Assembly: GCF_030053135.1 (NCBI RefSeq)
Contig: NZ_CP125652.1
Location: 372,001-436,000 of the forward strand
From: Rhizobium sp. BT04
GTDB taxonomy: Bacteria; Pseudomonadota; Alphaproteobacteria; Rhizobiales; Rhizobiaceae
DNA length: 64,000 bases
Direction of reading: 5' to 3'
Of the stretch, positions 1 to 64,000 are shown in pieces. Each line of letters starts with the position of its first letter. The first letter of the stretch is position 1. The notes below the pieces were generated by a model that did no database searches, was not told where the DNA came from, and saw nothing but the letters and a program-made list of their open reading frames with translations. The translations under genes and the position numbers were made by a program.

Positions 1-216
1 CGCGCGCAGGCAAAAAAGCGTGAGGAGACCCTGAAGGCAATTCGTCGCGGCGACCAGGTCGTCACCGGCGGCGGTCTTGTCGGCAAAGTCACCAAGGTCG
101 TCGACGACAAGGAAGTCGAAGTCGAGATCGCCGAAGGCGTTCGCGTTCGCATCGTCCGCAGCGGCATTTCGGACGTTCGCGTCAAGGGTGAACCAGTCAA
201 GGCCGACGCTGCGTAA
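1..216 (+). CDS. yajC: YajC, Sec translocase accessory subunit (3' end only)
   Basis: Open from the first base in frame 1, ending TAA at 214-216; 71 residues are visible. The segment RRGDQVVTGGGLVGKVTKV followed by an alternating basic/acidic stretch is the conserved cytoplasmic domain of YajC; the N-terminal membrane helix lies outside the window. YajC associates with SecDF and SecYEG in the inner membrane and assists late stages of protein export. It sits 44 bases upstream of secDF, the usual yajC-secD-secF order, so the two are probably co-transcribed. The identification rests on domain resemblance plus this context. Confidence 0.88.
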   Translation, partial: RAQAKKREETLKAIRRGDQVVTGGGLVGKVTKVVDDKEVEVEIAEGVRVRIVRSGISDVRVKGEPVKADAA

Positions 217-260
217 CACACGATAATGGCAGGCCGCCGGATCGGAAGATCGTCGAGAGA

Positions 261-2801
261 ATGTTGCATTTTTCCCGCTGGAAAACACTTCTGATTTGGC
301 TGGCCGCGTTTGCCGCCATCATCATCGCTGCGCCCAATCTGCTCACCGAGGCGCAGCGTTCCTCCCTGCCGGGCTGGTTACGGCATGATCGCATGACGCT
401 CGGTCTCGATCTGCAGGGCGGCTCGCATATCGTTCTGAAGGTCGAGCGCTCCGATATCGTCAAGGACCGCCTGGAAGAGGTGGTCGCCAATGTGCGTAAC
501 GCGCTGCGCGGCGCCGGAATCCGCTATACCGGGCTGACCGGCAACGGCCAGACCGTCACCGTCCGCATCACCGATCCGGCTGAGACACAGAAGGCGGTCG
601 ATCTTTTGAAGCCTTTGACGGTGGCCGGCGGGCATTCGGGACCTGAGGTCGCGCTGCAGCAGGGCGAAGAGGGCCAGCTCTCGCTGCAGATTTCCGACGC
701 CGGCATCACTGCTGACGTCGCCGCCGCGCGGACCCGGTCACTCGATATCGTTGGCAGCCGCATCGCCGGATTCGGCTATGATAATTTCCTCGTTCGCCCC
801 GATGGCATCGACCGGATCGTCGTGCAGGTGCTGGGATCGGTCGATGCCGAACGGCTGAAGAACTTGCTTAACCAGCCGGCCAAGCTTTCCTTTCATCTGA
901 TCGACGAAAGCATGACCGGGCAGGAGGCGCTGAACGGCCGCTGGCCGGCCACATCGCAGGTGCTCTATTCGCTGGACGATCCGCCGGTCCCTTATCTCGT
1001 CGACCGCACGGCTTTCGCCAACGGCAGCAACATGGTCGATATCGAGCCTGTCGTCGATCCGCAGACCAAGGATGGTTCGATTGCCTACCGCCTCGATGCC
1101 GCAAGCACGCAGCGGCTGGCTGAGGTGACGGGCCGGAATATCGGCAAGCACCTTGCCATCGTCTTCGACGACCAGGTGATGTCGGCGCCCAGCATCGATG
1201 CGGCGATCACCGGTGGCGAGGGTCGGATTTCGGCGAATTTCTCCGAGGACGGCGTCCGCGACCTGGCGATCATGCTGCGCGCCGGCGCCCTGCCGGCGAC
1301 GCTGACGAGCGTTGAGGAACGCAGCGTCAGCCCGAGATTCGGCGCCGATTCCATCTTCAGCGGCCTTGTTGCCGGCCTCGTCGCGGTCGTGCTGGTCGCA
1401 GCACTGATGATCGCGCTCTACCGCATTCTCGGCGTCATCGCCGTCGTCTCGCTCTTCTTCAATCTGATCCTCATCGTCGCGGCGCTCAGCCTTGCCGGCG
1501 CGACGCTCACCTTGCCGGGCATTGCCGGCATCGTGCTCATCGTCGGCATGGCCGTCGATTCGAACGTGCTGATCTACGAGCGCATCCGGGAAGAGGAGAA
1601 GACCACCCATGCCTTTGCAGAGGCCGTCGGTCGTGGTTTCCAGCGGGCATTCGCAACGATCGTCGACGCCAATGTCACGATCTTCATCGCCGCCATCATC
1701 CTCTTTTTCCTCGGCAGCGAATCCATCCGCGGTTTCGCGGTGACATTGGCGGTCGGCATCCTGACGACCGTGTTCACGGCTTTCACGCTGACACGCTCGA
1801 TTGTCGCGATCTGGCTGAGAGGGCGCCATCCCCGGCATCTGCCGAAGAGCGCCCTGACCCATCTTTTCGAGCATGCCAATATCCGGTTCATGGGGATCCG
1901 CCGTTATGTCTTTACGGCGTCAGCGGTCATCTCACTGATCGCCATGGCTGCCTTTGCCACCGCCGGCCTGCGTCTCGGCATCGATTTCACCGGCGGCTCG
2001 CTCATCGAGGTGACGGCGAAGCAGGGCAATGCCGACATCGCAGATCTCAGCTCGCGCCTCAATGATCTCAATCTCGGTGAGGTTAGCGTTGAGCGCACGG
2101 GCGGGCCGTCGAATGCGCAGATTCGCATCGCCTCCCAGGGCGGCGGCGAGAATGCCGAGCAGTCGGCCGCGACGCTGGTTCGCGGCGAGCTCCAGGAGGA
2201 TTATGATTTCCGCCGCGTCGAGGTCGTCGGCCCCGCCATCTCGGGCGAATTGACGATGATGGCGACGCTCGGCGTGCTGGCAGCATTGGCGGCGATCCTG
2301 ATCTACATCTGGATCCGCTTCGAATGGCAGTTCGCGATCGGTGCCATCATTGCCACGCTGCACGATGTCATCATCATGCTCGGTCTCTTCGTGCTATCAG
2401 GCATCGACTTCAACCTGACGAGCATCGCCGCCGTGCTGACTATCGTCGGTTATTCCCTGAACGACACGGTCGTCGTCTATGACCGGATGCGCGAGAACCT
2501 CAAGCGATACAAGAAGATGCCGCTGCCGATCCTGATCGATGCCTCGATCAACCAGACGCTGTCACGCACCGTTCTGACCGCTGCGACGACGCTGCTCGCC
2601 TTGCTGGCGCTCTATCTCTTCGGGGGCGAAGTCATCCGCTCCTTCACTTTTGCGATGCTCTTCGGCGTCGCTCTCGGCACCTTCTCTTCGATCTATATCG
2701 CCGCTCCTGTATTGATCGTCTTCCGGCTGCGGCCGGAGGCTCCCGACGAGGAAGAGAGCAACAAGACGGATGCTGGTGTAAGATCCGGCACGGTGGTTTG
2801 A
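261..2801 (+). CDS. secDF: Fused protein translocase subunit SecDF
   Basis: 846 residues, the size expected for SecD and SecF joined in one chain, as in many rhizobia. An N-terminal membrane helix (about 9-27) is followed by a large periplasmic region, then the SecD membrane bundle with the conserved DSNVLIYERIREE motif at about 430-443. The SecF half starts near 550, with GIDFTGGSLIEV near 573 and the paired motif LNDTVVVYDRMREN near 731. SecDF uses the proton-motive force to pull exported chains out of SecYEG at the periplasmic face. Start ATG 261 follows a GAGAGA stretch. It is the second gene of the yajC operon, and the Mth938-like gene begins 4 bases after its stop. Confidence 0.96.
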   Translation: MLHFSRWKTLLIWLAAFAAIIIAAPNLLTEAQRSSLPGWLRHDRMTLGLDLQGGSHIVLKVERSDIVKDRLEEVVANVRNALRGAGIRYTGLTGNGQTVTVRITDPAETQKAVDLLKPLTVAGGHSGPEVALQQGEEGQLSLQISDAGITADVAAARTRSLDIVGSRIAGFGYDNFLVRPDGIDRIVVQVLGSVDAERLKNLLNQPAKLSFHLIDESMTGQEALNGRWPATSQVLYSLDDPPVPYLVDRTAFANGSNMVDIEPVVDPQTKDGSIAYRLDAASTQRLAEVTGRNIGKHLAIVFDDQVMSAPSIDAAITGGEGRISANFSEDGVRDLAIMLRAGALPATLTSVEERSVSPRFGADSIFSGLVAGLVAVVLVAALMIALYRILGVIAVVSLFFNLILIVAALSLAGATLTLPGIAGIVLIVGMAVDSNVLIYERIREEEKTTHAFAEAVGRGFQRAFATIVDANVTIFIAAIILFFLGSESIRGFAVTLAVGILTTVFTAFTLTRSIVAIWLRGRHPRHLPKSALTHLFEHANIRFMGIRRYVFTASAVISLIAMAAFATAGLRLGIDFTGGSLIEVTAKQGNADIADLSSRLNDLNLGEVSVERTGGPSNAQIRIASQGGGENAEQSAATLVRGELQEDYDFRRVEVVGPAISGELTMMATLGVLAALAAILIYIWIRFEWQFAIGAIIATLHDVIIMLGLFVLSGIDFNLTSIAAVLTIVGYSLNDTVVVYDRMRENLKRYKKMPLPILIDASINQTLSRTVLTAATTLLALLALYLFGGEVIRSFTFAMLFGVALGTFSSIYIAAPVLIVFRLRPEAPDEEESNKTDAGVRSGTVV

Positions 2802-2805
2802 AAAC

Positions 2806-3192
2806 ATGGCAAAAGGCATAGAAATCCGCGCGGCGCATTTTCCCGGGCGCGCGCCGATCGATACCTACGGCAATGGCGGCTTCCGCTTTGCCGACATGTC
2901 GCATCGCGGCTCGATCCTTTGCCTGCCCTCCGGCATTCATGGCTGGGACATGGATATGTCGAAACCGCTGTCGCCGGAAAATTTCCGTCGCGTGCTGGAT
3001 GAAGCCAGTGATATCGAAGTTCTGCTCGTTGGCACCGGAACCGAGCTTCGCCGTCTGCCGGAGGAATTGAGGCTGGCACTGAAATCGCGCGGCATCTCCT
3101 CTGATCCGATGAGCACCGGGGCTGCGGTGCGCACTTTCAATATCATGCTCGCCGAGCAGCGCGCCGTCGCCGCGGCATTGATCGCGGTCTGA
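2806..3192 (+). CDS. Mth938-like domain protein (DUF498 family)
   Basis: 128-residue soluble protein. The pattern of an Ile-Arg-rich start, a GGFRFADMSHRGSIL stretch, then LLVGTGTELRRLP at about 72-84 and SRGI..DPMSTGAAVRTFNIM near 95-114 is the Mth938-like fold, seen in bacteria and in the mitochondrial complex I assembly factor NDUFAF3. Its biochemical role in bacteria is unknown. It lies between secDF (4-base gap) and the phytoene-synthase-like gene (2-base gap), so the three are one transcription unit. The next gene resembles NDUFAF6, another complex I assembly factor family, which makes a joint role in respiratory complex assembly an attractive inference. Confidence 0.88.
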   Translation: MAKGIEIRAAHFPGRAPIDTYGNGGFRFADMSHRGSILCLPSGIHGWDMDMSKPLSPENFRRVLDEASDIEVLLVGTGTELRRLPEELRLALKSRGISSDPMSTGAAVRTFNIMLAEQRAVAAALIAV

Positions 3193-3194
3193 CG

Positions 3195-4052
3195 ATGTCG
3201 GAAGCGAATAGTACGACGAACCAGGAGATCTGCCTGACGATGCTGCGCGACAGCGATCGCGACCGCTATCTCGCCTGTCTTCTGTCGCCGGAGGAAAAGC
3301 GCGGCGCGCTTGCCGCCCTCTACGCCTTCAACGCCGAGCTTGCCCGTATCCGCGATCTCGTGCACGAGCCGTTGCCCGGCGAGGTCAGGCTGCAATACTG
3401 GCGCGACCTGCTGGAAGGCAGCGCGCATGGTTCGACAGCCGCCAACCCCGTCGCCGCGGCACTTCTGACGGCGATTGAAGCGCACCGCCTGCCGCGCCAG
3501 ACGCTGATCGACATGATCGAGGCTCGCACTTTCGATCTCTATGACGATCCGATGGAGACACGTCTCTCGCTTGAAGGTTATGCCGGCGAAACTGCATCCG
3601 CCCTGATCCAGCTGGCAAGCCTCGTGCTTTCGCCTGAAGAGGCGGCTCGATCGGCCGACGCTGCCGGCCATGCCGGCGTCGCCCAGGCGGTTGCCGGCCT
3701 GTTGCTGCTGATGCCGCTGCATCGCCGCCGCGGCCAGGTCTATATTCCGCTGCAGATCCTGTCCGCCACCGGTCTCGACCGCGATGCCTTCCTTGCCGGC
3801 GACGACGGGCCGCGCATCTCTGCCGCCATCGAGGCCTTCGCCGGCCTTGGTTACGAACATTTGGCAAAGGCGAGGGCGGCAGGGCCGATTGCATCAGCCG
3901 TCTTTCCGGCCTTCCTGCCGGCGACGCTTGCCGAACCGGTGCTCGCCAAGGGGCAGAAACGCGGTGCCTTGCTATTCGACCGGCCGCTGCAGCCGCCGCA
4001 ATGGCGCCGTCAGCTCAGGATGGCGCTCTCCGCAGCCCGGAGAAAAATCTGA
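3195..4052 (+). CDS. Phytoene/squalene synthase family protein, NDUFAF6-like
   Basis: 285 residues with the all-helical trans-isoprenyl-synthase pattern: an early ALYAFNAELARIRDLV segment (residues about 41-56), then a YWRDLLEG segment near 70, and DLYDDP near 114 in place of the second Asp-rich motif. The first canonical DxxxD motif is not clearly preserved, which argues against true phytoene synthesis and for the NDUFAF6/C8orf38-type subgroup often found in alphaproteobacteria. It starts 2 bases after the Mth938-like gene and is probably translated from the same message. Family membership is secure; catalytic activity is doubtful. Confidence 0.85.
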   Translation: MSEANSTTNQEICLTMLRDSDRDRYLACLLSPEEKRGALAALYAFNAELARIRDLVHEPLPGEVRLQYWRDLLEGSAHGSTAANPVAAALLTAIEAHRLPRQTLIDMIEARTFDLYDDPMETRLSLEGYAGETASALIQLASLVLSPEEAARSADAAGHAGVAQAVAGLLLLMPLHRRRGQVYIPLQILSATGLDRDAFLAGDDGPRISAAIEAFAGLGYEHLAKARAAGPIASAVFPAFLPATLAEPVLAKGQKRGALLFDRPLQPPQWRRQLRMALSAARRKI

Positions 4053-4124
4053 CGCCGGTCAAACTCGCGCAAGTCTCGCACGTTATAGCGCTGACACCGC
4101 TACCCCTTTGATCGGAGACTCGGC

Positions 4125-4592
4125 GTGGGCATTATCGTCTGGTGCGTTCTTTTCGCCATCGTCATCTTCTTTGCTTTTGTGGCCACACGCATGGCCGCAC
4201 AGAACAGGGAAGACGGCCTGCATGACACGGGCCTCGCCATCATCGAGTTCGGCCGCGCCTTTCCGAACGAGGCGATCCGCCAGTTGCAGGCGACGGAAAA
4301 CGGCCAAGCCATTTTCGTGCGCCTGCATGACGACAAGGCGGGATTCATGCGCAACATGTCGCGCCATTTCGCCTGCCATCTGATCGAGCCCGGCCGCGTG
4401 CGGGTCGTCAGCTCGGAAACGGGCAGGGGACTGGTGATCGACTTCCTCGATGCGCCTCATCACAACGGCGGTTTCGAATTCGCGTCCCCCAAGGAAGCCG
4501 CGGAAGTTTCGCTCTGGCTGCTCGGCAATTATATCGCCGAGTCGGATAAGGACCTGCCATCAGGCAGTATTTCGGCGGCCAACAAGCAGTAA
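4125..4592 (+). CDS. Membrane-anchored conserved hypothetical protein
   Basis: 155 residues. The GTG start at 4125 is favoured because GGAG lies about 9 bases upstream and because residues 3-22 (IIVWCVLFAIVIFFAFVATR) then form a clean N-terminal membrane anchor. The rest is a soluble alpha/beta domain with no motif I recognise, containing RHFACHLIEPGRVRVV and a C-terminal low-complexity tail. It follows the phytoene-synthase-like gene by 72 bases and faces trmFO convergently, with 7 bases between stop codons. Function unknown; probably a host housekeeping gene of rhizobia. Confidence 0.75.
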   Translation: MGIIVWCVLFAIVIFFAFVATRMAAQNREDGLHDTGLAIIEFGRAFPNEAIRQLQATENGQAIFVRLHDDKAGFMRNMSRHFACHLIEPGRVRVVSSETGRGLVIDFLDAPHHNGGFEFASPKEAAEVSLWLLGNYIAESDKDLPSGSISAANKQ

Positions 4593-4599
4593 GCGCTGC

Positions 4600-6036
4600 T
4601 TAGGCGCTTTCGGCAAGCGTTGAAGTCTGTTGCCCAAGCCAGGCGGCGCAGTCTGCAAGCGCGCGGCGCGCGATCAACTGCCGCTTCATAATCGTCTTGT
4701 CCTTGCCGCGGAACCGCTTGACGCCCTCGGGCTTGACGATCGAACCCGGCTGGAGCTCCGGAAACAGCCCGAAATTGATGTTCATCGGCTGGAACGATCG
4801 TTTCCCCGGCTCCTCGTCGGTGACGATGTGGCCACCGGTGATATGGCCGAGCAGCGAGCCGAGCGCCGTCGTCGCCGGCGGCAGCGAGATCGCCTCGCCC
4901 TTGCGCTCGGCGGCGGCGAAGCGGCCGGCCATCAGCCCGACGCTGGCGCTTTCGACATAACCCTCACAGCCGGTGATCTGGCCGGCGAAACGCAGGCCGG
5001 GCCGCGATTTCAACGTGAGCGACTGGTCAAGCAGGGTGGGGGAGTTGATGTAGGTGTTGCGATGCAGGCCGCCGAGACGGGCAAATTCCGCATTTTCCAG
5101 GCCCGGGATCATCCGGAAGATTTCCGCCTGCGCGCCATATTTCAGCTTCGTCTGGAAGCCGACCATATTGTAAAGCGTCCCGAGCGCATTGTCCTGGCGC
5201 AGCTGCACGACGGCATAGGCCTTGACCGTCGGGTTATGCGCATTCGTCAGCCCCATCGGCTTCATCGGCCCGTGACGCAGCGTCTCGCGGCCGCGTTCTG
5301 CCATCACCTCGATCGGCAGGCAGCCGTCGAAATAAGGCGTGCCTTCCCATTCCTTGAAACCGACCGTGTCGCCTGTGATCAGCGCGTCGACGAAGGCATT
5401 GTACTGCGCTTCGTCCATCGGGCAATTGATGTAATCCTTGCCGGTGCCGCCGGGTCCGACCTTGTCGTAGCGCGACTGGTACCAGCAAATATCCATGTCG
5501 ATACTCTCGCGGTAGACGATCGGCGCGATGGCGTCGAAGAAGGCCAGCGAATCCGCGCCCGTTTCCGCCTGGATGGCGCCGGCAAGCGACGGCGCCGTCA
5601 GCGGCCCGGTGGCGACGATGGCAAGATCCCAGTCTCTGGGCGGCAGACCGATGACCTCTTCCCGCACCACCGTGATGAGCGGGTGGTCGTGGATCGCCTG
5701 GGTGACTGCCTCGGAGAAGCCATCGCGATCGACGGCGAGTGCGCCGCCGGCCGGCACCTGGTGCCGATCGGCAGTGGCCATGATCAGCGAGCCAGCCATG
5801 CGCATCTCGGCATGGATGACGCCGACGGCATTGCTGGTCGCATCGTCGGAACGGAAGGAATTGGAGCAGACCAGTTCGGCAAGGCCGTCGGTCTTATGCG
5901 CATCCGTGCCGCGCACACCGCGCATTTCATGCAGAATAACGGGAACGCCGGAATTGGCGATCTGCCAGGCGGCTTCCGAACCGGCAAGCCCGCCGCCGAC
6001 GACGTGGATGGGGGAGTAGGAGGACATCGTGTTCAT
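4600..6036 (-). CDS. trmFO: TrmFO, folate/FAD-dependent tRNA (uracil-54-C5)-methyltransferase
   Basis: 478 residues. An N-terminal FAD-binding Rossmann motif [14 protein letters not shown] (about 11-24) is followed by the TrmFO-specific [10 protein letters not shown] stretch near 56-66 and [12 protein letters not shown] near 317-328. TrmFO uses methylenetetrahydrofolate and FADH2 to make ribothymidine at position 54 of the tRNA T-loop. The start at 6036 is the longest; an internal ATG at 6027 with GGAATG about 8 bases upstream is a possible alternative. Convergent with the membrane protein ending at 4592. A DUF1127 gene and its terminator lie upstream on the same strand, so trmFO probably has its own promoter in 6037-6082. 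Confidence 0.95.
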
Positions 6037-6082
6037 TCCGGGCTGATATCATGTCGACAGGTGCGATCCAACACCCCGGAAT

Positions 6083-6108
6083 CAAAAACGGCGCCCCGAG
6101 GCGCCGTC
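6083..6108 (-). terminator. Rho-independent terminator downstream of the DUF1127 gene at 6130
   Basis: Reading the minus strand, an 8-bp perfect stem ACGGCGCC / GGCGCCGT with a TCGG loop is followed by TTTTTGA. It sits just after the stop of the first DUF1127 gene and before trmFO. Confidence 0.82.
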
Positions 6109-6129
6109 TTGGAAGCATCGCGCTCGCTA

Positions 6130-6273
6130 TTAGCGGAACGAGCGGGATGCGATATTGCGGATGTCGTAGCGGCTGACGCCGATGTCGGACAGGGTCTGGT
6201 TGGAGAGGCCGCCGAGTTCGTTGAGCGTACGGCGGTAGCTGAGCCAGCTTTTTGCAATGCGGATCGGGTTCAT
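6130..6273 (-). CDS. DUF1127 small protein
   Basis: A 47-codon ORF starting at ATG 6273 and ending TAA. The protein reads MNPIRIAKSWLSYRRTLNEL, then GGLSNQTLSDIGVSRYDI and ends ASRSFR. The pattern W-x-x-Y/R-R-T-x-x-E-L-x-x-L-x-(N/D)-x-x-L-x-D-I-G-(I/V)-x-R-x-D-I is diagnostic of DUF1127, short arginine-rich proteins abundant in rhizobia. Family members have been linked to RNA binding and to phosphate and carbon metabolism, but no general function is settled. It is monocistronic: terminator at 6083-6108, and a plausible CTATAT -10 element about 60 bases upstream (6333-6338, minus strand). A second DUF1127 gene lies about 300 bases away. Confidence 0.9.
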   Translation of the reverse strand: MNPIRIAKSWLSYRRTLNELGGLSNQTLSDIGVSRYDIRNIASRSFR

Positions 6274-6329
6274 CGTCTTCTTCCTATGTCCGCGGGACGG
6301 CGGGATCGCCTGTCTCTCTGCGGTTGGTG

Positions 6330-6400
6330 TTTATATAGGCGATATCAGTCCTATTGTGCAGTGCAAATAAAAGGCGTCTGCCATGCAATTGTGCAATATG
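6330..6400 (-). promoter_or_regulatory. Putative promoter and TGCA-type operator for the DUF1127 gene at 6130
   Basis: On the minus strand a CTATAT -10-like element (6333-6338) lies about 60 bases before the start codon. Just upstream are TTGTGCAGTGCAAAT (from 6354) and ATGCAATTGTGCAATAT (from 6383), which share TGCA half-sites with a palindrome upstream of the nearby sRNA (7358-7370). The -10 call and the operator role are inferred from sequence only. Confidence 0.4.
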
Positions 6401-6489
6401 ATGCTCGCAAATTGGGCGATGAATATTTTTTGAGCGGGCTAAGCAGGCGGGAAAACATGCAACCCCGCGGCCGTCGCATGCAGACAAAA

Positions 6490-6524
6490 GAAAACGCCCG
6501 CTGTGGGTACAGCGGGCGTTTTTA
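6490..6524 (-). terminator. Rho-independent terminator after the DUF1127 gene at 6567
   Basis: The arms ACGCCCGCTGT / ACAGCGGGCGT form an 11-bp stem with a short loop, flanked by A4 on one side and T5 on the other, so it could work on both strands. It lies about 45 bases after the stop of the second DUF1127 gene. Confidence 0.85.
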
Positions 6525-6566
6525 ATCGAGAACAATCACGCTTGGGAGGGCCGCGATCGCCTGGAA

Positions 6567-6713
6567 TTAGCGGGAAGAAGCCTCACGGGCGACGCGATGG
6601 ATGTCCGAACGGTCGATGCCGAGATCGTGCAATTCGCGGTTGGTCATGCGGCCGAGTTCCGTGACGGTCTGACGATACTTGCGCCAGTTATTGAAAGAGC
6701 GAGAGAAGTTCAT
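6567..6713 (-). CDS. DUF1127 small protein
   Basis: A 48-codon ORF from ATG 6713 to TAA at 6567. It reads MNFSRSFNNWRKYRQTVTEL, then GRMTNRELHDLGIDRSDI and ends REASSR, matching the DUF1127 consensus more closely than its neighbour at 6130 (NRELHDLGIDRSDI is typical). GGGG lies about 8 bases before the start. The two genes are only about 36-40 percent identical by eye, so they are paralogues rather than a recent duplication. Own terminator at 6490-6524. Role unknown. Confidence 0.92.
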   Translation of the reverse strand: MNFSRSFNNWRKYRQTVTELGRMTNRELHDLGIDRSDIHRVAREASSR

Positions 6714-7143
6714 GTTAAGCCCCTTTCCGAGGGTTTCATCTGCCAGCAGCCACCGATCGGCGCTGACCTCTATTTGATGACCGGAATATATGTTGCGGCG
6801 CGAAAGACTAAAACAGCCAAGTTTTCAGATCACCTATGCGAGGTATGCAATGCTCTAGGGGCATTTGACGCAGACTTACCATTTTTTGGTCAACGAATAG
6901 GCAGAATGGCGCCGGCGAAAGCAAACCAGTTTAGAGTGTCGAGTGGGTGCGGCTGGCGAAAAACGCCGCTCCCTCGGGCTGTTCCGGCCGTCCATCCGCT
7001 GCAAAGAGCAGTTCCGCTTCGGATCGGCAGCTGCCCATCCGGTCGCAGGGTCGGTGGGGCGGCGTGACGACAATGTGGCGCGAGGGCGCCATGCGACGGA
7101 AAAGCATCGGGCCGTCAACGTTTTAATCGAGCTTCGACTGAAC
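6714..7143. other. Intergenic region upstream of the DUF1127 gene; no gene seen
   Basis: About 430 bases between the DUF1127 start and the sRNA terminator. ORFs on both strands here have no RBS and arginine/serine-rich shadow-type translations. A TATGCAATGC motif at 6844-6853 resembles the TGCA half-sites near the other DUF1127 gene and the sRNA. The region presumably holds the DUF1127 promoter and leader. Confidence 0.5.
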
Positions 7144-7176
7144 AAAAACGCCCGCCGGGGGAGGATCCGGCGGGCG
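7144..7176 (-). terminator. Intrinsic terminator of the anti-SD small RNA
   Basis: Minus-strand stem CGCCCGCCGG / CCGGCGGGCG (10 bp) with loop ATCCTCCC, followed by TTTTTGTT. It forms the third hairpin of the sRNA. Confidence 0.85.
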
Positions 7177-7270
7177 CATTATGGTGACTGACAACTGGGA
7201 GGAGGAGTGTTGCCAGCCTATCGCAGCGCGCTGGGAGGAGGAGTGCGCAGCTGCGAATCTCGTCACGGAC
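7144..7270 (-). ncRNA. Trans-acting small RNA with two anti-Shine-Dalgarno hairpin loops (alpha-r14/NfeR1-like)
   Basis: On the minus strand three hairpins follow one another. Hairpin 1 (7223-7254) has arms GCAGC-T-GCGC / GCGCGCTGC. Hairpin 2 (7188-7216) has arms CTGGCAAC / GTTGTCAG. Each presents the same 13-base loop ACTCCTCCTCCCA, a perfect anti-Shine-Dalgarno sequence. Hairpin 3 (7149-7176) has a 10-bp GC stem, a loop with CCTCC, and a T5 tail, making an intrinsic terminator. This three-hairpin architecture is that of the rhizobial alpha-r14 sRNAs (NfeR1 type), which repress transporter mRNAs by pairing at ribosome binding sites. The 3' end is clear. The 5' end is uncertain: about 7265-7275 by analogy of length, or about 7322 if the TATAGT at 7329-7334 is the -10 box. 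Confidence 0.8.
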
Positions 7271-7584
7271 AAAAGATCCGCGGGCATCCGGCTGAGCCGG
7301 GCCGGGGCGCCATCCCCGTGCTTCGGTGACTATACAAATAGTATGACTAATTCCAATATTGCAGTGCAATAAATTCATGAGGGGTGTGCAAAATCCGCAT
7401 AGCTCTCCCGTCATATTCTTATATATGCGCTTCTGCCGTTAGCGGCCGGTTAACATTCGATACAAGTTAGACCAATGAGGAACTTGTACATTTGTCGCCA
7501 CAGCGTTTGCGAACACCCCGGCTGCGGCTATAACGACATGAGCCGCAGCGCCGCAGTCGGCGTCGCGAAACGAAGGGGTGGAGC
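7271..7584. promoter_or_regulatory. Intergenic region with putative sRNA promoter and TTGCA-G-TGCAA palindrome
   Basis: No gene is visible. Reading the minus strand, TTGGAA, a 16-base spacer and TATAGT (7329-7334) form a possible sigma-70 promoter pointing at the sRNA. The perfect palindrome ATTGCAGTGCAAT (7358-7370) lies just upstream, a position typical for a LysR-type activator. The rest must include the promoter of the plus-strand DUF2157 gene starting at 7585. The motif assignment is inference. Confidence 0.4.
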
Positions 7585-8688
7585 ATGTATCGCGGCAGAT
7601 TGGAGCGGGATCTCTCGGTCTGGGTAGGCAAGGGCCTGCTCGGGCAGGAAACGGCGGCCCTGCTACTCGCCGAATATGACGGTCGTCCGGCAAGCTTCAG
7701 CCTCGGCCGGGTGCTGATGGCGCTGGCGGCGGTTCTGCTTGCAGCCGCCGTCCTGCTGGTCGTCGCCTCCAACTGGGAGGCCATCCCGCGCCTTGTCCGC
7801 GTCGGCGTCATCCTCGCCCTGATCTGGGTCGTGCACATCGCCGCCGCCCGGATGCTTGCCCGCGGCGCGACGGCCGCCGCAGGCGGCTTGCTGGTCATCG
7901 GCGCGATGAGCTTCGGCGGCGCCATCTCGCTCGTCGGACAGATGTATCATCTCTCCGGCGACGAGCAAACGGTGATGTATCTCTGGTTCGCCATCGCGAC
8001 GATCTCGGCAATCCTGTTCCGCTCGGGCGCCGTGACCGTCGTCGCCGGCTTCCTCTCCTGGGCGTCGTTTGCCGTCTACCTGCAGAATAATGACACGCAC
8101 TGGCTCGGCTTCGATCCCTGGATGGCGCCCGTCATGGCGGTGATCACGATCGCCCTGGTGCGTTATACCGGCGCCGAGCGGGCTAGGCATCTGGCCTATC
8201 TACTTTTGATCGGCTGGCTCGCCTGGCTCTATAGTCTTTATGAGGAGATCGCCGTGGCGCTCGCCTTCGCCGTTGGCGGCATGGCCGCCGTCGTCCTGAC
8301 GGCGTTGCCGCTCCCGCGCATCGCTTCCCTGGTCAGGAGCGCTGGTGCTGCCCCGGCCTTCTACAGCTTCCTCGTGGCGGCGATCGGTTTCCTGCTGCTG
8401 CATATCGAGATCGAGGATGGCTGGCGGCTGGTGGTGCTCGGGCTGGCGACGCTCGCCGCTTCCGTGCTGGCGATCGCCCTGCACGGCAGGGACAACGGTG
8501 CGGTCCGTTATCTCGCCTACACCACCTTCGCCGCGGAGATGCTTTATCTTGCCTCCGTCACTGTCGGCTCGATTCTCGGCACGTCAAGCCTCTTCCTGTT
8601 CTCCGGTCTCGTGGTGGCGCTTGTCGCCTGGATCGTCATCCGTCTCGAGCGGCGGTTTTCGGCGAATGCACAGGGGGAGGGCGCATGA
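7585..8688 (+). CDS. DUF2157 integral membrane protein
   Basis: 367 residues. A short soluble N-terminal part with the DUF2157 signature WVGKGLLGQETAALLLAEYD (residues about 12-31) is followed by roughly ten hydrophobic helices from residue 43 on. The motif VVASNWEAIPRLVRV near 58-72 (helix, then NW..IP) is also typical. Function unknown; the family is widespread and usually encoded next to a GDYXXLXY protein, as here. The start codon of that neighbour overlaps this stop (ATGA, 8685-8688), indicating translational coupling and probably one membrane complex. Confidence 0.9.
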   Translation: MYRGRLERDLSVWVGKGLLGQETAALLLAEYDGRPASFSLGRVLMALAAVLLAAAVLLVVASNWEAIPRLVRVGVILALIWVVHIAAARMLARGATAAAGGLLVIGAMSFGGAISLVGQMYHLSGDEQTVMYLWFAIATISAILFRSGAVTVVAGFLSWASFAVYLQNNDTHWLGFDPWMAPVMAVITIALVRYTGAERARHLAYLLLIGWLAWLYSLYEEIAVALAFAVGGMAAVVLTALPLPRIASLVRSAGAAPAFYSFLVAAIGFLLLHIEIEDGWRLVVLGLATLAASVLAIALHGRDNGAVRYLAYTTFAAEMLYLASVTVGSILGTSSLFLFSGLVVALVAWIVIRLERRFSANAQGEGA

Positions 8689-9275
8689 GCTCGTTCATGG
8701 CAAGGCTGCAATCCGGCAAGGGTTATCTGCTTTCGGCAACTATCGTCGCCGGCCTGCAGACCCTGATCCTCGGCACGATCATCCAGAGCCGGGCCTCGAT
8801 CCTCAGCAATGGCGCCGAGGTTCTGCTGAAGACGGCGCCCGTCGATCCGCGCGATTTCCTGCGCGGCGATTATGTCGTCTTGAATTATGACATTTCCTCG
8901 GTGCCGGTGCAGACAGTTTCCGGCGGCATTCCGGCCGACCCCGGCGAACGCGTGTTATGGGTCCGGTTGAAGAAGCAGGAGGACGGTTTCTGGACAGTGA
9001 TCGAATCGTCCTTTCATGAGCTGCCGCCGCAGCCGGAGACCGTGATCCTGCGCAGCCAACCATTCTACAGTGGCGGACTTGCCGCGGGCGACAGCATCCG
9101 TGTCGAATATGGCATCGAGCGCTACTACGTTCCAGAAGGCGAGGGGAAACCGATCGAGGAGGCCCGCAATGGCGGCAATGTCGCAATATCGGTGCGCGTC
9201 TCGCCAGCGGGAAGCCCGCAGATTCGCAGCCTTCTCGTTGACGGCAAGCCGGTTTACGACGAGCCGCTTTACTGA
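8685..9275 (+). CDS. GDYXXLXY domain protein
   Basis: 196 residues with one N-terminal membrane helix (about 14-34). The family's namesake motif is present as GDYVVLNYDIS at about 62-72, preceded by the usual VDPRDFLR. The C-terminal half carries a second RVEYGIERYYVPEGEGK segment near 144-160, typical of the family. Predicted to face the periplasm, anchored in the inner membrane. It overlaps the DUF2157 gene by 4 bases, and the pair is a recurrent two-gene module of unknown function. Confidence 0.9.
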   Translation: MSSFMARLQSGKGYLLSATIVAGLQTLILGTIIQSRASILSNGAEVLLKTAPVDPRDFLRGDYVVLNYDISSVPVQTVSGGIPADPGERVLWVRLKKQEDGFWTVIESSFHELPPQPETVILRSQPFYSGGLAAGDSIRVEYGIERYYVPEGEGKPIEEARNGGNVAISVRVSPAGSPQIRSLLVDGKPVYDEPLY

Positions 9276-9427
9276 TCCGATGGCACTTCGCAGCAAGGCG
9301 GCTTCCGAGGCGCAGATCGCTGTCATTGACCGTTCATTTTTCCTTTGCCTCGGCCAAATCGGGTGATATAGAGACGCCGCGCTCCGGAAGGCCTCATGTG
9401 CAGGCATAGGCATGCGGTTTTGTGAAC

Positions 9428-9512
<85 letters not shown>

Positions 9513-9711
9513 AGCTGTTTGCAGGCGGGAGACTAAGAATCGGTTGTTCCACAACAATTGAGAGTTGTCCCGAATAGCCCGCGAGTGCCGTTCCGCTTCG
9601 GGCGGAATGATACGGAATTGGGAAAAGCCACGCGCGGCACGCTGCCGGCGTCGTGCTCATAGAAACGAACGGCGTCTGGGCACGGCCGCCACGACATGAA
9701 GGTAGGAAGAC

Positions 9712-11193
9712 ATGCAGGTTATCGAAACGCTCGCTGAAGGGCTGAAGCGCGAAATCAAGGTCGTTATCCCGGCCAAGGACATGCAGGACAAGATGAATGA
9801 GCGTCTTGCCGATGTGAAGGACAAGGTTCGCATCAACGGCTTCCGTCCGGGCAAGGTCCCCGCTGCTCACCTGAAGAAGGTTTACGGCAAGTCGATCATG
9901 GCCGACCTCGTCAACGAGATCGTCCGCGAGCAGCCGGCCGCCATCCTCTCCAGCCGCGGCGAAAAGTCGGCCACGCAGCCCGAAATCGCCATGACTGAGG
10001 ACAAGGACGAAGCCGACAAGATCCTCGCTGCCGAGCAGGATTTCGAATTCACGCTCTCCTATGAAGTTCTGCCGCCGATCGAACTGAAGTCGGTCAAGGG
10101 CATCAAGGTCACGCGCGAAGTGATCGACATCTCGGACGACGAAGTCAACGAGCAGGTCCTGAAGGTCGCCGAAAGCGCCCGCGCCTACGAGACCAAGACC
10201 GGCAAGGCCGCGAACGGCGACCGCATCACCATGGATTACGTCGGCAAGGTCGACGGCGAAGCCTTCGAAGGCGGCACCGACCAGGGCGCCGAACTGGTGC
10301 TCGGCTCCGGCCGCTTCATTCCGGGCTTCGAAGACCAGCTCGTCGGCGTCAAGGCCGGCGATGAGAAGACCATCACCGTGACCTTCCCGGCCGACTATCC
10401 GGCCAAGAACCTCGCCGGCAAGGAAGCGACCTTCGACGTATCGGTCAAGGATGTCGCAGCACCTGCCGATGTCGAGATCAACGACGAACTCGCCTCCAAG
10501 CTCGGCATCGAATCCGCCGACCGCCTGAAGGAAATCGTCCGCGGCCAGATCGAATCGCAGTACGGCTCGCTGACCCGCCAGAAGCTGAAGCGCCAGATCC
10601 TCGACCAGCTCGACGAGATGTACAAGTTCGAGACCCCGAACTCGCTCGTTGACGCCGAATATAACGGCATCTGGAGCCAAGTGAACAACGACCTCGCTCA
10701 ATCAGGCAAGACCTTCGAGGACGAAGACACGACTGAAGAAAAGGCACGTGAGGAATACAAGACGCTCGCCGAGCGTCGCGTCCGCCTCGGCCTCGTTCTC
10801 TCCGAAATCGGCGAAAAGGCCGGCGTCGAAGTCAGCGAAGACGAAATGCAGCGCGCCATCTACGATCAGCTGCGCCAGTATCCGGGCCAGGAAAAGCAGA
10901 TCCTCGAATTCTTCCGCAGCCAGCCGGGTGCTGCCGCTTCGATCCGCGCACCGATCTTCGAAGAGAAGGTCATCGATCACCTGCTGACCGAAATCGACGT
11001 TACCGACAAGAAGGTGACGAAGGAAGAGCTGCTCGCCGAGGAAGAAGGCGAGACCAAGGCCGAGACCAAGAAGGCCGCGCCGAAGAAGAAGGCCGCCAAG
11101 GCCGAAGCAGCTGAGGCCGGTGAAGGCGAAGAAGCCGCACCGAAGAAGAAGGCTGCTCCGAAGAAGAAGGCAGCTGACGAAAGCGCTGAATAA
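9712..11193 (+). CDS. tig: Trigger factor, ribosome-associated chaperone and peptidyl-prolyl isomerase
   Basis: 493 residues. The N-terminal ribosome-binding domain carries the signature GFRPGKVP (about 43-50). A FKBP-type PPIase domain follows (about 160-245, with [15 protein letters not shown] and [15 protein letters not shown]), then the helical chaperone domain. Trigger factor binds the ribosome exit site and shields nascent chains. The last 50 residues form an unusual Lys/Ala/Glu-rich tail with repeated [10 protein letters not shown] units, longer than in E. coli Tig (432 residues). Start ATG 9712 has AGGAAGAC just upstream. Terminator at 11221-11250. Confidence 0.97.
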
Positions 11194-11220
11194 TCGCTTT
11201 TCAGTTCAGAAGTTTGGAAG

Positions 11221-11250
11221 AGCCCCGCCATCGCGCGGGGCTTTTTGTTT
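11221..11250 (+). terminator. Rho-independent terminator of tig
   Basis: Stem AGCCCCGC / GCGGGGCT with a 6-base loop followed by TTTTTGTTT, 28 bases after the tig stop codon. Confidence 0.9.
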
Positions 11251-11360
11251 ATCCAGGGCAGTTCATTCTCGACCGTCTTCTCCGATGCAGCTGCAGCAAC
11301 AAAGAGTTGCAATACAGTATAATTCAATGCAGATTTCGTTGATGGTGGGAGGACCTGACA

Positions 11361-11780
11361 ATGACTGCAAAGCACGACATGAAGAAGCTCGTGGAGGATA
11401 TGTATGCTGTGCGTGACCGCGGCGATATCGAGGGCACGCTGACGCTGATCGGCGAGGGTTGCACCTTTCGCATGGTTGGCAATACGCGGCTGGCGCCCTT
11501 TTCAACTGAATCGAGCGGGAATGCCTTTCGCCAGGCGATAACGCAGCTGATCACAGTATGGGATCTATCGAAGATCAGGACAGCCATCTATGTGGACGAA
11601 GACGAGCAGATGGTCTTTGCCCACCGCGAAGGCGAGGTCAGGCACATCCCATCGGGCGTGAGCTTCCAAACGGAATTCGTCGACAAGATCCATTTCCAGG
11701 ATGGCAAACCGGTCAAGATCGTCGAATTCGTCGACACGCTGCAAGTGGCCGAGACGGCCCAGATAATCCAAATTGCTTAA
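11361..11780 (+). CDS. NTF2-like (SnoaL/ketosteroid-isomerase-type) protein
   Basis: 139 residues, the size of a single cone-shaped NTF2-like domain. The opening helices with VEDMYAVRDRGDIEGTLTLIGEGCTFRMVGN (split here near 11-41) and the closing strands KIVEFVDTLQVAE fit SnoaL-like proteins, which act as small-molecule isomerases, cyclases or mere binders. No catalytic residues can be assigned with confidence. Start ATG 11361 has GGGAGGACC 8-14 bases upstream. It is monocistronic between the tig terminator and a strong bidirectional hairpin at 11811-11843. Confidence 0.75.
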   Translation: MTAKHDMKKLVEDMYAVRDRGDIEGTLTLIGEGCTFRMVGNTRLAPFSTESSGNAFRQAITQLITVWDLSKIRTAIYVDEDEQMVFAHREGEVRHIPSGVSFQTEFVDKIHFQDGKPVKIVEFVDTLQVAETAQIIQIA

Positions 11781-11810
11781 ACGGGCATCCAGGTCGAAGC
11801 GCTTAAAAGC

Positions 11811-11852
11811 GCGGCTTCAAACTTGATCTAAGTTTGAAGCCGCCCATGTTTT
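11811..11852. terminator. Bidirectional terminator between the NTF2-like and radical SAM genes
   Basis: Perfect 14-bp stem GCGGCTTCAAACTT / AAGTTTGAAGCCGC with loop GATCT. On the plus strand CCATGTTTTC follows. It lies between two convergent genes. Confidence 0.75.
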
Positions 11853-11891
11853 CGGCCGCCAGGCGTCGGCCGCCGTTGCAAGAATTGCAGC

Positions 11892-13661
11892 TCAATGCCC
11901 TGTCAGTTGCGCGACTTTCCTGACATGGCTGACGGCTGCGGCGCCGCCGGCGGTCTGGGTGAAAAGGTGGAGCGTTTCCTCTTCGTCGTCGGCGACCGGC
12001 GTCAGGGCTTGATCCATATATGTCTTCGACTTCGCATCCCTTGAAATCAGGAAGGCCGAGATCGTCAGGCCAATGATCGTGCCGGCGAGCGACGCATGTT
12101 TGCGGAAGGTTTCCCAGGCAAAGCGCGGCCAGAAGACCAGCGGATTTTCGCGCGGCAGGTCGGGGCGCCGCTCCGACGGCGTCTTCAGGCGCAGCAGGCC
12201 ACTTTGCAGCGGATGCACGTTTTCCAGCGGCACGGTGGTCGCGAAGGAAACGAGAACCTTGACGAGCCTTGCCAGCGGCACCCCGGTCGCCACGGCGCGG
12301 CGCAACAGCGTCTTCATGTGATCAGGCGAGTAATAAAGTGCCCAGGCCTCGTGGTAGATGTCTTCCCATTGCTGCTTGCTCATCTTCGGATGCGCGGTAC
12401 AGACATGTTCGACATCGTAGATGTTGAGATCGGCATCCATCTCGACGCCCTTCTTCCACAGGACCTGGTGGTCCTCGGAGCCCGGCAGCGGCGTCAGGAT
12501 GAAGAATTCGATGACGTCGAGCGGCAGCTCTTCCTGGATGATCGCGATGTCGCGGCGGATCGATTCCGGCGTGTCGGCGGGGAAGCCCAGGATATAACCG
12601 GCGAGCGTCATGATGCCCTGTGCCTTCCAGGCGAGCAGCATCTTGCGGTATTCGGTGATCTTGTTCTGGTTCTTCTTGGCGGCGGTCAGATTGTCCGGAT
12701 TGACGTTTTCGAGGCCTATGAAGACGCGGGTGACACCGGCGCGCCGGGATTTCTCGATGAAATTCGGGATCTTGTGGCAGAGCGTGTCGACCTGGATCAT
12801 CAGGCCGAGCGGAATGCCGTCCCGCTCTTTGAGCTCGATCAACCGGTCGAAGATCGCTTCCCAATCCTTGTTGCGGGCGAAATTGTCGTCGGTGATGAAG
12901 AATTTGTGGATGCCCTGCGCCCAGTTCATCCGCACCAGCTTTTCGACGTCGTCGGCCGAGCGGAAGCGCGATTTGCGTCCCTGCACGTTGATGATGGTGC
13001 AGAACGAGCACTGATAGGGACAGCCGCGCCCGGCATCGAAGCTGGTGCTGAGCCCGAGCGTGCGCTGGATATTGTCCTTGGGCAGGAAGGGAACCGGCGT
13101 GCCGCCGATGCCGGGAAGGTCGTTCATGAAATTGTAGAGCGGCTTCAACTCGCCGGCCGCTGCATCGCGCAGCACCATCTCCAGCCGGCCCTCGGCCTCG
13201 CCGGCAAACATCGAAATGCCCATGTCGCGGCAGGCATCGAGCCCGACGGCCTTGCCATCCAGCATCGACAGGCAGCCGGAAACATGGAAGCCGCCGATCG
13301 AAACCGGCAGACCGGCATCGCGGAACGGCCGGGCAATATCGAGGGCGCGCGGATACTGATTGGTCTGGACGCCGACGAGCGCGATCATGCCGAAATTGTC
13401 ATGGCGCTTGAACTGTGCGAGCAATCCGGCGACATCGATCCGCGTATTGGTCTCGTCGATCACCGTAATGTCGATTGCCGTATCGGGCCCGAGCACCTTG
13501 CGCTCGGCGCATTCGGCGGCGATGCCGTAGAGAGCCGCGAGCGAATTGGACGGGATCATCGCCCGCCACCAGCGGATGACGTAGCCGTCATCGTCATAAT
13601 GCGACGGCTTGATCAGGATCAGCTGAAAACGTCGGCGCGCAGCTTCCGAGACATGGGACAA
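11892..13661 (-). CDS. B12-binding-type radical SAM protein
   Basis: 589 residues. The N-terminal part (about 10-190) has the layout of a cobalamin-binding Rossmann domain. The radical SAM cluster motif CPYQCSFC (CxxxCxxC) is at about 214-221, followed by the TDDNF and FIGLENV strands of the SAM barrel. The enzyme should cleave S-adenosylmethionine with a 4Fe-4S cluster; the substrate is unknown. A C-terminal extension of about 130 residues carries a hydrophobic stretch SLAGTIIGLTISAFLI near 525-540, suggesting membrane association. No ATG is available: TTG at 13661 is the only start before an in-frame stop upstream. It stands alone, convergent with the NTF2-like gene. Confidence 0.88.
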   Translation of the reverse strand: MSHVSEAARRRFQLILIKPSHYDDDGYVIRWWRAMIPSNSLAALYGIAAECAERKVLGPDTAIDITVIDETNTRIDVAGLLAQFKRHDNFGMIALVGVQTNQYPRALDIARPFRDAGLPVSIGGFHVSGCLSMLDGKAVGLDACRDMGISMFAGEAEGRLEMVLRDAAAGELKPLYNFMNDLPGIGGTPVPFLPKDNIQRTLGLSTSFDAGRGCPYQCSFCTIINVQGRKSRFRSADDVEKLVRMNWAQGIHKFFITDDNFARNKDWEAIFDRLIELKERDGIPLGLMIQVDTLCHKIPNFIEKSRRAGVTRVFIGLENVNPDNLTAAKKNQNKITEYRKMLLAWKAQGIMTLAGYILGFPADTPESIRRDIAIIQEELPLDVIEFFILTPLPGSEDHQVLWKKGVEMDADLNIYDVEHVCTAHPKMSKQQWEDIYHEAWALYYSPDHMKTLLRRAVATGVPLARLVKVLVSFATTVPLENVHPLQSGLLRLKTPSERRPDLPRENPLVFWPRFAWETFRKHASLAGTIIGLTISAFLISRDAKSKTYMDQALTPVADDEEETLHLFTQTAGGAAAVSHVRKVAQLTGH

Positions 13662-13821
13662 GAGTATCTATCTTTCTTCAGAAGCTTTTGCCGGAGGCAA
13701 AATGGAGTTGAAGGCACATATCATGCATGGCGTATCAATGCGACTTATGCGGGTTCAAACTAGGCTTAAAAAACGGCACTGCGCGCGAAACGCTCCGCGC
13801 AGCGTATCATTCCTCAATATA

Positions 13822-14625
13822 CTACCCGATATCGAGCAGCAATGCGCGGTGGTCGGAGACCTCGGGCGCTTCGACCACCTCGAATTTGCCAACCTTCACC
13901 CCCGGTGTGACCAGCATGTAGTCGGCAAAGCGGCTCTGCTTCAAATAGTAGGAGGTTCGCGTGTCTACAAGGCCGTTTCCGGTGACGAGATCCGAAAGCC
14001 CGAGTCTGGCGAGAATCGCAAAGGTCGCGCTGTCGGGCAGCACGTTGAAATCGCCGCAGACGACAAGCCCTTCGTCGCCGGGCCAGACGCGTTCGATGAG
14101 CCTGACCAGCGCTGCAGCCTGGTCCTGCCGCGCCGCCGTGTCGCCCTTGCCCGCGGGATCGCGCAGGCCATGCATGTGGGCGATCGTCACGGCGCGGCTG
14201 CACTCATGGCTGAAGACGCGGATGCAATGGGCGTTTCGCGGCCGCGGATGGTCGCCCCAGCCATCGGCGGAAAAACGGCCATGCACGAAATCCAGCCCCT
14301 CTGCGATGACGGAATGCGTTTTGCGCACGAAGGTCGCCAGTCCGAATTCGGCGGCGATGGCGCGATCTCCGTCGAAGAGCTCGCCTCTCGATGTCGGGTA
14401 GAAGAAGCCGTCGTGGCCGGGCAGGGCGGCGCTGATCTCCGCGAATAGATTGAAGCGCTGCGGCAGCTCGAGCCCCGCATCCCGATAGATCGACCATCCG
14501 CAATCCGCACCCGGTGCCCGCAACACTTCCTGCAGGCATAGCACATCCGGATCGGCCTGTCTGACATAGGCGATCAGGGCTTCGTGCAGCCTGCCGCCCC
14601 ATGCGTTCAGAGATATGATGCGCAA
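13822..14625 (-). CDS. Endonuclease/exonuclease/phosphatase family protein
   Basis: 267 residues with all hallmarks of the EEP (DNase I-like) fold: RIISLNAWGG at the N terminus, LCLQEV near 29-34 (metal-binding Glu), VVCGDFNVLPDS near 188-199 (catalytic Asp and Asn), and the terminal EVSDHRALLLDI (Asp-His) near 254-265. Substrates of this family range from nucleic acids to phospholipids and cannot be told from sequence. No signal peptide, so cytoplasmic. It follows sthA on the same strand by 61 bases, with a hairpin between them. Confidence 0.88.
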   Translation of the reverse strand: MRIISLNAWGGRLHEALIAYVRQADPDVLCLQEVLRAPGADCGWSIYRDAGLELPQRFNLFAEISAALPGHDGFFYPTSRGELFDGDRAIAAEFGLATFVRKTHSVIAEGLDFVHGRFSADGWGDHPRPRNAHCIRVFSHECSRAVTIAHMHGLRDPAGKGDTAARQDQAAALVRLIERVWPGDEGLVVCGDFNVLPDSATFAILARLGLSDLVTGNGLVDTRTSYYLKQSRFADYMLVTPGVKVGKFEVVEAPEVSDHRALLLDIG

Positions 14626-14654
14626 TGCCGTTCGGCTCCGTTTTGGCGGCCGGA

Positions 14655-14677
14655 TTTAGACGACGGCGCCGTCTAAA
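14655..14677 (-). terminator. Possible terminator after sthA
   Basis: Inverted repeat TTTAGACG / CGTCTAAA with a 7-base loop between sthA and the EEP gene. There is no long T tract on the minus strand, so termination is uncertain. Confidence 0.4.
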
Positions 14678-14686
14678 AGACGCGTT

Positions 14687-16093
14687 TCAAAGTTCCGACT
14701 TGATGTCGCCCATCCGGTTCCAGGCATCGAGGCCGGCGATCTTGTAGGCTTCGGCAAGTGTCGGATAGTTGAAGGTGTTTTCGACGAAATATTCGACCGT
14801 GCCTTTGAGGTTGAGCACGGCCTGGCCGATATGCACCAACTCGGTGGCGCCTTCGCCGACGATATGGACGCCGAGCAGGCGGCGCGTCTTCAGCGAGAAG
14901 ATCAGCTTCAGAAGCCCGGTGTCGAGGCCCATAATATGACCGCGCGACGTCTCGCGGAAGCGGGCGATGCCGCATTCATAGGGAATGCCGCGCTCCTTCA
15001 TCTCTTCTTCGGTCAGGCCGCAGGTCGAAATCTCCGGCACGGCATAGATGCCGTAGGGGAAATATTTCGGCGGCTCCTTGGCGACCGCGCCGATCGCGAC
15101 GCGGGCGGCGATGCGGCCCTGTTCCATCGAGGTCGAGGCAAGGCTCGGAAAGCCGACGACGTCGCCGGCGGCGTAGACGTTGGCAACCGATGTCTGGAAG
15201 GTTTCCGGATTGACCTTGAGACGGCCGCGGCTGTCGGCTTCGAGGCCGATGGCCTGAAGGTTCAGCGCATCGGTCGCCCCCATGCGGCCGGCGGCGAAAA
15301 GCACCATGTCGGTGGTCAGGCGCCGGCCACTGTCGAGCGTCAGCTCGACCTTGCCATTCTCAAGCGTCTCCACCTTGTCGGCCTTCTGGCCGAGCAGCAG
15401 CTTCATGTTGCGGTCGCGCAGCTGGTAGGTAAAATCCTCGATGATTTCCTTGTCGATGAAGTCGAGCATTGTCGCCTTCGGGTCGATCACGGTGACGGCC
15501 GTGTCGAGCGCGCTGAAGATCGTCGCGTATTCGATGCCGATGACGCCGGCGCCGATGACGACCATCGATCGCGGCAAGTCCTGGATGTCGAGCAGTTCGT
15601 CGCTGTCGAGAACGGTCTTGCCGTCGAAGGGTATGTAATCTGGGCGGAAAGGCTTTGTGCCGACGGCAAGCAGCACGCTGGCGCCGGTGACCTGCGTGGT
15701 CTCGCCGTCATCCTTGATCACCTGCAGCGTCGACGCATCGATGAAGCTCGCCTTGCCGCGAATATGCTGCACGCGGTTGCGGGCGAACTGGTGTTCTAGC
15801 ACCTCGACCTCGTGGTTGAGCGTAATCAGCAGGCGGCGGCGCAGGTCATCGGCACTGATCTCTTCCTTGACGCGGTAAGACCGGCCATAGAAGCCGCGTT
15901 CGCGCCAGCCGGAAAGATTAAGTGCGGTCTCGCGCAGCGTTTTGGAAGGAATGGTGCCAGTATGCACGGACACGCCGCCGACGCGTTTGCCCTGCTCGAT
16001 GACAAGCACTTTCTTGCCGAGTTTTGCCGCCTGGATCGCGCCGCGGCGCCCTGCGGGGCCGCTGCCCACCACAACGAGATCGTACTGAAGCAT
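14687..16093 (-). CDS. sthA: Soluble (Si-specific) NAD(P)+ transhydrogenase
   Basis: 468 residues from the ATG at 16093, the length of E. coli SthA (466). That start has GGGG 7 bases upstream; an ORF extension to 16318 is non-homologous. N-terminal FAD site VVVGSGPAGRRGAIQAAKLG (about 7-26); the active-site region reads GGVSVHTGTIPSKTLRE, lacking the redox cysteines of lipoamide dehydrogenase exactly as SthA enzymes do. Second nucleotide site VIGAGVIGIEYATIF near 178-192, and the dimerisation domain VHIVGEGATELVHIGQ near the end. It reoxidises excess NADPH with NAD+ in the cytoplasm. Confidence 0.95.
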   Translation of the reverse strand: MLQYDLVVVGSGPAGRRGAIQAAKLGKKVLVIEQGKRVGGVSVHTGTIPSKTLRETALNLSGWRERGFYGRSYRVKEEISADDLRRRLLITLNHEVEVLEHQFARNRVQHIRGKASFIDASTLQVIKDDGETTQVTGASVLLAVGTKPFRPDYIPFDGKTVLDSDELLDIQDLPRSMVVIGAGVIGIEYATIFSALDTAVTVIDPKATMLDFIDKEIIEDFTYQLRDRNMKLLLGQKADKVETLENGKVELTLDSGRRLTTDMVLFAAGRMGATDALNLQAIGLEADSRGRLKVNPETFQTSVANVYAAGDVVGFPSLASTSMEQGRIAARVAIGAVAKEPPKYFPYGIYAVPEISTCGLTEEEMKERGIPYECGIARFRETSRGHIMGLDTGLLKLIFSLKTRRLLGVHIVGEGATELVHIGQAVLNLKGTVEYFVENTFNYPTLAEAYKIAGLDAWNRMGDIKSEL

Positions 16094-16310
16094 CATCAAG
16101 CCCCGGATTGGAAAGGAATCATTTTGCAACGCAAAATGTCGCCCGTCCATCGTTAGCCGGTCAATGTTACAGATTGTTTTACGGCTGCATGATTGCTCCT
16201 GACGGGCGCTTTTTCGGGGACGTGAGCCCTTCGGGAAACAGCTTTGCGCCATGAGTCGTAGCCGACGAACACCGGCGGAGGGCGCTTGCTCTCGACGAGA
16301 TCTATGGCCT

Positions 16311-17498
16311 TCATGCACGGGTGATGTAGTCTGCGGAAATATCGCCGACCTTGGTGACGCCGAGCAACGCCATGTTGCTATGCAGTTCCGTCCTTAGGAT
16401 ATCGGCCGCCTTCAGCACGCCCGGCAGGCCCGCGACGGCTGCGGCATAAAGGAACGGCCTGCCGACGAACACGAAACAGGCCCCGAGCGCGAGTGCCTTC
16501 ATGATATCCGTTCCACGCCTGAAACCGCCATCGACCATCACGGCAACGCTGCCTCCGACACGTGCCGCAATCTCCGGAAGGACCTGAAGGGGAGATGCGG
16601 TACCGTCGAGCTGGCGACCGCCATGGTTGGAGACGATCACTCCATCGGCCCCGGTGTCGACAGCCCGCGCCGCGTCGTCAGGGTGCATGATCCCCTTGAC
16701 CACAAGTTTGCCGGACCACCTGTTGCGTATTCGCTCCAAATGATTCCAGTTGAGATGGTCGCGCCTGCCGAAATCGCGCGTGACGTTCGAGGAGATGATC
16801 GGCGCGCCCCTTGTGGCATAGGAATTTTCAAAATGCGGAATGCCGTGCCGGACGATCGTTCGCAGGAATGTGCCGGTGGTCCAGCGCGGGTGCGAGATGC
16901 CCTGCCATGCCAAGCGGAGACCAGGACGCAAAGGCGTCGAAAATCCGGCCCTTACATTGTTTTCACGATTTGGCAGCGTGGCCGTGTCCACGGTGAGCAG
17001 AAGTGTGCGCAAGCCGGCCGCGCCGACGCGGTCGATGAGAGCGTCGATACGGTCGGGTTCGCCGGGGAGATAGGCCTGAAACCATGCTTGCGGCGAAATC
17101 GCGGCGATCTCTTCTAGAGGGATAAGTGATGAACCGCTTATGATCATCGGGATTCCCGATTGATCCGCTCCTTGCGCGAGCACGATGTCACCTCGATAGG
17201 CCATCAGCGCGCTGATACCCATCGGCGCGATGCCAAAGGGCGCGGCATGGGTCTTGCCAAAGAGGCTCGTCTCGGTGCTGCGTTTCGAGACGTCCCGAAG
17301 GACACGAGGCCGGAAGGCATAGGCCTGGAAAGCCTGTGCATTATACCGCAGCGAGGCATTGGTCTCGGTTGCGCCGGCGATATAACCGAAGAGAGGCTTT
17401 GGCAGATGCCGCCGCGCCTTCATTTCAAAATCATCGAGGCAGAGCACGTCGCGGCAGAGCCGGGTCGATCGTTCGGTATTTCCGCTATGGATCGTCAT
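16311..17498 (-). CDS. FMN-dependent alpha-hydroxy-acid dehydrogenase (L-lactate dehydrogenase-like)
   Basis: 395 residues, the length of the (S)-2-hydroxy-acid oxidase TIM-barrel family. The start region YIAGATETNASLRYNAQAF, the FMN-binding APMG near 91, KLVVKGIMHPDDA near 256-268 (FMN-binding Lys), and SNHGGRQLDG near 280-289 (catalytic His and substrate Arg) all match, followed by VMVDGGFRRGTDIMKALALG. It oxidises an L-2-hydroxy acid to the keto acid; lactate, mandelate or glycolate cannot be told apart. It overlaps the non-homologous extension of the sthA ORF only. In the ancestral chromosome it lay next to radC. Confidence 0.9.
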   Translation of the reverse strand: MTIHSGNTERSTRLCRDVLCLDDFEMKARRHLPKPLFGYIAGATETNASLRYNAQAFQAYAFRPRVLRDVSKRSTETSLFGKTHAAPFGIAPMGISALMAYRGDIVLAQGADQSGIPMIISGSSLIPLEEIAAISPQAWFQAYLPGEPDRIDALIDRVGAAGLRTLLLTVDTATLPNRENNVRAGFSTPLRPGLRLAWQGISHPRWTTGTFLRTIVRHGIPHFENSYATRGAPIISSNVTRDFGRRDHLNWNHLERIRNRWSGKLVVKGIMHPDDAARAVDTGADGVIVSNHGGRQLDGTASPLQVLPEIAARVGGSVAVMVDGGFRRGTDIMKALALGACFVFVGRPFLYAAAVAGLPGVLKAADILRTELHSNMALLGVTKVGDISADYITRA

Positions 17499-17574
17499 TG
17501 AGCTTCATCTTCTCGGTATTTCGGGCGCCGCGCCAGGGCTCTGCATTTCGTCGGCGATCAGCCGCAATGTTTGT

Positions 17575-17958
17575 TCAGATCAGCTTAAGCCCCTTCAGGC
17601 TGACATGGCCGTCCTTGCCGATGATGACGTGGTCGTGGACGGTGATGTCGAGAGCCTTGGCGGCATCGATGATCACCTTAGTCATGTCGATGTCGGCGCG
17701 TGATGGCGTCGGGTCGCCGGAGGGGTGGTTGTGGACGAGGATCATCGCCGTTGCCGAAAGCTCGAGCGCGCGTTTCACCACCTCGCGCGGATAGACCGGC
17801 GTATGGTCTACCGTGCCGCGGCCTTGCACCTCGTCGGCGATCAGCACATTGCGCTTGTCGAGAAAGAGGATGCGGATGTGTTTCTCGGCTCCGAATTTTG
17901 CAGCCCTTTCAACACTTTGCACTAAACGTCCCCCAAACGTCCCCAACGCGTCCCTCAT
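17575..17958 (-). CDS. radC: RadC C-terminal JAMM domain fragment, severed by the integrated element and coupled to its integrase
   Basis: 127 residues. From about residue 29 the sequence is the C-terminal half of Rad[21 protein letters not shown], then the JAMM metal motif [15 protein letters not shown] (HxH...D). The first 27 or so residues are encoded by the element ([12 protein letters not shown]...). The rest of radC is 16.5 kb away at 34420-34962. The start codon lies in ATGA, overlapping the integrase stop, so the fragment can be translated from the integrase message. Domain and zinc ligands are intact, but without the HhH half it is not a normal RadC. Whether it is made or active is unknown. 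Confidence 0.88.
17870..17876. other. Attachment-site core, left (integrase-proximal)
   Basis: ATGCGGA, identical to 34430-34436. The RadC reading frame to its left is host sequence and to its right is element sequence. Beyond the 7 bases the flanks match only partly (a further TGTT three bases on). Confidence 0.75.
17926..17954. repeat. Putative integrase arm-type sites, left end
   Basis: Three related words in a row: ACGTCCCCC (17926-17934), ACGTCCCC (17937-17944) and ACGCGTCCC (17946-17954). Inverse complements of the first and third recur at the other end of the element. They lie inside the overlap of the integrase gene and the RadC fragment. Confidence 0.65.
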
Positions 17959-19160
17959 TCGTTGTTCTCGTTACGTTTTGCCAGCCGCATCTCGGCAACG
18001 CGACTGGTCTGCTTGATCGTCCCGCGGTTATAGCGGGCGCTTGTCTGCCGGTTTTTATGGCCGGCGGATTTCATGACGTCGGTCTCGGCCGCGCCTAGGT
18101 CATAGGCTTCCGTGATGGCGCCTGCGCGCGCATCCATATTCCAAATGGTCCGCGGGATGCCGGCTTTATCTGCGACTTTACGCCAACGCTCGGTGAATTT
18201 CCGATTTTTATAGGGTACGCCCGTTGCCTCGGATATGATCACAGGGCCCACACGCTTTTCAAGCGGGACGCGATTTATTTCCTCGATCGCCGCGGGATGA
18301 AGCTTCAGGTCATGCTCGACCGGAAAACCCGTCTTCGTGTGGATCTTGCGCAGGATCATGTCGTCGCCGATATCGGACCAGACAAGCCCGTTAACCCACC
18401 GCGTATCCCTATATGTGATGCCGCCGTCTTCAGCGCTCGCACCAGGCTCCCATTCGCCCACCACATCCTTCTGGCGCATAGTGAGCTCGAACTGCAGAAC
18501 GGTCGCCAGCGCGATTGACGGAAAGCCCTCAGCATGCGCTGTGACGCGGATGGCAGCAACATGTTCCGCCGTCATCACAGATGTGCGAGCAGGTGGCGTC
18601 TTGAACCGGATTTTGCCGAGGATGGTATCTGCGCGAAAGCAATCGTCGAAGCCCAGCGTAACGCCGTAGCTTATCAGCTGCCGGACGGCATCAATGGCGT
18701 GCTTGGCGCGCCATGGGCGGTGGGGCTTGCCAGGCGCTTTCGGCTCTCCCCACTGACCATGCCAGCGCTTGAAGTCCGGGCCAAGGAGCTTCCCCACGTT
18801 ACGGGCTCCGACGGTCGCCTCGATGATGATAAGCGACTTCAGGACGTTTTCGCGGCTGTTGTACTTGAGGGAATGAAAAGGAGAATCGGGGTTCGTCTGA
18901 TAGAGCCGAGACAGGCTCTTGAGAGTTCCGTCATATCCAGGCGCAGCGTGTTCGCCGTTAGCGGCCCACGCCAACATTTCCGCTTGCAGGATCCGGCAGC
19001 GCGCGGCCAACTGTGTGCGGCCTTCAGGTGTCACCGGGTAGTGAAGTCGCACGCTCGAAGGCCTATAGCCGCGCTTCACCAGATCCGCACGCGCTTCCCA
19101 GTATTCCCGAATGCTGCCGTCTTTGTTGCGCTTGCGTTTCAGCCCGGGTGCATCTGTCAT
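17955..19160 (-). CDS. Tyrosine-type site-specific integrase
   Basis: 401 residues. The C-terminal catalytic domain has Arg229 ([10 protein letters not shown]), Arg345 ([15 protein letters not shown]), His368 ([16 protein letters not shown]) and the nucleophile Tyr377. The His that usually precedes the second Arg by three residues is replaced by Met342, an uncommon change. The N-terminal half fits a core-binding domain. It should recombine attP with the radC attB site and, with the excisionase, reverse this. It starts within ATGA overlapping the stop of the excisionase-like gene, and its own stop overlaps the start of the RadC fragment, so all three form one coupled unit. Confidence 0.93.
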
Positions 19161-19411
19161 GACCAGTTCTCGGCGCCGTCGACGGTGGCGGGCAGGGCCG
19201 TCTGATGCAGCCCGTGCCGACGGTCTAGGAAGGCGCGCACTGCCGGCCAGTAACGGCAGCCCGTCATCGGATCGATGCGCGGTAGACCTTCACGCTCCCA
19301 GACGATGGCAAGCGCATCCCAAGCCGTCCTGGACTTGGCGCCGAGGACGCGCTGCGCGATCGACGCCTCTGATAGGTACAGCGGGTTATTGTCGTTGGCG
19401 GCAGCTGGCAT
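19157..19411 (-). CDS. Excisionase-like small DNA-binding protein
   Basis: 84 residues from ATG 19411, chosen because GGAGG lies 8 bases upstream. PLYLSEASIAQRVLGA resembles the helix-turn-helix start of MerR/AlpA-type proteins, and IDPMTGCRYWPAVRAFLDRR the wing and following helix. Its position directly before the integrase, with a 4-base overlap, is that of a recombination directionality factor. DNA binding and the excisionase role are inferred from fold-like pattern and location; no closer family is recognised. Confidence 0.65.
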   Translation of the reverse strand: MPAAANDNNPLYLSEASIAQRVLGAKSRTAWDALAIVWEREGLPRIDPMTGCRYWPAVRAFLDRRHGLHQTALPATVDGAENWS

Positions 19412-19530
19412 CGTTCCTCCAGTTTTGTTGAGCACACAGCAAAGTGTAAACATGCCCATCAGGTCAATACCGGCCGGCGCGCTGCTGGTGTGGGCGCAGG
19501 TGGTGATCGCGCCGGCCTTTGGTGTTCATG

Positions 19531-19566
19531 CTGCCCGCGGGCGACAGGGCAAGCGCCCACGGGCAG
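19531..19566. repeat. Strong GC hairpin between the HNH and excisionase-like genes
   Basis: CTGCCCGCGGGCG and CGCCCACGGGCAG form a 13-bp stem with one G-T pair around a 10-base centre. No T tract follows on either strand, so it is not an obvious terminator. The surrounding 19412-19585 holds no convincing gene. Confidence 0.45.
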
Positions 19567-19585
19567 CTCAGCCGGCCGCCACCGG

Positions 19586-19888
19586 CTATCTCTGAGGCTT
19601 GATGGCCTCCATAAACTCCAGAAACTCACCTCGCCGGAACGTTGCGTATAGAATCCATGACAACGAACCACGCTCCTGGTTGCAACGCTTGCATGCGAGG
19701 GAAAGGTTATGCGGTTGGTTGGTGCCGCCGTCGGCGCGCCGTCGCAGATGCTCAATCGTGGCTGCGTCTGACCGCTGCTGAATTTTATAATCTGCGCTCA
19801 GAACAACGAACCGCTCGCAATAGCAGCACCGCCCGTTCTGGCGTTCGAATAACTTAAGAAGGACTGGAAGCCGCACCTTTGACTTCAT
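19586..19888 (-). CDS. HNH endonuclease
   Basis: 100 residues, a single HNH domain. Zinc-type CxxC pairs RCCYCERF (about 21-28) and CKRCN (about 66-70) frame the catalytic ATIEHLRRRADGG with HNLSLACK. Small HNH proteins of this kind are common in phages, where they nick or cut DNA, sometimes in support of packaging. It stands between the 82-residue gene at 19910 and the recombination genes, on the same strand. There is a second, different HNH gene at 27294. Confidence 0.88.
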   Translation of the reverse strand: MKSKVRLPVLLKLFERQNGRCCYCERFVVLSADYKIQQRSDAATIEHLRRRADGGTNQPHNLSLACKRCNQERGSLSWILYATFRRGEFLEFMEAIKPQR

Positions 19889-19909
19889 GGCTTAGCTCCT
19901 GCCGGATGG

Positions 19910-20158
19910 TCAGTGAGTGTGCTTAAGGGCCGAGCCCAGCACATCCCTAGCCGGGCGCTCGTGGGCGTCCAGCAGGACGATCCCATAATGCTCGCGGCCC
20001 ATTGCGGTGCGAGAGCGGGAGATGACGATGGCTAGGTCGCCGTGGAAGTCGACCAACTGGCCGATGCGAAAGCGGTACGCTGCTACATAGCTTCGTCTTC
20101 TGCCAAGCAAACTGCGAGGCAACTGAACTCTCGGAATATTGATCTCTTCTGCTGACAT
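19910..20158 (-). CDS. Small hypothetical protein of the element's early region
   Basis: 82 residues. AGGAG lies 8-12 bases before ATG 20158. The centre, RFRIGQLVDFHGDLAIVISRSRTAMGREHYGIVLLD (split near 27-62), alternates strands like a small beta-barrel, but I do not recognise the family. It is transcribed divergently from the XRE repressor across a 102-base intergenic region with two operator-like repeats, the position of a lytic-side early gene (cro/antirepressor position). Function unknown. Confidence 0.65.
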   Translation of the reverse strand: MSAEEINIPRVQLPRSLLGRRRSYVAAYRFRIGQLVDFHGDLAIVISRSRTAMGREHYGIVLLDAHERPARDVLGSALKHTH

Positions 20159-20190
20159 TGTCGCTCTCCTCGTTGCTTTTGTGTCGCTGC

Positions 20191-20262
20191 ATTTGTACAG
20201 TGTCCATATTCATAAACGGATTTTGTTCCGTGTCAACACGTATTTGTACAGGGTACACAAAT
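20191..20262. promoter_or_regulatory. Divergent operator region of the XRE repressor
   Basis: Two copies of ATTTGTACAG-G/T-GT occur at 20191 and 20242. The second extends into the palindrome ATTTGT-(9)-ACAAAT (20242-20262) that overlaps the repressor start codon. A further short palindrome GTGTCAACAC lies between (from 20230). This suits repressor binding that controls both divergent genes and represses its own gene. Confidence 0.6.
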
Positions 20263-20509
20263 GAGGGGCGTGCAGATAAAAATGGCCCGGGCCGCATTGG
20301 GTTGGGGAGTGCGCGATCTCGCCGCAAAGTCGGGAGTGGCCGCCAACACGGTCAATCGAATTGAGAATGGATCAGACGCAAAGCAATCGACAATGGATGC
20401 ATTGCAGCTCGCCCTCGAGGCGGCCGGCATCGTCTTCATCGACGGCGAATATGCCGGCTCTGGCGGCCCAGGCGTACGCCTCGCGGCGCCATCAAAATCG
20501 GGGGCCTGA
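20261..20509 (+). CDS. XRE-family helix-turn-helix regulator (probable element repressor)
   Basis: 82 residues, nearly all one Cro/CI-type HTH: QIKMARAALGWGVRDLAAKSG, then VAANTVNRIENG and a helix with TMDALQLALEAAGIVF (about 5-66). There is no peptidase or dimerisation domain, so it is a short repressor. ATG 20261 has no good Shine-Dalgarno sequence; the palindrome 20242-20262 covers the region, so the mRNA may be leaderless like lambda cI mRNA from pRM. It faces the minus-strand early genes divergently and probably sets the dormant state of the element. Repressor role inferred from position. Confidence 0.88.
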   Translation: MRGVQIKMARAALGWGVRDLAAKSGVAANTVNRIENGSDAKQSTMDALQLALEAAGIVFIDGEYAGSGGPGVRLAAPSKSGA

Positions 20510-20557
20510 GATGGAGGAGGGCAAACCGCTTGCCGAAGCCACGTTGGAAGATCGCGA

Positions 20558-20812
20558 ATGACTCCCAAGTTGCGTCTGACGCTCTTTATGCCTCTTGTTT
20601 TGCTCGCCAGCTGCGACGACGATAGCCGCCAATATACCCTGTATCGAAACAGCGCTCTTGACGCGAACATGCGCTTGCATGTCGCATCGTTCGACAGCGC
20701 GGACGGCGAGTCTTACAACTCCGAAAACTGCCAAATAGCGGCGGGCCTCTTTGTGACGCAGCCAGGCGTCACCGTCCGTTATTGGTGCGAGAAAGGCAAA
20801 TTTCGAAAGTGA
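20558..20812 (+). CDS. Small lipoprotein
   Basis: 84 residues. A signal peptide ends in the lipobox LLASC (Cys about 18), preceded by a hydrophobic LTLFMPLVLL core and two basic residues. The mature part is hydrophilic with two further cysteines (NCQIAAG, YWCEKG), which could form a disulfide. Function unknown; prophage lipoproteins of this size often act in superinfection exclusion, but nothing here proves that. Its stop overlaps the GTG start of the next gene. Confidence 0.7.
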   Translation: MTPKLRLTLFMPLVLLASCDDDSRQYTLYRNSALDANMRLHVASFDSADGESYNSENCQIAAGLFVTQPGVTVRYWCEKGKFRK

Positions 20813-21039
20813 CCGAGCCCCGCCTAATCGGCCGCAAGCAAGCGGCCGTCTACCTCGGAATCGCCGAATCAACGTTCTCTTTATGGGTGGCCACTTACAA
20901 AATGCCACCGGCGATCCCCGGCACCCGTAAATGGGACAAAAGAGCGATTGACGCCAAGCTTGACGAGATAAGCGGACTTACGCCAGCCGAGAAAGAGGAT
21001 CCTTATGACAAATGGGTGAGGGAGCATCCATATGACTAA
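20809..21039 (+). CDS. AlpA/MerR-type winged-helix DNA-binding protein
   Basis: 76 residues from GTG 20809, which overlaps the lipoprotein stop (GTGA); a TTG at 20782 would add nine unlikely residues. PRLIGRKQAAVYLGIAESTFSLWVA with the following PPAIPGTRKWDKRAIDAKLDEI (split, residues about 4-46) is the winged-helix pattern of AlpA-like regulators and excisionases. It may regulate element genes or act as a second directionality factor. It is followed by an RHH-like gene with an 8-base overlap. Confidence 0.75.
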   Translation: MTEPRLIGRKQAAVYLGIAESTFSLWVATYKMPPAIPGTRKWDKRAIDAKLDEISGLTPAEKEDPYDKWVREHPYD

Positions 21040-21235
21040 CGTAATCCAGCTTCAGCCGGCCGCAACTATATCGTTCGACGATTACATCGAGGACGCCTTG
21101 CGGCAGGTGGCCAGCGAGCTCGGCCTAACGCGCAACGACACGATCAGGACGATCGTCGTGGAATGGCTGCAGCAGAACACGTATCTGCCCGTCCACGAGT
21201 TGGATGAAGACGGGGAGGTCGACGGGAACGCGTAA
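21032..21235 (+). CDS. Small ribbon-helix-helix-like protein
   Basis: 67 residues. ISFDDYIEDALRQVASELGL followed by TRNDTIRTIVVEWLQQN resembles the strand-helix-helix layout of Arc/MetJ-type repressors, with an acidic tail HELDEDGEVDGNA. The family is not certain. It overlaps the preceding winged-helix gene by 8 bases, so the lipoprotein, winged-helix and RHH genes form one plus-strand operon downstream of the repressor. Role unknown, perhaps transcriptional control. Confidence 0.6.
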   Translation: MTNVIQLQPAATISFDDYIEDALRQVASELGLTRNDTIRTIVVEWLQQNTYLPVHELDEDGEVDGNA

Positions 21236-21564
21236 CGTCGTGTGCCGCGGCCCACTAATGTGAATCCTGTGGAATTGCCGCGTATCTAGGGATTAAACGC
21301 CGACGTTGCAATTGACCTCGGCCTGCGTACACAGTTTGCTTTGCCTGCAGTCACGGAAACGACCGCTCTGACAAAGCGTAATGGTCGCTCCGAGACTGCT
21401 GGCGCTACGCCCGCGTCGGGAGAGGATGGTTGCAGCCATCCTCTCCTTTCGGCAAAGCTACCGTGCAACAGAATGTTGAATACGGCAACGAAGGAGTTGC
21501 GTGAAACGCAACTTTTCCACGGTCGCGGAAAATCGTCCGCGATTATATGAGTGCTGGGGGCACA
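21236..21564. other. Intergenic region with a strong terminator-like hairpin
   Basis: No convincing gene; a plus ORF at 21341-21550 lacks an RBS. The perfect 11-bp stem GGAGAGGATGG / CCATCCTCTCC (21419-21447) followed by TTTC probably terminates the repressor-side operon. The promoter for the next two genes must lie between 21450 and 21565. Confidence 0.55.
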
Positions 21565-21822
21565 ATGATTTTCGCAAAACTCGCCAGGATCGTGGCCTGG
21601 ATTGTCCTAGTCGGTAGTGTCATGCGGATCATCACCGGCATCGGTGTCGCCACCGAAATCCTTGGACCTTATGAGGAAGCTCTGCGCCGGTTCGGTGGCA
21701 GGGCGGAGAGCTCCGGAGCAATTATCGACAGAGGTGTTTACGCCCTGCTGGTCGCCATCGCGCTTGGCACGCTGGCCGAAATCGGCATCGCGCTAGCCAG
21801 AAAGGTGGAAGGCTCGAAATGA
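21565..21822 (+). CDS. Small two-helix membrane protein
   Basis: 85 residues from ATG 21565, preceded by GGGGG at a suitable distance; an upstream ATG at 21547 has none. Two hydrophobic segments, about 8-26 (IVAWIVLVGSVMRIITGIG) and 57-77 (VYALLVAIALGTLAEIGIAL), flank a charged loop. Two helices in under 90 residues fits a class II holin, but no endolysin is seen nearby, so that role is only possible. Coupled by ATGA overlap to the secreted protein that follows. Confidence 0.65.
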   Translation: MIFAKLARIVAWIVLVGSVMRIITGIGVATEILGPYEEALRRFGGRAESSGAIIDRGVYALLVAIALGTLAEIGIALARKVEGSK

Positions 21823-22106
21823 AATACGCGATCCTTATCGCCGCACTGGTCGCGCCCTCCGTAGCATCTGCAGAAACGTGCTATCCTAAAGACAACTCTG
21901 CCAGAATTCTCTCATCAGCGAGCCCGAACGATATTCATCCTGATTGGCGTGGAGATTCGTATGTCGGGACCAGTTGGAGCTTTGTCGTCCATGGCAAGGC
22001 AGAGGATGGTACCGGAAAATACTTGCGAGGGAATCTGATGTCGCCACGGGGCGGCTTGGTGAACGCGGACGTCTACATTCTTCGCAAGGAATGGAGTTGC
22101 GAGTGA
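21819..22106 (+). CDS. Small secreted protein
   Basis: 95 residues. Signal peptide MKYAILIAALVAPSVASA, with likely cleavage after ASA (residue 18), then a mature region with two cysteines (ETCYPKD at the start and EWSCE at the very end), well placed for one disulfide closing the chain. No family recognised. It overlaps the two-helix membrane gene by 4 bases, so the two may form a periplasmic/inner membrane pair. Oriented opposite to the tail genes, hence cargo rather than structural. Confidence 0.7.
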   Translation: MKYAILIAALVAPSVASAETCYPKDNSARILSSASPNDIHPDWRGDSYVGTSWSFVVHGKAEDGTGKYLRGNLMSPRGGLVNADVYILRKEWSCE

Positions 22107-22141
22107 GCTGAGCGGGCCGAAGCCCGCCCGTCTCGATCCGC

Positions 22142-22318
22142 TTAAAGCCAGTCCTTTTTTAATTTTTCCCGGAGATCCGCCAGCACCGCGTTCGCTTTCG
22201 CGGAGAATTCGACGACCTCCGCGGCGTCATCAGGCAGAAATTCCTCGCCATAACCTTCCTGAGGCTGTTCAAACAGTCCGGCGATTTCGCCGTCGTCATT
22301 TCGTGTCACGTAAGGCAT
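22142..22318 (-). CDS. Small acidic protein after the tail-fibre-like gene
   Basis: 58 residues, from ATG 22318 directly abutting the stop of the tail-fibre-like gene. It begins MPYVTRNDDGEIAGLFEQPQ, continues with an acidic stretch (YGEEFLPDDAAEVVEF) and ends in a basic helix (REKLKKDWL). The start (VTRNDDGEIAGLF.QPQ) looks like small proteins found after tail genes in alphaproteobacterial prophages. Function unknown, perhaps a fibre assembly partner. The last gene of the minus-strand structural run. Confidence 0.65.
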   Translation of the reverse strand: MPYVTRNDDGEIAGLFEQPQEGYGEEFLPDDAAEVVEFSAKANAVLADLREKLKKDWL

Positions 22319-23461
22319 TTACGCAGTCCTTTTGCAGGGGAAAATAAAACCGTCAGTCCAGACCCAAAGATTGCCGGCGGCACCGGCCACGTAGCGAATC
22401 TGTTTGCTCGTGTTGGTCAAGATATCGCGGGCGCCTACCGCGAAGCCGCTGGCAACCTGGATCGAGCCAACGCTGGGTCCGTCATTGCCGATGCCCGCGA
22501 CCAGCGCGCCCTGCGCAGGATCGGACAGCAACGCCGCGTTGGTGGTCGCCGATGACGTGAACTCAAACCGCAACTTAGCTTTGACCCTGACCCCGTTAGG
22601 GACTGTCAGCGCCAAAAGCGTTGAGGTTGTGGAAATGGCGATGTTGGCGGCATCCTTCACTGGTGAAATGAAGGTATATTCGCCGTCCGCCTCCATCGTG
22701 AACTCTCGAATGTTCGAACTGCCGTCAGTCAGCACAACGCCGATCGGCGCCAAGACATCGTAGCCGGTCAGCAGCGACGTATTGACGCCGCCGACTGTTG
22801 CCGACGTCGACAGCACCACCTCACCAGTCCCGTCCGACTGCTTGCGAAGCGCGTAGACGAAGTAAGTGGCGTTGGCTGCCTTCACGCCGGTATCGAGCCC
22901 GCCGTTGTTGCCGGCCACCCATGTACTATTGAGGTTCTTGGTGAGCGTGCCGGACGAGACCGCGACTTTGCTGAGGGCCTTCACAGTGAACGAAGCAATG
23001 TCAAGATGCGTTTGAGGATTTGATCCATTGGGGAGTACGATACCTCCCTCAACAAAATCAGGGCCAAGCGCGGAAGCAAGCCATGCGCTCAGGTTCGTGA
23101 GCGTTAGGCTCTTCGTGTCTCCCGCAGCGCTGTCCCAGATACCGAGCTTGTCCGCGCCGGTTGGTGCTGCCTTTGCGGTGGCGGCACTTATAGTCGTGCC
23201 GAGGCCGCTGAACGTCACCGCGTTTGTTGCCGTGTCGAGCACCATCAGCAGAGTGTCGTCAGATCCATCATAAAGGTAGAGCTTCAGTTGGCCAGCCGTG
23301 GCCGTCGAGATCCAGATAGTGCCAGCCACAGCATAGGACGGCCGCGAAGCGCCAGAGTGAGCGCTCACGGCCGCCTTGAAGTTATCATCGATGCGCGACG
23401 CCATAGCTGATGGCGTCGCCGGTCCAGTTGTCGGAACACTAAAGATTGTTGCTTGCGTCAT
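22319..23461 (-). CDS. Phage tail fibre/receptor-binding-like protein
   Basis: 380 residues, rich in Ala, Thr, Ser and Gly with few charges, typical of trimeric fibre proteins. N-terminal half contains SYAVAGTIWISTATAGQLKL and LYDGSDDTLLMVLDTATNAV, resembling repeats in phage tail proteins that present a sample/time-type header; the C-terminal half (about 280-380) has the VTNTSKQIRYVAG-type beta-rich region. Probably the distal tail protein contacting the host. It overlaps the end of the upstream 251-residue gene by 23 bases. Host receptor unknown. Confidence 0.7.
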   Translation of the reverse strand: MTQATIFSVPTTGPATPSAMASRIDDNFKAAVSAHSGASRPSYAVAGTIWISTATAGQLKLYLYDGSDDTLLMVLDTATNAVTFSGLGTTISAATAKAAPTGADKLGIWDSAAGDTKSLTLTNLSAWLASALGPDFVEGGIVLPNGSNPQTHLDIASFTVKALSKVAVSSGTLTKNLNSTWVAGNNGGLDTGVKAANATYFVYALRKQSDGTGEVVLSTSATVGGVNTSLLTGYDVLAPIGVVLTDGSSNIREFTMEADGEYTFISPVKDAANIAISTTSTLLALTVPNGVRVKAKLRFEFTSSATTNAALLSDPAQGALVAGIGNDGPSVGSIQVASGFAVGARDILTNTSKQIRYVAGAAGNLWVWTDGFIFPCKRTA

Positions 23462-24194
23462 ATTGCGAACAGACCTGTTCTTTTTTGGAGGGGTTAATCA
23501 AGGTTCGGATCGGACGGCCGAGTAAGTCTTCCGACCAGATTCGCAGGGGCGTTGTTTCGACGCTGGTCGCGGTCACTGTGGTGAGGTCGACGCCGCCACC
23601 AATGGTGCATTGCCCGAATCGTTCGGGATCAGTCTCATCATCAAAGCCGCTTGCCTCGCGCATCGTCTCGGCGATGACGACGCCATAGTCTGGCAGCAAA
23701 GTGCCACCATAGAATGAGGCAACCAGCGCGTCTTGAGATGCGCCCTTCGCGATCAGGGCCTGTAAATCGATCTTGCCGCCCATCGCTAAATTGAAGCCGA
23801 TCGGCGCTTTCGTAATCCTCCATGCCGGCATGCCAGGCATCAAGTTGTGAGAGGGAAGCGCCCAGAGGCCGAGGCCACTGGTTTCGGATATACCTGCAAC
23901 CAAGAGCTCAAAGTCAGCACCATGGGCGTCGAATAGCGCCCGCTGCTCGGCAACAAGGTCCCCCAGCAAAGAAAGGCCGCCGTCGAAGCCGTGGCGCTCC
24001 ACCGCCGCGTCCAGCGCTGCAGCGAAGACGTCCAGAAGCGCGGCACGTCCACGACCAGCGACAGCCATGGTTGGATGCTGACGCGTTCGGACCTTGGGGG
24101 CGATGTCGACGACGACGCCATTAGGATCGATGGCTGCCCGATCGGTTAGGATTTCGACTCGGTCCGGATGGACAAATGCGAGAACAAGGGTCAT
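23439..24194 (-). CDS. Hypothetical tail-module protein, possibly Ntn-hydrolase-like
   Basis: 251 residues from ATG 24194, which overlaps the tape-measure stop by 4 bases. The opening MTLVLAFVHPDRVEILTDRA followed by KVRTRQHPTMAVAGRGRAALLD recalls the proteasome/Ntn-hydrolase layout, but a catalytic N-terminal Thr/Ser/Cys is not obvious, so this is a weak suggestion. It lies between tape measure and fibre-like genes, where distal tail components are encoded. I do not recognise the family with confidence. Confidence 0.6.
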   Translation of the reverse strand: MTLVLAFVHPDRVEILTDRAAIDPNGVVVDIAPKVRTRQHPTMAVAGRGRAALLDVFAAALDAAVERHGFDGGLSLLGDLVAEQRALFDAHGADFELLVAGISETSGLGLWALPSHNLMPGMPAWRITKAPIGFNLAMGGKIDLQALIAKGASQDALVASFYGGTLLPDYGVVIAETMREASGFDDETDPERFGQCTIGGGVDLTTVTATSVETTPLRIWSEDLLGRPIRTLINPSKKEQVCSQYDASNNL

Positions 24195-26158
24195 TGAATC
24201 TCCAAGGTAGCGACCGGCCCGACACACGCTGTTGCCGCGGCTCTCATCAGGGCATTTTGAATGGAATCTGCGAGTGCTTTGCCGGCGTTTCCGCCGTTCT
24301 CTACGAGCGCGGTTCTGAAATCGTTGAAGAAAGACCGGAGGTCATCTCGCATGTTTCCAATGCGGATCGACTGTCGGATCTGCCCAGCTTCTTGGCTGTT
24401 CAAATCTTCCGGTAGGCCGTATTGCCTGAGCGTCGTGGTGACTTGCTGATCTTGCTTTGACAGGGAATTGAATCGCGTCTGACTGATCAGATCCTGCTGC
24501 AGTTTCGTCTTCGACAGGACGCCTGCATATTTCTCGTAGAGCGCGACCTTCTGCTCGATGGCGGCCTTTTGCTCCGCATTTAGCGACCGGCCCTTGTCCT
24601 CCGACTGCTGGAGCAGGTCGAGACGGAAACGCGCCGTATCGGCCGCCACGCCATACTTGCCGAGTAGCTCGATCTCTTGCTGCATTTGGCCGAGCCTGTC
24701 GTCGGCCGCTTTCAAGAGATCGCGGTAAGCGTTCGCCGCTTTCGTGGCTGCAGTTTCCGCCTGCTTGTCGGCTTTCTCGGCGCCGGGCAGGCCCTCGAGC
24801 TCGATCAACGGCCGGCTCTGGGGGGTGGGCCCTACGGCCGGCGTAAACGTGCCTGTCTGGTGGGTCTTGCCATTCTCATCCCGGAAAGTGGAGCCGGCAG
24901 TGATGTCCTGAACGCTCGTGGCGCCGGCCAGCGCCTTGATCCACTCCTCGCGCGCCTCTTTCGATGCGGCAATCGACTTCTGGATCGATTGTGTGATCTG
25001 GTCGAATGCGTCACGAAAGCCCAAAACCGACTTGATGCCATACTGGTCGACGGCCGTTGCCAACATTTGTTGCGCGGCATTGATATCGCCGATTGATGCA
25101 GTGCCGCTGTCTAGCCGCTCCTTCAGGTCGCTGAACGCCTTGCCAAAATCACGAATGAATGCCGGATCTGCCTGAATGCCGCGGAGTCCGCGCATGGCTT
25201 CGGTGAATTGCCTGTTGATGCCTTCAAGCTTGTCGCCGAGACCCTCGAGCGCTTTGGCGCCCAAGATGTCGCCGGCTTCCCGGCCGGTAGAGATCTGTTT
25301 TGCACGGTCGAGCTCGTCGACGACCTTCGTGACAGACGGCAGCGCTTCGCCCCAGGCGGCCGCAGCGTCGCGGATCACCTCGTTCTGCTTCTCGATCAGC
25401 GGCGTGGTTTTCTTCGCGCCGTCTTCGCCAGCGGTGAAGTACTCAATGAGCGCCGCGGATCCAGCCACCAGGCCGATGGTCACGAGAGAGATTGGCGAAA
25501 GCAAGGAGGCGAAAGCCGCGCCGAGACCGCCGACTACCTGTCGGCCGTTCCCCATCGTCGCGAGCACTGACGATAACTGCGTTCCCTGCTGCAACGCAAT
25601 CTGCAGGGGATTCGCGCCCATTGCGGAAGTTACGGCAATGTCCTGGAATTGTGCCGCAATGTTCGCGGTCTGGAAGCCTCGGCCGGCGCGATTGTCGTTG
25701 GCAGGAGTGTCTGCGAGAGCTGCATTACGCGCCTTTATGGCGGCGATCTGCGAGGTAAACGCCGACTTCTCTCGGTCTAGTGCTGACGTCATCTCGCTGG
25801 CTGAGATGGCTCCGAGGGCATGGGTCGCCTTGATCTCTTTTAGGCTTGCCGCATAGCTTTGCTGCGCGGCAAACAGTGGATTGTATTTCGCACGAAGCCG
25901 CTCAAGCTCCTTGCCCTGATCGGCAAGCGCGCCAGTCCACTCTTTCGAGGCCTTGGTACCGATGCCGACTGTGGCCTCAATGCGCTTCTGTAGGGTTGTA
26001 GAAACCGAGTTGTCGATCGACTTGCCGACGGCAGTGAATTGCTTCTGGACGCTACCGGCGAGAGTGCCAAGATCCTGCTCAATCCGCTTTATGGAGCGAC
26101 GCAGCGCGGCCTGATCGGTCGAGATGCTGATAATCAGGTCATCGGTATTGTCAGCCAT
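24191..26158 (-). CDS. Phage tail length tape-measure protein
   Basis: 655 residues. N-terminal coiled-coil region (STDQAALRRSIKRIEQDLGT, about 14-33), then NIAAQFQDIAVTSAMGANPL and QIALQQGTQLSSVLATMGNG (about 168-208), the signature of the prophage tail-length tape measure family. A Gly-rich hydrophobic stretch (about 205-240) and a long Ala/Lys helical part with QQEIELLGKYGVAADTARFR follow. It sets tail length in siphoviruses. The C terminus (RAAATACVGPVATLEIQ) is short, so the tail would be small if functional. The preceding 400 bases lack the usual tail-tube and chaperone genes. Confidence 0.85.
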   Translation of the reverse strand: MADNTDDLIISISTDQAALRRSIKRIEQDLGTLAGSVQKQFTAVGKSIDNSVSTTLQKRIEATVGIGTKASKEWTGALADQGKELERLRAKYNPLFAAQQSYAASLKEIKATHALGAISASEMTSALDREKSAFTSQIAAIKARNAALADTPANDNRAGRGFQTANIAAQFQDIAVTSAMGANPLQIALQQGTQLSSVLATMGNGRQVVGGLGAAFASLLSPISLVTIGLVAGSAALIEYFTAGEDGAKKTTPLIEKQNEVIRDAAAAWGEALPSVTKVVDELDRAKQISTGREAGDILGAKALEGLGDKLEGINRQFTEAMRGLRGIQADPAFIRDFGKAFSDLKERLDSGTASIGDINAAQQMLATAVDQYGIKSVLGFRDAFDQITQSIQKSIAASKEAREEWIKALAGATSVQDITAGSTFRDENGKTHQTGTFTPAVGPTPQSRPLIELEGLPGAEKADKQAETAATKAANAYRDLLKAADDRLGQMQQEIELLGKYGVAADTARFRLDLLQQSEDKGRSLNAEQKAAIEQKVALYEKYAGVLSKTKLQQDLISQTRFNSLSKQDQQVTTTLRQYGLPEDLNSQEAGQIRQSIRIGNMRDDLRSFFNDFRTALVENGGNAGKALADSIQNALMRAAATACVGPVATLEIQ

Positions 26159-26385
26159 GGACTGGCCTCCGCGCGCCCGATGGGGCGTTCGTTTTGTTCA
26201 TAATTTTTCCTTGGATATGGCGCGCTAGACTATTTCTGCGCGAATCGATTAACCTGACCTGGGGTTGCCATCGTCGACTTTCCTACATCGGCTTTCGAGC
26301 CGCACTCACACGGGTGACGATCCACGATCAGGTGGATTGCGAGTGGCAGGCTTAGTCCTGCTTTGGAACGAAAGGAGATGTAGGC
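26159..26385. other. Non-coding junction between tail and packaging genes
   Basis: No minus-strand gene is visible where large terminase, portal, capsid and tail-tube genes would be expected. The region is followed by a plus-strand small ORF. Contains the upstream region of the tape-measure gene. Confidence 0.5.
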
Positions 26386-26511
26386 ATGTCGCACATGTTG
26401 AAATCAAAAGTCGTGAAAGTGAGAGCGTACGTGAGGTTCCGGCTTGGTCGTCTAGAACACGTCTGCGCCCATTTCCGCTCCTGGCCTAGGCAGCTTTCAT
26501 TTGACTTTTAA
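26386..26511 (+). CDS. Small basic aromatic-rich protein on the opposite strand
   Basis: 41 codons, ATG 26386 with AAAGGAG 10-14 bases upstream, stop TAA. Sequence begins MSHMLKSKVVKVRAYVRFRL and ends HVCAHFRSWPRQLSFDF. The VRAYVRFRLGRLE-VCAH-RSWP pattern looks non-random and I believe similar short peptides occur in other Rhizobiales, but I cannot verify it here. It runs against all neighbouring structural genes. Function unknown. Confidence 0.5.
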   Translation: MSHMLKSKVVKVRAYVRFRLGRLEHVCAHFRSWPRQLSFDF

Positions 26512-26559
26512 CCCGGCTTCGTAAATCGGGCTGACGGTGGCAACCTCCAGTATCGCATC

Positions 26560-26826
26560 CTAGCGCCGCCGGCGGCGAACGGCCGGCTGCCCGAACTCAC
26601 GAAGCGCCCAAGGCTCCGAGTGCTTGTCAGTCCAGGTTTCCATGTATTCGGCGCCGAGGCGCTGCCAGGCTTCCGCAACCGTTGCGTCGTCAGCACGGCC
26701 GTACTCGTCCACCTCAATGCCGGCGTCTTTCGCGTCGCCGAAATAGTCGCTACCGGCCTGAAAGATCATTTCCCAGGCGATCAGGTCATCGGGCTGGACT
26801 TTTGATTTCCGTCGCTTGCGAGGCAC
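26560..26826 (-). CDS. Hypothetical protein downstream of the small terminase
   Basis: 88 residues, GTG start 26826 with GGAG 7 bases upstream and only 2 bases after the terminase gene's stop. Highly charged: basic ends (MPRKRRKSKV and VRRRRR) around a Trp/Glu-rich middle with AWQRLGAEYMETWTDKHSEP. It is encoded where a large terminase gene would normally begin, but shows none of its ATPase motifs. Family not recognised; probably a packaging-region accessory protein of the element. Confidence 0.6.
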   Translation of the reverse strand: MPRKRRKSKVQPDDLIAWEMIFQAGSDYFGDAKDAGIEVDEYGRADDATVAEAWQRLGAEYMETWTDKHSEPWALREFGQPAVRRRRR

Positions 26827-26828
26827 GA

Positions 26829-27179
26829 TTATCTCCGATTTGATCTAAGTGCAGGCGGCCTGGCGGTGTCGCTTCCGCCGTCGAAGTCCAGATCGAGCTC
26901 CCGGACAAGCCGCGCGAACGCGAGTCGGCTGTTGTGCATGATCGAGACTTCGGGGCGCTCCTTGGGCTGCCCAAATCTGTCGGTAAATGTCTGGCCGTCC
27001 CGTTCGATCGTCTCCCGGCAGGATTCGGTCTGGTCTAGCGCCTCGCAGGCTAAGGTGAGCAGATGATGGTGATGGGCGTCCAAATCCCACTCCTCGACAA
27101 CAGATCGGAACCACTTTCGGGTAGCTGGCCGCAGGTGTTTAGGGGCTCTCGGGGGTCCGTAAGCCTTAGTTTCTGGCAC
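26829..27179 (-). CDS. Phage terminase small subunit, P27-like
   Basis: 116 residues. GTG start 27179 with CGGAGG 8 bases upstream. APKHLRPATRKWFRSVVEEW (about 12-31) and the helix LTLACEALDQTESCRETIERDG (about 42-63), then FGQPKERPEVSIMHNSRLAFARLVRELDLD (split) match the P27 family of small terminases, which bind DNA and load the large subunit for packaging. In phages the large-subunit gene follows directly; here an 88-residue gene follows and no large subunit is seen. A satellite could use a helper phage's large subunit. Confidence 0.85.
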   Translation of the reverse strand: MPETKAYGPPRAPKHLRPATRKWFRSVVEEWDLDAHHHHLLTLACEALDQTESCRETIERDGQTFTDRFGQPKERPEVSIMHNSRLAFARLVRELDLDFDGGSDTARPPALRSNRR

Positions 27180-27293
27180 TTTCGCACCTCCGAATATTTT
27201 ATTGAACGGGGGACTCGGCTGCGCACACGAAGGGGGACGACCGGTAACCCGGTAGGCATGCGGAACGGGATCTGATGCACCCCTCCCGGTCGG
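27180..27293. other. Spacer between HNH and small terminase genes; candidate packaging site
   Basis: 114 bases without an ORF in an otherwise overlapping gene run. It contains the palindrome ACCGGTAACCCGGT (27240-27253) and G/C tracts. Cos or pac sites often lie by the small terminase gene; this assignment is conjecture. Confidence 0.3.
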
Positions 27294-27593
27294 TCACACC
27301 GGGAACCCATCGACCCCGAACCGAACGACCTTCCCGCCGCGCTCTTGACGCTGCTTGTGCCGCGAATGGCATGATGGGCAAAGGCTAGCCAGGTTGCCAG
27401 GATCGAAGAACAACGCAAGGTCGCCCTTGTGAGGCGTGCGATGGTCGACCGTGTTTGCTGCTGTCACCACGCCAAGTTCTTCACACATCCAGCATAGCGG
27501 TTCTCGTGCCAGCTGGGCGAGCCGCAGCTGCTTCCAAAGTGCTGTCCGGTAGAGCGAGTGGTATTGCTGGGCTTCCTGGCTGCGCGATGTCAC
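27294..27593 (-). CDS. HNH endonuclease of the packaging module
   Basis: 99 residues. YRTALWKQLRLAQLAREPLC with CWMCEELG (CxxC), then the HNH core VDHRTPHKGDLALFFDPGNL and LCPSCHSRHK. This is the HNH type encoded next to terminase genes in HK97-like phages, where it takes part in genome packaging cleavage. GTG start 27593 overlaps the prohead protease stop (GTGTGA). Followed by the candidate packaging spacer and the small terminase gene. Confidence 0.9.
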   Translation of the reverse strand: MTSRSQEAQQYHSLYRTALWKQLRLAQLAREPLCWMCEELGVVTAANTVDHRTPHKGDLALFFDPGNLASLCPSCHSRHKQRQERGGKVVRFGVDGFPV

Positions 27594-28105
27594 ACCGGCA
27601 GCCCTCGCGCCCTCATCGCCGCCTCGGCCTTCGCCTTCACGCGCTCAGCTGCATCGTTGCTGCTAGCCACCCGGAAGCTGGCGCTGGTATCGCCGTAGGC
27701 GGGAAGGCAGGTGAGCGTGACCTCGAACAGGTCGACGTCCTTGATGATCCGAAGGGGTAAGCGGTTCTTGCCGTCCCTCCATTCCTCAGCTCGAACCCGA
27801 AAACCGAAACTGCATCCGCGCACGTCGCCCCGCTTCACTGTGCCAATGGCCTCTTGGCCACTCGGCGTTGTCGGATTCGGTTCGAGATCAAACCAGAGAC
27901 CGGCGCTATCTTCCCGCAGATATAACGTGTGAGCTGTGGTGCGCCCGACGACCCGGCCTGTATCGTGATCGAGGAGCATCACCACGTCGGGACGCTCTCG
28001 GAGGGTGCGAGCAAAGACGCCGGGCGCCAGCATTTCTCGGAATTCGCCGCCGATGACCGTCTCGCTGTTAAACCTGGCAGCATAGCCAGAGATGCGCTCA
28101 GCCAT
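27590..28105 (-). CDS. HK97-family prohead protease
   Basis: 171 residues from ATG 28105 (MAERISGYAARFN); an upstream ATG adds eight unlikely residues. PDVVMLLDHDTGRVVGRTTA (catalytic His about 56) and KRGDVRGCSFGFRV (catalytic Ser about 104) are the U35 prohead protease motifs, and DLFEVTLTCLPAYGDTSASF is the conserved end. Such proteases trim the capsid protein during head assembly, but no capsid gene follows. Overlaps the upstream 61-residue gene by 8 bases. It could process a helper phage's capsid or be a relic. Confidence 0.9.
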   Translation of the reverse strand: MAERISGYAARFNSETVIGGEFREMLAPGVFARTLRERPDVVMLLDHDTGRVVGRTTAHTLYLREDSAGLWFDLEPNPTTPSGQEAIGTVKRGDVRGCSFGFRVRAEEWRDGKNRLPLRIIKDVDLFEVTLTCLPAYGDTSASFRVASSNDAAERVKAKAEAAMRARGLPV

Positions 28106-28283
28106 CCAGTTTCGCCTCGGCCCTCGCAAGCTGCGCCTCCCGCAGACCGAGCTCAGACTTAGCTCTCAGTTCTCGTGCGATGTCGACCGGCCTGGCGTCG
28201 CTATGTTGTGCCGTCTTACCGGGTAGTTTCACCGTACGACCAGCGCCGCCGGCCTTTGTGTTTGCGCGTTCAAACATACCCAA
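28098..28283 (-). CDS. Small basic hypothetical protein before the prohead protease
   Basis: 61 residues (or 59 from the inner ATG at 28277). Lys/Arg/Ala-rich, with a predicted helix RELRAKSELGLREAQLARAE in the C-terminal half. It overlaps both neighbours (14 bases upstream, 8 bases downstream), the sign of a coupled operon. No family recognised. Confidence 0.55.
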   Translation of the reverse strand: MGMFERANTKAGGAGRTVKLPGKTAQHSDARPVDIARELRAKSELGLREAQLARAEAKLDG

Positions 28284-28830
28284 GGTCCTTTGCTTCTTTG
28301 GTCACGCGATGGACATGACCGTCATTAGCCTCGCCGAGAAAGCCCAGCGACATTGGGCCGAGCGAAGACCAGCGAATGTCCAGATCTTCGAACTGAAACC
28401 GCAGTTCATCGTAATCAGCGCGTGCTCCGGCAACGCCCTGAAGCGCATGAACGAGGGCGGCAACACGACGGCCGTACTCCTTGCGGCAGGCATCGACGAC
28501 CAATTTATTGGCCTGGATCCGCTGCTCTTCCAGTCTTTGGTTTATGACGGAGAGAGCTTTTTCGATGTCAACAGCTTCGGCCCGAAGTGTCTTCAACTTC
28601 TCGGCTAGACCGTGCTCGGTCTCCCCGCCGCTGCTGCTTTCGCCGAGAAGCTCAGCGACTTTTTGGGAATACTGCGCCGGCGGGCGTGTCGCGAGCTTCT
28701 CCTCGACGCTCCGCTGCTCACGTGTGTTTGCTGTCTGCTTGTCGAGTAGGATGCCGCGGCGGGTTTCGAAATCCTTATAGACCGGATCGAGGTCGCTGAG
28801 CGCTGGGACGCGGAATTTATCTGTTTTCAA
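28270..28830 (-). CDS. Hypothetical coiled-coil protein of the head-like module
   Basis: 186 residues. Residues about 20-50 and 75-115 are strongly heptad-like (ETRRGILLDKQTANTREQRS, LKTLRAEAVDIEKALSVINQ, RLEEQRIQANKLVVDACRKE). The C-terminal part is compact. It resembles scaffolding-type proteins in composition, but no family is recognised. ATGA overlap with the upstream gene (28827-28830) and a 14-base overlap downstream place it in the coupled run 29671 to 27294. Confidence 0.6.
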   Translation of the reverse strand: MKTDKFRVPALSDLDPVYKDFETRRGILLDKQTANTREQRSVEEKLATRPPAQYSQKVAELLGESSSGGETEHGLAEKLKTLRAEAVDIEKALSVINQRLEEQRIQANKLVVDACRKEYGRRVAALVHALQGVAGARADYDELRFQFEDLDIRWSSLGPMSLGFLGEANDGHVHRVTKEAKDLGYV

Positions 28831-29360
28831 GAAAAGATCTCCTGCAGAGCGTCCGCGAGCGCGGCGCCGTTGATCGTGAGTGATTGCCGATGTCCTGACG
28901 ACTGCCAGTAACCAGCGAAAGCGCCGACGGCCTGGAAGCGGTGCGTGGAGCCGTCTTCGAAAATGACGGCCAGCTCAGGCCAGGTCGAAACGAACTCCAA
29001 CTTCAAACGCCGTATGCCGACGTCGCCTTCGACAGCGAGGGCCGCGATCGAGGCCAAGTAATCGGCGGCCGTGACCTTGATGTTTGCGGGTGCGCCGGAG
29101 AGGTTGGCGCCGCCGGGCGAAAGCTCGCCATATGTCGCCACGGAGCGGGCCGCGAGATGCAGCGGGGCTGCGGCCGCATAGGCGACGACAAGATTGACCA
29201 CGTCGACGAGCGAAAGCTGCGGCGCGGTGCGGGGGGCTCCGGTTGGGATGACTCCGGCCTGTTGCAGGCGCTGTGCCATCGAGACAAGGCGCCCACGACG
29301 GAAGCCGACGTGGCGCTCAAGTGCCGCGATCGCCGCGGCGAGAGTGGCGGTCTTCGTCAT
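28827..29360 (-). CDS. Hypothetical protein of the head-like module
   Basis: 177 residues from ATG 29360, which overlaps the upstream gene's stop as ATGA. The N-terminal half (TLAAAIAALERHVGFRRGRL, about 4-23, and QLSLVDVVNLVVAYAAA, about 47-63) is helical and could be DNA-binding. The C-terminal half (LKLEFVSTWPELAVIFEDGS, then THRFQAVG) is beta-rich. No family recognised. Located before the coiled-coil, protease, HNH and terminase genes; a regulatory or head-related role are both possible. Confidence 0.6.
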   Translation of the reverse strand: MTKTATLAAAIAALERHVGFRRGRLVSMAQRLQQAGVIPTGAPRTAPQLSLVDVVNLVVAYAAAAPLHLAARSVATYGELSPGGANLSGAPANIKVTAADYLASIAALAVEGDVGIRRLKLEFVSTWPELAVIFEDGSTHRFQAVGAFAGYWQSSGHRQSLTINGAALADALQEIFS

Positions 29361-29671
29361 GCGGCTACCCACTGCAGTTTGTCGCCTTGCTGAGCATAGA
29401 CGTCGTAGTCAGCGCCGGCGCGAACGAGGAAACGAGTGCCGGAAGTCGCGTTGGGCGCAGGGCCGATTGATACCCACGAGTCGGCAGCCGCGTTGATGCG
29501 GAAGATGGGGTCGGCGGCGATATCCGATGCCGCCGGTGCGGCGTTTGTCGAAGTGACGCCGGATGCCGGCGCTTCGCTCCACGAAATTTTGCCAAGAAGA
29601 GCTTGGGAAGCGAAGCGCTGCGACTGGGATCCAGCATAACCGCAAACGACATGGAGGCCTGAGAAAGCCAT
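29357..29671 (-). CDS. Hypothetical small beta-rich protein, first gene of the coupled run
   Basis: 104 residues from ATG 29671 (MAFSGLHVVCGYAG); the ORF extends further upstream without support. Ala/Ser/Thr-rich with SWVSIGPAPNATSGTRFLVR and GADYDVYAQQGDKLQWV at the end, a pattern seen in capsid decoration and receptor proteins, but this is only a composition-based hint. It is the first gene after two minus-strand terminators, so a promoter should lie just upstream. Confidence 0.55.
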   Translation of the reverse strand: MAFSGLHVVCGYAGSQSQRFASQALLGKISWSEAPASGVTSTNAAPAASDIAADPIFRINAAADSWVSIGPAPNATSGTRFLVRAGADYDVYAQQGDKLQWVAA

Positions 29672-29977
29672 TGTGTTTGTCCTTATTTGGAGAATTGAGG
29701 GGTGAGTGGGCAATAAAAAAGCCGCCCCGAAGGCCGGTCGGTTGATGGGCCAGGCGAGCAGCGGCCGAAGCCGCGCTCAATAGCCCGATCGCAGCCCCCT
29801 CAGGTGGGGACAGCAATTCCTCGGCGCCGGTTCATCCGCGGTCGCCAGAGAATGTTGGTGAGCAACCGCGCGCGGCCGCCCACCTTCAGGGAGTGACAGC
29901 TCCCTGAAATAGAAAAGGCAGCATCGCTGCCGCCGATCTCTCTCCCTTACCCGTTGGGATTTGGAAATGGGGTACCT
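29672..29977. terminator. Intergenic region with two minus-strand terminator-like hairpins
   Basis: Reading the minus strand, GGCAGC-GAT-GCTGCC followed by TTTTCTATTT (29907-29931) comes first. An imperfect CCGGCC-TTCG-GGGCGG stem followed by TTTTTTATT (29713-29736) comes second. Another short inverted repeat, CAGGGAG / CTCCCTG, lies at 29887-29906. Together they separate the 250-residue gene from the head-like run. No gene is convincing here. Confidence 0.55.
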
Positions 29978-30730
29978 CTACGCCGCCGCGCGTCGACGAC
30001 CACGCCAAAAGCGATCGACGATTTCGAAGCCGTCAAAGATGCGCGCGCGAGCCTCGCCCTTTGCCCCCTTGCTGCCGGCACCGAGCCGTTTGCCTATGGC
30101 GTCGAGCGTGAGGCCGTCACAAACTGCCCACTCGAAGGCGTCTAGGATCTTCGGTACGTAGGCCAATCGCGCGCGCAAGATTGCGAGCTCGCGCTTGGCA
30201 TCAATGGCGGCAAGTATGACCTGGTCGCCGTTCCACTTTTTGGCGACCGGTGCGCCCATGGCCTTGCCGTCGACGCCAGCCATGGCAATGCGCTTGGCTG
30301 GGGTGTCCAAATTCGCCTTCCGGCCGGCCACCACTTTCACGCCTTTGCTCTTGCCGTTGCCATCCTCGCGGTGGACTAGGAAAAGGTTTGTCGCCTCTCG
30401 GCCGATCAACTGCGTCGGCATTGTTGCCGCGTCATGCAGTGCTCGATATCGCTCGGCGAGCCTCAGACACAGATCATTGCGCTCGGTGCGCAGAAGCTTT
30501 GCCAGCGGCCAGTCTTCGTTGTCATTTGCGTGCTGGCCGCGGAAGTGGTGAGAGGAGTACCATGCTACGCCAGCGCGGATCCGATATTCTTCTGATGGAC
30601 CATCATTCGGCTGTAGAACAGGCTCGCCTTGGGATCTGATGCGCGTTCGCGCCGGCGTCCATTCGTCGGCGCTCTGGACGATAGGCAAAATAGTATCGCG
30701 CCGGTCGAAGACCGGGATTTCTTCAGTCAT
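29978..30730 (-). CDS. Hypothetical protein with a C-terminal helix-turn-helix-like domain
   Basis: 250 residues from ATG 30730 with AAGGTG 8 bases upstream. Mostly charged. The C-terminal part, DAFEWAVCDGLTLDAIGKRL with GAGSKGAKGEARARIFDGFE (about 193-232), reads like a sigma-4 or LuxR-type helix-turn-helix followed by a helix, so DNA binding is plausible. Position upstream of the structural run, and isolated by terminators, suits a late-gene regulator. The family is not firmly recognised. Confidence 0.6.
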   Translation of the reverse strand: MTEEIPVFDRRDTILPIVQSADEWTPARTRIRSQGEPVLQPNDGPSEEYRIRAGVAWYSSHHFRGQHANDNEDWPLAKLLRTERNDLCLRLAERYRALHDAATMPTQLIGREATNLFLVHREDGNGKSKGVKVVAGRKANLDTPAKRIAMAGVDGKAMGAPVAKKWNGDQVILAAIDAKRELAILRARLAYVPKILDAFEWAVCDGLTLDAIGKRLGAGSKGAKGEARARIFDGFEIVDRFWRGRRRAAA

Positions 30731-30966
30731 GCTGTCACCTTGACTTTGGGAGTTGAACCGTCCGCTTTTCGCGGATCTCGTCATTGGGGCGAAGGCCGTT
30801 CCGGCTCTCTTGGGTGATGATGGCTGCAGTCACGAAATGTAGTGTAAACAAACGAAAAAGACCACGAGATTTTGATTTCGGAAAATCAAGGCGCTGAGGG
30901 TCTCGAACGCTTGATTTCGGCCGGGATTCCCCTAACAGTTGCAAAGTGAGTTTATGGGGAAGGGCG

Positions 30967-31542
30967 ATGAAATTAACTCTAAGTATGGCGATGCTCTTGA
31001 TTTCAGTATCTGGAGCATTTGCAGGGCCGTTTGGCTTGGACAAGGGTATGAAACAGGGTGCGTTAGATATCCAGGCACCCATGGAAGCCGGAGCTTATCT
31101 TCTCAAAAGCGTGCCAAAGCCGCATGACGACTTCCAAATGTACGCAGTTACACTCGGTGAGCAGGCGGGGGTCTGTCGAATAGTAGCAATGTCTGCCGAA
31201 ATTGAGAATGATCGGTACGGGGTAGCACTCCGAGCAAAATTCGAAAACATTCGATCACAGCTTGCTCAAAACTATGGATCATCAACGCTTTACGACACAC
31301 TTGGAAACTCGGCGCTTTACAACGATAATAGTGAATGGACGATGGCGCTTACAAAACGTGAACGGGTGTATTCGGCAGAATGGAAAATTTCTAACAGCGC
31401 CGAGAAATCTGGAATTCGGGAAATCAGATTATCGCTGGCGGGACAGTCCCGTGACTCCGGCATGGTAACCTTGCTGTACATTTTCGATAATGTTGACGAT
31501 TGCTTGCAGGAGATCGGCGCAAAGGGACGCAGCGCCCTATGA
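30967..31542 (+). CDS. Secreted protein of unknown function (cargo gene 1)
   Basis: 191 residues from ATG 30967. Signal peptide MKLTLSMAMLLISVSGAFAG with cleavage probably after AFA (residue 19). The mature protein is mixed alpha/beta with two cysteines (GVCRIVA and DDCLQEI) that may pair. Notable segments are DDFQMYAVTLGEQAGVC and IREIRLSLAGQSRDSGMV. No family recognised. Its stop overlaps the next start (ATGA). Base composition is visibly more AT-rich than the host genes around, which suggests recent acquisition. Both genes are opposite in strand to the structural genes, typical of phage cargo (morons). Confidence 0.75.
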   Translation: MKLTLSMAMLLISVSGAFAGPFGLDKGMKQGALDIQAPMEAGAYLLKSVPKPHDDFQMYAVTLGEQAGVCRIVAMSAEIENDRYGVALRAKFENIRSQLAQNYGSSTLYDTLGNSALYNDNSEWTMALTKRERVYSAEWKISNSAEKSGIREIRLSLAGQSRDSGMVTLLYIFDNVDDCLQEIGAKGRSAL

Positions 31543-32054
31543 AGCTTTCCAAGGTCGTTGTCTGGGTTGTTTCTGCCTTCGCCTTGGCCGCGGTAGCGAA
31601 CATTGCGTTTGTCACTTGGCCCGCGCTGAACTCAAAATCACAGGATCCAAGAAATAAGAAGGTCGGGCTATACACCTACTATCGATATGGAATTGACCCT
31701 CGCTCTATCGTCTTGGACCTGTGGTCGCTATCTCCTGAGGCAGCCATGGTGGATGTCGATCGTGTCCTCTTTGACACCGCCGAGGCGTTCAAGGACCGGG
31801 AATATTCTGAGATATTTTTGGCCTATCGCGGCGAGGCCAGATTCATTCTCGACGGTAAATACTTCAAGAAGCTTGGAGAAGAGCGAAAGTGGCAAAATCC
31901 AGTTTACACCATTCGGACATTAACTGAGAACGTGAAACAAACTGACGGAGGCAGCGCCTTCAGCACTTGGACAGGCGGCTTACTCGGCGTCATGAACAAG
32001 CAGATGGAAGATCACAGCGACTTCCACCGACAATGGTATCTCAAAGATCTGTAA
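31539..32054 (+). CDS. Membrane-anchored protein of unknown function (cargo gene 2)
   Basis: 171 residues from ATG 31539, overlapping the stop of the secreted protein gene by 4 bases. One N-terminal membrane helix (about 5-25, VVVWVVSAFALAAVANIAFV), then a periplasmic-looking domain with DPRNKKVGLYTYYRYGIDPR and EIFLAYRGEARFILDGKYFK and an end rich in Trp/Lys. No family recognised. Coupling with a secreted partner suggests a two-component envelope function, for example exclusion of other phages or a surface change; this is inference. Confidence 0.72.
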   Translation: MKLSKVVVWVVSAFALAAVANIAFVTWPALNSKSQDPRNKKVGLYTYYRYGIDPRSIVLDLWSLSPEAAMVDVDRVLFDTAEAFKDREYSEIFLAYRGEARFILDGKYFKKLGEERKWQNPVYTIRTLTENVKQTDGGSAFSTWTGGLLGVMNKQMEDHSDFHRQWYLKDL

Positions 32055-32282
32055 TTTCGGACCGAAAAGCTCAATGATTTCTCGCGCGCGGTGCGCACGC
32101 GGGGAGGAAAATCTGTATTTGCGTTAGTGCTCGACGGGGGCGCCGGTCCGAGGGAGAGTGGCGGGAGAGATCGAGGGCGCCCCTGCGTTGCGCATGGGTA
32201 TCGGCAGTTGAACTTTCAAGATGCCGGGCGTCACTTTCCACTGGAAAACGTCCGCATCAAACAATTTCTTAACGTTTCTGCG

Positions 32283-32310
32283 TTGACACTGTTAACTATT
32301 GGCGTATAAG
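32283..32310 (+). promoter_or_regulatory. Sigma-70-type promoter
   Basis: TTGACA (32283-32288), a 16-base spacer, and TATAAG (32305-32310): a near-consensus housekeeping promoter, unusually good for this GC-rich window. The predicted start is about 32317. Confidence 0.6.
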
Positions 32311-32316
32311 CGGGGA

Positions 32317-32416
32317 TAAGTGAAATTTTCCCGTTAAAAGTTTGGTAACCACCTTGCGCGAATCCACTGATTCGGGCATGAAAAAAGCACGTCGACGAAA
32401 TCGACGTGCTTTTGTG
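32317..32416 (+). ncRNA. Candidate small RNA of the element
   Basis: About 100 bases between the promoter at 32283 and the terminator at 32383. A hairpin CGAATC-CACT-GATTCG (32359-32374) precedes the terminator stem, and CGGGGA / TTTCCCG could pair near the 5' end. No ORF with an RBS is inside. Called from promoter-terminator pairing only. Confidence 0.4.
32383..32416 (+). terminator. Intrinsic terminator
   Basis: AAAAGCACGTCGA and TCGACGTGCTTTT form a 13-bp perfect stem around CGAAA, followed by GTGTG. Because A6 precedes it, it may act on both strands. Confidence 0.75.
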
Positions 32417-32540
32417 TGTTTGCCGCGGCTGGCTGGCTTGCCGTGAAGCAAGCCGTGCGCCGAAGCGGTAGTCTAGGCAACTCCGTAGATAGCGCCCAAA
32501 GGCCCATTTGGCAAGCCAGTAACCCACTAGGGAGATGCAG

Positions 32541-32723
32541 ATGGCAAACAAGCCACCTCTTCGCCCCGGCAACGAGACACCGCGCTCTGGTCAATACCAG
32601 ATCATCGGTCCTCGTGGTGGTGCTGGACCTGAGAGGACTGCCGTTCAAGGCAAGCCCCTCCCGCCAACACCGAAGCCGGGCTCTACCTACCGTCTCGTGG
32701 ATCCCACCAAGACCGGTAAGTGA
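32541..32723 (+). CDS. YjzC-like small protein
   Basis: 60 residues from ATG 32541 (GGGAG 8 bases upstream). The pattern LRPGNETPRSGQYQIIGPRG, then GERTAV-type core and LPPTPKPGSTYRLVDPTK is that of short YjzC-like proteins found in many bacteria: a PG..AP.SG.Y..GPRG start and a LPPTP..G..Y.LVD.TK end. Function unknown. It is followed 66 bases later by a DUF3892 gene on the same strand. Both are likely cargo of the element. Confidence 0.78.
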   Translation: MANKPPLRPGNETPRSGQYQIIGPRGGAGPERTAVQGKPLPPTPKPGSTYRLVDPTKTGK

Positions 32724-32789
32724 TTGATGCAGCAAGTGGCGTGATGTCTCACGCCACTTGCGACCCCTATCAGTCGGAGTTTTCTCAAT

Positions 32790-33071
32790 ATGGCAGATGT
32801 ACTGGTTTCCTGCATCAACAAGCGGGATCGTAACAGCACGCATGAAGGCATTACCCACCTCGGCAACCCAAATTCCGCCAACGGCGGCTGGAAATGGACT
32901 CGCGCGCAGGTGATCGCCTCAATCGAAGCGAAAGACAATACGTTCTACACACTGGTGAACGGTAATCGCGGCAACATCGGCGTCGTAGACGGGCCGAACG
33001 GCAAATACGTTCGTACCTACGCCGACGGAAAGTGGAATGACAATCTGCTTGCCCTTCCGGAATGCTCGTAA
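32790..33071 (+). CDS. DUF3892 domain protein
   Basis: 93 residues. VLVSCINKRDRNSTHEGITH with LGN, then a Trp-containing turn, VIASIEAKDNTFYTLVNGN and the closing YVRTYADGKWNDNLLALPEC follow the DUF3892 consensus closely (the end DNLL.LPEC is diagnostic). The family is small, cytoplasmic and of unknown function, common near mobile genes. Probably in one operon with the YjzC-like gene. A GGCCGGC / GCCGGCC inverted repeat follows its stop. Confidence 0.85.
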   Translation: MADVLVSCINKRDRNSTHEGITHLGNPNSANGGWKWTRAQVIASIEAKDNTFYTLVNGNRGNIGVVDGPNGKYVRTYADGKWNDNLLALPECS

Positions 33072-33081
33072 AGTGAGAATC

Positions 33082-33106
33082 GGCCGGCGCGAATGCCGGC
33101 CTCCTT
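33082..33106. terminator. Possible terminator between DUF3892 and replication-type genes
   Basis: GGCCGGC-(6)-GCCGGCC stem followed by TCCTT on the plus strand, between convergent genes. Weak T tract. Confidence 0.45.
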
Positions 33107-33137
33107 CGGCAACTCTTGGTGACACTCTCAACCGGAT

Positions 33138-34058
33138 TCACGCCGCCACCCTCATCGCACGGCGGCCCCACTCATCCGCGGGAACGTACTTCGGCGGCCC
33201 GTGGCGTCCGATAACATGCACCTGCTTACCAACCAGTTCGCCCACATCGCCAGGCATATCCGCACCCAGTGCCCGCAGGAACTCGGCAAGCTGGGCCTGG
33301 CCAGCTTCCTGCGCCCGCTGAGATTGGGACTCGACCGTAAAGCTATCGTCGCGCTCGCCGCCAACATCATCAGTCATCACAATGTAGATGAAGGTTCCTT
33401 CGTCATCTTGGTCGACTTCTGCCGCCGTGACAGTCAGTTCGACGATCGCCGTATCAACTTCAAAATCTGCCCCGACCGGCGCGGCCGAAAGGCCGTGCGC
33501 CGAGGCGGGTGCAGATATACCTACGTAGTCATCCCCCGTAGGGATGACGTAGGTTTGGGGGGCGGGATTCCGCCCTACTAATTGCTCTAGTGGGGCGGTT
33601 GGCCGCCCCACTAAGTTGCGTAGTGGGGCGGAATTGTGCCCCACTAGCTTTTGCGTGCTAGTAGGGCGGTTTTCCGCCCCACTACGACGCTTTTGTTTCG
33701 CGGTTGCGCGTTCGCGGATTTCCACTTTTATGGTAGCGGCGATCCGGTGCGCCCATTCAAAATTTGGCAAATATTCGTTCCCGCGAGTGCCGACACCAGT
33801 GCGGGCAACCCTGATGTATTCCCACTCAATAAGGCGGCGGATAGACTCCTTGATCGAGCCGTTGGACCGACCGGTCTCTCTCTCAAGGTGAGCCTTTCCG
33901 GTCGGACGTGTGATTCCTTTATCCTTCAGGAAGCGGTCGACGATCTCAAACAGGCAAGCGAGATCGCAGGCGGATAATCGCTTGTCCTTCGATGCGTACA
34001 GTGCGATCTGGAACTGGTCGAGCGACCCGATCTTATCCGGCGCCTTATCGCTGGTCAT
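33138..34058 (-). CDS. Winged-helix replication-initiator-like protein with embedded palindromes
   Basis: 306 residues from ATG 34058. The N-terminal domain (about 15-110) is a winged helix: SACDLACLFEIVDRFLKDKG, KAHLERETGRSNGSIKESIR and the wing YIRVARTGVGTRGNEYLPNF resemble phage replication proteins. A repetitive linker (about 125-165) with three 11-residue units starting LVG(H/R) is encoded by four 26-bp palindromes (33555-33684). The C-terminal part (about 190-306) is a separate domain (VDTAIVELTVTAAEVDQDDE, LRALGADMPGDVGELVGKQV). An origin inside the initiator gene is a common phage design. Start overlaps the upstream gene by 14 bases. Confidence 0.72.
   Translation of the reverse strand: MTSDKAPDKIGSLDQFQIALYASKDKRLSACDLACLFEIVDRFLKDKGITRPTGKAHLERETGRSNGSIKESIRRLIEWEYIRVARTGVGTRGNEYLPNFEWAHRIAATIKVEIRERATAKQKRRSGAENRPTSTQKLVGHNSAPLRNLVGRPTAPLEQLVGRNPAPQTYVIPTGDDYVGISAPASAHGLSAAPVGADFEVDTAIVELTVTAAEVDQDDEGTFIYIVMTDDVGGERDDSFTVESQSQRAQEAGQAQLAEFLRALGADMPGDVGELVGKQVHVIGRHGPPKYVPADEWGRRAMRVAA
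33555..33684. repeat. Four 26-bp palindromes within the replication-type gene (candidate origin)
   Basis: Units at 33555-33580, 33588-33613, 33621-33646 and 33659-33684. The clearest reads TAGTGGGGCGG-TTGG-CCGCCCCACTA; the others differ by a few bases and the first is the most degenerate. Spacers are 7, 7 and 12 bases, giving periods of 33, 33 and 38. Candidates for initiator binding sites (iterons). Confidence 0.8.
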
Positions 34059-34296
34059 GGCGCACCGCCTCAAAAGCCTCGAGGGCTAGAGCGGTAAGCT
34101 GCTCGGCCAGGGGCTTCGAGAAGGTGGCGGTGCGCCGGTGGCCCGCCTGCGGCGCGTACAGAAGATGCCGGCCGTCGGCCTGCCGGACAAGGCGAAGGCC
34201 GTAAAGTCTGATGTCGTCGTTGAGCTCGACGTCAACGAAGGCGACGCAATCGCGCTGGCCGGTTTCTCTGGTGGGATGGGTATAGAGGATTTTCAT
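34045..34296 (-). CDS. Small hypothetical protein, faintly SpoVG-like
   Basis: 83 residues from ATG 34296, chosen because CAGGAGCGAGAC lies directly upstream. The core VAFVDVELNDDIRLYGLRLV followed by DGRHLLYAPQAGHRRTATFS recalls SpoVG-type RNA/DNA-binding proteins (FDV.L...G.RL....G....P), a weak resemblance. The first minus-strand gene from the right end, 14 bases into the replication-type gene. Likely an early function. Confidence 0.55.
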   Translation of the reverse strand: MKILYTHPTRETGQRDCVAFVDVELNDDIRLYGLRLVRQADGRHLLYAPQAGHRRTATFSKPLAEQLTALALEAFEAVRHDQR

Positions 34297-34368
34297 GTCT
34301 CGCTCCTGATTATCGCGCACGACGGCGCGCCCGCCGGAGAGCCGGCAGGTGGTTGTGGTCATAGGGTT

Positions 34369-34401
34369 GGGGGACGTTACCTTACGGCAACGGGGACGCG
34401 T
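34369..34401. repeat. Putative integrase arm-type sites, right end
   Basis: GGGGGACGT (34369-34377) and GGGACGCGT (34393-34401) are exact inverse complements of two words at 17926-17934 and 17946-17954. Opposite orientation at the two ends is what arm sites of a tyrosine integrase show once the circle is opened by integration. Confidence 0.65.
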
Positions 34402-34419
34402 GCTAAGCTTTTCAATATC

Positions 34420-34962
34420 TTAGGACAGAATGCGGAATTGTTCGCGGGTCTCGTGCGCCATGGCGGCATGGCAATACTGGATGACCGACGACCACGAAGA
34501 CAGCACCTGCTTGCTCCTGAGCTCGCTCTTTAGTGTCCGGTGGGCCACGGTCGAGATCAGCTTCAGGTCTAGCGCCACGGCCTCGCCGACACCCTTCACC
34601 TCCGTCAGCAGCGCTGCGGGCGCGCCGAAGACGCCGGAAAGCGAGCCGAAGCGTTCGATCAGCGCCTTGGCGATCGGCTTGGTGTCGCGCCGCGGGATCA
34701 GCCGGAAAAGCAAGAGTTCGAGGATTTCGTAGTCGGCAAGCGCGGTGTCGCCCAGCTCGCGGAAGCGGTCACGCAACCGCTCGCGATGGCCATGATAATG
34801 CTCCTGGCCGGCGAGCGAGGCGGGCAGGGCGGTCCTGGCATTCGGCACGAATGGTTTTTGCGGCTGTTTGCCGAAGAACGAGCGTTCGTCGGCGGCAATC
34901 GGCTCTTGCGTTGGGAAAGGCAGCTCGTCGTCGGAGGATGTCGAAACAGGGCCTTTCGCCAT
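34420..34962 (-). pseudogene. radC: radC 5' part (UPF0758), truncated by element insertion
   Basis: 180 residues from ATG 34962. After a variable N-terminal tail, [20 protein letters not shown] and [20 protein letters not shown] (helix-hairpin-helix region, about 118-137) are the normal N-terminal half of RadC. Host sequence continues to REQFRI, then the element supplies Leu-Ser-stop. The missing half (JAMM domain) is at 17575-17958. Intact RadC would have about 275 residues. The gene starts 7 bases after the map stop. A soluble HhH fragment could still be made, but the JAMM activity is detached. Confidence 0.93.
34430..34436. other. Attachment-site core, right
   Basis: ATGCGGA, the partner of 17870-17876. 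The last host codons of the radC 5' part lie to its right and element sequence to its left. Confidence 0.75.
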
Positions 34963-34969
34963 CGGAGCG

Positions 34970-35806
34970 TCACCCGTTGTGGGACGGCAGGCCCGGGCGA
35001 TCGAGGCCACCAGGCGACAGCGTGAAGATCTCGCAGCCGTCGGAGGTGACGCCGACGGTATGTTCGTACTGCGCCGAAAGCGAGCGGTCGCGGGTGACTG
35101 CCGTCCAGCCGTCGGCGAGCACCTTCACATGCGGCCGGCCGAGATTGATCATCGGCTCGATGGTGAAGATCATGCCTTCGCGCAGCTCCGGCCCTTCGTT
35201 GGCGCGGCCGTAATGCAGGATATTCGGTGAATCATGGAACAGCCGGCCGACGCCGTGGCCGCAGAAATCGCGCACCACCGAACAGCGCTCTGCCTCCGCA
35301 TAGGTCTGGATCGCCTCGCCGATCGCACCGGTGCGGGCGCCGGGCCTGACGGCGCCAATGCCGCGCATCAGCGATTCATAGGTAACCTCGAGCAGCCGCT
35401 CGGCGGCGCGCTTGATCGTACCGACAGGATACATCCGGCTGGAATCGCCGTGCCAGCCGTCGAGCACGAAGGTGACGTCGATATTGACGATATCGCCTTC
35501 GCGCAGCGGCTTGTCGTTCGGAATGCCGTGGCAGACGACGTGGTTGATCGAGGTGCAGGTCGATTTGGTGTAGCCGCGATAGTTCAGAGTCGCCGGATGG
35601 GCGCCGTGATCCATGCCGAAATCGAAGACGAACCGGTCGATGTCATCGGTCACCAGCCCCGGTTTGACGATGTCGGCCAGCGCGTCGAGGCAGCGCGCCG
35701 TCAGCTGGCACGCCCTGCGCATGCCCTCGAATGCTTCAGCGTCATAAAGCCGGATGGCGCCCGTATTCTTCGAGGGCGCGGAAGAGGCTTCGATATAGTT
35801 CACCAT
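34970..35806 (-). CDS. map: Type I methionine aminopeptidase
   Basis: 278 residues. The five metal ligands are visible in order: [18 protein letters not shown] (two Asp, near 108-121), [15 protein letters not shown] (His, near 182-187), [10 protein letters not shown] (Glu, near 215-221) and [13 protein letters not shown] (Glu, near 246-250). It removes the start Met from nascent proteins in the cytoplasm and is essential. Directly upstream of radC on the same strand (7 bases between), so radC was the downstream gene of a map-radC unit before the insertion. Confidence 0.97.
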
Positions 35807-36054
35807 TGCAGGGCCTTAGTGGAGAATATTAGAATTGTTCATAATGCAGCTATGCCGGGTTCGTCCATCGCGATCAACCGCCCGGACGAGATTTCTGAAT
35901 GGTTCCGACCCGCCTGCCATGCTGCTTTCCACATCCATTCGACGGCAGATCATCGGCCCGGTGGAAATATCCACAATCTTCCCAAGGGGATAGGATTGAT
36001 TGCATGAGGCCCGCCCGCTACTCACCGATTGGTGACAGTGGGGAAGGGTCATTC

Positions 36055-36714
36055 ATGCTGAATGAAGCGATAAATCTTGGGATTTTACCGGAGGCTGGCG
36101 TCGAGCCGGAACGGCGCGTGCGTGATCGCGGCGCCACCGAGCGTGCAATCCTTGTTGCCGCCAAGGGTCTGCTGGCCGAGGAAGGCTTCCAGAATTTCGG
36201 CATCAATGCGGTCGCCCGCCGCGCCGGCTGCGACAAGCAGCTGATCTACCGCTACTATGGCGGCCTCGACGGCCTGATCGAGGCGATCGGCGCCGATCTC
36301 GGCACCTGGGTTAAGGATCGCATTCCGGAAGATGCCGGCGGCATGTTCCTGCTCACCTACGGCGACCTGATGGAGCGGCTGTCGCTTCTCCTCCTCGGCG
36401 CGTTGAGAGATGATCCGCTGATGCGCCGCATCCTCGCCTGGGAAATATCGGAAAATACCGAGCAGGTGAGGCGGCTGTCTGAAGCGCGGTCGAAGGCGCT
36501 CGCTCTCTGGCTGGAGCGCATGCGCGGCTCGCTGGCGCCGCCGAAGGGCGTGGATGCGGCAGCCGTCAACGCCGTCATCATCGCTGCGATCCAGCACCTC
36601 GTGCTTGCCGCAGCGGCCGGCGGGCAGTGCGCCGGCCTGTCGTTGAAGACATCGAAGGATTGGGAGAAGGCGGCGACGGCACTGAAGCGCATCGTGCGCG
36701 GCGTCTACGGCTGA
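36055..36714 (+). CDS. TetR-family transcriptional regulator
   Basis: 219 residues from ATG 36055, preceded by GGGGAAGGG; ORF extensions upstream lack homology. HTH in the first 70 residues: RDRGATERAILVAAKGLLAE, then FGINAVARRAGCDKQLIYRYYGGLDGLIEA (split, about 46-76), the TetR pattern with the recognition helix QLIYRYYGG. The C-terminal helical ligand domain is not assignable. It is divergent from map with about 250 bases between. Target unknown. Confidence 0.92.
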   Translation: MLNEAINLGILPEAGVEPERRVRDRGATERAILVAAKGLLAEEGFQNFGINAVARRAGCDKQLIYRYYGGLDGLIEAIGADLGTWVKDRIPEDAGGMFLLTYGDLMERLSLLLLGALRDDPLMRRILAWEISENTEQVRRLSEARSKALALWLERMRGSLAPPKGVDAAAVNAVIIAAIQHLVLAAAAGGQCAGLSLKTSKDWEKAATALKRIVRGVYG

Positions 36715-36846
36715 CAGCTGCTTCATCCACAGGGGGCGGCCGCCCTGTTAACCCTAACGAATGGTTTACGTTGCCCGGCCGCGGTTAACTCGGCAGTGTG
36801 GTGGTGAGCAGAGATGGAATGAGTGAGAGCCCCCGAGTTGACATCC

Positions 36847-37020
36847 ATGGGAACCAAGATCGCTAAAGCCACGTTTTTTGTAACGGCGATGATGTTCTTC
36901 GCAGTCCTGGCGCTGGATATCGCAATTCCCACGCTGGTGCTTTGCATCATGGCATTGTCGACCTGGTTGGTCTCCCTCGATCTGCCCGTTGCGCGCAAGC
37001 ATGGAGGAGAGGCCGCATGA
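36847..37020 (+). CDS. Small membrane protein upstream of the DUF6105 gene
   Basis: 57 residues from ATG 36847. Two closely spaced hydrophobic stretches (about 8-27, ATFFVTAMMFFAVLALDIAI, and 30-47, LVLCIMALSTWLVSL) suggest one or two membrane helices. No family recognised. ATGA overlap with the next gene shows translational coupling. Confidence 0.6.
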   Translation: MGTKIAKATFFVTAMMFFAVLALDIAIPTLVLCIMALSTWLVSLDLPVARKHGGEAA

Positions 37021-37346
37021 AGTGGTTTCTATTCTTCTGGGCCGGCCCCATTGTCTTTCTTGGCGGATGGTACTGGCTCTCCTATTACGACATGAATTTC
37101 GGTATCTTCATGCTGACGCGGCAGGTCCATGACCTGACCTTCGAGCTTTACGGAAAGGCGCTCGGCATTCCTCCGGAGACCATCCCGCCGCTCGTAGCCC
37201 GCGCGATCGCGGTCGACAGCCTCGTCGTCTTCGCCCTCCTCGGCTTCAGAAAGCGCAAGTCGATCATCACCTGGTGGAAGGCGCGTCAGGCGCTGAATTC
37301 GTCTCCCGACCTTGCCAGCAAGGAAAGCCTGTCGAGCGCGCCCTGA
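37017..37346 (+). CDS. DUF6105-type small membrane protein
   Basis: 109 residues from ATG 37017, with GGAGGAG upstream. [20 protein letters not shown] forms an N-terminal membrane helix, then a conserved-looking [20 protein letters not shown] segment and a second helix near 67-82 ([13 protein letters not shown]). I recall this as the rhizobial DUF6105 family; function unknown. Its last 61 bases overlap the end of ruvX on the opposite strand. Confidence 0.7.
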
Positions 37347-37789
37347 AGGATGAAGCTTGCGGCGGCCGAATCGATCCGTTCGGCCCGCTTGGCGCGCGAG
37401 ACGTCCATTTCGAGCAGCGTCCGTTCGGCCGCCACCGTCGAAAGCCGTTCGTCCCAATAGACGAAGGGCAGCGCCGTCTTCTGCTCCATGTTGCGCACGA
37501 AGGCGCGCGTCGCCTGCACCCGCGGACCCGCAGATCCGTCCATATTCATCGGCAGGCCGATGATGAAGCCTGCGACCTTTTCCGATTGCGCGAAGTCCAA
37601 GAGCGCCTGCGCATCGATGGTGAATTTGACGCGCCGGATCACCGTGCGCGGCGTAGCGAACCGCCGCCCGAGATCGGACATCGAAAGCCCGATCGTCTTG
37701 GTGCCGAGATCGAGGCCGGCAATCGCCTGCCGCGGGGCGAGCGTCTCGGCCATTTCCTCGATTGTCAGCACCGTCATCGCCGTTTTCAC
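37286..37789 (-). CDS. ruvX: Putative pre-16S rRNA nuclease / Holliday-junction resolvase-like YqgF
   Basis: 167 residues with the RNase H-like fold of YqgF/Ruv[19 protein letters not shown] (catalytic Asp near 26), [19 protein letters not shown] near 70-88, [14 protein letters not shown] (Glu near 116) and [18 protein letters not shown] (Asp near 143). YqgF matures the 5' end of 16S rRNA; a role in recombination is older and less certain. It ends inside the DUF6105 gene (convergent overlap of 61 bases). No start issue. Confidence 0.95.
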
Positions 37790-37851
37790 TCCGTCAAAAG
37801 AAATTGAAGTCGCCGCCGCTTTTCTTTGCGGCCGTATAAGATATGTCCTTA

Positions 37852-37899
37852 GAGCATGATGCCGAAAACTGTGAGCGGTTTTCGGACGCCATCATGCTC
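37852..37899. repeat. Rhizobial dispersed intergenic palindrome
   Basis: GAGCATGATG-CCGAAAAC and GGTTTTCGG-...-CATCATGCTC form a long imperfect hairpin upstream of the hydrolase gene. I recognise this type as a very common palindromic element between genes in Rhizobium chromosomes. Confidence 0.75.
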
Positions 37900-38008
37900 C
37901 AATTCTTTGATTGAGATGCGGATTCAGATTTTGGGCCGATCCGGCCCAAAAACATCCGGATCTCCCATCCAAACCGGCTTTTACATAACGTAATAAAGGA
38001 GAGATTTC

Positions 38009-38713
38009 ATGAAGATCACCTGGCTCGGCCATTCCGCCTTCCGCATCGAGACATCAAAGGCGAAGATCCTGCTCGACCCGTTCCTCAGCTATAATGCCTC
38101 CTTTTCCGGCCAGGATATCAAGGATGTTGCGGCAGGCATTACCCACATCCTGCTGACGCATGGCCATGGCGACCATGTCGGCGATACCGTGGCACTCGCC
38201 AAGGAAACCGGCGCCGTCGTTCTCGCCAATGCCGATCTCGCCGCCTGGCTCGGCTCCAAGGGCGTCGACAAGATCGAGATGGGCAATACCGGCGGCACGA
38301 TCGCGCTCGGCAGCTTCTCAGCGACCTTCACCAATGCGCTGCATTCCTCCGCCCAGATCACCGAGGACGGTGTCTCGCACGCGCTCGGCAACGCCAACGG
38401 CCTGATGCTGCATTTCGACGACGAAGCCTCGATCCTTGCCATGGGCGACACCGACATCTTCTCCGACATGGCGCTGATCAATGAATTGCACCAGCCCGAT
38501 ATCGGCTTCGTGCCGGTCGGCGACCGCTTCACCATGGGCGGCGCCGTGGCAGCCCTTGCCTGCCGGCGCTATTTCAACTTCAAGACCGCGATCCCCTGCC
38601 ATTACGGAACCTTCCCGATCATCGAGCAGACGGCCGAAAAATTCGTTGCCGGCATGGAAGGATCGCAGACGGATGTGAAGGCAATGAAGCCTTCCGAGAG
38701 CCTGTCGATCTGA
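38009..38713 (+). CDS. Metal-dependent hydrolase, metallo-beta-lactamase fold (UPF0173)
   Basis: 234 residues. [14 protein letters not shown] at the start, [15 protein letters not shown] (HxHxDH, near 49-60), [12 protein letters not shown] (near 111), [10 protein letters not shown] (Asp, near 148) and [12 protein letters not shown] near 195 are the metal ligands and family signature of UPF0173 (YtkL-like). Substrate unknown. Cytoplasmic. It precedes gatC by 69 bases on the same strand. Confidence 0.93.
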
Positions 38714-38782
38714 CGAAACCCCGTTGCGTAAGGCGGACATGGCCTTTATAGCGGGTAGGAAAAATCCTGTCCGGAGAATGCC

Positions 38783-39070
38783 ATGTCCGTCGATCTTGCC
38801 ACCGTGAAGCGCGTCGCCCGCCTTGCCCGTATTGCCGTCTCCGAAGACGAGGCAAATCGCATGGTCGGTGAGCTGAACGGCATCCTTGGCTTCGTCGAGC
38901 AACTCTCCGAAGTTAATGTCGACGGCGTCGAGGCGATGACCTCGGTTACCCCGATGGCGATGAAGAAGCGGACCGATGAGGTGACCGACGGCAGCAAGGC
39001 AGCCGATATCGTCGCCAATGCGCCTGTCACCGATCACAATTTTTTCCTGGTGCCGAAAGTCGTCGAATAA
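38783..39070 (+). CDS. gatC: Asp-tRNA(Asn)/Glu-tRNA(Gln) amidotransferase subunit C
   Basis: 95 residues, the usual GatC length. [20 protein letters not shown] (about 2-21) and [20 protein letters not shown] (about 35-54), then the end [10 protein letters not shown] are conserved. GatC stabilises GatA in the GatCAB complex, which turns misacylated Glu-tRNA(Gln) and Asp-tRNA(Asn) into Gln- and Asn-tRNA. gatA follows after 57 bases; gatB is 3.8 kb downstream. Confidence 0.96.
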
Positions 39071-39127
39071 GGCTTCGAAGCCTCTTTCCGACCCTGTTGC
39101 CATTTCCAGATCTGAAGCGAAAACACG

Positions 39128-40609
39128 ATGAGCGAACTCACCAGCCTGACCATTGACGAAGCCCGCCAGAAGCTGCGCGCCAAGGAAATCACCGCGACCG
39201 AACTGACCGAAGCCTATATCTCGGCGATCGATGCGGCCAACGGCCGGCTGAACGCCTATATCAAGGTGACGCCGGATCTTGCCCGCGTCATGGCGAAGAA
39301 CTCCGACGAGCGCATCGCCACCGGCAAGGCAGGCGAGCTCGAAGGTATTCCGCTCGGCATCAAGGATCTCTTTGCCACCGTCGGCGTTCACACCCAGGCC
39401 TGCAGCCACATTCTCGATGGTTTCGAGCCGCGTTATGAATCGACCGTCACGCAGAACCTTTGGGATGACGGCGCCGTTATGCTCGGCAAGCTGAACATGG
39501 ATGAGTTCGCCATGGGCTCCTCCAACGAGACCTCGCATTATGGTGCGGTGATCAATCCCTGGCGTGCCGCAGGCTCCAACCAGCAACTCGTGCCCGGCGG
39601 CTCCTCCGGCGGTTCGGCCGCAGCTGTCGCCGCGCATCTTTGCGCCGGCGCCACGGCGACCGATACCGGGGGCTCGATCCGCCAGCCGGCCGCCTTCACC
39701 GGCACCGTCGGCATCAAGCCGACCTATGGCCGCTGCTCGCGCTGGGGCACCGTCGCCTTCGCCTCCTCGCTCGACCAGGCAGGCCCGATCGCCCGCGACG
39801 TGCGTGATGCCGCGATCCTTTTGAAGTCGATGGCAAGCGTCGATGCCAAGGATACGACGTCGGTCGATCTGCCGGTTCCGGATTATGAAGCCGCGATTGG
39901 CCAGTCGCTGAAGGGCATGAAGATCGGCATCCCGAACGAATACCGCGTCGATGGTATGCCGGATGAGATCGAAGCCATCTGGCGCCAGGGCATCGCCTGG
40001 CTGAGGGACGCCGGCGCCGAAATCGTCGACATCTCGCTGCCGCACACCAAATACGCCCTCCCGGCCTATTACATCGTCGCTCCGGCCGAGGCATCCTCGA
40101 ACCTTGCGCGTTACGACGGCGTGCGTTACGGCCTGCGTGTCGACGGCAAGGATATCGTCGACATGTACGAGAAGACGCGCGCTGCTGGCTTCGGCAAGGA
40201 AGTCAAGCGCCGCATCATGATCGGCACCTATGTGCTGTCGGCCGGTTATTACGATGCCTATTACATCCGCGCCCAGAAGGTGCGCACGCTGATCAAGCGC
40301 GATTTCGAACTGGCCTTCGACGCCGGCGTCGACGCGATCCTGACGCCGGCAACCCCGTCGTCGGCCTTCGGCATTGCCGATGAGAACCTCGCCGCCGATC
40401 CGGTGAAGATGTATCTGAACGACATTTTCACGGTGACGGTCAACATGGCAGGCCTGCCCGGCATCGCCGTGCCCGCCGGCCTCGACCAGAAGGGCCTGCC
40501 GCTCGGCCTGCAGCTGATCGGCAAGCCCTTCGATGAAGAAACCCTGTTCAAGACCGCTCATGTCATCGAGCAGGCGGCCGGCCGGTTTACCCCGGCCAAG
40601 TGGTGGTAA
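39128..40609 (+). CDS. gatA: GatCAB amidotransferase subunit A
   Basis: 493 residues, normal for GatA. Amidase catalytic triad: Lys in [14 protein letters not shown] (near 79), the Gly/Ser-rich [20 protein letters not shown] (cis-Ser near 157) and [15 protein letters not shown] (nucleophile Ser near 180). It hydrolyses glutamine and passes ammonia to GatB. Its stop lies 10 bases inside the following GNAT gene. Confidence 0.97.
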
Positions 40610-41100
40610 CGGACCTCACGATCCGAAAGATAGCGGCTGCCGACCACCAAGCGGTCGGCGCCGTCGGCTTCGCCGCATGGGCCGCAAGCGATGCCTTCGA
40701 GGACAGCTATCGCGATCCCGATGTGATTGCCCGGGTGCGGCACGAGTTCGCCATCTTTCCTAAGGAAACGATAGGTGAGATCTTCGTTGCCGAACGGGGC
40801 GAAATGATCATCGGCTGGGGCGCGCGCGAAAACGAACCGAATTATGTGTCCGATCTCTGGGTACATCCCGATCATCAGGGTAAAGGCGTCGGCCGGGCTC
40901 TCCTGCTGCATTTGTGCGAGCTGATGGCGGCGGAGGGGCTGGCGACCGCCAGGCTCGACACGCATGCCGGGAACGACGGCGCGATCCGGCTCTACCAACG
41001 CTGTGGCTTCACCATCGTCTGGCGCGGCCGCGAATTTTCCAAGAGCATGGGCGTCGAACTCGAAAAGGTGCATCTGGAGAAGCGGTTGGCTGATCGATAG
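40600..41100 (+). CDS. GNAT-family N-acetyltransferase
   Basis: 166 residues. GTG start at 40600, overlapping the gatA end by 10 bases. The acetyl-CoA motif A is [20 protein letters not shown] (Q-x-x-G-x-G, about 85-104), followed by [20 protein letters not shown] and [16 protein letters not shown], a complete GNAT fold. Acceptor unknown: could be a protein, amino acid or antibiotic. Co-transcribed with gatCA. Confidence 0.88.
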
Positions 41101-41122
41101 CCGGAAGCGGCAAGGAGGTTTT

Positions 41123-41398
41123 ATGCCGAACAATGATCTTGCGCGATTGATCGAGGCAGCGGATCGCCTTGCTGCCGGCGGTTTCACCATGGGCGCGGAT
41201 TGGCAGGCGGTACACGACATCTGTCAGCGCCACGAAGGCGAACAGCCGTTCGACTGGGGCCATGCGCTTTGCCATCGCATCGAGGGCGACGACTGGAATG
41301 CCGACTACTGGTATCGCCGCGCCGGCAAGACGCGCGGCACGGGCACGATGGCCGATGAGTGGTCGATGATGCGGACGGAACTTTCTGCAAAAGGTTGA
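41123..41398 (+). CDS. Conserved hypothetical protein
   Basis: 91 residues from ATG 41123 with the strong site AAGGAGG 8-14 bases upstream. Pattern: ALCHRIEGDDWNADYWYRRA and HDICQRHEGEQPFDWGHAL, rich in Trp, His and Asp, well ordered and probably an intact cytoplasmic protein. I have seen similar short proteins in bacteria next to transferases, but have no name for the family. 22 bases after the GNAT gene. Confidence 0.7.
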   Translation: MPNNDLARLIEAADRLAAGGFTMGADWQAVHDICQRHEGEQPFDWGHALCHRIEGDDWNADYWYRRAGKTRGTGTMADEWSMMRTELSAKG

Positions 41399-41449
41399 GA
41401 GCATGCCCTGACCGCACCGGTTTCCAGCGCGGTCAGGATGGTTGCCGAA

Positions 41450-41706
41450 TTACCTGTTGTTGAGCTGTGACCTCACCAACCTCAGCCCTCTTTCGGTGAT
41501 CCGGTAGGGCTGGCCGCTTTTGGACTTGATTGCCCTCAGCCGCTTCAGCCTGCGGAGAGATCGAGGTCGACGCCGGGATAGAGCCAGCCGTCGCGGGTGA
41601 AGCAACTGACCGCCTCGATCTTCCTGTCGTCGTCGCGGGTAATTTCAATGCGGCCGCCCTGGGCCATGAGATGCAGGATGCGCTGCTCCGTGCGAGAAAT
41701 GTCCAT
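41450..41706 (-). pseudogene. yjhX: YjhX-family (UPF0386) toxin gene with a frameshift
   Basis: From ATG 41706 the frame reads MDISRTEQRILHLMAQGGRI, DRKIEAVSCFTRDGWLYPGV and DLDLS, then a stop. One base further, the second frame continues RRLKRLRAIKSKSGQPYRIT and ERGLRLVRSQLNNR to TAA at 41450, the normal end of this 85-residue family. A single missing base near 41555 (CTCTTCCGC expected, CTCTCCGC present) explains this. YjhX pairs with the GNAT-type YjhQ antitoxin in E. coli; GNAT genes lie on both sides here. Either a real inactivation or a sequencing error. Confidence 0.85.
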
Positions 41707-42017
41707 GTGTTGAGATCCGGTGTCGCGCCCGGCGGGGCGCAGAAAAACGATCTGGCGCTCATTCGAACGTCAGGGCTTCGTTTTTTCGGGCCCATGCGCG
41801 CAAGCGAACTTGCGGGCAGGGCCTTTACCGGGTCTCAGGCAGGCTCAACATAAAACACCTCGATAGGGTTTATTATTCAGCCCGGAAAATTCGGTCAAGA
41901 GCGTGGTCTCAGGTCAAAACCAGTCGAAAACCTTTACTTTTGGCCGATCATCCCTTTGGAGGTACTGGTAAATTCCGCGACTCAATGGTCTAGTTGCGGG
42001 GTAACGCGGAGGTGTCG
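41707..42017. other. Intergenic region between yjhX and a GNAT gene
   Basis: 311 bases containing the divergent promoter region; no gene, no clear consensus element. An AT-rich stretch (41850-41880, CGATAGGGTTTATTATTCAG) may hold a promoter. Confidence 0.4.
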
Positions 42018-42527
42018 TTGATCCACATTCGCAATGCTCGCGACGGCGAAGCGGAGCTATTGAGCGAGATCGGCCTGAGGGCCTGGCAAAAGGCGATGGC
42101 GTCGATCGGCGAATCGGACGCGATGATCGACGCAGCCCGCAATGCCTTTCGCAATTTCGTGGGAAATAACTGGCTGACCATCACCGTCGTCGAGCAGAAC
42201 GGCCAGGTCGCAGGCTGGGCGGCGCGCGAGGGGCTGGATGAAACCATCTCTGATTTCTGGATCGATCCCGCCTTCACCCGCCAGGGGCTTGGTTCGGCTC
42301 TTCTCGAGCGCATCGAAAAGGACATCGCCGGCCAGGGCTTCGAGACGGCGGCGATGCAGACCCATTCCGGCAATGGCGAGGCGATCGGCTTCTTCCGGAA
42401 GCACCGCTACAGCATCCATTGGCTCTCGGTCGCCTATAATCCGAAGCTCGACCGCGACGTGCCCTCCGTTGGACTGACGAAACAGCTCGTTTCGGATAGC
42501 CAAGGTGAGTATGGGCTGGAATTCTGA
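42018..42527 (+). CDS. GNAT-family N-acetyltransferase
   Basis: 169 residues from TTG 42018, preferred because GCGGAGGTG lies 6-10 bases upstream; no ATG or GTG fits. Motif A: ISDFWIDPAFTRQGLGSALL (about 78-97), then ETAAMQTHSGNGEAIGFFRK and HRYSIHWLSVAYN. Acceptor unknown. It stands next to the frameshifted yjhX gene, so a YjhQ-type antitoxin role is possible but the sequence alone does not show it. Convergent with the DUF1294 gene (13 bases between stops). Confidence 0.85.
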   Translation: MIHIRNARDGEAELLSEIGLRAWQKAMASIGESDAMIDAARNAFRNFVGNNWLTITVVEQNGQVAGWAAREGLDETISDFWIDPAFTRQGLGSALLERIEKDIAGQGFETAAMQTHSGNGEAIGFFRKHRYSIHWLSVAYNPKLDRDVPSVGLTKQLVSDSQGEYGLEF

Positions 42528-42540
42528 TGCTTCAAAAATC

Positions 42541-42843
42541 CTAAAGAAGGAGAGGGCTCCATTGCGGCAAGAAGGCCAGCACAGCAATCAGTGCGCCGTG
42601 CAGGATCAAGATCGCCGCCAGGATCGACCGGAACGGCTCCTTTCTCGTCTTGTGCCGCAGCAACTGCTGTGCAGCCAGCGCGCCAAGGCTGCCGCCGATC
42701 AGGGCAAGGATGAGAAGCGTGCGCTCGCTGATGCGCCGCCTGCCGTGGCGCGCCGCCTGCTTGTCGAAGAAATAGATCGAGAACACCGAGAGGTTCAGCG
42801 CCAGAAGCAGTACGGCCCATTTGATAATATCGATCATCGTCAT
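42541..42843 (-). CDS. DUF1294 membrane protein
   Basis: 100 residues. Four hydrophobic helices; the first loop holds SIYFFDKQAARHGRRRISE, whose DK.A......RI.E pattern is the DUF1294 signature, followed by LLILALIGGSLGALAAQQLL and the end KPF-type RHKTRKEPFRSI. Inner membrane; function unknown. Divergent from gatB. Confidence 0.9.
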   Translation of the reverse strand: MTMIDIIKWAVLLLALNLSVFSIYFFDKQAARHGRRRISERTLLILALIGGSLGALAAQQLLRHKTRKEPFRSILAAILILHGALIAVLAFLPQWSPLLL

Positions 42844-42973
42844 CGGGGGAACCCTACCGTGGCTCCGTTAATGGATGGCAAAACCACGATGCGCGCCATG
42901 GCGAAAGCCTTGCACCGGCACGCCATTTCCTTTACCTCACCAGTGGAAAAGAACAGCCTGCAAAGAGCATCAG

Positions 42974-44476
42974 ATGACCCTTGTCGACGTCCGCACGCCT
43001 GATCCGAAACGCTTCATCCCCGGCGCCACCGGCGACTGGGAAGTCATCGTCGGCATGGAAGTCCATGCCCAGGTGCTGTCCAATTCGAAGCTCTTCTCGG
43101 GCGCCTCGACGGAATTCGGCAAGCCGCAGAATTCGAACGTCTCGATGGTCGATGCCGCCATGCCCGGCATGCTGCCCGTCATCAACGAGGAATGCGTCAA
43201 GCAGGCGGTTCGCACCGGCCTCGGCCTGAAAGCCCAGATCAACAAGCGCTCCCTGTTTGATCGCAAGAACTATTTCTATCCCGACCTGCCGCAGGGCTAT
43301 CAGATCTCGCAGTTCAAGGATCCGATCGTCGGCGAGGGGAAAATCGTCATTTCGCTCGGGCCGGACCGCCAGGGCCAGTTCGAAGATATCGAGATCGGCA
43401 TCGAGCGCCTGCACCTGGAGCAGGATGCCGGCAAGTCGATGCACGACCAGCACGCGACCATGTCCTATGTCGATCTGAACCGTTCCGGCGTCGCACTGAT
43501 GGAGATCGTCTCCAAGCCTGACATGCGCTCGTCCGACGAGGCCAAGGCCTATATGACCAAGCTGCGCTCGATCGTGCGCTATCTTGGCACCTGCGACGGC
43601 AACATGGACGAAGGATCGATGCGTGCCGACGTCAACGTCTCCGTCCGCCGTCCGGGTGAGGACTTCGGCACGCGCTGCGAGATCAAGAACGTCAATTCCA
43701 TCCGCTTCATCGGCCAGGCGATCGAATATGAAGCTCGCCGCCAGATCGGCATTTTGGAAGATGGCGGCACGATCGATCAGGAGACCCGCCTCTTCGATCC
43801 GAACAAGGGCGAGACGCGTTCGATGCGTTCCAAGGAGGATGCGCACGACTATCGTTATTTCCCCGATCCGGATCTGCTGCCGCTCGAATTCGACGATGCC
43901 TTCATCAAGGCGCTCGAAGCCGATCTGCCGGAACTGCCTGACGACAAGAAGGAGCGCTTCGTGCGCGAGCTCGGCCTGTCGATCTACGACGCCTCGGTGC
44001 TCGTTTCCGAAAAAGCGATTGCCGATTATTTCGAAGCCGTCGCCGCAGGCCGTGACGGCAAGACGGCGGCAAACTGGGTGATCAACGATCTGCTCGGCGC
44101 CCTGAACCGCACCGGCAAGGACATCGAGCAGACGCCGGTTTCGCCGGCCCAGCTCGGCGCCATCATCGATCTCATCAAGGCCGGAACCATCTCCGGCAAG
44201 ATCGCCAAGGATCTCTTCGAGATCGTGCTGACCGAAGGCGGCGATCCCGCCGAGATCGTCGAAACCCGTGGCATGAAGCAGGTGACGGATACCGGCGCGA
44301 TCGAAAAGGCCGTCGACGAGATCATTGCCGCCAATCCCGATCAGGTGGAAAAGGTCAAGGCGAAGCCGACCCTGGCCGCATGGTTCGTCGGCCAGGTGAT
44401 GAAGGCGACCGGCGGCAAGGCCAATCCGCAGGCCGTCCAGGCGCTCGTCAAGGCGAAGCTCGGCATCGAGGAATAA
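42974..44476 (+). CDS. gatB: GatCAB amidotransferase subunit B
   Basis: 500 residues from ATG 42974 (ORF extension upstream is unsupported). [20 protein letters not shown] with SGASTEFG near 18-46, [20 protein letters not shown] near 95-114, and [15 protein letters not shown] near 177-191 are GatB hallmarks; the C-terminal YqeY-like tail ends VKAKLGIEE. GatB binds the misacylated tRNA and activates the carboxylate with ATP. Separated from gatCA by 3 kb of small genes. Followed 3 bases later by a GNAT gene. Confidence 0.97.
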
Positions 44477-44479
44477 GCG

Positions 44480-44983
44480 GTGTATTTCGTCCGCACTGCC
44501 GGCGAGCGCGACCTGGAGAAGGTTCGCGCCCTGCTGGTCGACAGTTTTCATGCGACTTACGACGGCATCCACGGTGCTGCCAGGGTTGCTGAGCTGGCCG
44601 CCCATCTCTTTTCGCCGGCGGCGCTGAAGGCGCGCCTGGTGCGAAAGGACGCCGAATTCCTTGTTGCCGACGACGGCCGCAATATCGGCGGCATGGGTTA
44701 CGCGGCAATGTCAGAGGCGTTGACGAAGACGGTCATGCTGCATCTCCTCTATGTCAGCCCGGCGCTGCAGCGCCAGGGCATCGGCCGCGATCTCTTCGCC
44801 GAGCTTGAAACCTGCTTCCCGGATGCGGAGATCATGCGTCTCGAAGTTGAGCCGCGGAATGCGGCGGCAATCGCCTTTTATCTCTCGCACGGCTTCACCG
44901 AGGTCGGCCGCAACGAGAATAGCGGGGCCGGGCAATCCGGCATTCCCTCGTTGATCTTCGAAAAACCGCTCGAGGGGCATTGA
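44480..44983 (+). CDS. GNAT-family N-acetyltransferase
   Basis: 167 residues, GTG start 3 bases after the gatB stop. YFVRTAGERDLEKVRALLVD at the N terminus, motif A MLHLLYVSPALQRQGIGRDL near 89-108, then RLEVEPRNAAAIAFYLSHGF near 122-141: a complete ribosomal-protein-acetyltransferase-like GNAT. The acceptor is unknown. It is co-transcribed with gatB and with the next GNAT gene. Confidence 0.88.
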   Translation: MYFVRTAGERDLEKVRALLVDSFHATYDGIHGAARVAELAAHLFSPAALKARLVRKDAEFLVADDGRNIGGMGYAAMSEALTKTVMLHLLYVSPALQRQGIGRDLFAELETCFPDAEIMRLEVEPRNAAAIAFYLSHGFTEVGRNENSGAGQSGIPSLIFEKPLEGH

Positions 44984-44987
44984 GGCC

Positions 44988-45461
44988 GTGGTAGTCGAGT
45001 TGCCCGACTTTCTCATTCGCCAGGCCCGCAAGGACGACCTGCCGGCACTGGTGGCAATATTTGCTGCCGACGCTGTCGGCGGTCATGGCGATACAACCGA
45101 CCCCGAAGCCATTCAGGATTATCTCGGCGCCTTCGCGGTCATCGAGGCTTCACCCGACCAGACGCTTTACGTCGCGGAGTGTGGCGGCGAGGTGGTCGGT
45201 ACATTCCAGACGATGGTGACGACCTCGCTGACCGGCCGCGGCTCCTCGGGGATGATCATCGAGGCGGTGCAGACGCGGGCCGATAGGCGCGGGCAGGGGA
45301 TCGGTGCGGCTATGATCGAATTCGCCATTGCCGAGGCAAAAGGCCGCGGTGTGAGGCTGGTGCAGTTGACCTCGAATGCGTTGCGCAAGGACGCCCATCG
45401 TTTCTATGAAAGGCTGGGCTTCAAGCCGTCGCATCTGGGCTTCAAGATGGCTTTGAAATGA
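44988..45461 (+). CDS. GNAT-family N-acetyltransferase
   Basis: 157 residues, GTG start 4 bases after the preceding GNAT stop. LPDFLIRQARKDDLPALVAI opens the fold; motif A is MIIEAVQTRADRRGQGIGAA near 85-104, then RLVQLTSNALRKDAHRFYER and LGFKPSHLGFKM at the end. It is clearly different from its neighbour (different acceptor loops). Acceptor unknown. Confidence 0.88.
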   Translation: MVVELPDFLIRQARKDDLPALVAIFAADAVGGHGDTTDPEAIQDYLGAFAVIEASPDQTLYVAECGGEVVGTFQTMVTTSLTGRGSSGMIIEAVQTRADRRGQGIGAAMIEFAIAEAKGRGVRLVQLTSNALRKDAHRFYERLGFKPSHLGFKMALK

Positions 45462-45564
45462 CCCGCGCTTGTCGTGGAATCGCTGGACAATTCGCCTTGG
45501 CGACGGCATAAGCGAGGAAACGAATTCTGGTTTGGCTCGCATCTGGCGGGCACAAGGAAAAGAC

Positions 45565-45963
45565 ATGTGGAATCTTCTGGTTCAAACCTTTACCTGGTGG
45601 AACGGTCAGACGATGGGCACGCGTTTTGCGACCTGGCGTTTCGGCAAGCGCGTCGGCGAGGATGAATTCGGCAACATCTATTACGAAGGCGGCATGTCGT
45701 CCTACGGCCTGCCGAAGCGCTGGGTAATCTACAAGGGTTATGCCGATGCTTCCGCCATTCCGCCGGGCTGGCATGGCTGGATGCATCATCGCACCGATGT
45801 TCCCCCGTCCAAGGAGAGCTACGTCTCCAAGGAATGGCAGAAGGCGCATCGCCCCAACTTCACCGGTTCACCGCAGGCTTACCGTCCGCCGGGTTCCATC
45901 GCCGTTCCGGGCGAGCGGCCGCGCGTCACCGGCGATTACGACGCCTGGACGCCGGGCAACTGA
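45565..45963 (+). CDS. NADH:ubiquinone oxidoreductase accessory subunit, NDUFA12 family
   Basis: 132 residues from ATG 45565 (AAGGAAA upstream). WNGQTMGTRFATWRFGKRVG and DEFGNIYYEGG, then RWVIYKGYADASAIPPGWHG with WMHHRTD, and a proline-rich end (PPGSIAVPGERPRVTGDYDA) match the NDUFA12/B17.2 family. In alphaproteobacteria this subunit is part of complex I at the inner membrane, cytoplasmic side. Followed by a DUF2155 gene, the usual alphaproteobacterial neighbourhood. Confident. Confidence 0.92.
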   Translation: MWNLLVQTFTWWNGQTMGTRFATWRFGKRVGEDEFGNIYYEGGMSSYGLPKRWVIYKGYADASAIPPGWHGWMHHRTDVPPSKESYVSKEWQKAHRPNFTGSPQAYRPPGSIAVPGERPRVTGDYDAWTPGN

Positions 45964-46077
45964 GACGGCTTGACCGGGCGATCCCAAGCCCGGCTTTTGG
46001 CCACAATTGACCTATACCCGCAGGTTGGCCGCGCTTGACCGCGGTGTTGAACTGAAAATGTCTGGAGACGGGTAGAT

Positions 46078-46518
46078 ATGAAGCTCTTCACGCGGAACAT
46101 CGTGCTGCGTGCCGCCGGATCGCTGCTGGCGCTCTCGGCCCTGCTTCCCCCAGTTGCGGCAAATGCCGCCCGCATCGAAAATCCGGTCGCCGTCTTCTCC
46201 GGCCTCGACAAGATTACCGGCCGCATCACGACCTTCGACGTCTATGTCAACGAGACGGTGCAGTTCGGCGCGCTACAGGTGACGCCCAAGGCCTGCTATT
46301 CGCGCGACCAGGCGGAAGCGCAGAAGATCGACGGTTTCGTCGAGGTCGACGAGATCACCCTCGACCGCAAGATCCGCCGCATCTTCACCGGCTGGATGTT
46401 CGCCGCCAGCCCCGGCCTCAATGCCGTCGAGCACCCGATCTACGACGTCTGGCTGAAGGACTGCAAGACGAGCTCGGACGTCCCTGCGCCCGACGGCGCC
46501 AAGGCGACATCACGCTAA
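46078..46518 (+). CDS. DUF2155 secreted protein
   Basis: 146 residues. Signal peptide (about 1-31, ending PPVAANAA), then IENPVAVFSGLDKITGRITT, the DUF2155 start, VQFGALQVTPKACYSRDQAE near 60-79, FTGWMFAASPGLNAVEHPIY near 101-120 and DVWLKDCK. One conserved Cys pair. Periplasmic; function unknown, and the family is restricted mainly to alphaproteobacteria. 114 bases after the NDUFA12-like gene. Confidence 0.92.
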   Translation: MKLFTRNIVLRAAGSLLALSALLPPVAANAARIENPVAVFSGLDKITGRITTFDVYVNETVQFGALQVTPKACYSRDQAEAQKIDGFVEVDEITLDRKIRRIFTGWMFAASPGLNAVEHPIYDVWLKDCKTSSDVPAPDGAKATSR

Positions 46519-46646
46519 AGCCCTCGGAGCCTGACGCTAAAAGGTGCCTAACAGTATCGCTACCTTGCCAAGCGCCGTATGAGTACGGAAATCAGTCCTG
46601 CGCATTGTGGTCTCCGTTCGTCCTTAGCAAAGAAACAGAATCAGAA

Positions 46647-46753
46647 TCTAGAGCAATTCCAGGAAAAGTGCGAAGCGGTTTTTCGTCCGAAGTTGCGTAA
46701 AAACAAAGGGATAGAGCGATTCGGCGCTTCCGTTAAAAGCTGAACCGCTCTAG
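46647..46753. repeat. Rhizobial dispersed intergenic element (RIME-like)
   Basis: About 107 bases starting TCTAGAGCAATTCCAGGAAA and ending GCTGAACCGCTCTAG. I recognise the opening and closing AGAGC / GCTCT motifs and the inner GTGCGAAGCGGTTTTTCGTC as a common mosaic repeat of Rhizobium intergenic regions. It overlaps the stop of the methyltransferase gene by 4 bases. Confidence 0.75.
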
Positions 46754-47529
46754 TCGCCGTGGTCAACACGGCGAGCAATGTACAGGTGAGTTTCGTAGTC
46801 CAAATTGAACTCTCCACCTTCACCGTCGATCGCTTTTGTGATTTCGCCGAGCAGCTCTTCACGTATCGCTGAACTGAGCATCCGAACATCCGATCGGGTG
46901 CGCAAGAAATTTATATAGCTCGATGTTGTGTGCTGCCACTTCCACGAATAGCATCGGTGCTCCACCGCCCCGAACAATCTCGACTCGTCAAACCAGCGTT
47001 TGAATGGACCACTAGGCAGGTACCAAGCTTCGGGCGGAGTCCCCCAGCCGCCAGTGTGATGCAGGAATATTCCTTTGAACTGTTCAAGCAGGGGCGTGGG
47101 TATCCCTACAGGGACATGTCCGAAGACCGCCAATGATCCGTTAGGCGAAAGCACTTCAGCGGCTTTTACGAACCGCACCTCCGGAGAGACCCAGTGCCAC
47201 GACTGAGCCGCAATGATGAGTGGGAAGACTGCTTTGTTAGCAGGCCAAGCCTCGAACGTCGTCTCGAGCAGTTCAACGTTGGCAAATTTCGTTAGGGTTT
47301 CACGTGCGGTGCGGACCATTTCCGGCCCGGGATCAATCGCAAGGATCTGCAAATCCCGCGTCGCGAAGCTCTTCGTTGCCTGACCCGTTCCGCAGCCGAC
47401 TTCGAGAAGGGTATCGCCTGGTTTCAGTTTGGCATACGAGACAACATCATCGACGAGAGCTTCGGGATAGTCGGGGCGTGTTTCCCTGTATACGCTCGCG
47501 ACCTGATCGAATGTGAAGCGCTGTTCCAT
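46750..47529 (-). CDS. Class I SAM-dependent methyltransferase
   Basis: 259 residues from ATG 47529 (MEQRFTFDQVASVYRETRPD, the usual start of this type). SAM-binding motif I is DTLLEVGCGTGQATKSFA near 42-59, with the acidic motif II DLQILAIDPGPEM after it, then ETTFEAWP and SWHWVSPEVRF near 98-112 (the W..V.P motif of small-molecule methyltransferases). No leader. Substrate unknown. Base use is slightly less GC-rich than the neighbours. Confidence 0.88.
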   Translation of the reverse strand: MEQRFTFDQVASVYRETRPDYPEALVDDVVSYAKLKPGDTLLEVGCGTGQATKSFATRDLQILAIDPGPEMVRTARETLTKFANVELLETTFEAWPANKAVFPLIIAAQSWHWVSPEVRFVKAAEVLSPNGSLAVFGHVPVGIPTPLLEQFKGIFLHHTGGWGTPPEAWYLPSGPFKRWFDESRLFGAVEHRCYSWKWQHTTSSYINFLRTRSDVRMLSSAIREELLGEITKAIDGEGGEFNLDYETHLYIARRVDHGD

Positions 47530-47661
47530 AGATTTGCCCTGCGTGCGAGAATAGCTCAGTAAAGCCATTCTTCATTCGCACGACAACATTCTAGAGGCTG
47601 GTCGAGCAGTGCAGGCCGGTCCTCTGAAACGGGTTATCGCAGCTTTTAGCCTGGGCGCACC

Positions 47662-48591
47662 TTATGCAGTGGGTGTCTTATTCCCTTTGAAAAGGCCCTT
47701 GGCAAAGCGGAGCGCGCCGCCAAGCACGACAATGACGACGATGCCGGCCTTTTTGAAGAAGGCGAGGGCGAGTGCCAGCAATCCAACTTTTGCGGCAATC
47801 TTGGCGCCGGCGCCTGCGGCGATCATTCCCGCCATCCCATAGGCTGCGATCTTGTCGCCTTCAACGTAGTCGGTGTAGGCCATTCCCTTGTCGAACTGCA
47901 CCAGCTTGGTCACTGTGGGAATGGCGCCTTCGATTTCCTTCAACTGATCGAGGCCGGCGACGAAGTTGAATTGAAATACGCCCTCGCGGCCGAACACACG
48001 CACGGAATAATTTAGCGTGTGCTGCGGCTGTGCGTCATCGCCGAACAGCAGATCCCGTGCCCAGTGCAGCGCGTGCGCAGATCTGTCGTAGTGCGGGGTG
48101 GAAGCCCAGCCGACAAGCGTGATCTTCGGAAAACCCTGCTTTTCGCGTTCGGGGTTGTTTTCGCTGATCGCATCTTTGATATTTTGCAGCAATTCGTCGT
48201 AATTTGTCGTGGCGGCATCGGCGTCCGAGACATAGCCGTCGGCGCTATATTCGACGGTGGAACCCCAGGCCTCGATATCGGTCGGCGCGTATTTCGCCGG
48301 GAAGATCATTCCCTTCGTTCCCTCCGCCGCCGCCGGAGGATTTCCCCAGATGTCGACGAGCACCGTCTTCGCGTCGGCAGGGCTGAGATAATAGAAGTCG
48401 GCGGGCACGTTCAGCGTTGCCTTGGCTTCAGGCAGCTTGATCACGCCCTGCTGAAAATTGAGCTTCTCCAGCAATGGCTTTTCGGCGTCGGAAAAATCGC
48501 TCCTGTTCGGGAACATCTCCTGGTAAGGGCGCGCATCGGCCTGGCCTGTGAACAAGGCGAAAAGAATCGCGGCCGCAAAATATCGTTTCAA
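47662..48591 (-). CDS. DUF2167 membrane protein
   Basis: 309 residues. Signal peptide MKRYFAAAILFALFTGQADA, then a large periplasmic domain (GVIKLPEAKATLNVPADFYY near 48-67, VDIWGNPP near 79, GWASTPHYDRSAHALHWARD near 160-179) and a C-terminal transmembrane helix (about 250-290, AAYGMAGMIAAGAGAKIAAK and IVVIVVLGGAL). These are typical of DUF2167 proteins. Function unknown. Monocistronic on the minus strand. Confidence 0.9.
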   Translation of the reverse strand: MKRYFAAAILFALFTGQADARPYQEMFPNRSDFSDAEKPLLEKLNFQQGVIKLPEAKATLNVPADFYYLSPADAKTVLVDIWGNPPAAAEGTKGMIFPAKYAPTDIEAWGSTVEYSADGYVSDADAATTNYDELLQNIKDAISENNPEREKQGFPKITLVGWASTPHYDRSAHALHWARDLLFGDDAQPQHTLNYSVRVFGREGVFQFNFVAGLDQLKEIEGAIPTVTKLVQFDKGMAYTDYVEGDKIAAYGMAGMIAAGAGAKIAAKVGLLALALAFFKKAGIVVIVVLGGALRFAKGLFKGNKTPTA

Positions 48592-48665
48592 CTTCTATCC
48601 CCCGTTGCGGCTCGGAAGCTAACGAACTCGGTTGAAAAATCAACGCCTGGATGAATAGACCGGGC

Positions 48666-49280
48666 CTAAAACTTAAGGTGCGGCGACTCCATCGCCGCGG
48701 CCAGCATCAGGGCATAATCGGCTTTCGCCACGTCGACCGCTCCGAACGTCTTCAGGTGCTCGGTGGTGAACTGTGTATCGAGCAGGGTGAAGCCTCTTTC
48801 CCTGAGCCGCTCGACCAGATGCACGAGGCAGATCTTCGAGGCATCCGTCCGGCGCGAAAACATGCTTTCGCCGAAGAAGGCGGAGCCGAGCGAGACGCCG
48901 TAGAGGCCGCCGACCAGTTCATCGCCGTCCCAGGCTTCGACGGTGTGGGCATGGCCCATGTCGAAGAGCGTCGAATAGAGCGATCGGATCGTCCTGTTGA
49001 TCCAGGTGCTCGGGCGCCCGAATGTCTCCTCGGCGCAGGCCGCGATCACCTGATCGAAAGCGTGATCGAACCGGATTTCGAAGGGGTTCCTGCGTACCGT
49101 CTTGGCAAGGCTCCTCGACACGTGGAAATGATCGAGCGGCAACACGCCGCGCAGTTCCGGCTCGACCCAGAAAATCTCCGGGTCGTCGGCGGACTCGGCC
49201 ATCGGGAAGAGGCCGATGGAATAGGCGCGCAGGAGGATGTCAGGGGTAATGCCTGGTGATTTCCTGCGCGATCCTGCCAT
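48666..49280 (-). CDS. aat: Leucyl/phenylalanyl-tRNA-protein transferase
   Basis: 204 residues. [20 protein letters not shown], then [20 protein letters not shown] near 36-55, [41 protein letters not shown] (split, near 87-128) and [20 protein letters not shown]. Aat transfers Leu or Phe onto N-terminal Lys/Arg of proteins, marking them for ClpAP degradation by the N-end rule. Seven bases after the accC stop on the same strand. Confidence 0.95.
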
Positions 49281-49287
49281 TCCTGTC

Positions 49288-50637
49288 CTATGCCGCCGGT
49301 GTGTTGGCGAGGTAGTGTTCCAGCCAATGGATGTCGTAATCGCCGTTGGCGATATCCTGGTTGGAGACGAGGTCCTGGAACAGCGGCAACGTCGTGTTGA
49401 TACCGTCGACGACGAATTCGTCGAGCGCCCGGCGCAGGCGCATCATGCATTCGACGCGGGTCCGGCCGTGCACGATCAGCTTGCCGATGAGGCTGTCGTA
49501 ATAGGGCGGGATCTTGTAGCCCTGATAGGCGCCGGAATCGATGCGCACGCCGAGACCGCCCGGCGCGTGGAAATGCGTGATCGTGCCGGGCGAGGGCACG
49601 AAGGTGCGCGGGTGCTCGGCATTGATGCGGCACTCGATGGCGTGGCCGGAAAAATGCACTTCGTCCTGCGTCACCGATAGACCGCCGCCGGAGGCGACGC
49701 GGATCTGCTCATGCACCAGGTCGATGCCGGTGATCGCTTCGGTGATCGGATGCTCCACCTGCAGTCGGGTGTTCATTTCGATAAAATAGAACTCGCCGTT
49801 CTCGTAGAGGAATTCGATCGTGCCGGCGCCGCGATATTTCAGCTTCTTCATGGCGTCGGCACAGATTTGGCCGATCTTCATGCGCTGCTCGACGTTGAGC
49901 GCCGGCGAATTCGCTTCTTCCCAGACCTTCTGATGGCGGCGCTGCAGCGAGCAGTCGCGCTCACCGAGATGAATGGCATTGCCTTCCCCGTCGCCGAACA
50001 CCTGGATCTCGATGTGGCGCGGCTTGCCGAGATATTTTTCCATGTAGACGGCATCGTTGCCGAAGGCGGCTGCCGCTTCCGTGCGCGCCGTCGACCAGGC
50101 TTCGATCAGGTCGGCCTCGCTCTTGGCGACCTTCATGCCGCGTCCGCCGCCGCCGGCCGTGGCCTTGATCAGCACGGGATAGCCGATTTCGGCGGCCGTC
50201 TTCACCGCATCCTCTTCGGTCTTCACTTCGCCGTCAGAGCCCGGAACAACGGGAATGCCGAGTTCCAGTGCCGTCGTCTTGGCGGTGATCTTGTCGCCCA
50301 TGATGCGGATGTGGTCCGCCGTCGGCCCGATGAAGGTGATGCCGTGGGCTTCAAGAATATCGGCGAACTTGGCATTCTCGGACAGGAAGCCGTAGCCCGG
50401 ATGCACGGCGTCCGCGCCGGTGATCTCGCAGGCGGCGACGATCTGGTGGATATTGAGATAGCTCTCGCGCGAGGACGGCGGGCCGATGCAGACACTTTCG
50501 TCGGCAAGGCGCACATGCATGGCATCGGCGTCGGCGGTGGAATGAACCACGACGCAGGCAATGCCAAGCTCCTTGCAGGCCCGGAGCACGCGAAGGGCGA
50601 TTTCCCCGCGATTGGCGATGAGGATTTTCGAAATCAT
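49288..50637 (-). CDS. accC: Acetyl-CoA carboxylase, biotin carboxylase subunit
   Basis: 449 residues from ATG 50637 ([20 protein letters not shown]), exactly the E. coli AccC length. ATP-grasp signature [20 protein letters not shown] near 155-174, catalytic region [20 protein letters not shown] near 207-226, [20 protein letters not shown] near 282-301 and [13 protein letters not shown] near 328-340. It carboxylates the biotin on AccB with ATP and bicarbonate as the first step of fatty-acid synthesis. accB ends 10 bases upstream; aat follows. Confidence 0.97.
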
Positions 50638-50647
50638 GGGCATGGGC

Positions 50648-51118
50648 CTATTCGATGACGACGAGGGCTTGGCCGTATTCGACGGGATGTCCGTCATCGA
50701 CGAGGATTTCGGTCACCTTGCCTGACTTCGGCGAAGGGATCTGGTTCATCGTCTTCATCGCTTCGATGATGATCAACGTCTGGCCTTCCTTAACGGTCGC
50801 GCCGATCTCGATGAAGGGACGCGCGCCCGGAGCCGGGGCCATGTAGACGGTGCCGACCATCGGTGCACTGACGACGTTTGCGGGGTTGCGGCTGGGAGCT
50901 GCGGCCGGGGCGGCAGCAGCTGCCGCCGGTGCGGCGGCTGCGGGCGCAAAGGCCGGCGCTGCGATCGGCGCCTGGACGTATTGCGTCGCGCCGTTGCGCG
51001 AAACGCGGATGCGCAGATCGTCCTGCTCGACCTCGATCTCGGTCAGATCCGTCTCGTTGAGAATGTTGGCGAGATCGCGGATCAGTGCCTGATCGATACC
51101 CGATTTCTTTTCAGCCAT
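50648..51118 (-). CDS. accB: Acetyl-CoA carboxylase, biotin carboxyl carrier protein
   Basis: 156 residues from ATG 51118. An N-terminal helix ([20 protein letters not shown]) leads to a flexible Ala/Pro-rich linker (about 50-75), then the biotinyl domain with [12 protein letters not shown] (Lys near 122 is biotinylated). The linker encodes a run of alanines. Same strand and order as aroQ-accB-accC-aat; 20 bases after aroQ. Essential for fatty-acid synthesis. Confidence 0.97.
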
Positions 51119-51138
51119 GGTGTTGCCCTGTCTTCTTT

Positions 51139-51576
51139 TTATGCCGTGATGTTCTTCAGCGCGTGGAGCGCCAGGATGTAGCTGTGAGGCCCGAAGCCGC
51201 AGATCACGCCCTTGCATGCCGGCGCGATCATCGACTTGTGGCGGAATTCTTCCCGTGCATGCACGTTGGATATGTGGAGTTCGATGACGGGAACTGATAT
51301 CGCGCGGATCGCATCATGCAACGCAACCGATGTATGCGTGTAGGCGCCCGCATTGATGGCAACGCCGGCAGCCTTTTCGTCCGCCTCGTGGAACCAGTCC
51401 ACAAGCGTGCCTTCGTGGTTGCTCTGACGGAAATCGATATCGAAACCGAGTTCGCGGCCGGTCGCCTTGCAGTCCGCTTCGATGTCCTTCAGCGTCTTGC
51501 CGCCATAAATGCCGGGCTCTCTTTTGCCCAGCATGTTCAGGTTGGGGCCGTTCAGGACAAAAATCGTTTGCGTCAT
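51139..51576 (-). CDS. aroQ: Type II 3-dehydroquinate dehydratase
   Basis: 145 residues. IFVLNGPNLNMLGKREPGIY with GGKTL at the start (Tyr24 type II base), then QSNHEGTLVDWFHEA near 50-64, GVAINAGAYTHTSVALHDAI near 71-90, VIELHISNVHAREEFRHKSM near 97-116 (His, Arg) and ICGFGPHSYILAL. It dehydrates 3-dehydroquinate in the shikimate pathway. First gene of the run to accB, accC and aat, all minus. Confidence 0.97.
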   Translation of the reverse strand: MTQTIFVLNGPNLNMLGKREPGIYGGKTLKDIEADCKATGRELGFDIDFRQSNHEGTLVDWFHEADEKAAGVAINAGAYTHTSVALHDAIRAISVPVIELHISNVHAREEFRHKSMIAPACKGVICGFGPHSYILALHALKNITA

Positions 51577-51736
51577 CGAATGTTCCGAAAAATGTACGAC
51601 GGCAACCTATAGACTCCGCGAAGGCCGATTGAAAGCCCTTACGGATTGGCCAGTCGGAATCGCGCCACATTTGTCCACATGGTTGAAACGCTTCGATTTT
51701 GGCGATTTGATGGGCGGCCGATCGGCGGCTCTCTGC

Positions 51737-52495
51737 TCAGCAGGCGGTCTTGCCGCAGCTGCGCATGTTCTTGACCTTGGCTTCGAGATCGTCGAGCCCG
51801 ACGGCGCCCGGCACCAGTTCTTTGCCGATCACATAGGATGGCGTGCCGCTGATGCCGAGACTGGAGGCGAGCTGGTAGGTCGCCTGGACGATACCGTCAT
51901 TCGGGCTCTTGGCCATCTCGGCGCGGATCTTATCCTCGCTGACGCCGAGCGAAGTGGCAACCGCGATCGCTGTTTCGTCTGAGGCGCGGCCTTCGCTGCC
52001 GAGAAGGGCGACGTGGAAATCGGCATATTTCTCCGGCGCCAGCTTGCGGAAGGCGTCGGCGACCTTGTGGGCGGCGACCGAATCCGGCCCGAGGATCGGA
52101 AACTCCTTGAGCACGAAGCGGACGTTCTTGTCCTTCTTCAGCATTGCCTGCATGTCGGGAAGCGCGTGACGGCAGTAGCTGCAATTATAATCGAAGAATT
52201 CCACGACGGTGACATCGCCCTTGGGATTGCCGAGCGTGACGTCGTTCTTCGAATCGAAGATGTCGGCGGTGTTCTCATCGATGGCCATATTGGCCTTCAC
52301 CAGCCGCTGGGCTTCCTGCTTCTTTTGCAGTGCATCCTGGACTTCGAGCATGATCTCGGGATTCTCGATCAGATATTGCTTGATGAATTCGCCGAACTCC
52401 TTCTTCTGCTGGTCGTCGAGCGCTGCCGCCGGAAACGGAAGAGCGATCGATGCGGCAAGCGCCAGTGCGGTAAAGCTTTTCGAGAAGAAGGCCAT
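51737..52495 (-). CDS. DsbA-type thiol-disulfide oxidoreductase
   Basis: 252 residues from ATG 52495. Signal peptide (about 1-26, SFTALALAASIALPFPAAAL), a helical N-terminal part as in Com1-type proteins, then the thioredoxin-like domain with CSYC active site in VVEFFDYNCSYCRHALPDMQ near 104-123, and cis-Pro in GISGTPSYVIG near 214-224. Exported to the periplasm to oxidise or isomerise disulfides. It lies upstream of aroQ by 160 bases on the same strand. DsbA-like rather than DsbC is inferred. Confidence 0.9.
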   Translation of the reverse strand: MAFFSKSFTALALAASIALPFPAAALDDQQKKEFGEFIKQYLIENPEIMLEVQDALQKKQEAQRLVKANMAIDENTADIFDSKNDVTLGNPKGDVTVVEFFDYNCSYCRHALPDMQAMLKKDKNVRFVLKEFPILGPDSVAAHKVADAFRKLAPEKYADFHVALLGSEGRASDETAIAVATSLGVSEDKIRAEMAKSPNDGIVQATYQLASSLGISGTPSYVIGKELVPGAVGLDDLEAKVKNMRSCGKTAC

Positions 52496-52703
52496 GATAT
52501 CCTCGTCATCGGCAATGTGGTCGTCTTGGTCGAGAAGACCGTTGGCCGGGTTATGGACTTGAATGCGTCGCGTCAAGGTACGGCGCGTCGAGTTCTGCTC
52601 AAACAGGAATTTTCACCGCCGCGCCGCCCTCGCGGGATTGTGATGAGCCGATTAATGCGGCAATTGTCTGGCCAACATCGAAGAAGCCGAGCGAGAAGCG
52701 ATC

Positions 52704-53861
52704 TTGTTTTCCATATCGAAACGCAGCGAAGTCGAGCCCTTTCATGCCATGGACGTGCTGGCGGAGGCGACGAAGCGGCGGGCGGCCGGTCACCCCGTCA
52801 TCTCGATGGCCGTCGGTCAACCCTCGCATCCCGCCCCACAGGCGGCCCTCGAAGCGGCGCGCGAAGCCCTTGCCGAAGGCCGGATCGGTTATACCGATGC
52901 GCTAGGCACGGCACGGCTGAAATCGGCACTTGCCCGGCACTATAGGGATCGCCACGGCCTGGAGATCGACCCCATGCGGATCGCCATCACCACAGGTTCC
53001 TCGGCTGGTTTCAATCTCGCCTTTCTGTCGCTCTTCGATGCCGGCGATGCGGTGGCGATCGCAAGACCCGGTTATCCCGCCTATCGCAATATTCTCGGAG
53101 CGCTGGGCCTGAAGGTGGTCGAGGTGCCTGTTACAGCCGAGACTCACTTTACCCTGACGCCTGAGAGCCTCGAGGCGGTGCAGAAGGAAAGCGGCGTGAC
53201 GCTGAAAGGCGTGCTGCTCGCAAGCCCCGCCAACCCGACCGGCACGGTGACCGGTCGCAATGGGCTGAAGGCGCTTGCGGATCATTGCGCGGCTCATTCC
53301 ATCGCCTTCATCTCCGACGAGATCTATCACGGGCTGACTTTCGCCGGCGAGGAGGCGAGCGCGCTCGAGTTGACCGACGAGGCGATCGTCATCAACTCCT
53401 TCTCCAAATATTATTGCATGACCGGCTGGCGGATAGGCTGGATGGTGCTGCCAGAACGCCTGGTGCGGCCGATCGAGCGGGTGGCGCAGAGCCTCTATAT
53501 CTCCCCGCCCGAACTCTCCCAGATGGCAGCCACCGCCGCTCTTGGCGCCGGCGACGAACTCGATCGCTATAAGGCAAGTTATGCCGCCAATCGCGAGCTG
53601 CTGATGCGGCGCCTGCCGCAGATCGGCCTTTCGATTGCGTCACCGATGGACGGCGCCTTTTATGCCTATCTCGACGTCACCCGCTTCACCAATGACAGCA
53701 TGGGTTTTGCCAAACGCATGCTCGCGGAAATCGACGTCGCTGCAACGCCCGGTCTCGACTTCGATCCGCTCGAAGGACATCGGACCCTGCGTCTGTCCTA
53801 CGCGGGCTCGGAAGCCGAGATCGCCGAGGCGGTAGAGCGAATCGCAGCCTGGTTGAAATAG
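52704..53861 (+). CDS. PLP-dependent aminotransferase, class I/II
   Basis: 385 residues, TTG start 52704 (weak GCGAGAAG upstream). VISMAVGQPSHPAPQAALEA near 32-51, GIG-type ALGTARLKSALARHY near 69-83, SPANPTGTVTG near 172-182, AFISDEIYHGLTF near 200-212 and the PLP Lys in INSFSKYYCMTGWRIGWMVL near 230-249. Fold type I, aspartate aminotransferase family; substrate unknown. Divergent from the DsbA gene by about 210 bases. Confidence 0.9.
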   Translation: MFSISKRSEVEPFHAMDVLAEATKRRAAGHPVISMAVGQPSHPAPQAALEAAREALAEGRIGYTDALGTARLKSALARHYRDRHGLEIDPMRIAITTGSSAGFNLAFLSLFDAGDAVAIARPGYPAYRNILGALGLKVVEVPVTAETHFTLTPESLEAVQKESGVTLKGVLLASPANPTGTVTGRNGLKALADHCAAHSIAFISDEIYHGLTFAGEEASALELTDEAIVINSFSKYYCMTGWRIGWMVLPERLVRPIERVAQSLYISPPELSQMAATAALGAGDELDRYKASYAANRELLMRRLPQIGLSIASPMDGAFYAYLDVTRFTNDSMGFAKRMLAEIDVAATPGLDFDPLEGHRTLRLSYAGSEAEIAEAVERIAAWLK

Positions 53862-53865
53862 CTGT

Positions 53866-53887
53866 CGCGGCCGGTCAACCGGCCGCG
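53866..53887. terminator. Perfect palindrome between convergent genes
   Basis: CGCGGCCGGT-CA-ACCGGCCGCG, a 10-bp stem right after the aminotransferase stop and before the DUF2778 gene's stop. No T tract on either strand, so it may act by structure or be only a palindrome. Confidence 0.45.
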
Positions 53888-53902
53888 AACTCTTCTAATC
53901 CG

Positions 53903-55249
53903 TCAGCTGCGCGACGAAAACAGCGAGGCGAGTGTCGAAGCCGGTTTGTTGTTCAGTCGCGGCACCACCACGAGCTGCTTGATGTCGCCGCGCCTATAGG
54001 CGGCGAGGAAGCGCTTGTAGTCCTTGAAGGAGACGCAGCCGTTGGAATCGCCGTTCTTGCCGAGCATGTAGGTGTGGGCGAGCAGGCCGACGCGGTCATA
54101 GATGGCGTCCGAGCCCTCGAGCGGCGTCAGCCGGATCGCCGCGACGCCATGGAAAAGGCTCTCGCGCATGGTGAGGGCGTAGGTGTGCGGTGGCGTCGGT
54201 CCGCGCATCTTCTGGTTTGCATAACGCGGGTTGTCGCGCATCTTGCCGAGGCCGGAATGGGCTTCCAGCCTCTCGCCGTTCGGCAGATAGACAGTGCTGT
54301 TCTCGATGTCGTAGATCGCAACGCCTGCGCGCAGCTTCGGCGAGAAGACCGGCTTGTCGTAGCGCGGCACGGCATCGTCCGCGTCGTCCTCGATCGGCGA
54401 GTTCGGCTGGGCGTAGGCAAGGGCAGGCGCGCCGGCGCGCTGCGAACCCTTGGCGGCCGGTGCCGGTTTGCCGACGAGGCCATCGGGACGCGCCATCGGC
54501 AGCGGCACGGAGCCTTCGTCCGGCGCCAGGACAAGATCGAAGGGCGGTTGCTCTTCGGCCTCGGCAACTTCTACAGGCGCAGGTTTTTCCTGCGGCAGTG
54601 ACGCCGCCCTGGCCGCAGGCGCGGCCGGCTCGACCGGGGCCGGCGCAATCTGCTGCGGTCCGGCGTCGGCGAGTGCGAGCAGGGCAGGGAGTTCGACGGC
54701 GGCGACGGCTTCCTTGGAAGGAATGATGATACGATCGTCGCTGTCCCCTTGCGTCTCAACCTGCGCAAGCTCGACCGGTGGCGCGACGCTGTCGTCCTTG
54801 ACGAATGTCGCGGGCTCGGAAGGTGTTGCGGTGGCAATGGCGACCGGGGGTGCGGCAGGCGTGACGATGCGATTATTCTTTGCAAGCGCCAGCGATGCCA
54901 TCGCGGCAGCGTCGGTCTTTTGCGCGTGTGATCGCACGAGCTCGGCCGTCAGAGGCACGACCGGCTTGGCGTTGAAGGCGGCCAGCCGGTCGGCTTTGCC
55001 GACATGGACCAGCCGTTCGTGGTGCGTCGCCGGCTTGGGCTTCGGCGCCGATGCGACTTGCGTGAAGCTGTCGGACGAAGAAGCGGGAACGCTGATTGAA
55101 TGCATTGTCGCGAATGTCGCGATCAACCATGTGGAGGTCAGAAATCCGGCGCCGACGACGCCGTAAAGAAAGCCGCGAGATCTGCGCAAACGAAAAGCAG
55201 ATCCGCCAAGAGGGGTGACGTCGTTGAACGACCCGACCGCAAACGCCAT
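53903..55249 (-). CDS. DUF2778 L,D-transpeptidase-like protein
   Basis: 448 residues from ATG 55249. A membrane helix near 26-49 (GFLYGVVGAGFLTSTWLIAT) is followed by a long low-complexity Ala/Pro linker (about 60-300) and a C-terminal catalytic domain of about 130 residues: ALTMRESLFHGVAAIRLTPL near 350, then HTYMLGKNGDSNGCVSFKDY near 393-412. The His...SxGCVSF cluster is the YkuD-like active site of DUF2778 (Tlde1-related). It should act on peptidoglycan in the periplasm. Not clearly secreted by a type VI system here. Confidence 0.85.
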   Translation of the reverse strand: MAFAVGSFNDVTPLGGSAFRLRRSRGFLYGVVGAGFLTSTWLIATFATMHSISVPASSSDSFTQVASAPKPKPATHHERLVHVGKADRLAAFNAKPVVPLTAELVRSHAQKTDAAAMASLALAKNNRIVTPAAPPVAIATATPSEPATFVKDDSVAPPVELAQVETQGDSDDRIIIPSKEAVAAVELPALLALADAGPQQIAPAPVEPAAPAARAASLPQEKPAPVEVAEAEEQPPFDLVLAPDEGSVPLPMARPDGLVGKPAPAAKGSQRAGAPALAYAQPNSPIEDDADDAVPRYDKPVFSPKLRAGVAIYDIENSTVYLPNGERLEAHSGLGKMRDNPRYANQKMRGPTPPHTYALTMRESLFHGVAAIRLTPLEGSDAIYDRVGLLAHTYMLGKNGDSNGCVSFKDYKRFLAAYRRGDIKQLVVVPRLNNKPASTLASLFSSRS

Positions 55250-55455
55250 ACTACACTCGTCTTTCAAACTCGCTACGCAGGCCGGCGGCACTGACTGTCT
55301 ACACTTCGCCGGGGCCGGTAAAGGCGCAAGTGGGCCGAATTTAGACCGCTCGCGACTTCCGACTGTTTCGCAAGGATGACGAATTATGGTTTCTAATTTG
55401 TTTACGCCGGTCGCTCTTTCGCGCGGTGTCTCAAAAAGAGATGCGCAGGGCCTTT

Positions 55456-57315
55456 TCAGGTGCGTTCCATCACATAGCTTCCCGGCGCTTCCTCGATCGC
55501 GTTCAGCGCATCGCCGCCGGGTTTGCGCGCCGGCACGCGCCTGTCGTCATGCGTCTCGATCCAGGCCCGCCAGTGCGGCCACCAGGATCCAGCAGTCTCG
55601 GTTGCCTGCTCGATCCAGGTCTCGTAGTCCCCCTTGGTGGGGCCGCCGGTCCAATATTGATACTTCTTCTTGTCGGGCGGGTTGACGACGCCGGCAATAT
55701 GTCCCGAGCCGGTGACAACGAATTCCACCTTGCCGCCGAAGAACCGGCTGCCGACGAAGACCGACTTGGCAGGCGCGATGTGATCCTCGCGCGTGGCGAG
55801 ATTATAGATCGGGATCTTCACATCCTTCAGCGATATGGGCTTGCCGTCGAGGATCATCTCGTTCCGCGTCAGCGCATTCTTGAGATAGCAATTGCGCAGG
55901 TAGAAGGCATGGTTTGCCGCCGCCATGCGGGTCGAATCAGCGTTCCAGAACAAGAGGTCGAAGGGCAGGGGATCCTGGCCCTTGAGGTAGCTGTTGACGA
56001 AATAAGGCCAGATCAGCTCGGAAGCGCGCAGCATGTTGAAGGCCATCGACATTTTCGAGCCGTCGAGATAACCGACCGCCTGCATATGCTCTTCGAGCGC
56101 TGCAAGCTGCTCCTCGTCGACGAAGACCTTGAGGTCGCCGGCATGGGTGAAGTCGACCTGCGTGGTGAAGAGTGTCGCGGTCTTGATGCGCTTGTTCTTC
56201 TCCTTGGCATGCAGCGCCAGCGTCGCGGCCAGCAGCGTGCCGCCGACGCAATAGCCGACGGCGTTGACATCCTTTTCGCCGGTCGCCTTCTCGATCGTCT
56301 CGAGCGCGAAATCGATGCCCTCACGGGCATAGGCCGCCCAGTCTTTCCCAGCGTGACGCGCATCCGGGTTGACCCAGGAAATGACGAAGACGGTCTGCCC
56401 CTGGTCGACGCACCATTTGATGAAGGATTTCTGCGGATTGAGGTCGAGAATATAGAATTTGTTGATCCAGGGCGGGCAGATCAGCAGCGGCCGCTTCAGC
56501 ACCGTTTCGGTCGAAGCCGCGTATTGAATGATCTGGCAGATGTCGTTCTGGGCGATCACCTTGCCCGGTGTCAGCGCCATGTCGCGGCCGACGGCGAATT
56601 TCGTCATGTCGGTCTGGCGAAGGCGAAGATCGCCGTTTCCGGCGGCGATGTCCTCGGCCAGCATCTTCATTCCCCGCACCAGGTTTTCGCCGCTGCTGGC
56701 GATCGTCTCGCGGTAGAGCTGCGGATTGGTGGCGATGAAGTTGCTCGGCGAAAGCGCCGCGGTGATCTGCTTCACGTAGAAGCCGGCCTTGTGCTTGGTG
56801 TGCTCGTCGAGGCCATCGGTCTCCGACACCAGCTTTTCCACCCAGTCCGATGTGACGAAATAGACCTGGCGGAGAAAATCGAAGAACGGGTTCTTCTGCC
56901 AGTCCTCGTCGGAGAAGCGCTTGTCCTTGCGGGTGTCGGGCTCAGGCGGCAGCGGCTCGCCCTGCGTGCCCTGCATGCGCTGCATCGAGCGCATCCAGAT
57001 GCCGAAGAACGAGGACATCAGCTGCGTCTGCGCCTCGAAGGTGCGGCGGGGATCGGCAATCCAGTATTCGCTGACCTTGGAAAGCGTCTTGACCATGTCG
57101 GTCATCGGATCGACTGTGCTTTCGCTGATCTCGCCGCGTTTGCGCGGCGCAAGCCAGGCCGAGGCAGCTTGCCCGAGATTTTCGAGCGCCCGGGCGAAAT
57201 TCATCGCCATGGCCTCGGGATCCTTCAACACATAGGGATCGAGATCAGTCGCGTCGAAACCGGCCTTGCCGCCATTCTTCTGGCCGCCATTTTCCTGCTT
57301 GCTGTCGGTCACCAT
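55456..57315 (-). CDS. phaC: Class I poly(3-hydroxyalkanoate) synthase
   Basis: 619 residues. PhaC N-terminal domain (about 60-210, with DWQKNPFFDFLRQVYFVTSD near 137-156), then the alpha/beta-hydrolase domain with the lipase-like box VNAVGYCVGG (nucleophile Cys near 345), HAGKDWAAYAREG, VDFTHAGDLKVFVDEEQL near 382-399 and the Asp/His of TREDHIAPAKSV and GSGHIAGVVNPP. It polymerises (R)-3-hydroxyacyl-CoA into storage granules. Stands alone on the minus strand, divergent from a lipoprotein gene; phaAB are not in the window. Confidence 0.97.
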   Translation of the reverse strand: MVTDSKQENGGQKNGGKAGFDATDLDPYVLKDPEAMAMNFARALENLGQAASAWLAPRKRGEISESTVDPMTDMVKTLSKVSEYWIADPRRTFEAQTQLMSSFFGIWMRSMQRMQGTQGEPLPPEPDTRKDKRFSDEDWQKNPFFDFLRQVYFVTSDWVEKLVSETDGLDEHTKHKAGFYVKQITAALSPSNFIATNPQLYRETIASSGENLVRGMKMLAEDIAAGNGDLRLRQTDMTKFAVGRDMALTPGKVIAQNDICQIIQYAASTETVLKRPLLICPPWINKFYILDLNPQKSFIKWCVDQGQTVFVISWVNPDARHAGKDWAAYAREGIDFALETIEKATGEKDVNAVGYCVGGTLLAATLALHAKEKNKRIKTATLFTTQVDFTHAGDLKVFVDEEQLAALEEHMQAVGYLDGSKMSMAFNMLRASELIWPYFVNSYLKGQDPLPFDLLFWNADSTRMAAANHAFYLRNCYLKNALTRNEMILDGKPISLKDVKIPIYNLATREDHIAPAKSVFVGSRFFGGKVEFVVTGSGHIAGVVNPPDKKKYQYWTGGPTKGDYETWIEQATETAGSWWPHWRAWIETHDDRRVPARKPGGDALNAIEEAPGSYVMERT

Positions 57316-57462
57316 GTCCTCCCGGCGGCAGCACTGTTTTTATCCGTTCGTTGTACATCGTGATCGAACGAGAAAACAAGTTCCACCCGCGCCGGCTCAT
57401 GCTATTGCTTTGTGGCTGCGACAAATTTAACAGTCGACGCAGTCAGAACTGGATTTTGAGGC

Positions 57463-57876
57463 ATGACGAAGAACGGCATTTTGCGCATCGCAACCTTCAA
57501 CCGCACCGCATTGATCTGCGCCGCGGTGGCGATGGCCCTTGCCGGATGCAATCTGACGGCGGAAGAGAAAGCCGCGGCCGCCGCCAAGCGGGCGGCGCCG
57601 ACCGCCGTCGTCATGCCGGCGACCAAAGGCGATGCGGTCGAAGGCGGCCTGGCAAAGTCGCCGGACGGCTATCCGAATTTCGGCGCGCCGCTGACGGCGG
57701 CCAATGTCCAGATGAGCGACGAGCAGGCGGCCGAACTGCAGCATCAGCTGACGGCACTCGCCGCCCGGCGCAAGGCCGGCACGCTCTCGGAAGCCGAATA
57801 TCAGGCCAAGGTCGCCGAAATGCGCCGCCTCGCCGCCGAACATGGCACGGATACGCTCTCCGAAATCTCCAAATAG
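57463..57876 (+). CDS. Lipoprotein with a SHOCT-like C-terminal helix pair
   Basis: 137 residues. Signal sequence with LAGC lipobox (Cys near 29, ICAAVAMALAGC), then an Ala/Lys helix, a low-complexity middle and a C-terminal segment, LTALAARRKAGTLSEAEYQA with KVAEMRRLAAEHG, whose L..L...G.ls..Ey..K pattern is that of SHOCT oligomerisation motifs. Anchored in the inner or outer membrane. Function unknown. Divergent from phaC (147 bases between). Confidence 0.78.
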   Translation: MTKNGILRIATFNRTALICAAVAMALAGCNLTAEEKAAAAAKRAAPTAVVMPATKGDAVEGGLAKSPDGYPNFGAPLTAANVQMSDEQAAELQHQLTALAARRKAGTLSEAEYQAKVAEMRRLAAEHGTDTLSEISK

Positions 57877-58097
57877 ACCTTGCCTTTCAAGCGATTTGGA
57901 CGCAAAGCCTTCGGCAAGGATCGGAAGATACGATTTTCCCGATAAAGCGCGTTACGCGGCCTTTCCGTCAAAGATTTGCCGCGTGGCTTAGGTCTGATGA
58001 ATACGGCGTTGCGATTCTGAAGTTCGTGTCGCAGCCGCCGGGAGACGGAACGAACTTCGACTGCGGCCCGAAAGGCCGCCTTTCCATGGGGAATGAA

Positions 58098-59315
58098 ATG
58101 GAAGAGTTTCACAAAGTCCGGCGTTTGCCGCCTTATGTTTTCGAACAGGTCAACCGTTTGAAAGCAAGCGCGCGAGCGGGCGGCGCCGATATCATCGATC
58201 TCGGCATGGGAAACCCCGACCTTCCCACTCCCCAGTCGATCGTCGACAAGCTGTGCGAGGTCGTGCAGGATCCGCGCACGCACCGTTATTCCTCTTCCAA
58301 GGGCATTCCGGGGCTGCGCCGCGCTCAGGCCGCCTATTATGCCCGCCGTTTCGGTGTCAAGCTCAACCCGGATACGCAGGTGGTCGCCACCCTCGGCTCC
58401 AAGGAAGGCTTTGCCAACATGGCGCAGGCGATCACGGCGCCCGGTGACGTCATCCTCTGCCCGAACCCGACCTATCCGATCCACGCCTTCGGCTTCCTGA
58501 TGGCAGGCGGCGTGATCCGCTCGATGTCGGTGGAGCCGGACGAGACCTTTTTCCCGCCGCTTGAGCGCGCGGTCCGCCATTCGATCCCGAAGCCGTTGGC
58601 GCTGATCCTCAACTATCCTTCGAACCCGACGGCTTTTGTCGCGACGCTCGATTTCTACAAGGACGTCATCGCCTTCGCCAAGAAGCACGACATCATCGTG
58701 CTGTCCGACCTTGCCTATTCGGAGATCTATTTCGACGACGTCCCGCCGCCGTCGGTTCTCGAAGTGCCGGGCGCCATGGATGTGACGGTCGAGTTCACCT
58801 CGATGTCGAAGACCTTCTCCATGCCCGGCTGGCGCATGGGCTTTGCCGTCGGCAACGAGCGGCTGATCGCGGCGCTCACCCGCGTCAAGTCCTACCTCGA
58901 TTACGGCGCCTTCACGCCGATCCAGGTGGCGGCGACGCATGCGCTGAACGGCGACGGCTCCGACATTGCTGAAGTCCGCAATGTCTATAAACGTCGTCGC
59001 GACGTCATGGTCGAAAGCTTCGGCAAGGCCGGCTTCGACGTGCCGCCGCCGGCTGCCACCATGTTCGCCTGGGCGAAGATCCCGGAAAAGTTCCGCCATC
59101 TCGGCTCGCTGGAGTTTTCCAAGCTGCTGGTCGAGAAGGCCGACGTCGCCGTTGCCCCGGGCATCGGCTTCGGCGAGATGGGCGACGACTACGTCCGTCT
59201 GGCGCTTGTCGAGAACGAACACCGCATCCGTCAGGCTGCGCGCAACATCAAGAAGTTCATGTCGACGGCAGACGAAACGATGCATAACGTCATTTCGCTG
59301 AACGCGCACCGTTAA
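58098..59315 (+). CDS. PLP-dependent aminotransferase upstream of hom
   Basis: 405 residues from ATG 58098 (GGGGAATG 6 bases upstream); an ATG at 58086 adds four residues. FHKVRRLPPYVFEQVNRLKA, DIIDLGMGNPDLPTPQSIVD near 34-53, NYPSNPTAFVATLDFYKDVI near 171-190, VLSDLAYSEIYFDD near 200-213 and the PLP Lys in EFTSMSKTFSMPGWRMGFAV near 231-250. Resembles LL-diaminopimelate or AlaA-type aminotransferases of class I. Adjacent to hom, so a role in aspartate-family amino-acid synthesis is likely. Confidence 0.9.
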   Translation: MEEFHKVRRLPPYVFEQVNRLKASARAGGADIIDLGMGNPDLPTPQSIVDKLCEVVQDPRTHRYSSSKGIPGLRRAQAAYYARRFGVKLNPDTQVVATLGSKEGFANMAQAITAPGDVILCPNPTYPIHAFGFLMAGGVIRSMSVEPDETFFPPLERAVRHSIPKPLALILNYPSNPTAFVATLDFYKDVIAFAKKHDIIVLSDLAYSEIYFDDVPPPSVLEVPGAMDVTVEFTSMSKTFSMPGWRMGFAVGNERLIAALTRVKSYLDYGAFTPIQVAATHALNGDGSDIAEVRNVYKRRRDVMVESFGKAGFDVPPPAATMFAWAKIPEKFRHLGSLEFSKLLVEKADVAVAPGIGFGEMGDDYVRLALVENEHRIRQAARNIKKFMSTADETMHNVISLNAHR

Positions 59316-59376
59316 TCCAACCATTGGGCAGCCGCCTCAAGCGGCTGCCGCCACCCAGATATTTCAGGATCGATCC

Positions 59377-60702
59377 ATGGCAGATGCCCTAAAAATCGGC
59401 ATTGCGGGCTTGGGCACCGTTGGCGCCTCGCTAGTCCGCATCATTCAGCAGAAGAGCAACGAACTTGCCGTCACCTGCGGGCGTCCGATCACCATCACCG
59501 CGGTCTCCGCGCGTGACAAGTCGAGGGACCGCGGCATCGATCTTTCCGCTGTTATCTGGTTCGACCGGCCGGAAGAGCTTGCCGAAAAGGGCGATATCGA
59601 CGTCTTCGTCGAGCTGATGGGCGGCGCCGAAGGGGCGGCCAACATCTCGGTGCGCGCCGCACTCCAGCGTGGTCTCCATGTGGTGACAGCCAACAAGGCG
59701 CTACTTGCCTATCACGGCGTCGAGCTTGCGACGATCGCGGAAGAGAAGGGCGCGCTCCTAAACTTCGAGGCGGCGGTCGCCGGCGGCATCCCCGTCATCA
59801 AGGCGCTGCGCGAATCGCTGACGGGCAATGCCGTCTCGCGCATCTACGGCATCATGAACGGCACCTGCAATTACATCCTGACCAAGATGGAGAAGGAGGG
59901 GCTTTCCTTCGCCGAATGCCTCAAGGAAGCGCAGCGGCTGGGTTATGCCGAAGCCGATCCGGCCTTCGACATCGAGGGCAACGACACGGCCCACAAGCTT
60001 TCCATCCTGACGACGCTCGCCTTCGGCAATAAAATCGCGGCCGACGATATCTATCTCGAAGGCATCACCAACATCTCGATCGAGGATATCCACGCCGCCG
60101 CCGAGCTCGGTTATCGCATCAAGCTGCTGGGTGTTGCCCAGCGCACCGATACCGGCATCGAGCAGCGCGTGCACCCGACCATGGTGCCGGTCGATTCGGT
60201 CATTGCCCAGGTCGACGGTGTCACCAATGCGGTGGCGATCGAATCCGACGTGCTCGGCGAACTGCTGATGGTCGGCCCCGGCGCCGGCGGCAACGCCACG
60301 GCCTCGTCGGTCCTCGGCGACATCGCCGATATCGCCAAGAGCCAGCCGGGCGCCCAGCGCGTGCCGGTTCTCGGCCATCCCGCATCGGCGCTGGAGCCCT
60401 ACCGCAAGGCGCAGATGCAGAGCCACGAGGGTGGCTATTTCATCCGCCTGACCGTGCTCGACCGCACCGGCGTCTTTGCCAGCGTCGCAACCCGCATGGC
60501 CGAAAACAACATCTCGCTGGAATCGATCGTCCAGCGCTCCAAACAGCATCTGGCGCCGTCGCACCACCAGACGATCATTCTCGTCACTCACGCGACGATG
60601 GAAGAGTCGGTGCGCAAGGCCGTCGCCTCGATCAAGTCGGAAGGTTATCTCTTCGGCGAGCCGCAGGTGATTCGAATCGAACGTCCGAAAGAGGAAGGCT
60701 GA
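59377..60702 (+). CDS. hom: Homoserine dehydrogenase
   Basis: 441 residues. NAD(P)-binding IGIAGLGTVGASLVRIIQ near 7-24, then GLHVVTANKALLAYHG near 100-115 (catalytic Lys), GIMNGTCNYILTKME near 160-174, EADPAFDIEGNDTAHKLSIL near 195-214 (catalytic Asp/Lys region) and a C-terminal ACT domain (about 355-435, YFIRLTVLDRTGVFASVATR) for threonine feedback control. It reduces aspartate semialdehyde to homoserine. 61 bases after the aminotransferase gene. Terminator at 60731. Confidence 0.97.
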   Translation: MADALKIGIAGLGTVGASLVRIIQQKSNELAVTCGRPITITAVSARDKSRDRGIDLSAVIWFDRPEELAEKGDIDVFVELMGGAEGAANISVRAALQRGLHVVTANKALLAYHGVELATIAEEKGALLNFEAAVAGGIPVIKALRESLTGNAVSRIYGIMNGTCNYILTKMEKEGLSFAECLKEAQRLGYAEADPAFDIEGNDTAHKLSILTTLAFGNKIAADDIYLEGITNISIEDIHAAAELGYRIKLLGVAQRTDTGIEQRVHPTMVPVDSVIAQVDGVTNAVAIESDVLGELLMVGPGAGGNATASSVLGDIADIAKSQPGAQRVPVLGHPASALEPYRKAQMQSHEGGYFIRLTVLDRTGVFASVATRMAENNISLESIVQRSKQHLAPSHHQTIILVTHATMEESVRKAVASIKSEGYLFGEPQVIRIERPKEEG

Positions 60703-60730
60703 GTCCTTCTACCCGTTTCGGAATGGTTGA

Positions 60731-60760
60731 GCCGCCCTGCCTCTGGCAGGGCGGTTTTTT
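60731..60760 (+). terminator. Rho-independent terminator of hom
   Basis: CCGCCCTGCC-TCT-GGCAGGGCGG stem followed by T6, 29 bases after the hom stop codon. Confidence 0.9.
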
Positions 60761-60863
60761 CTGTTGAATATTCAGCTTCCCTAACGGAAGTTTATATTAA
60801 CAAATACCGAAATATTGATATAAATAAAACCATAGATGGTGAGTCGCCGGCGTGGAGAATTTC

Positions 60864-61109
60864 ATGAGCAAGGACAACCATGCCGGGAAAGGGTATGGCG
60901 GCCCATGCGACCAGCCGGACCCTCCTGATATGCTTGAGGAAATCCTCAAGCCGGCGCACCGTGATATCAGTCAGGGGCGCCATGACGAGGCTGACGGCGA
61001 TGAGGAAAACACGGAAGGCCGCAACTGGGCCATTCTGCTGACGCTGTTTTCGTTCCTGCTGGTGCAGTTCGCCGGCATTGCCATGATCATCTGGGCGGTG
61101 TTTTGGTAA
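60864..61109 (+). CDS. Small membrane protein between hom and recJ
   Basis: 81 residues from ATG 60864 with GGAG 9 bases upstream; a GTG at 60852 would add four residues. An acidic hydrophilic N-terminal part (GRHDEADGDEENTEGRN) precedes one C-terminal membrane helix, WAILLTLFSFLLVQFAGIAM (about 55-79). The upstream 60770-60850 is strikingly AT-rich and should hold its promoter. No family recognised. Confidence 0.68.
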   Translation: MSKDNHAGKGYGGPCDQPDPPDMLEEILKPAHRDISQGRHDEADGDEENTEGRNWAILLTLFSFLLVQFAGIAMIIWAVFW

Positions 61110-61189
61110 AAATCCGTGTCTGCAAATCCGCCGCTATGTTATCTCCGCTGCTCCTGTAGAAAGAGTAGTTGAAGTCAGCGGAGTGTGGC

Positions 61190-62992
61190 ATGGCAGATCC
61201 CGTCGATCCGGTACAGCGCGCGTTTCTCGGCGTGGAGAAATCCGCGCTCGACAATCGCTGGGTGGCGCGGCTCGACCAGGCCGGGCAGAACCGGGCGCTC
61301 GCCATGTCGCAGGTTCACGGACTGCCGGATCTGATCGCCCGCGTGCTGGCCGGGCGCGGCGTGACGGTGGACGAGGCGATCGAATTCCTCGAGCCCACCA
61401 TCCGCAGCCTGATGCCCGATCCCCATAAGCTGACAGATTGCGAAAAGGCCGCAACCCGCCTGCTGCGCGCGATCGAGCGCGGCGAGAGTGTTGCGATCTT
61501 CGGCGACTATGACGTCGACGGCGCGGCCTCCTCGGCGCTGATGTTCCGCTTTCTCAGCCATTTCGGCGTCAGGGCGAATATTTACATTCCCGACCGCGTC
61601 TTCGAAGGTTACGGCCCCAATCCGGCGGCGATCAACCAGTTGATCGACAAAGGTGCTGAGCTGATCGTCACCGTCGATTGCGGCTCCACCAGTCACGAAG
61701 CGCTGGCGGCGGCGGCCGCGCGCAATATCGATGTCGTCGTCATCGATCACCACCAGGTGACACATGAGCTGCCGCCCTGCCACGCGCTTGTTAATCCGAA
61801 CCGTGAGGACGATCTCTCGGGGCAGGGGCATCTTTGCGCCGCCGGTGTCGTCTTCATGGTGCTGGTCGCGACGCTGAGGCTGCTGCGCGCCGCCGGCAAT
61901 AAACAGATCCTGGCGATCGACCTGCTGCAATGGCTGGACATCGTCGCACTGGCGACGGTCTGCGATGTCGTGCCGCTGAAGGGCCTCAACCGGGCCTATG
62001 TGGTGAAAGGACTGGTCGCTGCCCGCCACCAGAGCAATGCCGGGCTTGCGGCACTCTTCCGTAAGGCCGGTCTCGCCGGCCCGGTGACGCCCTATCATTT
62101 CGGCTTCCTGATCGGCCCGCGCATCAATGCCGGCGGGCGGATCGGCGACGCGGCCCTCGGAAGCCGCCTGCTGACGCTCGACGATGCCGGGGAGGCGGAG
62201 GTGATCGCGCAGCGCCTCGACGAGCTCAACCGCGAGCGCCAGGCGATGGAGACCGTCATGCTGCAGGAGGCGGAAGCCGAGGCGCTCGCCGAATATGGCG
62301 ACGGCGAGGGCGCCTCCGTCATCGTCACTGCCCATGAGAAATGGCATCCCGGCATCGTCGGGCTGATCGCGGCGCGGCTGAAGGAGAAGTTCAAACGGCC
62401 GGCCTTCGCGATCGCCTTCGATGCCTCCGGCCGCGGCACCGGCTCGGGCCGCTCGATCAACGGCTTCGATATGGGCAGGATGGTGCGGGCTGCAGTCGAC
62501 GAGGGAATTCTCGTCAAGGGCGGCGGCCACGCCATGGCCGCGGGGCTGACGGTCGAGCGCGCCGATCTCGGCAGGTTGAGGACCTTCTTCACGGAGAAGT
62601 CGGCAAGGACGGTGGCAAACCTCGTCGCCAACGAGACCTTGAAGATCGACGGGGCGATCGGCGCCAGCGGCGCCACGCTCGAACTTATCGACCGCCTGGA
62701 GGCGGCCGGCCCCTATGGCTCCGGCCATGCCCAGCCGCTCTTTGCCGTACCGGCCCATCGCGTCCGCGACGCGCGCCTGGTCGGCGAGAAACATGTGAAG
62801 GTAACGCTGGAGGCCATGGACGGATCGCGGCTCGACGGCATCGCCTTCCGCGCCGCCGATACGCCGCTCGGCAATCTTCTCATCAATTCACGCGGCGCCA
62901 GCCTGCATGTCGCGGGTTCGCTCAGTGCCGAGCATTACCAGGGTGCGCGCCGCATTCAGCTGCGCGTCTGCGATGCCGCGCCGGCGAAATAG
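61190..62992 (+). CDS. recJ: Single-stranded-DNA-specific exonuclease RecJ
   Basis: 600 residues from ATG 61190. DHH phosphoesterase motifs: IFGDYDVDGAASSALMFRFL near 102-121, IVTVDCGSTSHEA near 160, VVIDHHQVTHELP near 182-194 (the DHH box), and DHHA1 with VKGGGHAMAAGLTVERADLG near 442-461; OB-fold-like C-terminal end. RecJ degrades 5'-tailed single strands in recombination and repair. Followed by tRNA-Glu genes on the other strand. Confidence 0.95.
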   Translation: MADPVDPVQRAFLGVEKSALDNRWVARLDQAGQNRALAMSQVHGLPDLIARVLAGRGVTVDEAIEFLEPTIRSLMPDPHKLTDCEKAATRLLRAIERGESVAIFGDYDVDGAASSALMFRFLSHFGVRANIYIPDRVFEGYGPNPAAINQLIDKGAELIVTVDCGSTSHEALAAAAARNIDVVVIDHHQVTHELPPCHALVNPNREDDLSGQGHLCAAGVVFMVLVATLRLLRAAGNKQILAIDLLQWLDIVALATVCDVVPLKGLNRAYVVKGLVAARHQSNAGLAALFRKAGLAGPVTPYHFGFLIGPRINAGGRIGDAALGSRLLTLDDAGEAEVIAQRLDELNRERQAMETVMLQEAEAEALAEYGDGEGASVIVTAHEKWHPGIVGLIAARLKEKFKRPAFAIAFDASGRGTGSGRSINGFDMGRMVRAAVDEGILVKGGGHAMAAGLTVERADLGRLRTFFTEKSARTVANLVANETLKIDGAIGASGATLELIDRLEAAGPYGSGHAQPLFAVPAHRVRDARLVGEKHVKVTLEAMDGSRLDGIAFRAADTPLGNLLINSRGASLHVAGSLSAEHYQGARRIQLRVCDAAPAK

Positions 62993-63039
62993 GGCTGTCG
63001 AGCAACCGCTTGAAAGACATGGAATTTAGAGAGAAGAAG

Positions 63040-63114
63040 TGGCACGCCCTAGGGGAGTCGAACCCCTCTTCCCAGAATGAAAATCTGGTGTCCTAACCGA
63101 TAGACGAAGGGCGC
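63040..63114 (-). tRNA. tRNA-Glu (anticodon TTC), copy 1
   Basis: Minus strand: acceptor GCGCCCT / AGGGCGT, D-loop TATCGGTTAGGA, anticodon loop TTTTCAT with TTC, T-arm GAGGGGTTCGACTCCCCT, discriminator G and encoded CCA (63040-63042). Identical to the copy at 63441. A TATAAG -10-like box lies about 18-25 bases upstream. Confidence 0.97.
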
Positions 63115-63292
63115 TTCCTTCGTGGTGGCGCCCTTATAGTCAGCACCTTCGAAAGCCGCAAGCGCCAAGACGCGAAAAAATCATCGTTTTCGCCGATTTA
63201 TTTCGGCTGTGGAAAAACTTGGTATCGTGAGGCGAGGGAACCAGGAAAAATAGGCCAGCGGGCTGGTTTAGGCGCCATTGGCTCAAGCCCGG

Positions 63293-63367
63293 TGGTACGC
63301 CCTAGGGGAGTCGAACCCCTCTTTACAGAATGAGAATCTGTCGTCCTAACCGATAGACGAAGGGCGC
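63293..63367 (-). tRNA. tRNA-Glu (anticodon CTC)
   Basis: Minus strand: same body as the TTC copies but anticodon stem ACAGA / TCTGT, loop TTCTCAT with CTC, discriminator A, encoded CCA. Reads GAG codons. It sits between the two TTC copies. Confidence 0.97.
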
Positions 63368-63440
63368 AAGCCATTCATTAAAATAGGCGCGCGCGCCGGC
63401 TTCTGCAAGCGGATGCGATGGCTTCTATATAGAGAGAAAG

Positions 63441-63515
63441 TGGCACGCCCTAGGGGAGTCGAACCCCTCTTCCCAGAATGAAAATCTGGTGTCCTAACCG
63501 ATAGACGAAGGGCGC
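63441..63515 (-). tRNA. tRNA-Glu (anticodon TTC), copy 2
   Basis: Same sequence as 63040-63114, including CCA. The upstream flank (GGAAGCGCC reverse side, through CTATAAGG) is also identical for about 30 bases, so the transcribed unit and its promoter were duplicated together. Confidence 0.97.
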
Positions 63516-63545
63516 TTCCTTCGTGGTGGCGCCCTTATAGTCAGG
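63516..63545 (-). promoter_or_regulatory. Duplicated promoter segment of the tRNA-Glu(TTC) genes
   Basis: About 30 bases repeated behind both TTC copies (63115-63144 and 63516-63545). On the minus strand they contain CTATAAGGGCGCCACCACGA, whose TATAAG fits a -10 box about 20 bases before the tRNA 5' end. Confidence 0.55.
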
Positions 63546-63713
63546 CGTTTTGAATCCCGCAAGCGGCAAATGCGGTTTTCTTTCAAAAAAATGACAAGAA
63601 ATCCTGCCGCGTTGCAAACGCCGATTATTGAAGCTGAATCAATAGGCTGCCGGTTGTTTCTTGAACAGCGCGAGGCGGCGCTGCCCTAACGTGATGCGAA
63701 AAGCGCGCGGCCG

Positions 63714-64000
63714 TCAGATCGCTCTTGCGGTCGTCAGCGGCGCGCGTTTGCCGCCGCAGCCCCAGTTCCAGTCACGGGTTTTGCCGGTATCGAGATGGAC
63801 CGAATCCGTGTGGCAATAGGTGCCGACGCCGCCGCGGTTCGGCAGCGAGCGGATATAGGCGGCGATGTCCCATTTCGTGACTCCGTCGATCTGGATGTCG
63901 GCTGCCTCGCAGCTCTTGTGCATCGATTCGTCAGCACCGCCGACCAGGCGGTTATGCTCTTCGTCGCGGTAGCCTGACGTCACGATAACCGGCCGGCCGA
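63714..64000 (-). CDS. Peptidase M15 (YcbK/DUF882-like) protein, C-terminal part
   Basis: Open to the right edge of the window; 95 residues visible, stop TGA at 63714. GRPVIVTSGYRDEEHNRLVG with ESMHKSCEAADI near the start, then VGTYCHTDSVHLDTGKTRDW: the H......D and H.D metal-binding pattern of M15 zinc peptidases (SGYR..xHN, SxHxxCxAxDI, HxD). It cuts D-Ala-containing peptides in peptidoglycan or is an inactive relative. N terminus and any signal peptide lie outside the window. Confidence 0.85.
   Translation of the reverse strand, partial: GRPVIVTSGYRDEEHNRLVGGADESMHKSCEAADIQIDGVTKWDIAAYIRSLPNRGGVGTYCHTDSVHLDTGKTRDWNWGCGGKRAPLTTARAI

Follow-up and report, generated by a model that had tools for sequence, protein, structure and literature searches.

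In the window, a 64,000-nucleotide stretch of the Rhizobium sp. BT04 genome, radC is cut in two and an element of 16,560 bp lies between two 7-bp cores (Table 1). The N-terminal half is found in a minus-strand ORF (34420-35010) that runs to REQFRI at 34430, where the element supplies a stop (...REQFRILS*), and the frame resumes with RILFLDKRN at 17876 in a second ORF (17575-17958). By comparing the stretches 17820-17960 and 34380-34520, we found that ATGCGGA is the sole direct repeat of at least 7 bp between them. Both halves are stop-free as far as the junction, and fusing the host flanks at the core gave a single RadC open frame with zero internal stops. This joined frame confirms the break as described in the first-pass annotation, and agrees with its expectation that precise excision should restore radC. 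The cut was also said to fall exactly between the HhH and JAB halves, which the domain matches bear out: the N-half matches UPF0758_N (an HhH motif match stays under the cut-off) and the C-half matches RadC/JAB. PF04002 matched once in the whole genome, without a second RadC-JAB. Together, the att cores and the phage-type gene content support the integration of a phage-like element in radC.

Close to the integrase-side core, three GGGACGY repeats likely constitute arm sites for the integrase or Xis. They recur in all 10 radC elements described below (two exact copies in AFS054504, three in the other nine) and in the phage G016. The reversed pair at the opposite end, with one or two exact copies in five of six readable elements and zero in that of R. 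rhizogenes, provides further candidate arm sites.

Table 1. Features of the radC locus and of the inserted element, in window coordinates
Feature	Position	Strand	Match or remark
radC C-terminal half	17575..17876	-	JAB/JAMM domain
att core ATGCGGA, C-half (integrase) side	17870..17876
Three direct repeats, GGGACGY on the minus strand	17927..17962		11-bp spacing
Tyrosine integrase, 401 aa	17955..19160	-	phrog_1 (8e-11); PF00589 (4e-4, under cut-off)
c14, 100 aa	19157..19459	-	overlaps integrase start; kept beside integrase in relatives; possible directionality factor
HNH endonuclease-like protein	19586..19888	-
HTH_3 regulator	20261..20509	+	likely repressor (predicted)
Small HTH protein, excisionase/regulator-like	20782..21039	+	phrog_66 among matches
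Tail fibre-like protein, 380 aa	22319..23461	-	phrog_19294
c12, 262 aa	23439..24227	-	no assigned function; follows tape measure in several relatives
Tail tape measure protein, 655 aa	24191..26158	-	phrog_19914 (5e-154); TMP_2
Small terminase subunit	26829..27179	-	phrog_83; Terminase_4
HNH endonuclease	27294..27593	-	possibly of packaging type
Head maturation protease	27590..28129	-	phrog_80 (2e-46)
c4, 186 aa	28270..28830	-	long helical hairpin
c8, about 180 aa	28827..29372	-
c15, 104-118 aa	29357..29713	-
c5, 268 aa	29978..30784	-	family common to three full phages; possible late activator
Two cargo ORFs, 198 and 184 aa	30946..32054	+
Candidate small RNA, 93 nt	32381..32473	-	hairpin, near-invariant GCAAACACACAAA segment, terminator
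Replication initiator-like protein, 311 aa	33138..34073	-	label indirect, from relative L041, which matches replication initiation families
c16, 105 aa	34045..34362	-	terminal gene at N-half end
Two GGGACGY heptamers, reversed orientation	34371..34399		22 bp apart
att core ATGCGGA, N-half side	34430..34436
radC N-terminal half, up to core	34430..35010	-	UPF0758_N/HhH

Occupancy of radC among relatives

Comparison with radC of relatives free of the element, which the first-pass annotation had proposed, revealed uncut sequence at the site in all 28 inspected. Ten distinct elements, the window's included, interrupt the identical radC codon with integrases at least 80% identical, and the N-side junction could also be read in six of them. 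Given this recurrence and the uncut relatives, the interruption is not due to chance. The four elements with both junctions on one contig measure 16,560, 17,675, 16,494 and 9,785 bp. Among 148 genomes of the same genus, radC is intact in 118, as judged by open-frame length, and split at this site in four. In about 11, match ranges (four cases examined) place the break elsewhere, within the JAMM motif. Relative to intact relatives, the C-half differs by 12-28 synonymous and 0-2 nonsynonymous changes, and with so few of the latter the insertion looks recent. The N-half match of AFS011725 contains one TGA.

The gene is not the unusual target first supposed, since the Bacillus phage phi105 interrupts it (PMC3764409) and Mesorhizobium ICEs/IMEs use it as well, according to the available text of PMC8627217. 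It had also been suggested that the element could work as a reversible switch like the comK prophage; in such a switch, excision under stress would turn RadC on. The exact restoration of radC expected upon excision, from halves that are open to the junction, would fit such a role, and the phi105 insertion in radC has been linked to competence induction (PMC3764409). However, we consider it highly improbable: we saw no sign of regulated excision, the element is devoid of genes for packaging and capsid, a search of the genome found no phrog_9 TerL, and the start that the element gives to the C-half is open in only three of 10 elements. Moreover, only 4/148 genomes of the genus carry such an element while about 11/148 have radC broken elsewhere, and we know of no benefit of timed RadC. 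Even less credible is that the JAB half is made by the element as a protein of its own, whose ATGA start overlaps the integrase and couples the two. Both the overlap and an open leader were seen in the window element, G009 and G010. In the remaining seven of the 10, however, the end of the integrase is different or the leader contains stops, so that the arrangement is not conserved.

Gene content and a candidate small RNA

A Pfam scan of eight window genes (17955 to 21235) yielded no AlpA; there was only an excisionase-like match, in PHROGs. PADLOC found no defence gene among seven window ORFs, and over 10 proteins gave a single match, PD-T7-4 (3.5e-6) in CCGE510. Neither cargo ORF matched a family, in PHROGs, Pfam or PADLOC for 30946-31542 and in PHROGs or PADLOC for 31500-32054. 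The c4 and c8 families occur in small elements and are absent from three full phages, and tblastn returned zero matches for them in 50,697 phage records. For c4, there was no BFVD fold match at E <= 0.001 and its sequence had chance-level matches only in the PDB; for c8, no alignment was found.

The candidate RNA lies immediately downstream of a promoter-like TTGCCA-17-TATCTA (32514-32486). With 8/12 matches, this site falls below the limit of our general promoter scan and is not in its list; the sites of that scan were no more numerous than in shuffles. Rfam gave no match in 17500-35100. By using an RNA model, and counting no match weaker than E 1e-12, we found the RNA in satellites and phage-like regions, including one of the three full phages (G016), and it led to two further elements with c8, c4 and the protease. 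Two matches at 2e-6 (G120b and G070) had no family genes nearby.

Head and packaging genes across the family

With three PHROG models and our own profiles, no large terminase (TerL), portal or major capsid (MCP) gene was detected in the window element. Since every ORF of at least 250 aa already has an assigned family, there is no room left for TerL. The same absences extend to a family of 22 small elements, some of them partial, that share a mosaic of the window element's layout: our profiles found TerL in 0/22, portal in 0/22 and MCP in 1/22, and overall one element, possibly two, has a capsid gene. As for the full phages, all three are recovered by each profile, but the profiles had been seeded from them. 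Independently, we applied the PHROG models to 19 of the 22 elements and to the phages, and all three phages matched. TerL and portal matches fell outside the elements, the one exception being in G014, where the portal model matched over 34 positions with 11 bits. G014 was likewise the sole element record with a capsid-model match, if the protease domain that this model also touches is set aside. This membership in a family of TerL-less, satellite-like elements does not appear in the first-pass annotation.

Twelve of the 22 elements, several at contig ends, were picked by c4, which is thus present there by construction; in these, c4 has the protease beside it in 12/12 and c8 in 9/12. In G014 and in one R. 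rhizogenes contig, a capsid gene sits beside c8, in place of the c4 and protease of the others. This 12-kb contig (C31 of strain ST15.13.057) carries the initiator, c21, c8, capsid and tape measure families and may belong to the incomplete radC element of R. rhizogenes; another candidate, G002:C12, proved not to be that element's contig. In three relatives, there are ORFs of 435-620 aa that have no family assigned and matched nothing in PHROGs. A search with c5 led to one locus, the G009 record. The comparison with 10 other genomes took in nine, G471 being left out.

The dN/dS ratios for integrase, HNH, c5, c15, protease, c4 and c8 ranged from 0.03 to 0.47, rough values as dS often exceeded 1, with saturated rows unused and the c14 row against L040 (1.64) dropped for its misaligned frame. 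The compared genes are under purifying selection.

These data bear on the possibility that the element is a decaying, now immobile remnant of a full radC phage, from which the head and packaging genes disappeared once it had integrated. Phages of 38-42 kb that are related and share the integrase type do exist. Also, most prophages of Hyphomicrobiales count as incomplete in the survey PMC11080155 (available text), and in the non-animal group terminase and head genes are the ones preferentially lost. In the BT04 genome itself, phrog_9 and phrog_12 had no match and phrog_10 no second one, which leaves no HK97-type helper visible to these three models. Decay nevertheless appears unlikely to us. 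First, many divergent elements have a similar layout and the same absences. Second, eight compared genes have dN/dS below 0.5 where unsaturated, the one misaligned row aside. Third, c4 and c8 are absent from the full phages, and the small terminase matches a PHROG family other than theirs. Finally, a radC C-half nearly free of nonsynonymous change points to a recent insertion.

The satellite reading and the closest known systems

We propose instead, with a probability of roughly 70%, that the element is a phage satellite that would depend on a helper. Taken as a whole, the set is best explained as a family of phage satellites of Rhizobiaceae that has not been described before; the integrase of its radC lineage is of the type also found in phages of 38-42 kb. 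Indeed, the element is att-flanked, of satellite size, equipped with its own integrase, regulation and replication (the initiator label being indirect), and without genes for building and filling a particle. Typical satellites have no structural genes. Against a satellite stand the tape measure, fibre and head protease of the element and the absence of an HK97-type helper in its own genome.

In the proposed cycle, the tyrosine integrase would recombine the 7-bp radC core with attP through arm sites 11 bp apart, splitting radC until excision restores it. The repressor-like regulator, the candidate excisionase and the initiator-like protein would provide the element's own control and replication. 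Finding no large terminase, portal or major capsid gene, we expect that it could neither build nor fill particles alone. Most likely, its excision and replication would follow infection by an HK97-type phage of the kind that integrates in radC. Its small terminase and HNH might steer the helper's packaging, protease and c4/c8 might alter the helper head, and tape measure and fibre the tail. A broader proposal, which we put forward only tentatively, is that this new alphaproteobacterial family remakes both ends of the helper particle, the head with protease and c4/c8 (or the capsid beside c8 in G014 and the R. rhizogenes contig) and the tail with tape measure and fibre, and that regulation of satellite and helper is linked by the structured RNA, which phages of the same genus also carry.

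Named satellite families come from Firmicutes and Gammaproteobacteria, Vibrio included, in the available text of PMC10803314, with one further family in Streptomyces in that of PMC10690885. With a conserved Rhizobiaceae family, satellites would reach into the alphaproteobacteria, a new head-and-tail hijack would become available for study, and short prophages there would be read differently. In the incomplete prophages of non-animal Hyphomicrobiales, according to the available text of PMC11080155, genes for terminase and head are scarce and those for integrase, tail, transposase and protease are enriched. Transposases aside, this is close to the gene set of the family, which suggests that some so-called remnants may be satellites.

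Phage satellites are integrated elements flanked by att repeats, and their size range is about 7-20 kb (PMC13376191, available text). According to what is available of PMC10803314, PICIs occur in many Firmicutes and Gammaproteobacteria, cf-PICIs average 14 kb, and PICMI integrates at fis with int, alpA and fis. Like PICIs/SaPIs, the window element is att-flanked, of satellite size and endowed with integrase, regulators, replication gene and small terminase. An AlpA-type regulator adjoining the integrase is a PICI feature. Unlike PICIs/SaPIs, the window element has no AlpA (Pfam), carries head protease, tape measure and fibre, and resides in Rhizobiaceae. It resembles cf-PICIs in size and head-related genes, but no capsid or portal gene was found, and it differs from PICMI by its integration in radC. 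The absence of TerL, portal and capsid sets it apart from a complete temperate phage. Phi105 integrates in radC at a short core as well (10 bp, PMC3764409), yet is a complete 39-kb phage from a different phylum. The Mesorhizobium radC ICEs/IMEs share the attachment gene in related bacteria, but are conjugative or mobilisable and not described in the available text of PMC8627217 as carrying a phage gene set. Finally, the phages G013, G015 and G016 (IMG/VR) have TerL, portal and capsid in 38-42 kb, unlike the element, but their integrases are 82-83% identical to its own. All three carry the tape measure, HNH and c5 families, two the initiator family and one (G016) the RNA; G016, the only one whose site is readable, sits in radC in the opposite orientation.

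Junctions in radC and use of the site among relatives

By inspecting both ends of the phage-like element, we could confirm that it splits radC and that the core ATGCGGA stands at each of the two junctions, as the first-pass annotation had proposed. This core is the sole direct repeat of at least 7 bp between the two junction stretches compared, and fusing the host flanks at it gives a single open RadC frame. The N-half matches UPF0758_N, with an HhH match below threshold, and the C-half matches the RadC JAB domain, the genome's one JAB-RadC match. We also noticed that the integrase stop overlaps an ATG opening in frame into the RadC C-half, an overlap found as well in G009 and G010 and absent from the other 7 elements. 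The same annotation took insertion into radC to be uncommon; this is contradicted by the literature, as radC is already known as an integration site for phi105 (PMC3764409) and, according to an excerpt of PMC8627217, for Mesorhizobium ICEs and IMEs.

Positions of the features discussed (window coordinates, or fetched locus where an L number is given)
Feature	Position	Strand
radC N-half, end (...REQFRI)	34430	-
radC C-half, restart (RILFLDKRN)	17876	-
Frame opened by the ATG at the integrase stop	17575-17958	-
Candidate RNA segment	32381-32473	-
Terminator-like hairpin	32383	
Major capsid gene, G014	L047:10868-11965	
Major capsid gene, R. rhizogenes contig C31	L127:4243-5604	

An integrase search gave 8 loci from genome contigs and 17 from viral contigs, with integrases at least 80% identical in 13 of them. 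G011 duplicates the DNA of CCGE 510, and the records of the phages G013 and G015 stop 3 bp past the integrase, leaving the site unreadable. In 9 of the 10 remaining loci the radC C-half follows the integrase at the same codon, making ten distinct elements with that of the window. The other 12 loci, in which integrase identity is 32-47% (74% in L009, over a fragment), showed no radC in the fetched stretch. The N-side junction could be read in six elements, two of these on a separate contig, and the four with both junctions on one contig measure 16,560, 17,675, 16,494 and 9,785 bp. GGGACGY repeats with 11-bp spacing lie on the integrase side of all ten elements (three exact copies in nine of them and two in AFS054504), and one or two inverted copies of the heptamer on the far side of 5 of the 6 readable ones, with no exact copy there in R. 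rhizogenes. The phage G016 (L055; 41.7 kb), with the same integrase type, adjoins the radC N-half in an orientation opposite to that of the small elements and retains, next to its integrase, the repeats with 11-bp spacing.

Across 148 genomes of the genus, 140 had a JAB match and 8 had none; radC is intact in 118 of the 140 as judged by open-frame length, is split at the window site in 4, and is in neither state in 18. According to their match ranges, 11 of these 18 (G027, G083, G142, G145 and 7 more) have their break at another point of radC, within the JAMM motif VHNHPSGD. In the four examined (those named), the radC halves lie ~61-119 kb apart, and this break point seems to be used by much larger insertions. 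A 14-bp repeat is common to both sides of the break in G083; no exact repeat of at least 14 bp was found there in G142 and G145, and that of G027 is located outside radC. At the window site, radC is uncut in all 28 nearest relatives inspected. Relative to theirs, the window C-half has 12-28 changes that are synonymous and 0-2 that are nonsynonymous; the insertion therefore looks recent.

A family of small elements with no large terminase or portal found

With PHROGs and Pfam, the window element was found to encode an integrase, two HNH proteins, HTH regulators, a fibre, a tape measure, a small terminase and a head protease, and each of its ORFs of at least 250 aa has an assigned family. Neither PHROG models nor own-built profiles detected a large terminase (TerL), portal or major capsid gene in it. 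We ran the corresponding models (phrog_9, phrog_10 and phrog_12) over 22 genomes or records, comprising 19 small elements and three full phages (G013, G015 and G016). Each model matched in 3/3 phages; among the small-element records G014 alone matched, for capsid, plus an 11-bit portal fragment. All other matches in host genomes fall outside the elements, except for a protease domain touched by the capsid model.

Own-built profiles, together with ORF clustering, were applied to 22 small elements, 10 chosen by integrase and 12 by the family c4. TerL and portal were found in 0/22, and a capsid gene in one (G014), possibly two if C31, a 12-kb R. rhizogenes contig, is counted. In both, the capsid gene adjoins c8, in the position held elsewhere by c4 and the protease. 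C31 also carries initiator, c21 and tape measure families, and the PHROG models gave no TerL or portal match on it; this contig may represent the absent middle part of the R. rhizogenes radC element, or else a further element of this sort. That a second contig has a capsid gene but no TerL does not count against reading these elements as satellites.

The suggested gene order is c16, initiator, c13, c5 or c21, c15, c8, c4, protease, HNH/small terminase, tape measure, c12, fibre, cargo, HTH, c14 and integrase (HNH and small terminase being left out of the own-built profiles), and no single element among the 22 has the complete set. Integrase-chosen elements have c4 in 7, c8 in 8 and the protease in 5 of 10 cases; the 9.8-kb AFS054504 is without all three, and the R. 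rhizogenes element is partial. In c4-chosen elements, the protease adjoins c4 in 12/12 and c8 is present in 9/12, missing from G368, G337 and G315, the last being truncated where its contig stops. Helicase/primase-like genes lie near the initiator position in two elements, and tail tube and tail-completion families occur also in G010, G012 and G014. A 6.5-kb contig of G230 (C19, L112) carries a second c8-c4-protease-tape measure set.

Matches to c4 were found in 11/394 Rhizobiaceae genomes, BT04 included, across 8 genera, and in 4/397 genomes of an order sample, two of them outside Rhizobiaceae. Its predicted structure is a long helical hairpin (pLDDT 85.5) with no significant match in a fold search; the model predicted for c8 is confident (pTM 0.85). 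dN/dS was 0.03-0.07 for the integrase and 0.25-0.47 for c4 and c8, in a comparison of eight genes other than tape measure, fibre and initiator.

A candidate structured RNA

A 93-nt segment ended by the terminator-like hairpin is common to the window, G010, G012 and the phage G016, and contains a near-invariant GCAAACACACAAA segment, with one inserted A in the G157 copy. When the 113 nt enclosing it are folded, the result is better than for 200/200 shuffles (z -5.2). Standard pairs fill 94% of the pair cells over the four copies; their covariation score was reached by 6/500 shuffles and their number of pair types by 106/500. A model built on these copies matched in 17/148 genus genomes at E <= 1e-3, five strongly, the window included. 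Strong matches in G062 and G027 lie in further c8-c4-protease elements, not chosen by c4, and that in G157 in a phage-like region. With eight copies, two-sided changes occur in 6 of 27 pairs, and 13 are broken or gapped in one or more copies. A promoter-like TTGNCA-17-TATYTA stands upstream in 6/8 copies; that of the window was read from the sequence, the scan's best-scoring site being a tie located elsewhere. We regard the segment as a candidate structured small RNA that occurs, within the genus, both in satellites and in phage-like regions. In G120 (C839, L178) a strong match is located ~4 kb away from a radC that is interrupted at the JAMM motif, so that the candidate RNA may also be carried by radC elements of another kind.

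Satellites, remnants and a possible helper

Incomplete prophages of non-animal Hyphomicrobiales are described in PMC11080155 as having lost term and head and being enriched in intg, tail, tran and prot. Satellites fit the window element and its relatives better than remnants do, because size, layout and missing gene classes are recurrent and selection on the genes compared is purifying. Among the open-licence titles listed on phage satellites/PICIs, rhizobial radC prophages and phage small RNAs, there was no description of such a satellite family or RNA. As the integrase, tape measure, HNH and c5 families are common to the elements and the 38-42-kb phages, we infer from gene content that phages of this type would be the helper. 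The protease/c4/c8 block occupies the place of the G014 capsid gene and may serve in a remodelling step. This placement resembles the capsid-homologue strategy of SaPIbov5, as outlined in an excerpt of PMC8569155, an analogy that we offer as a lead.
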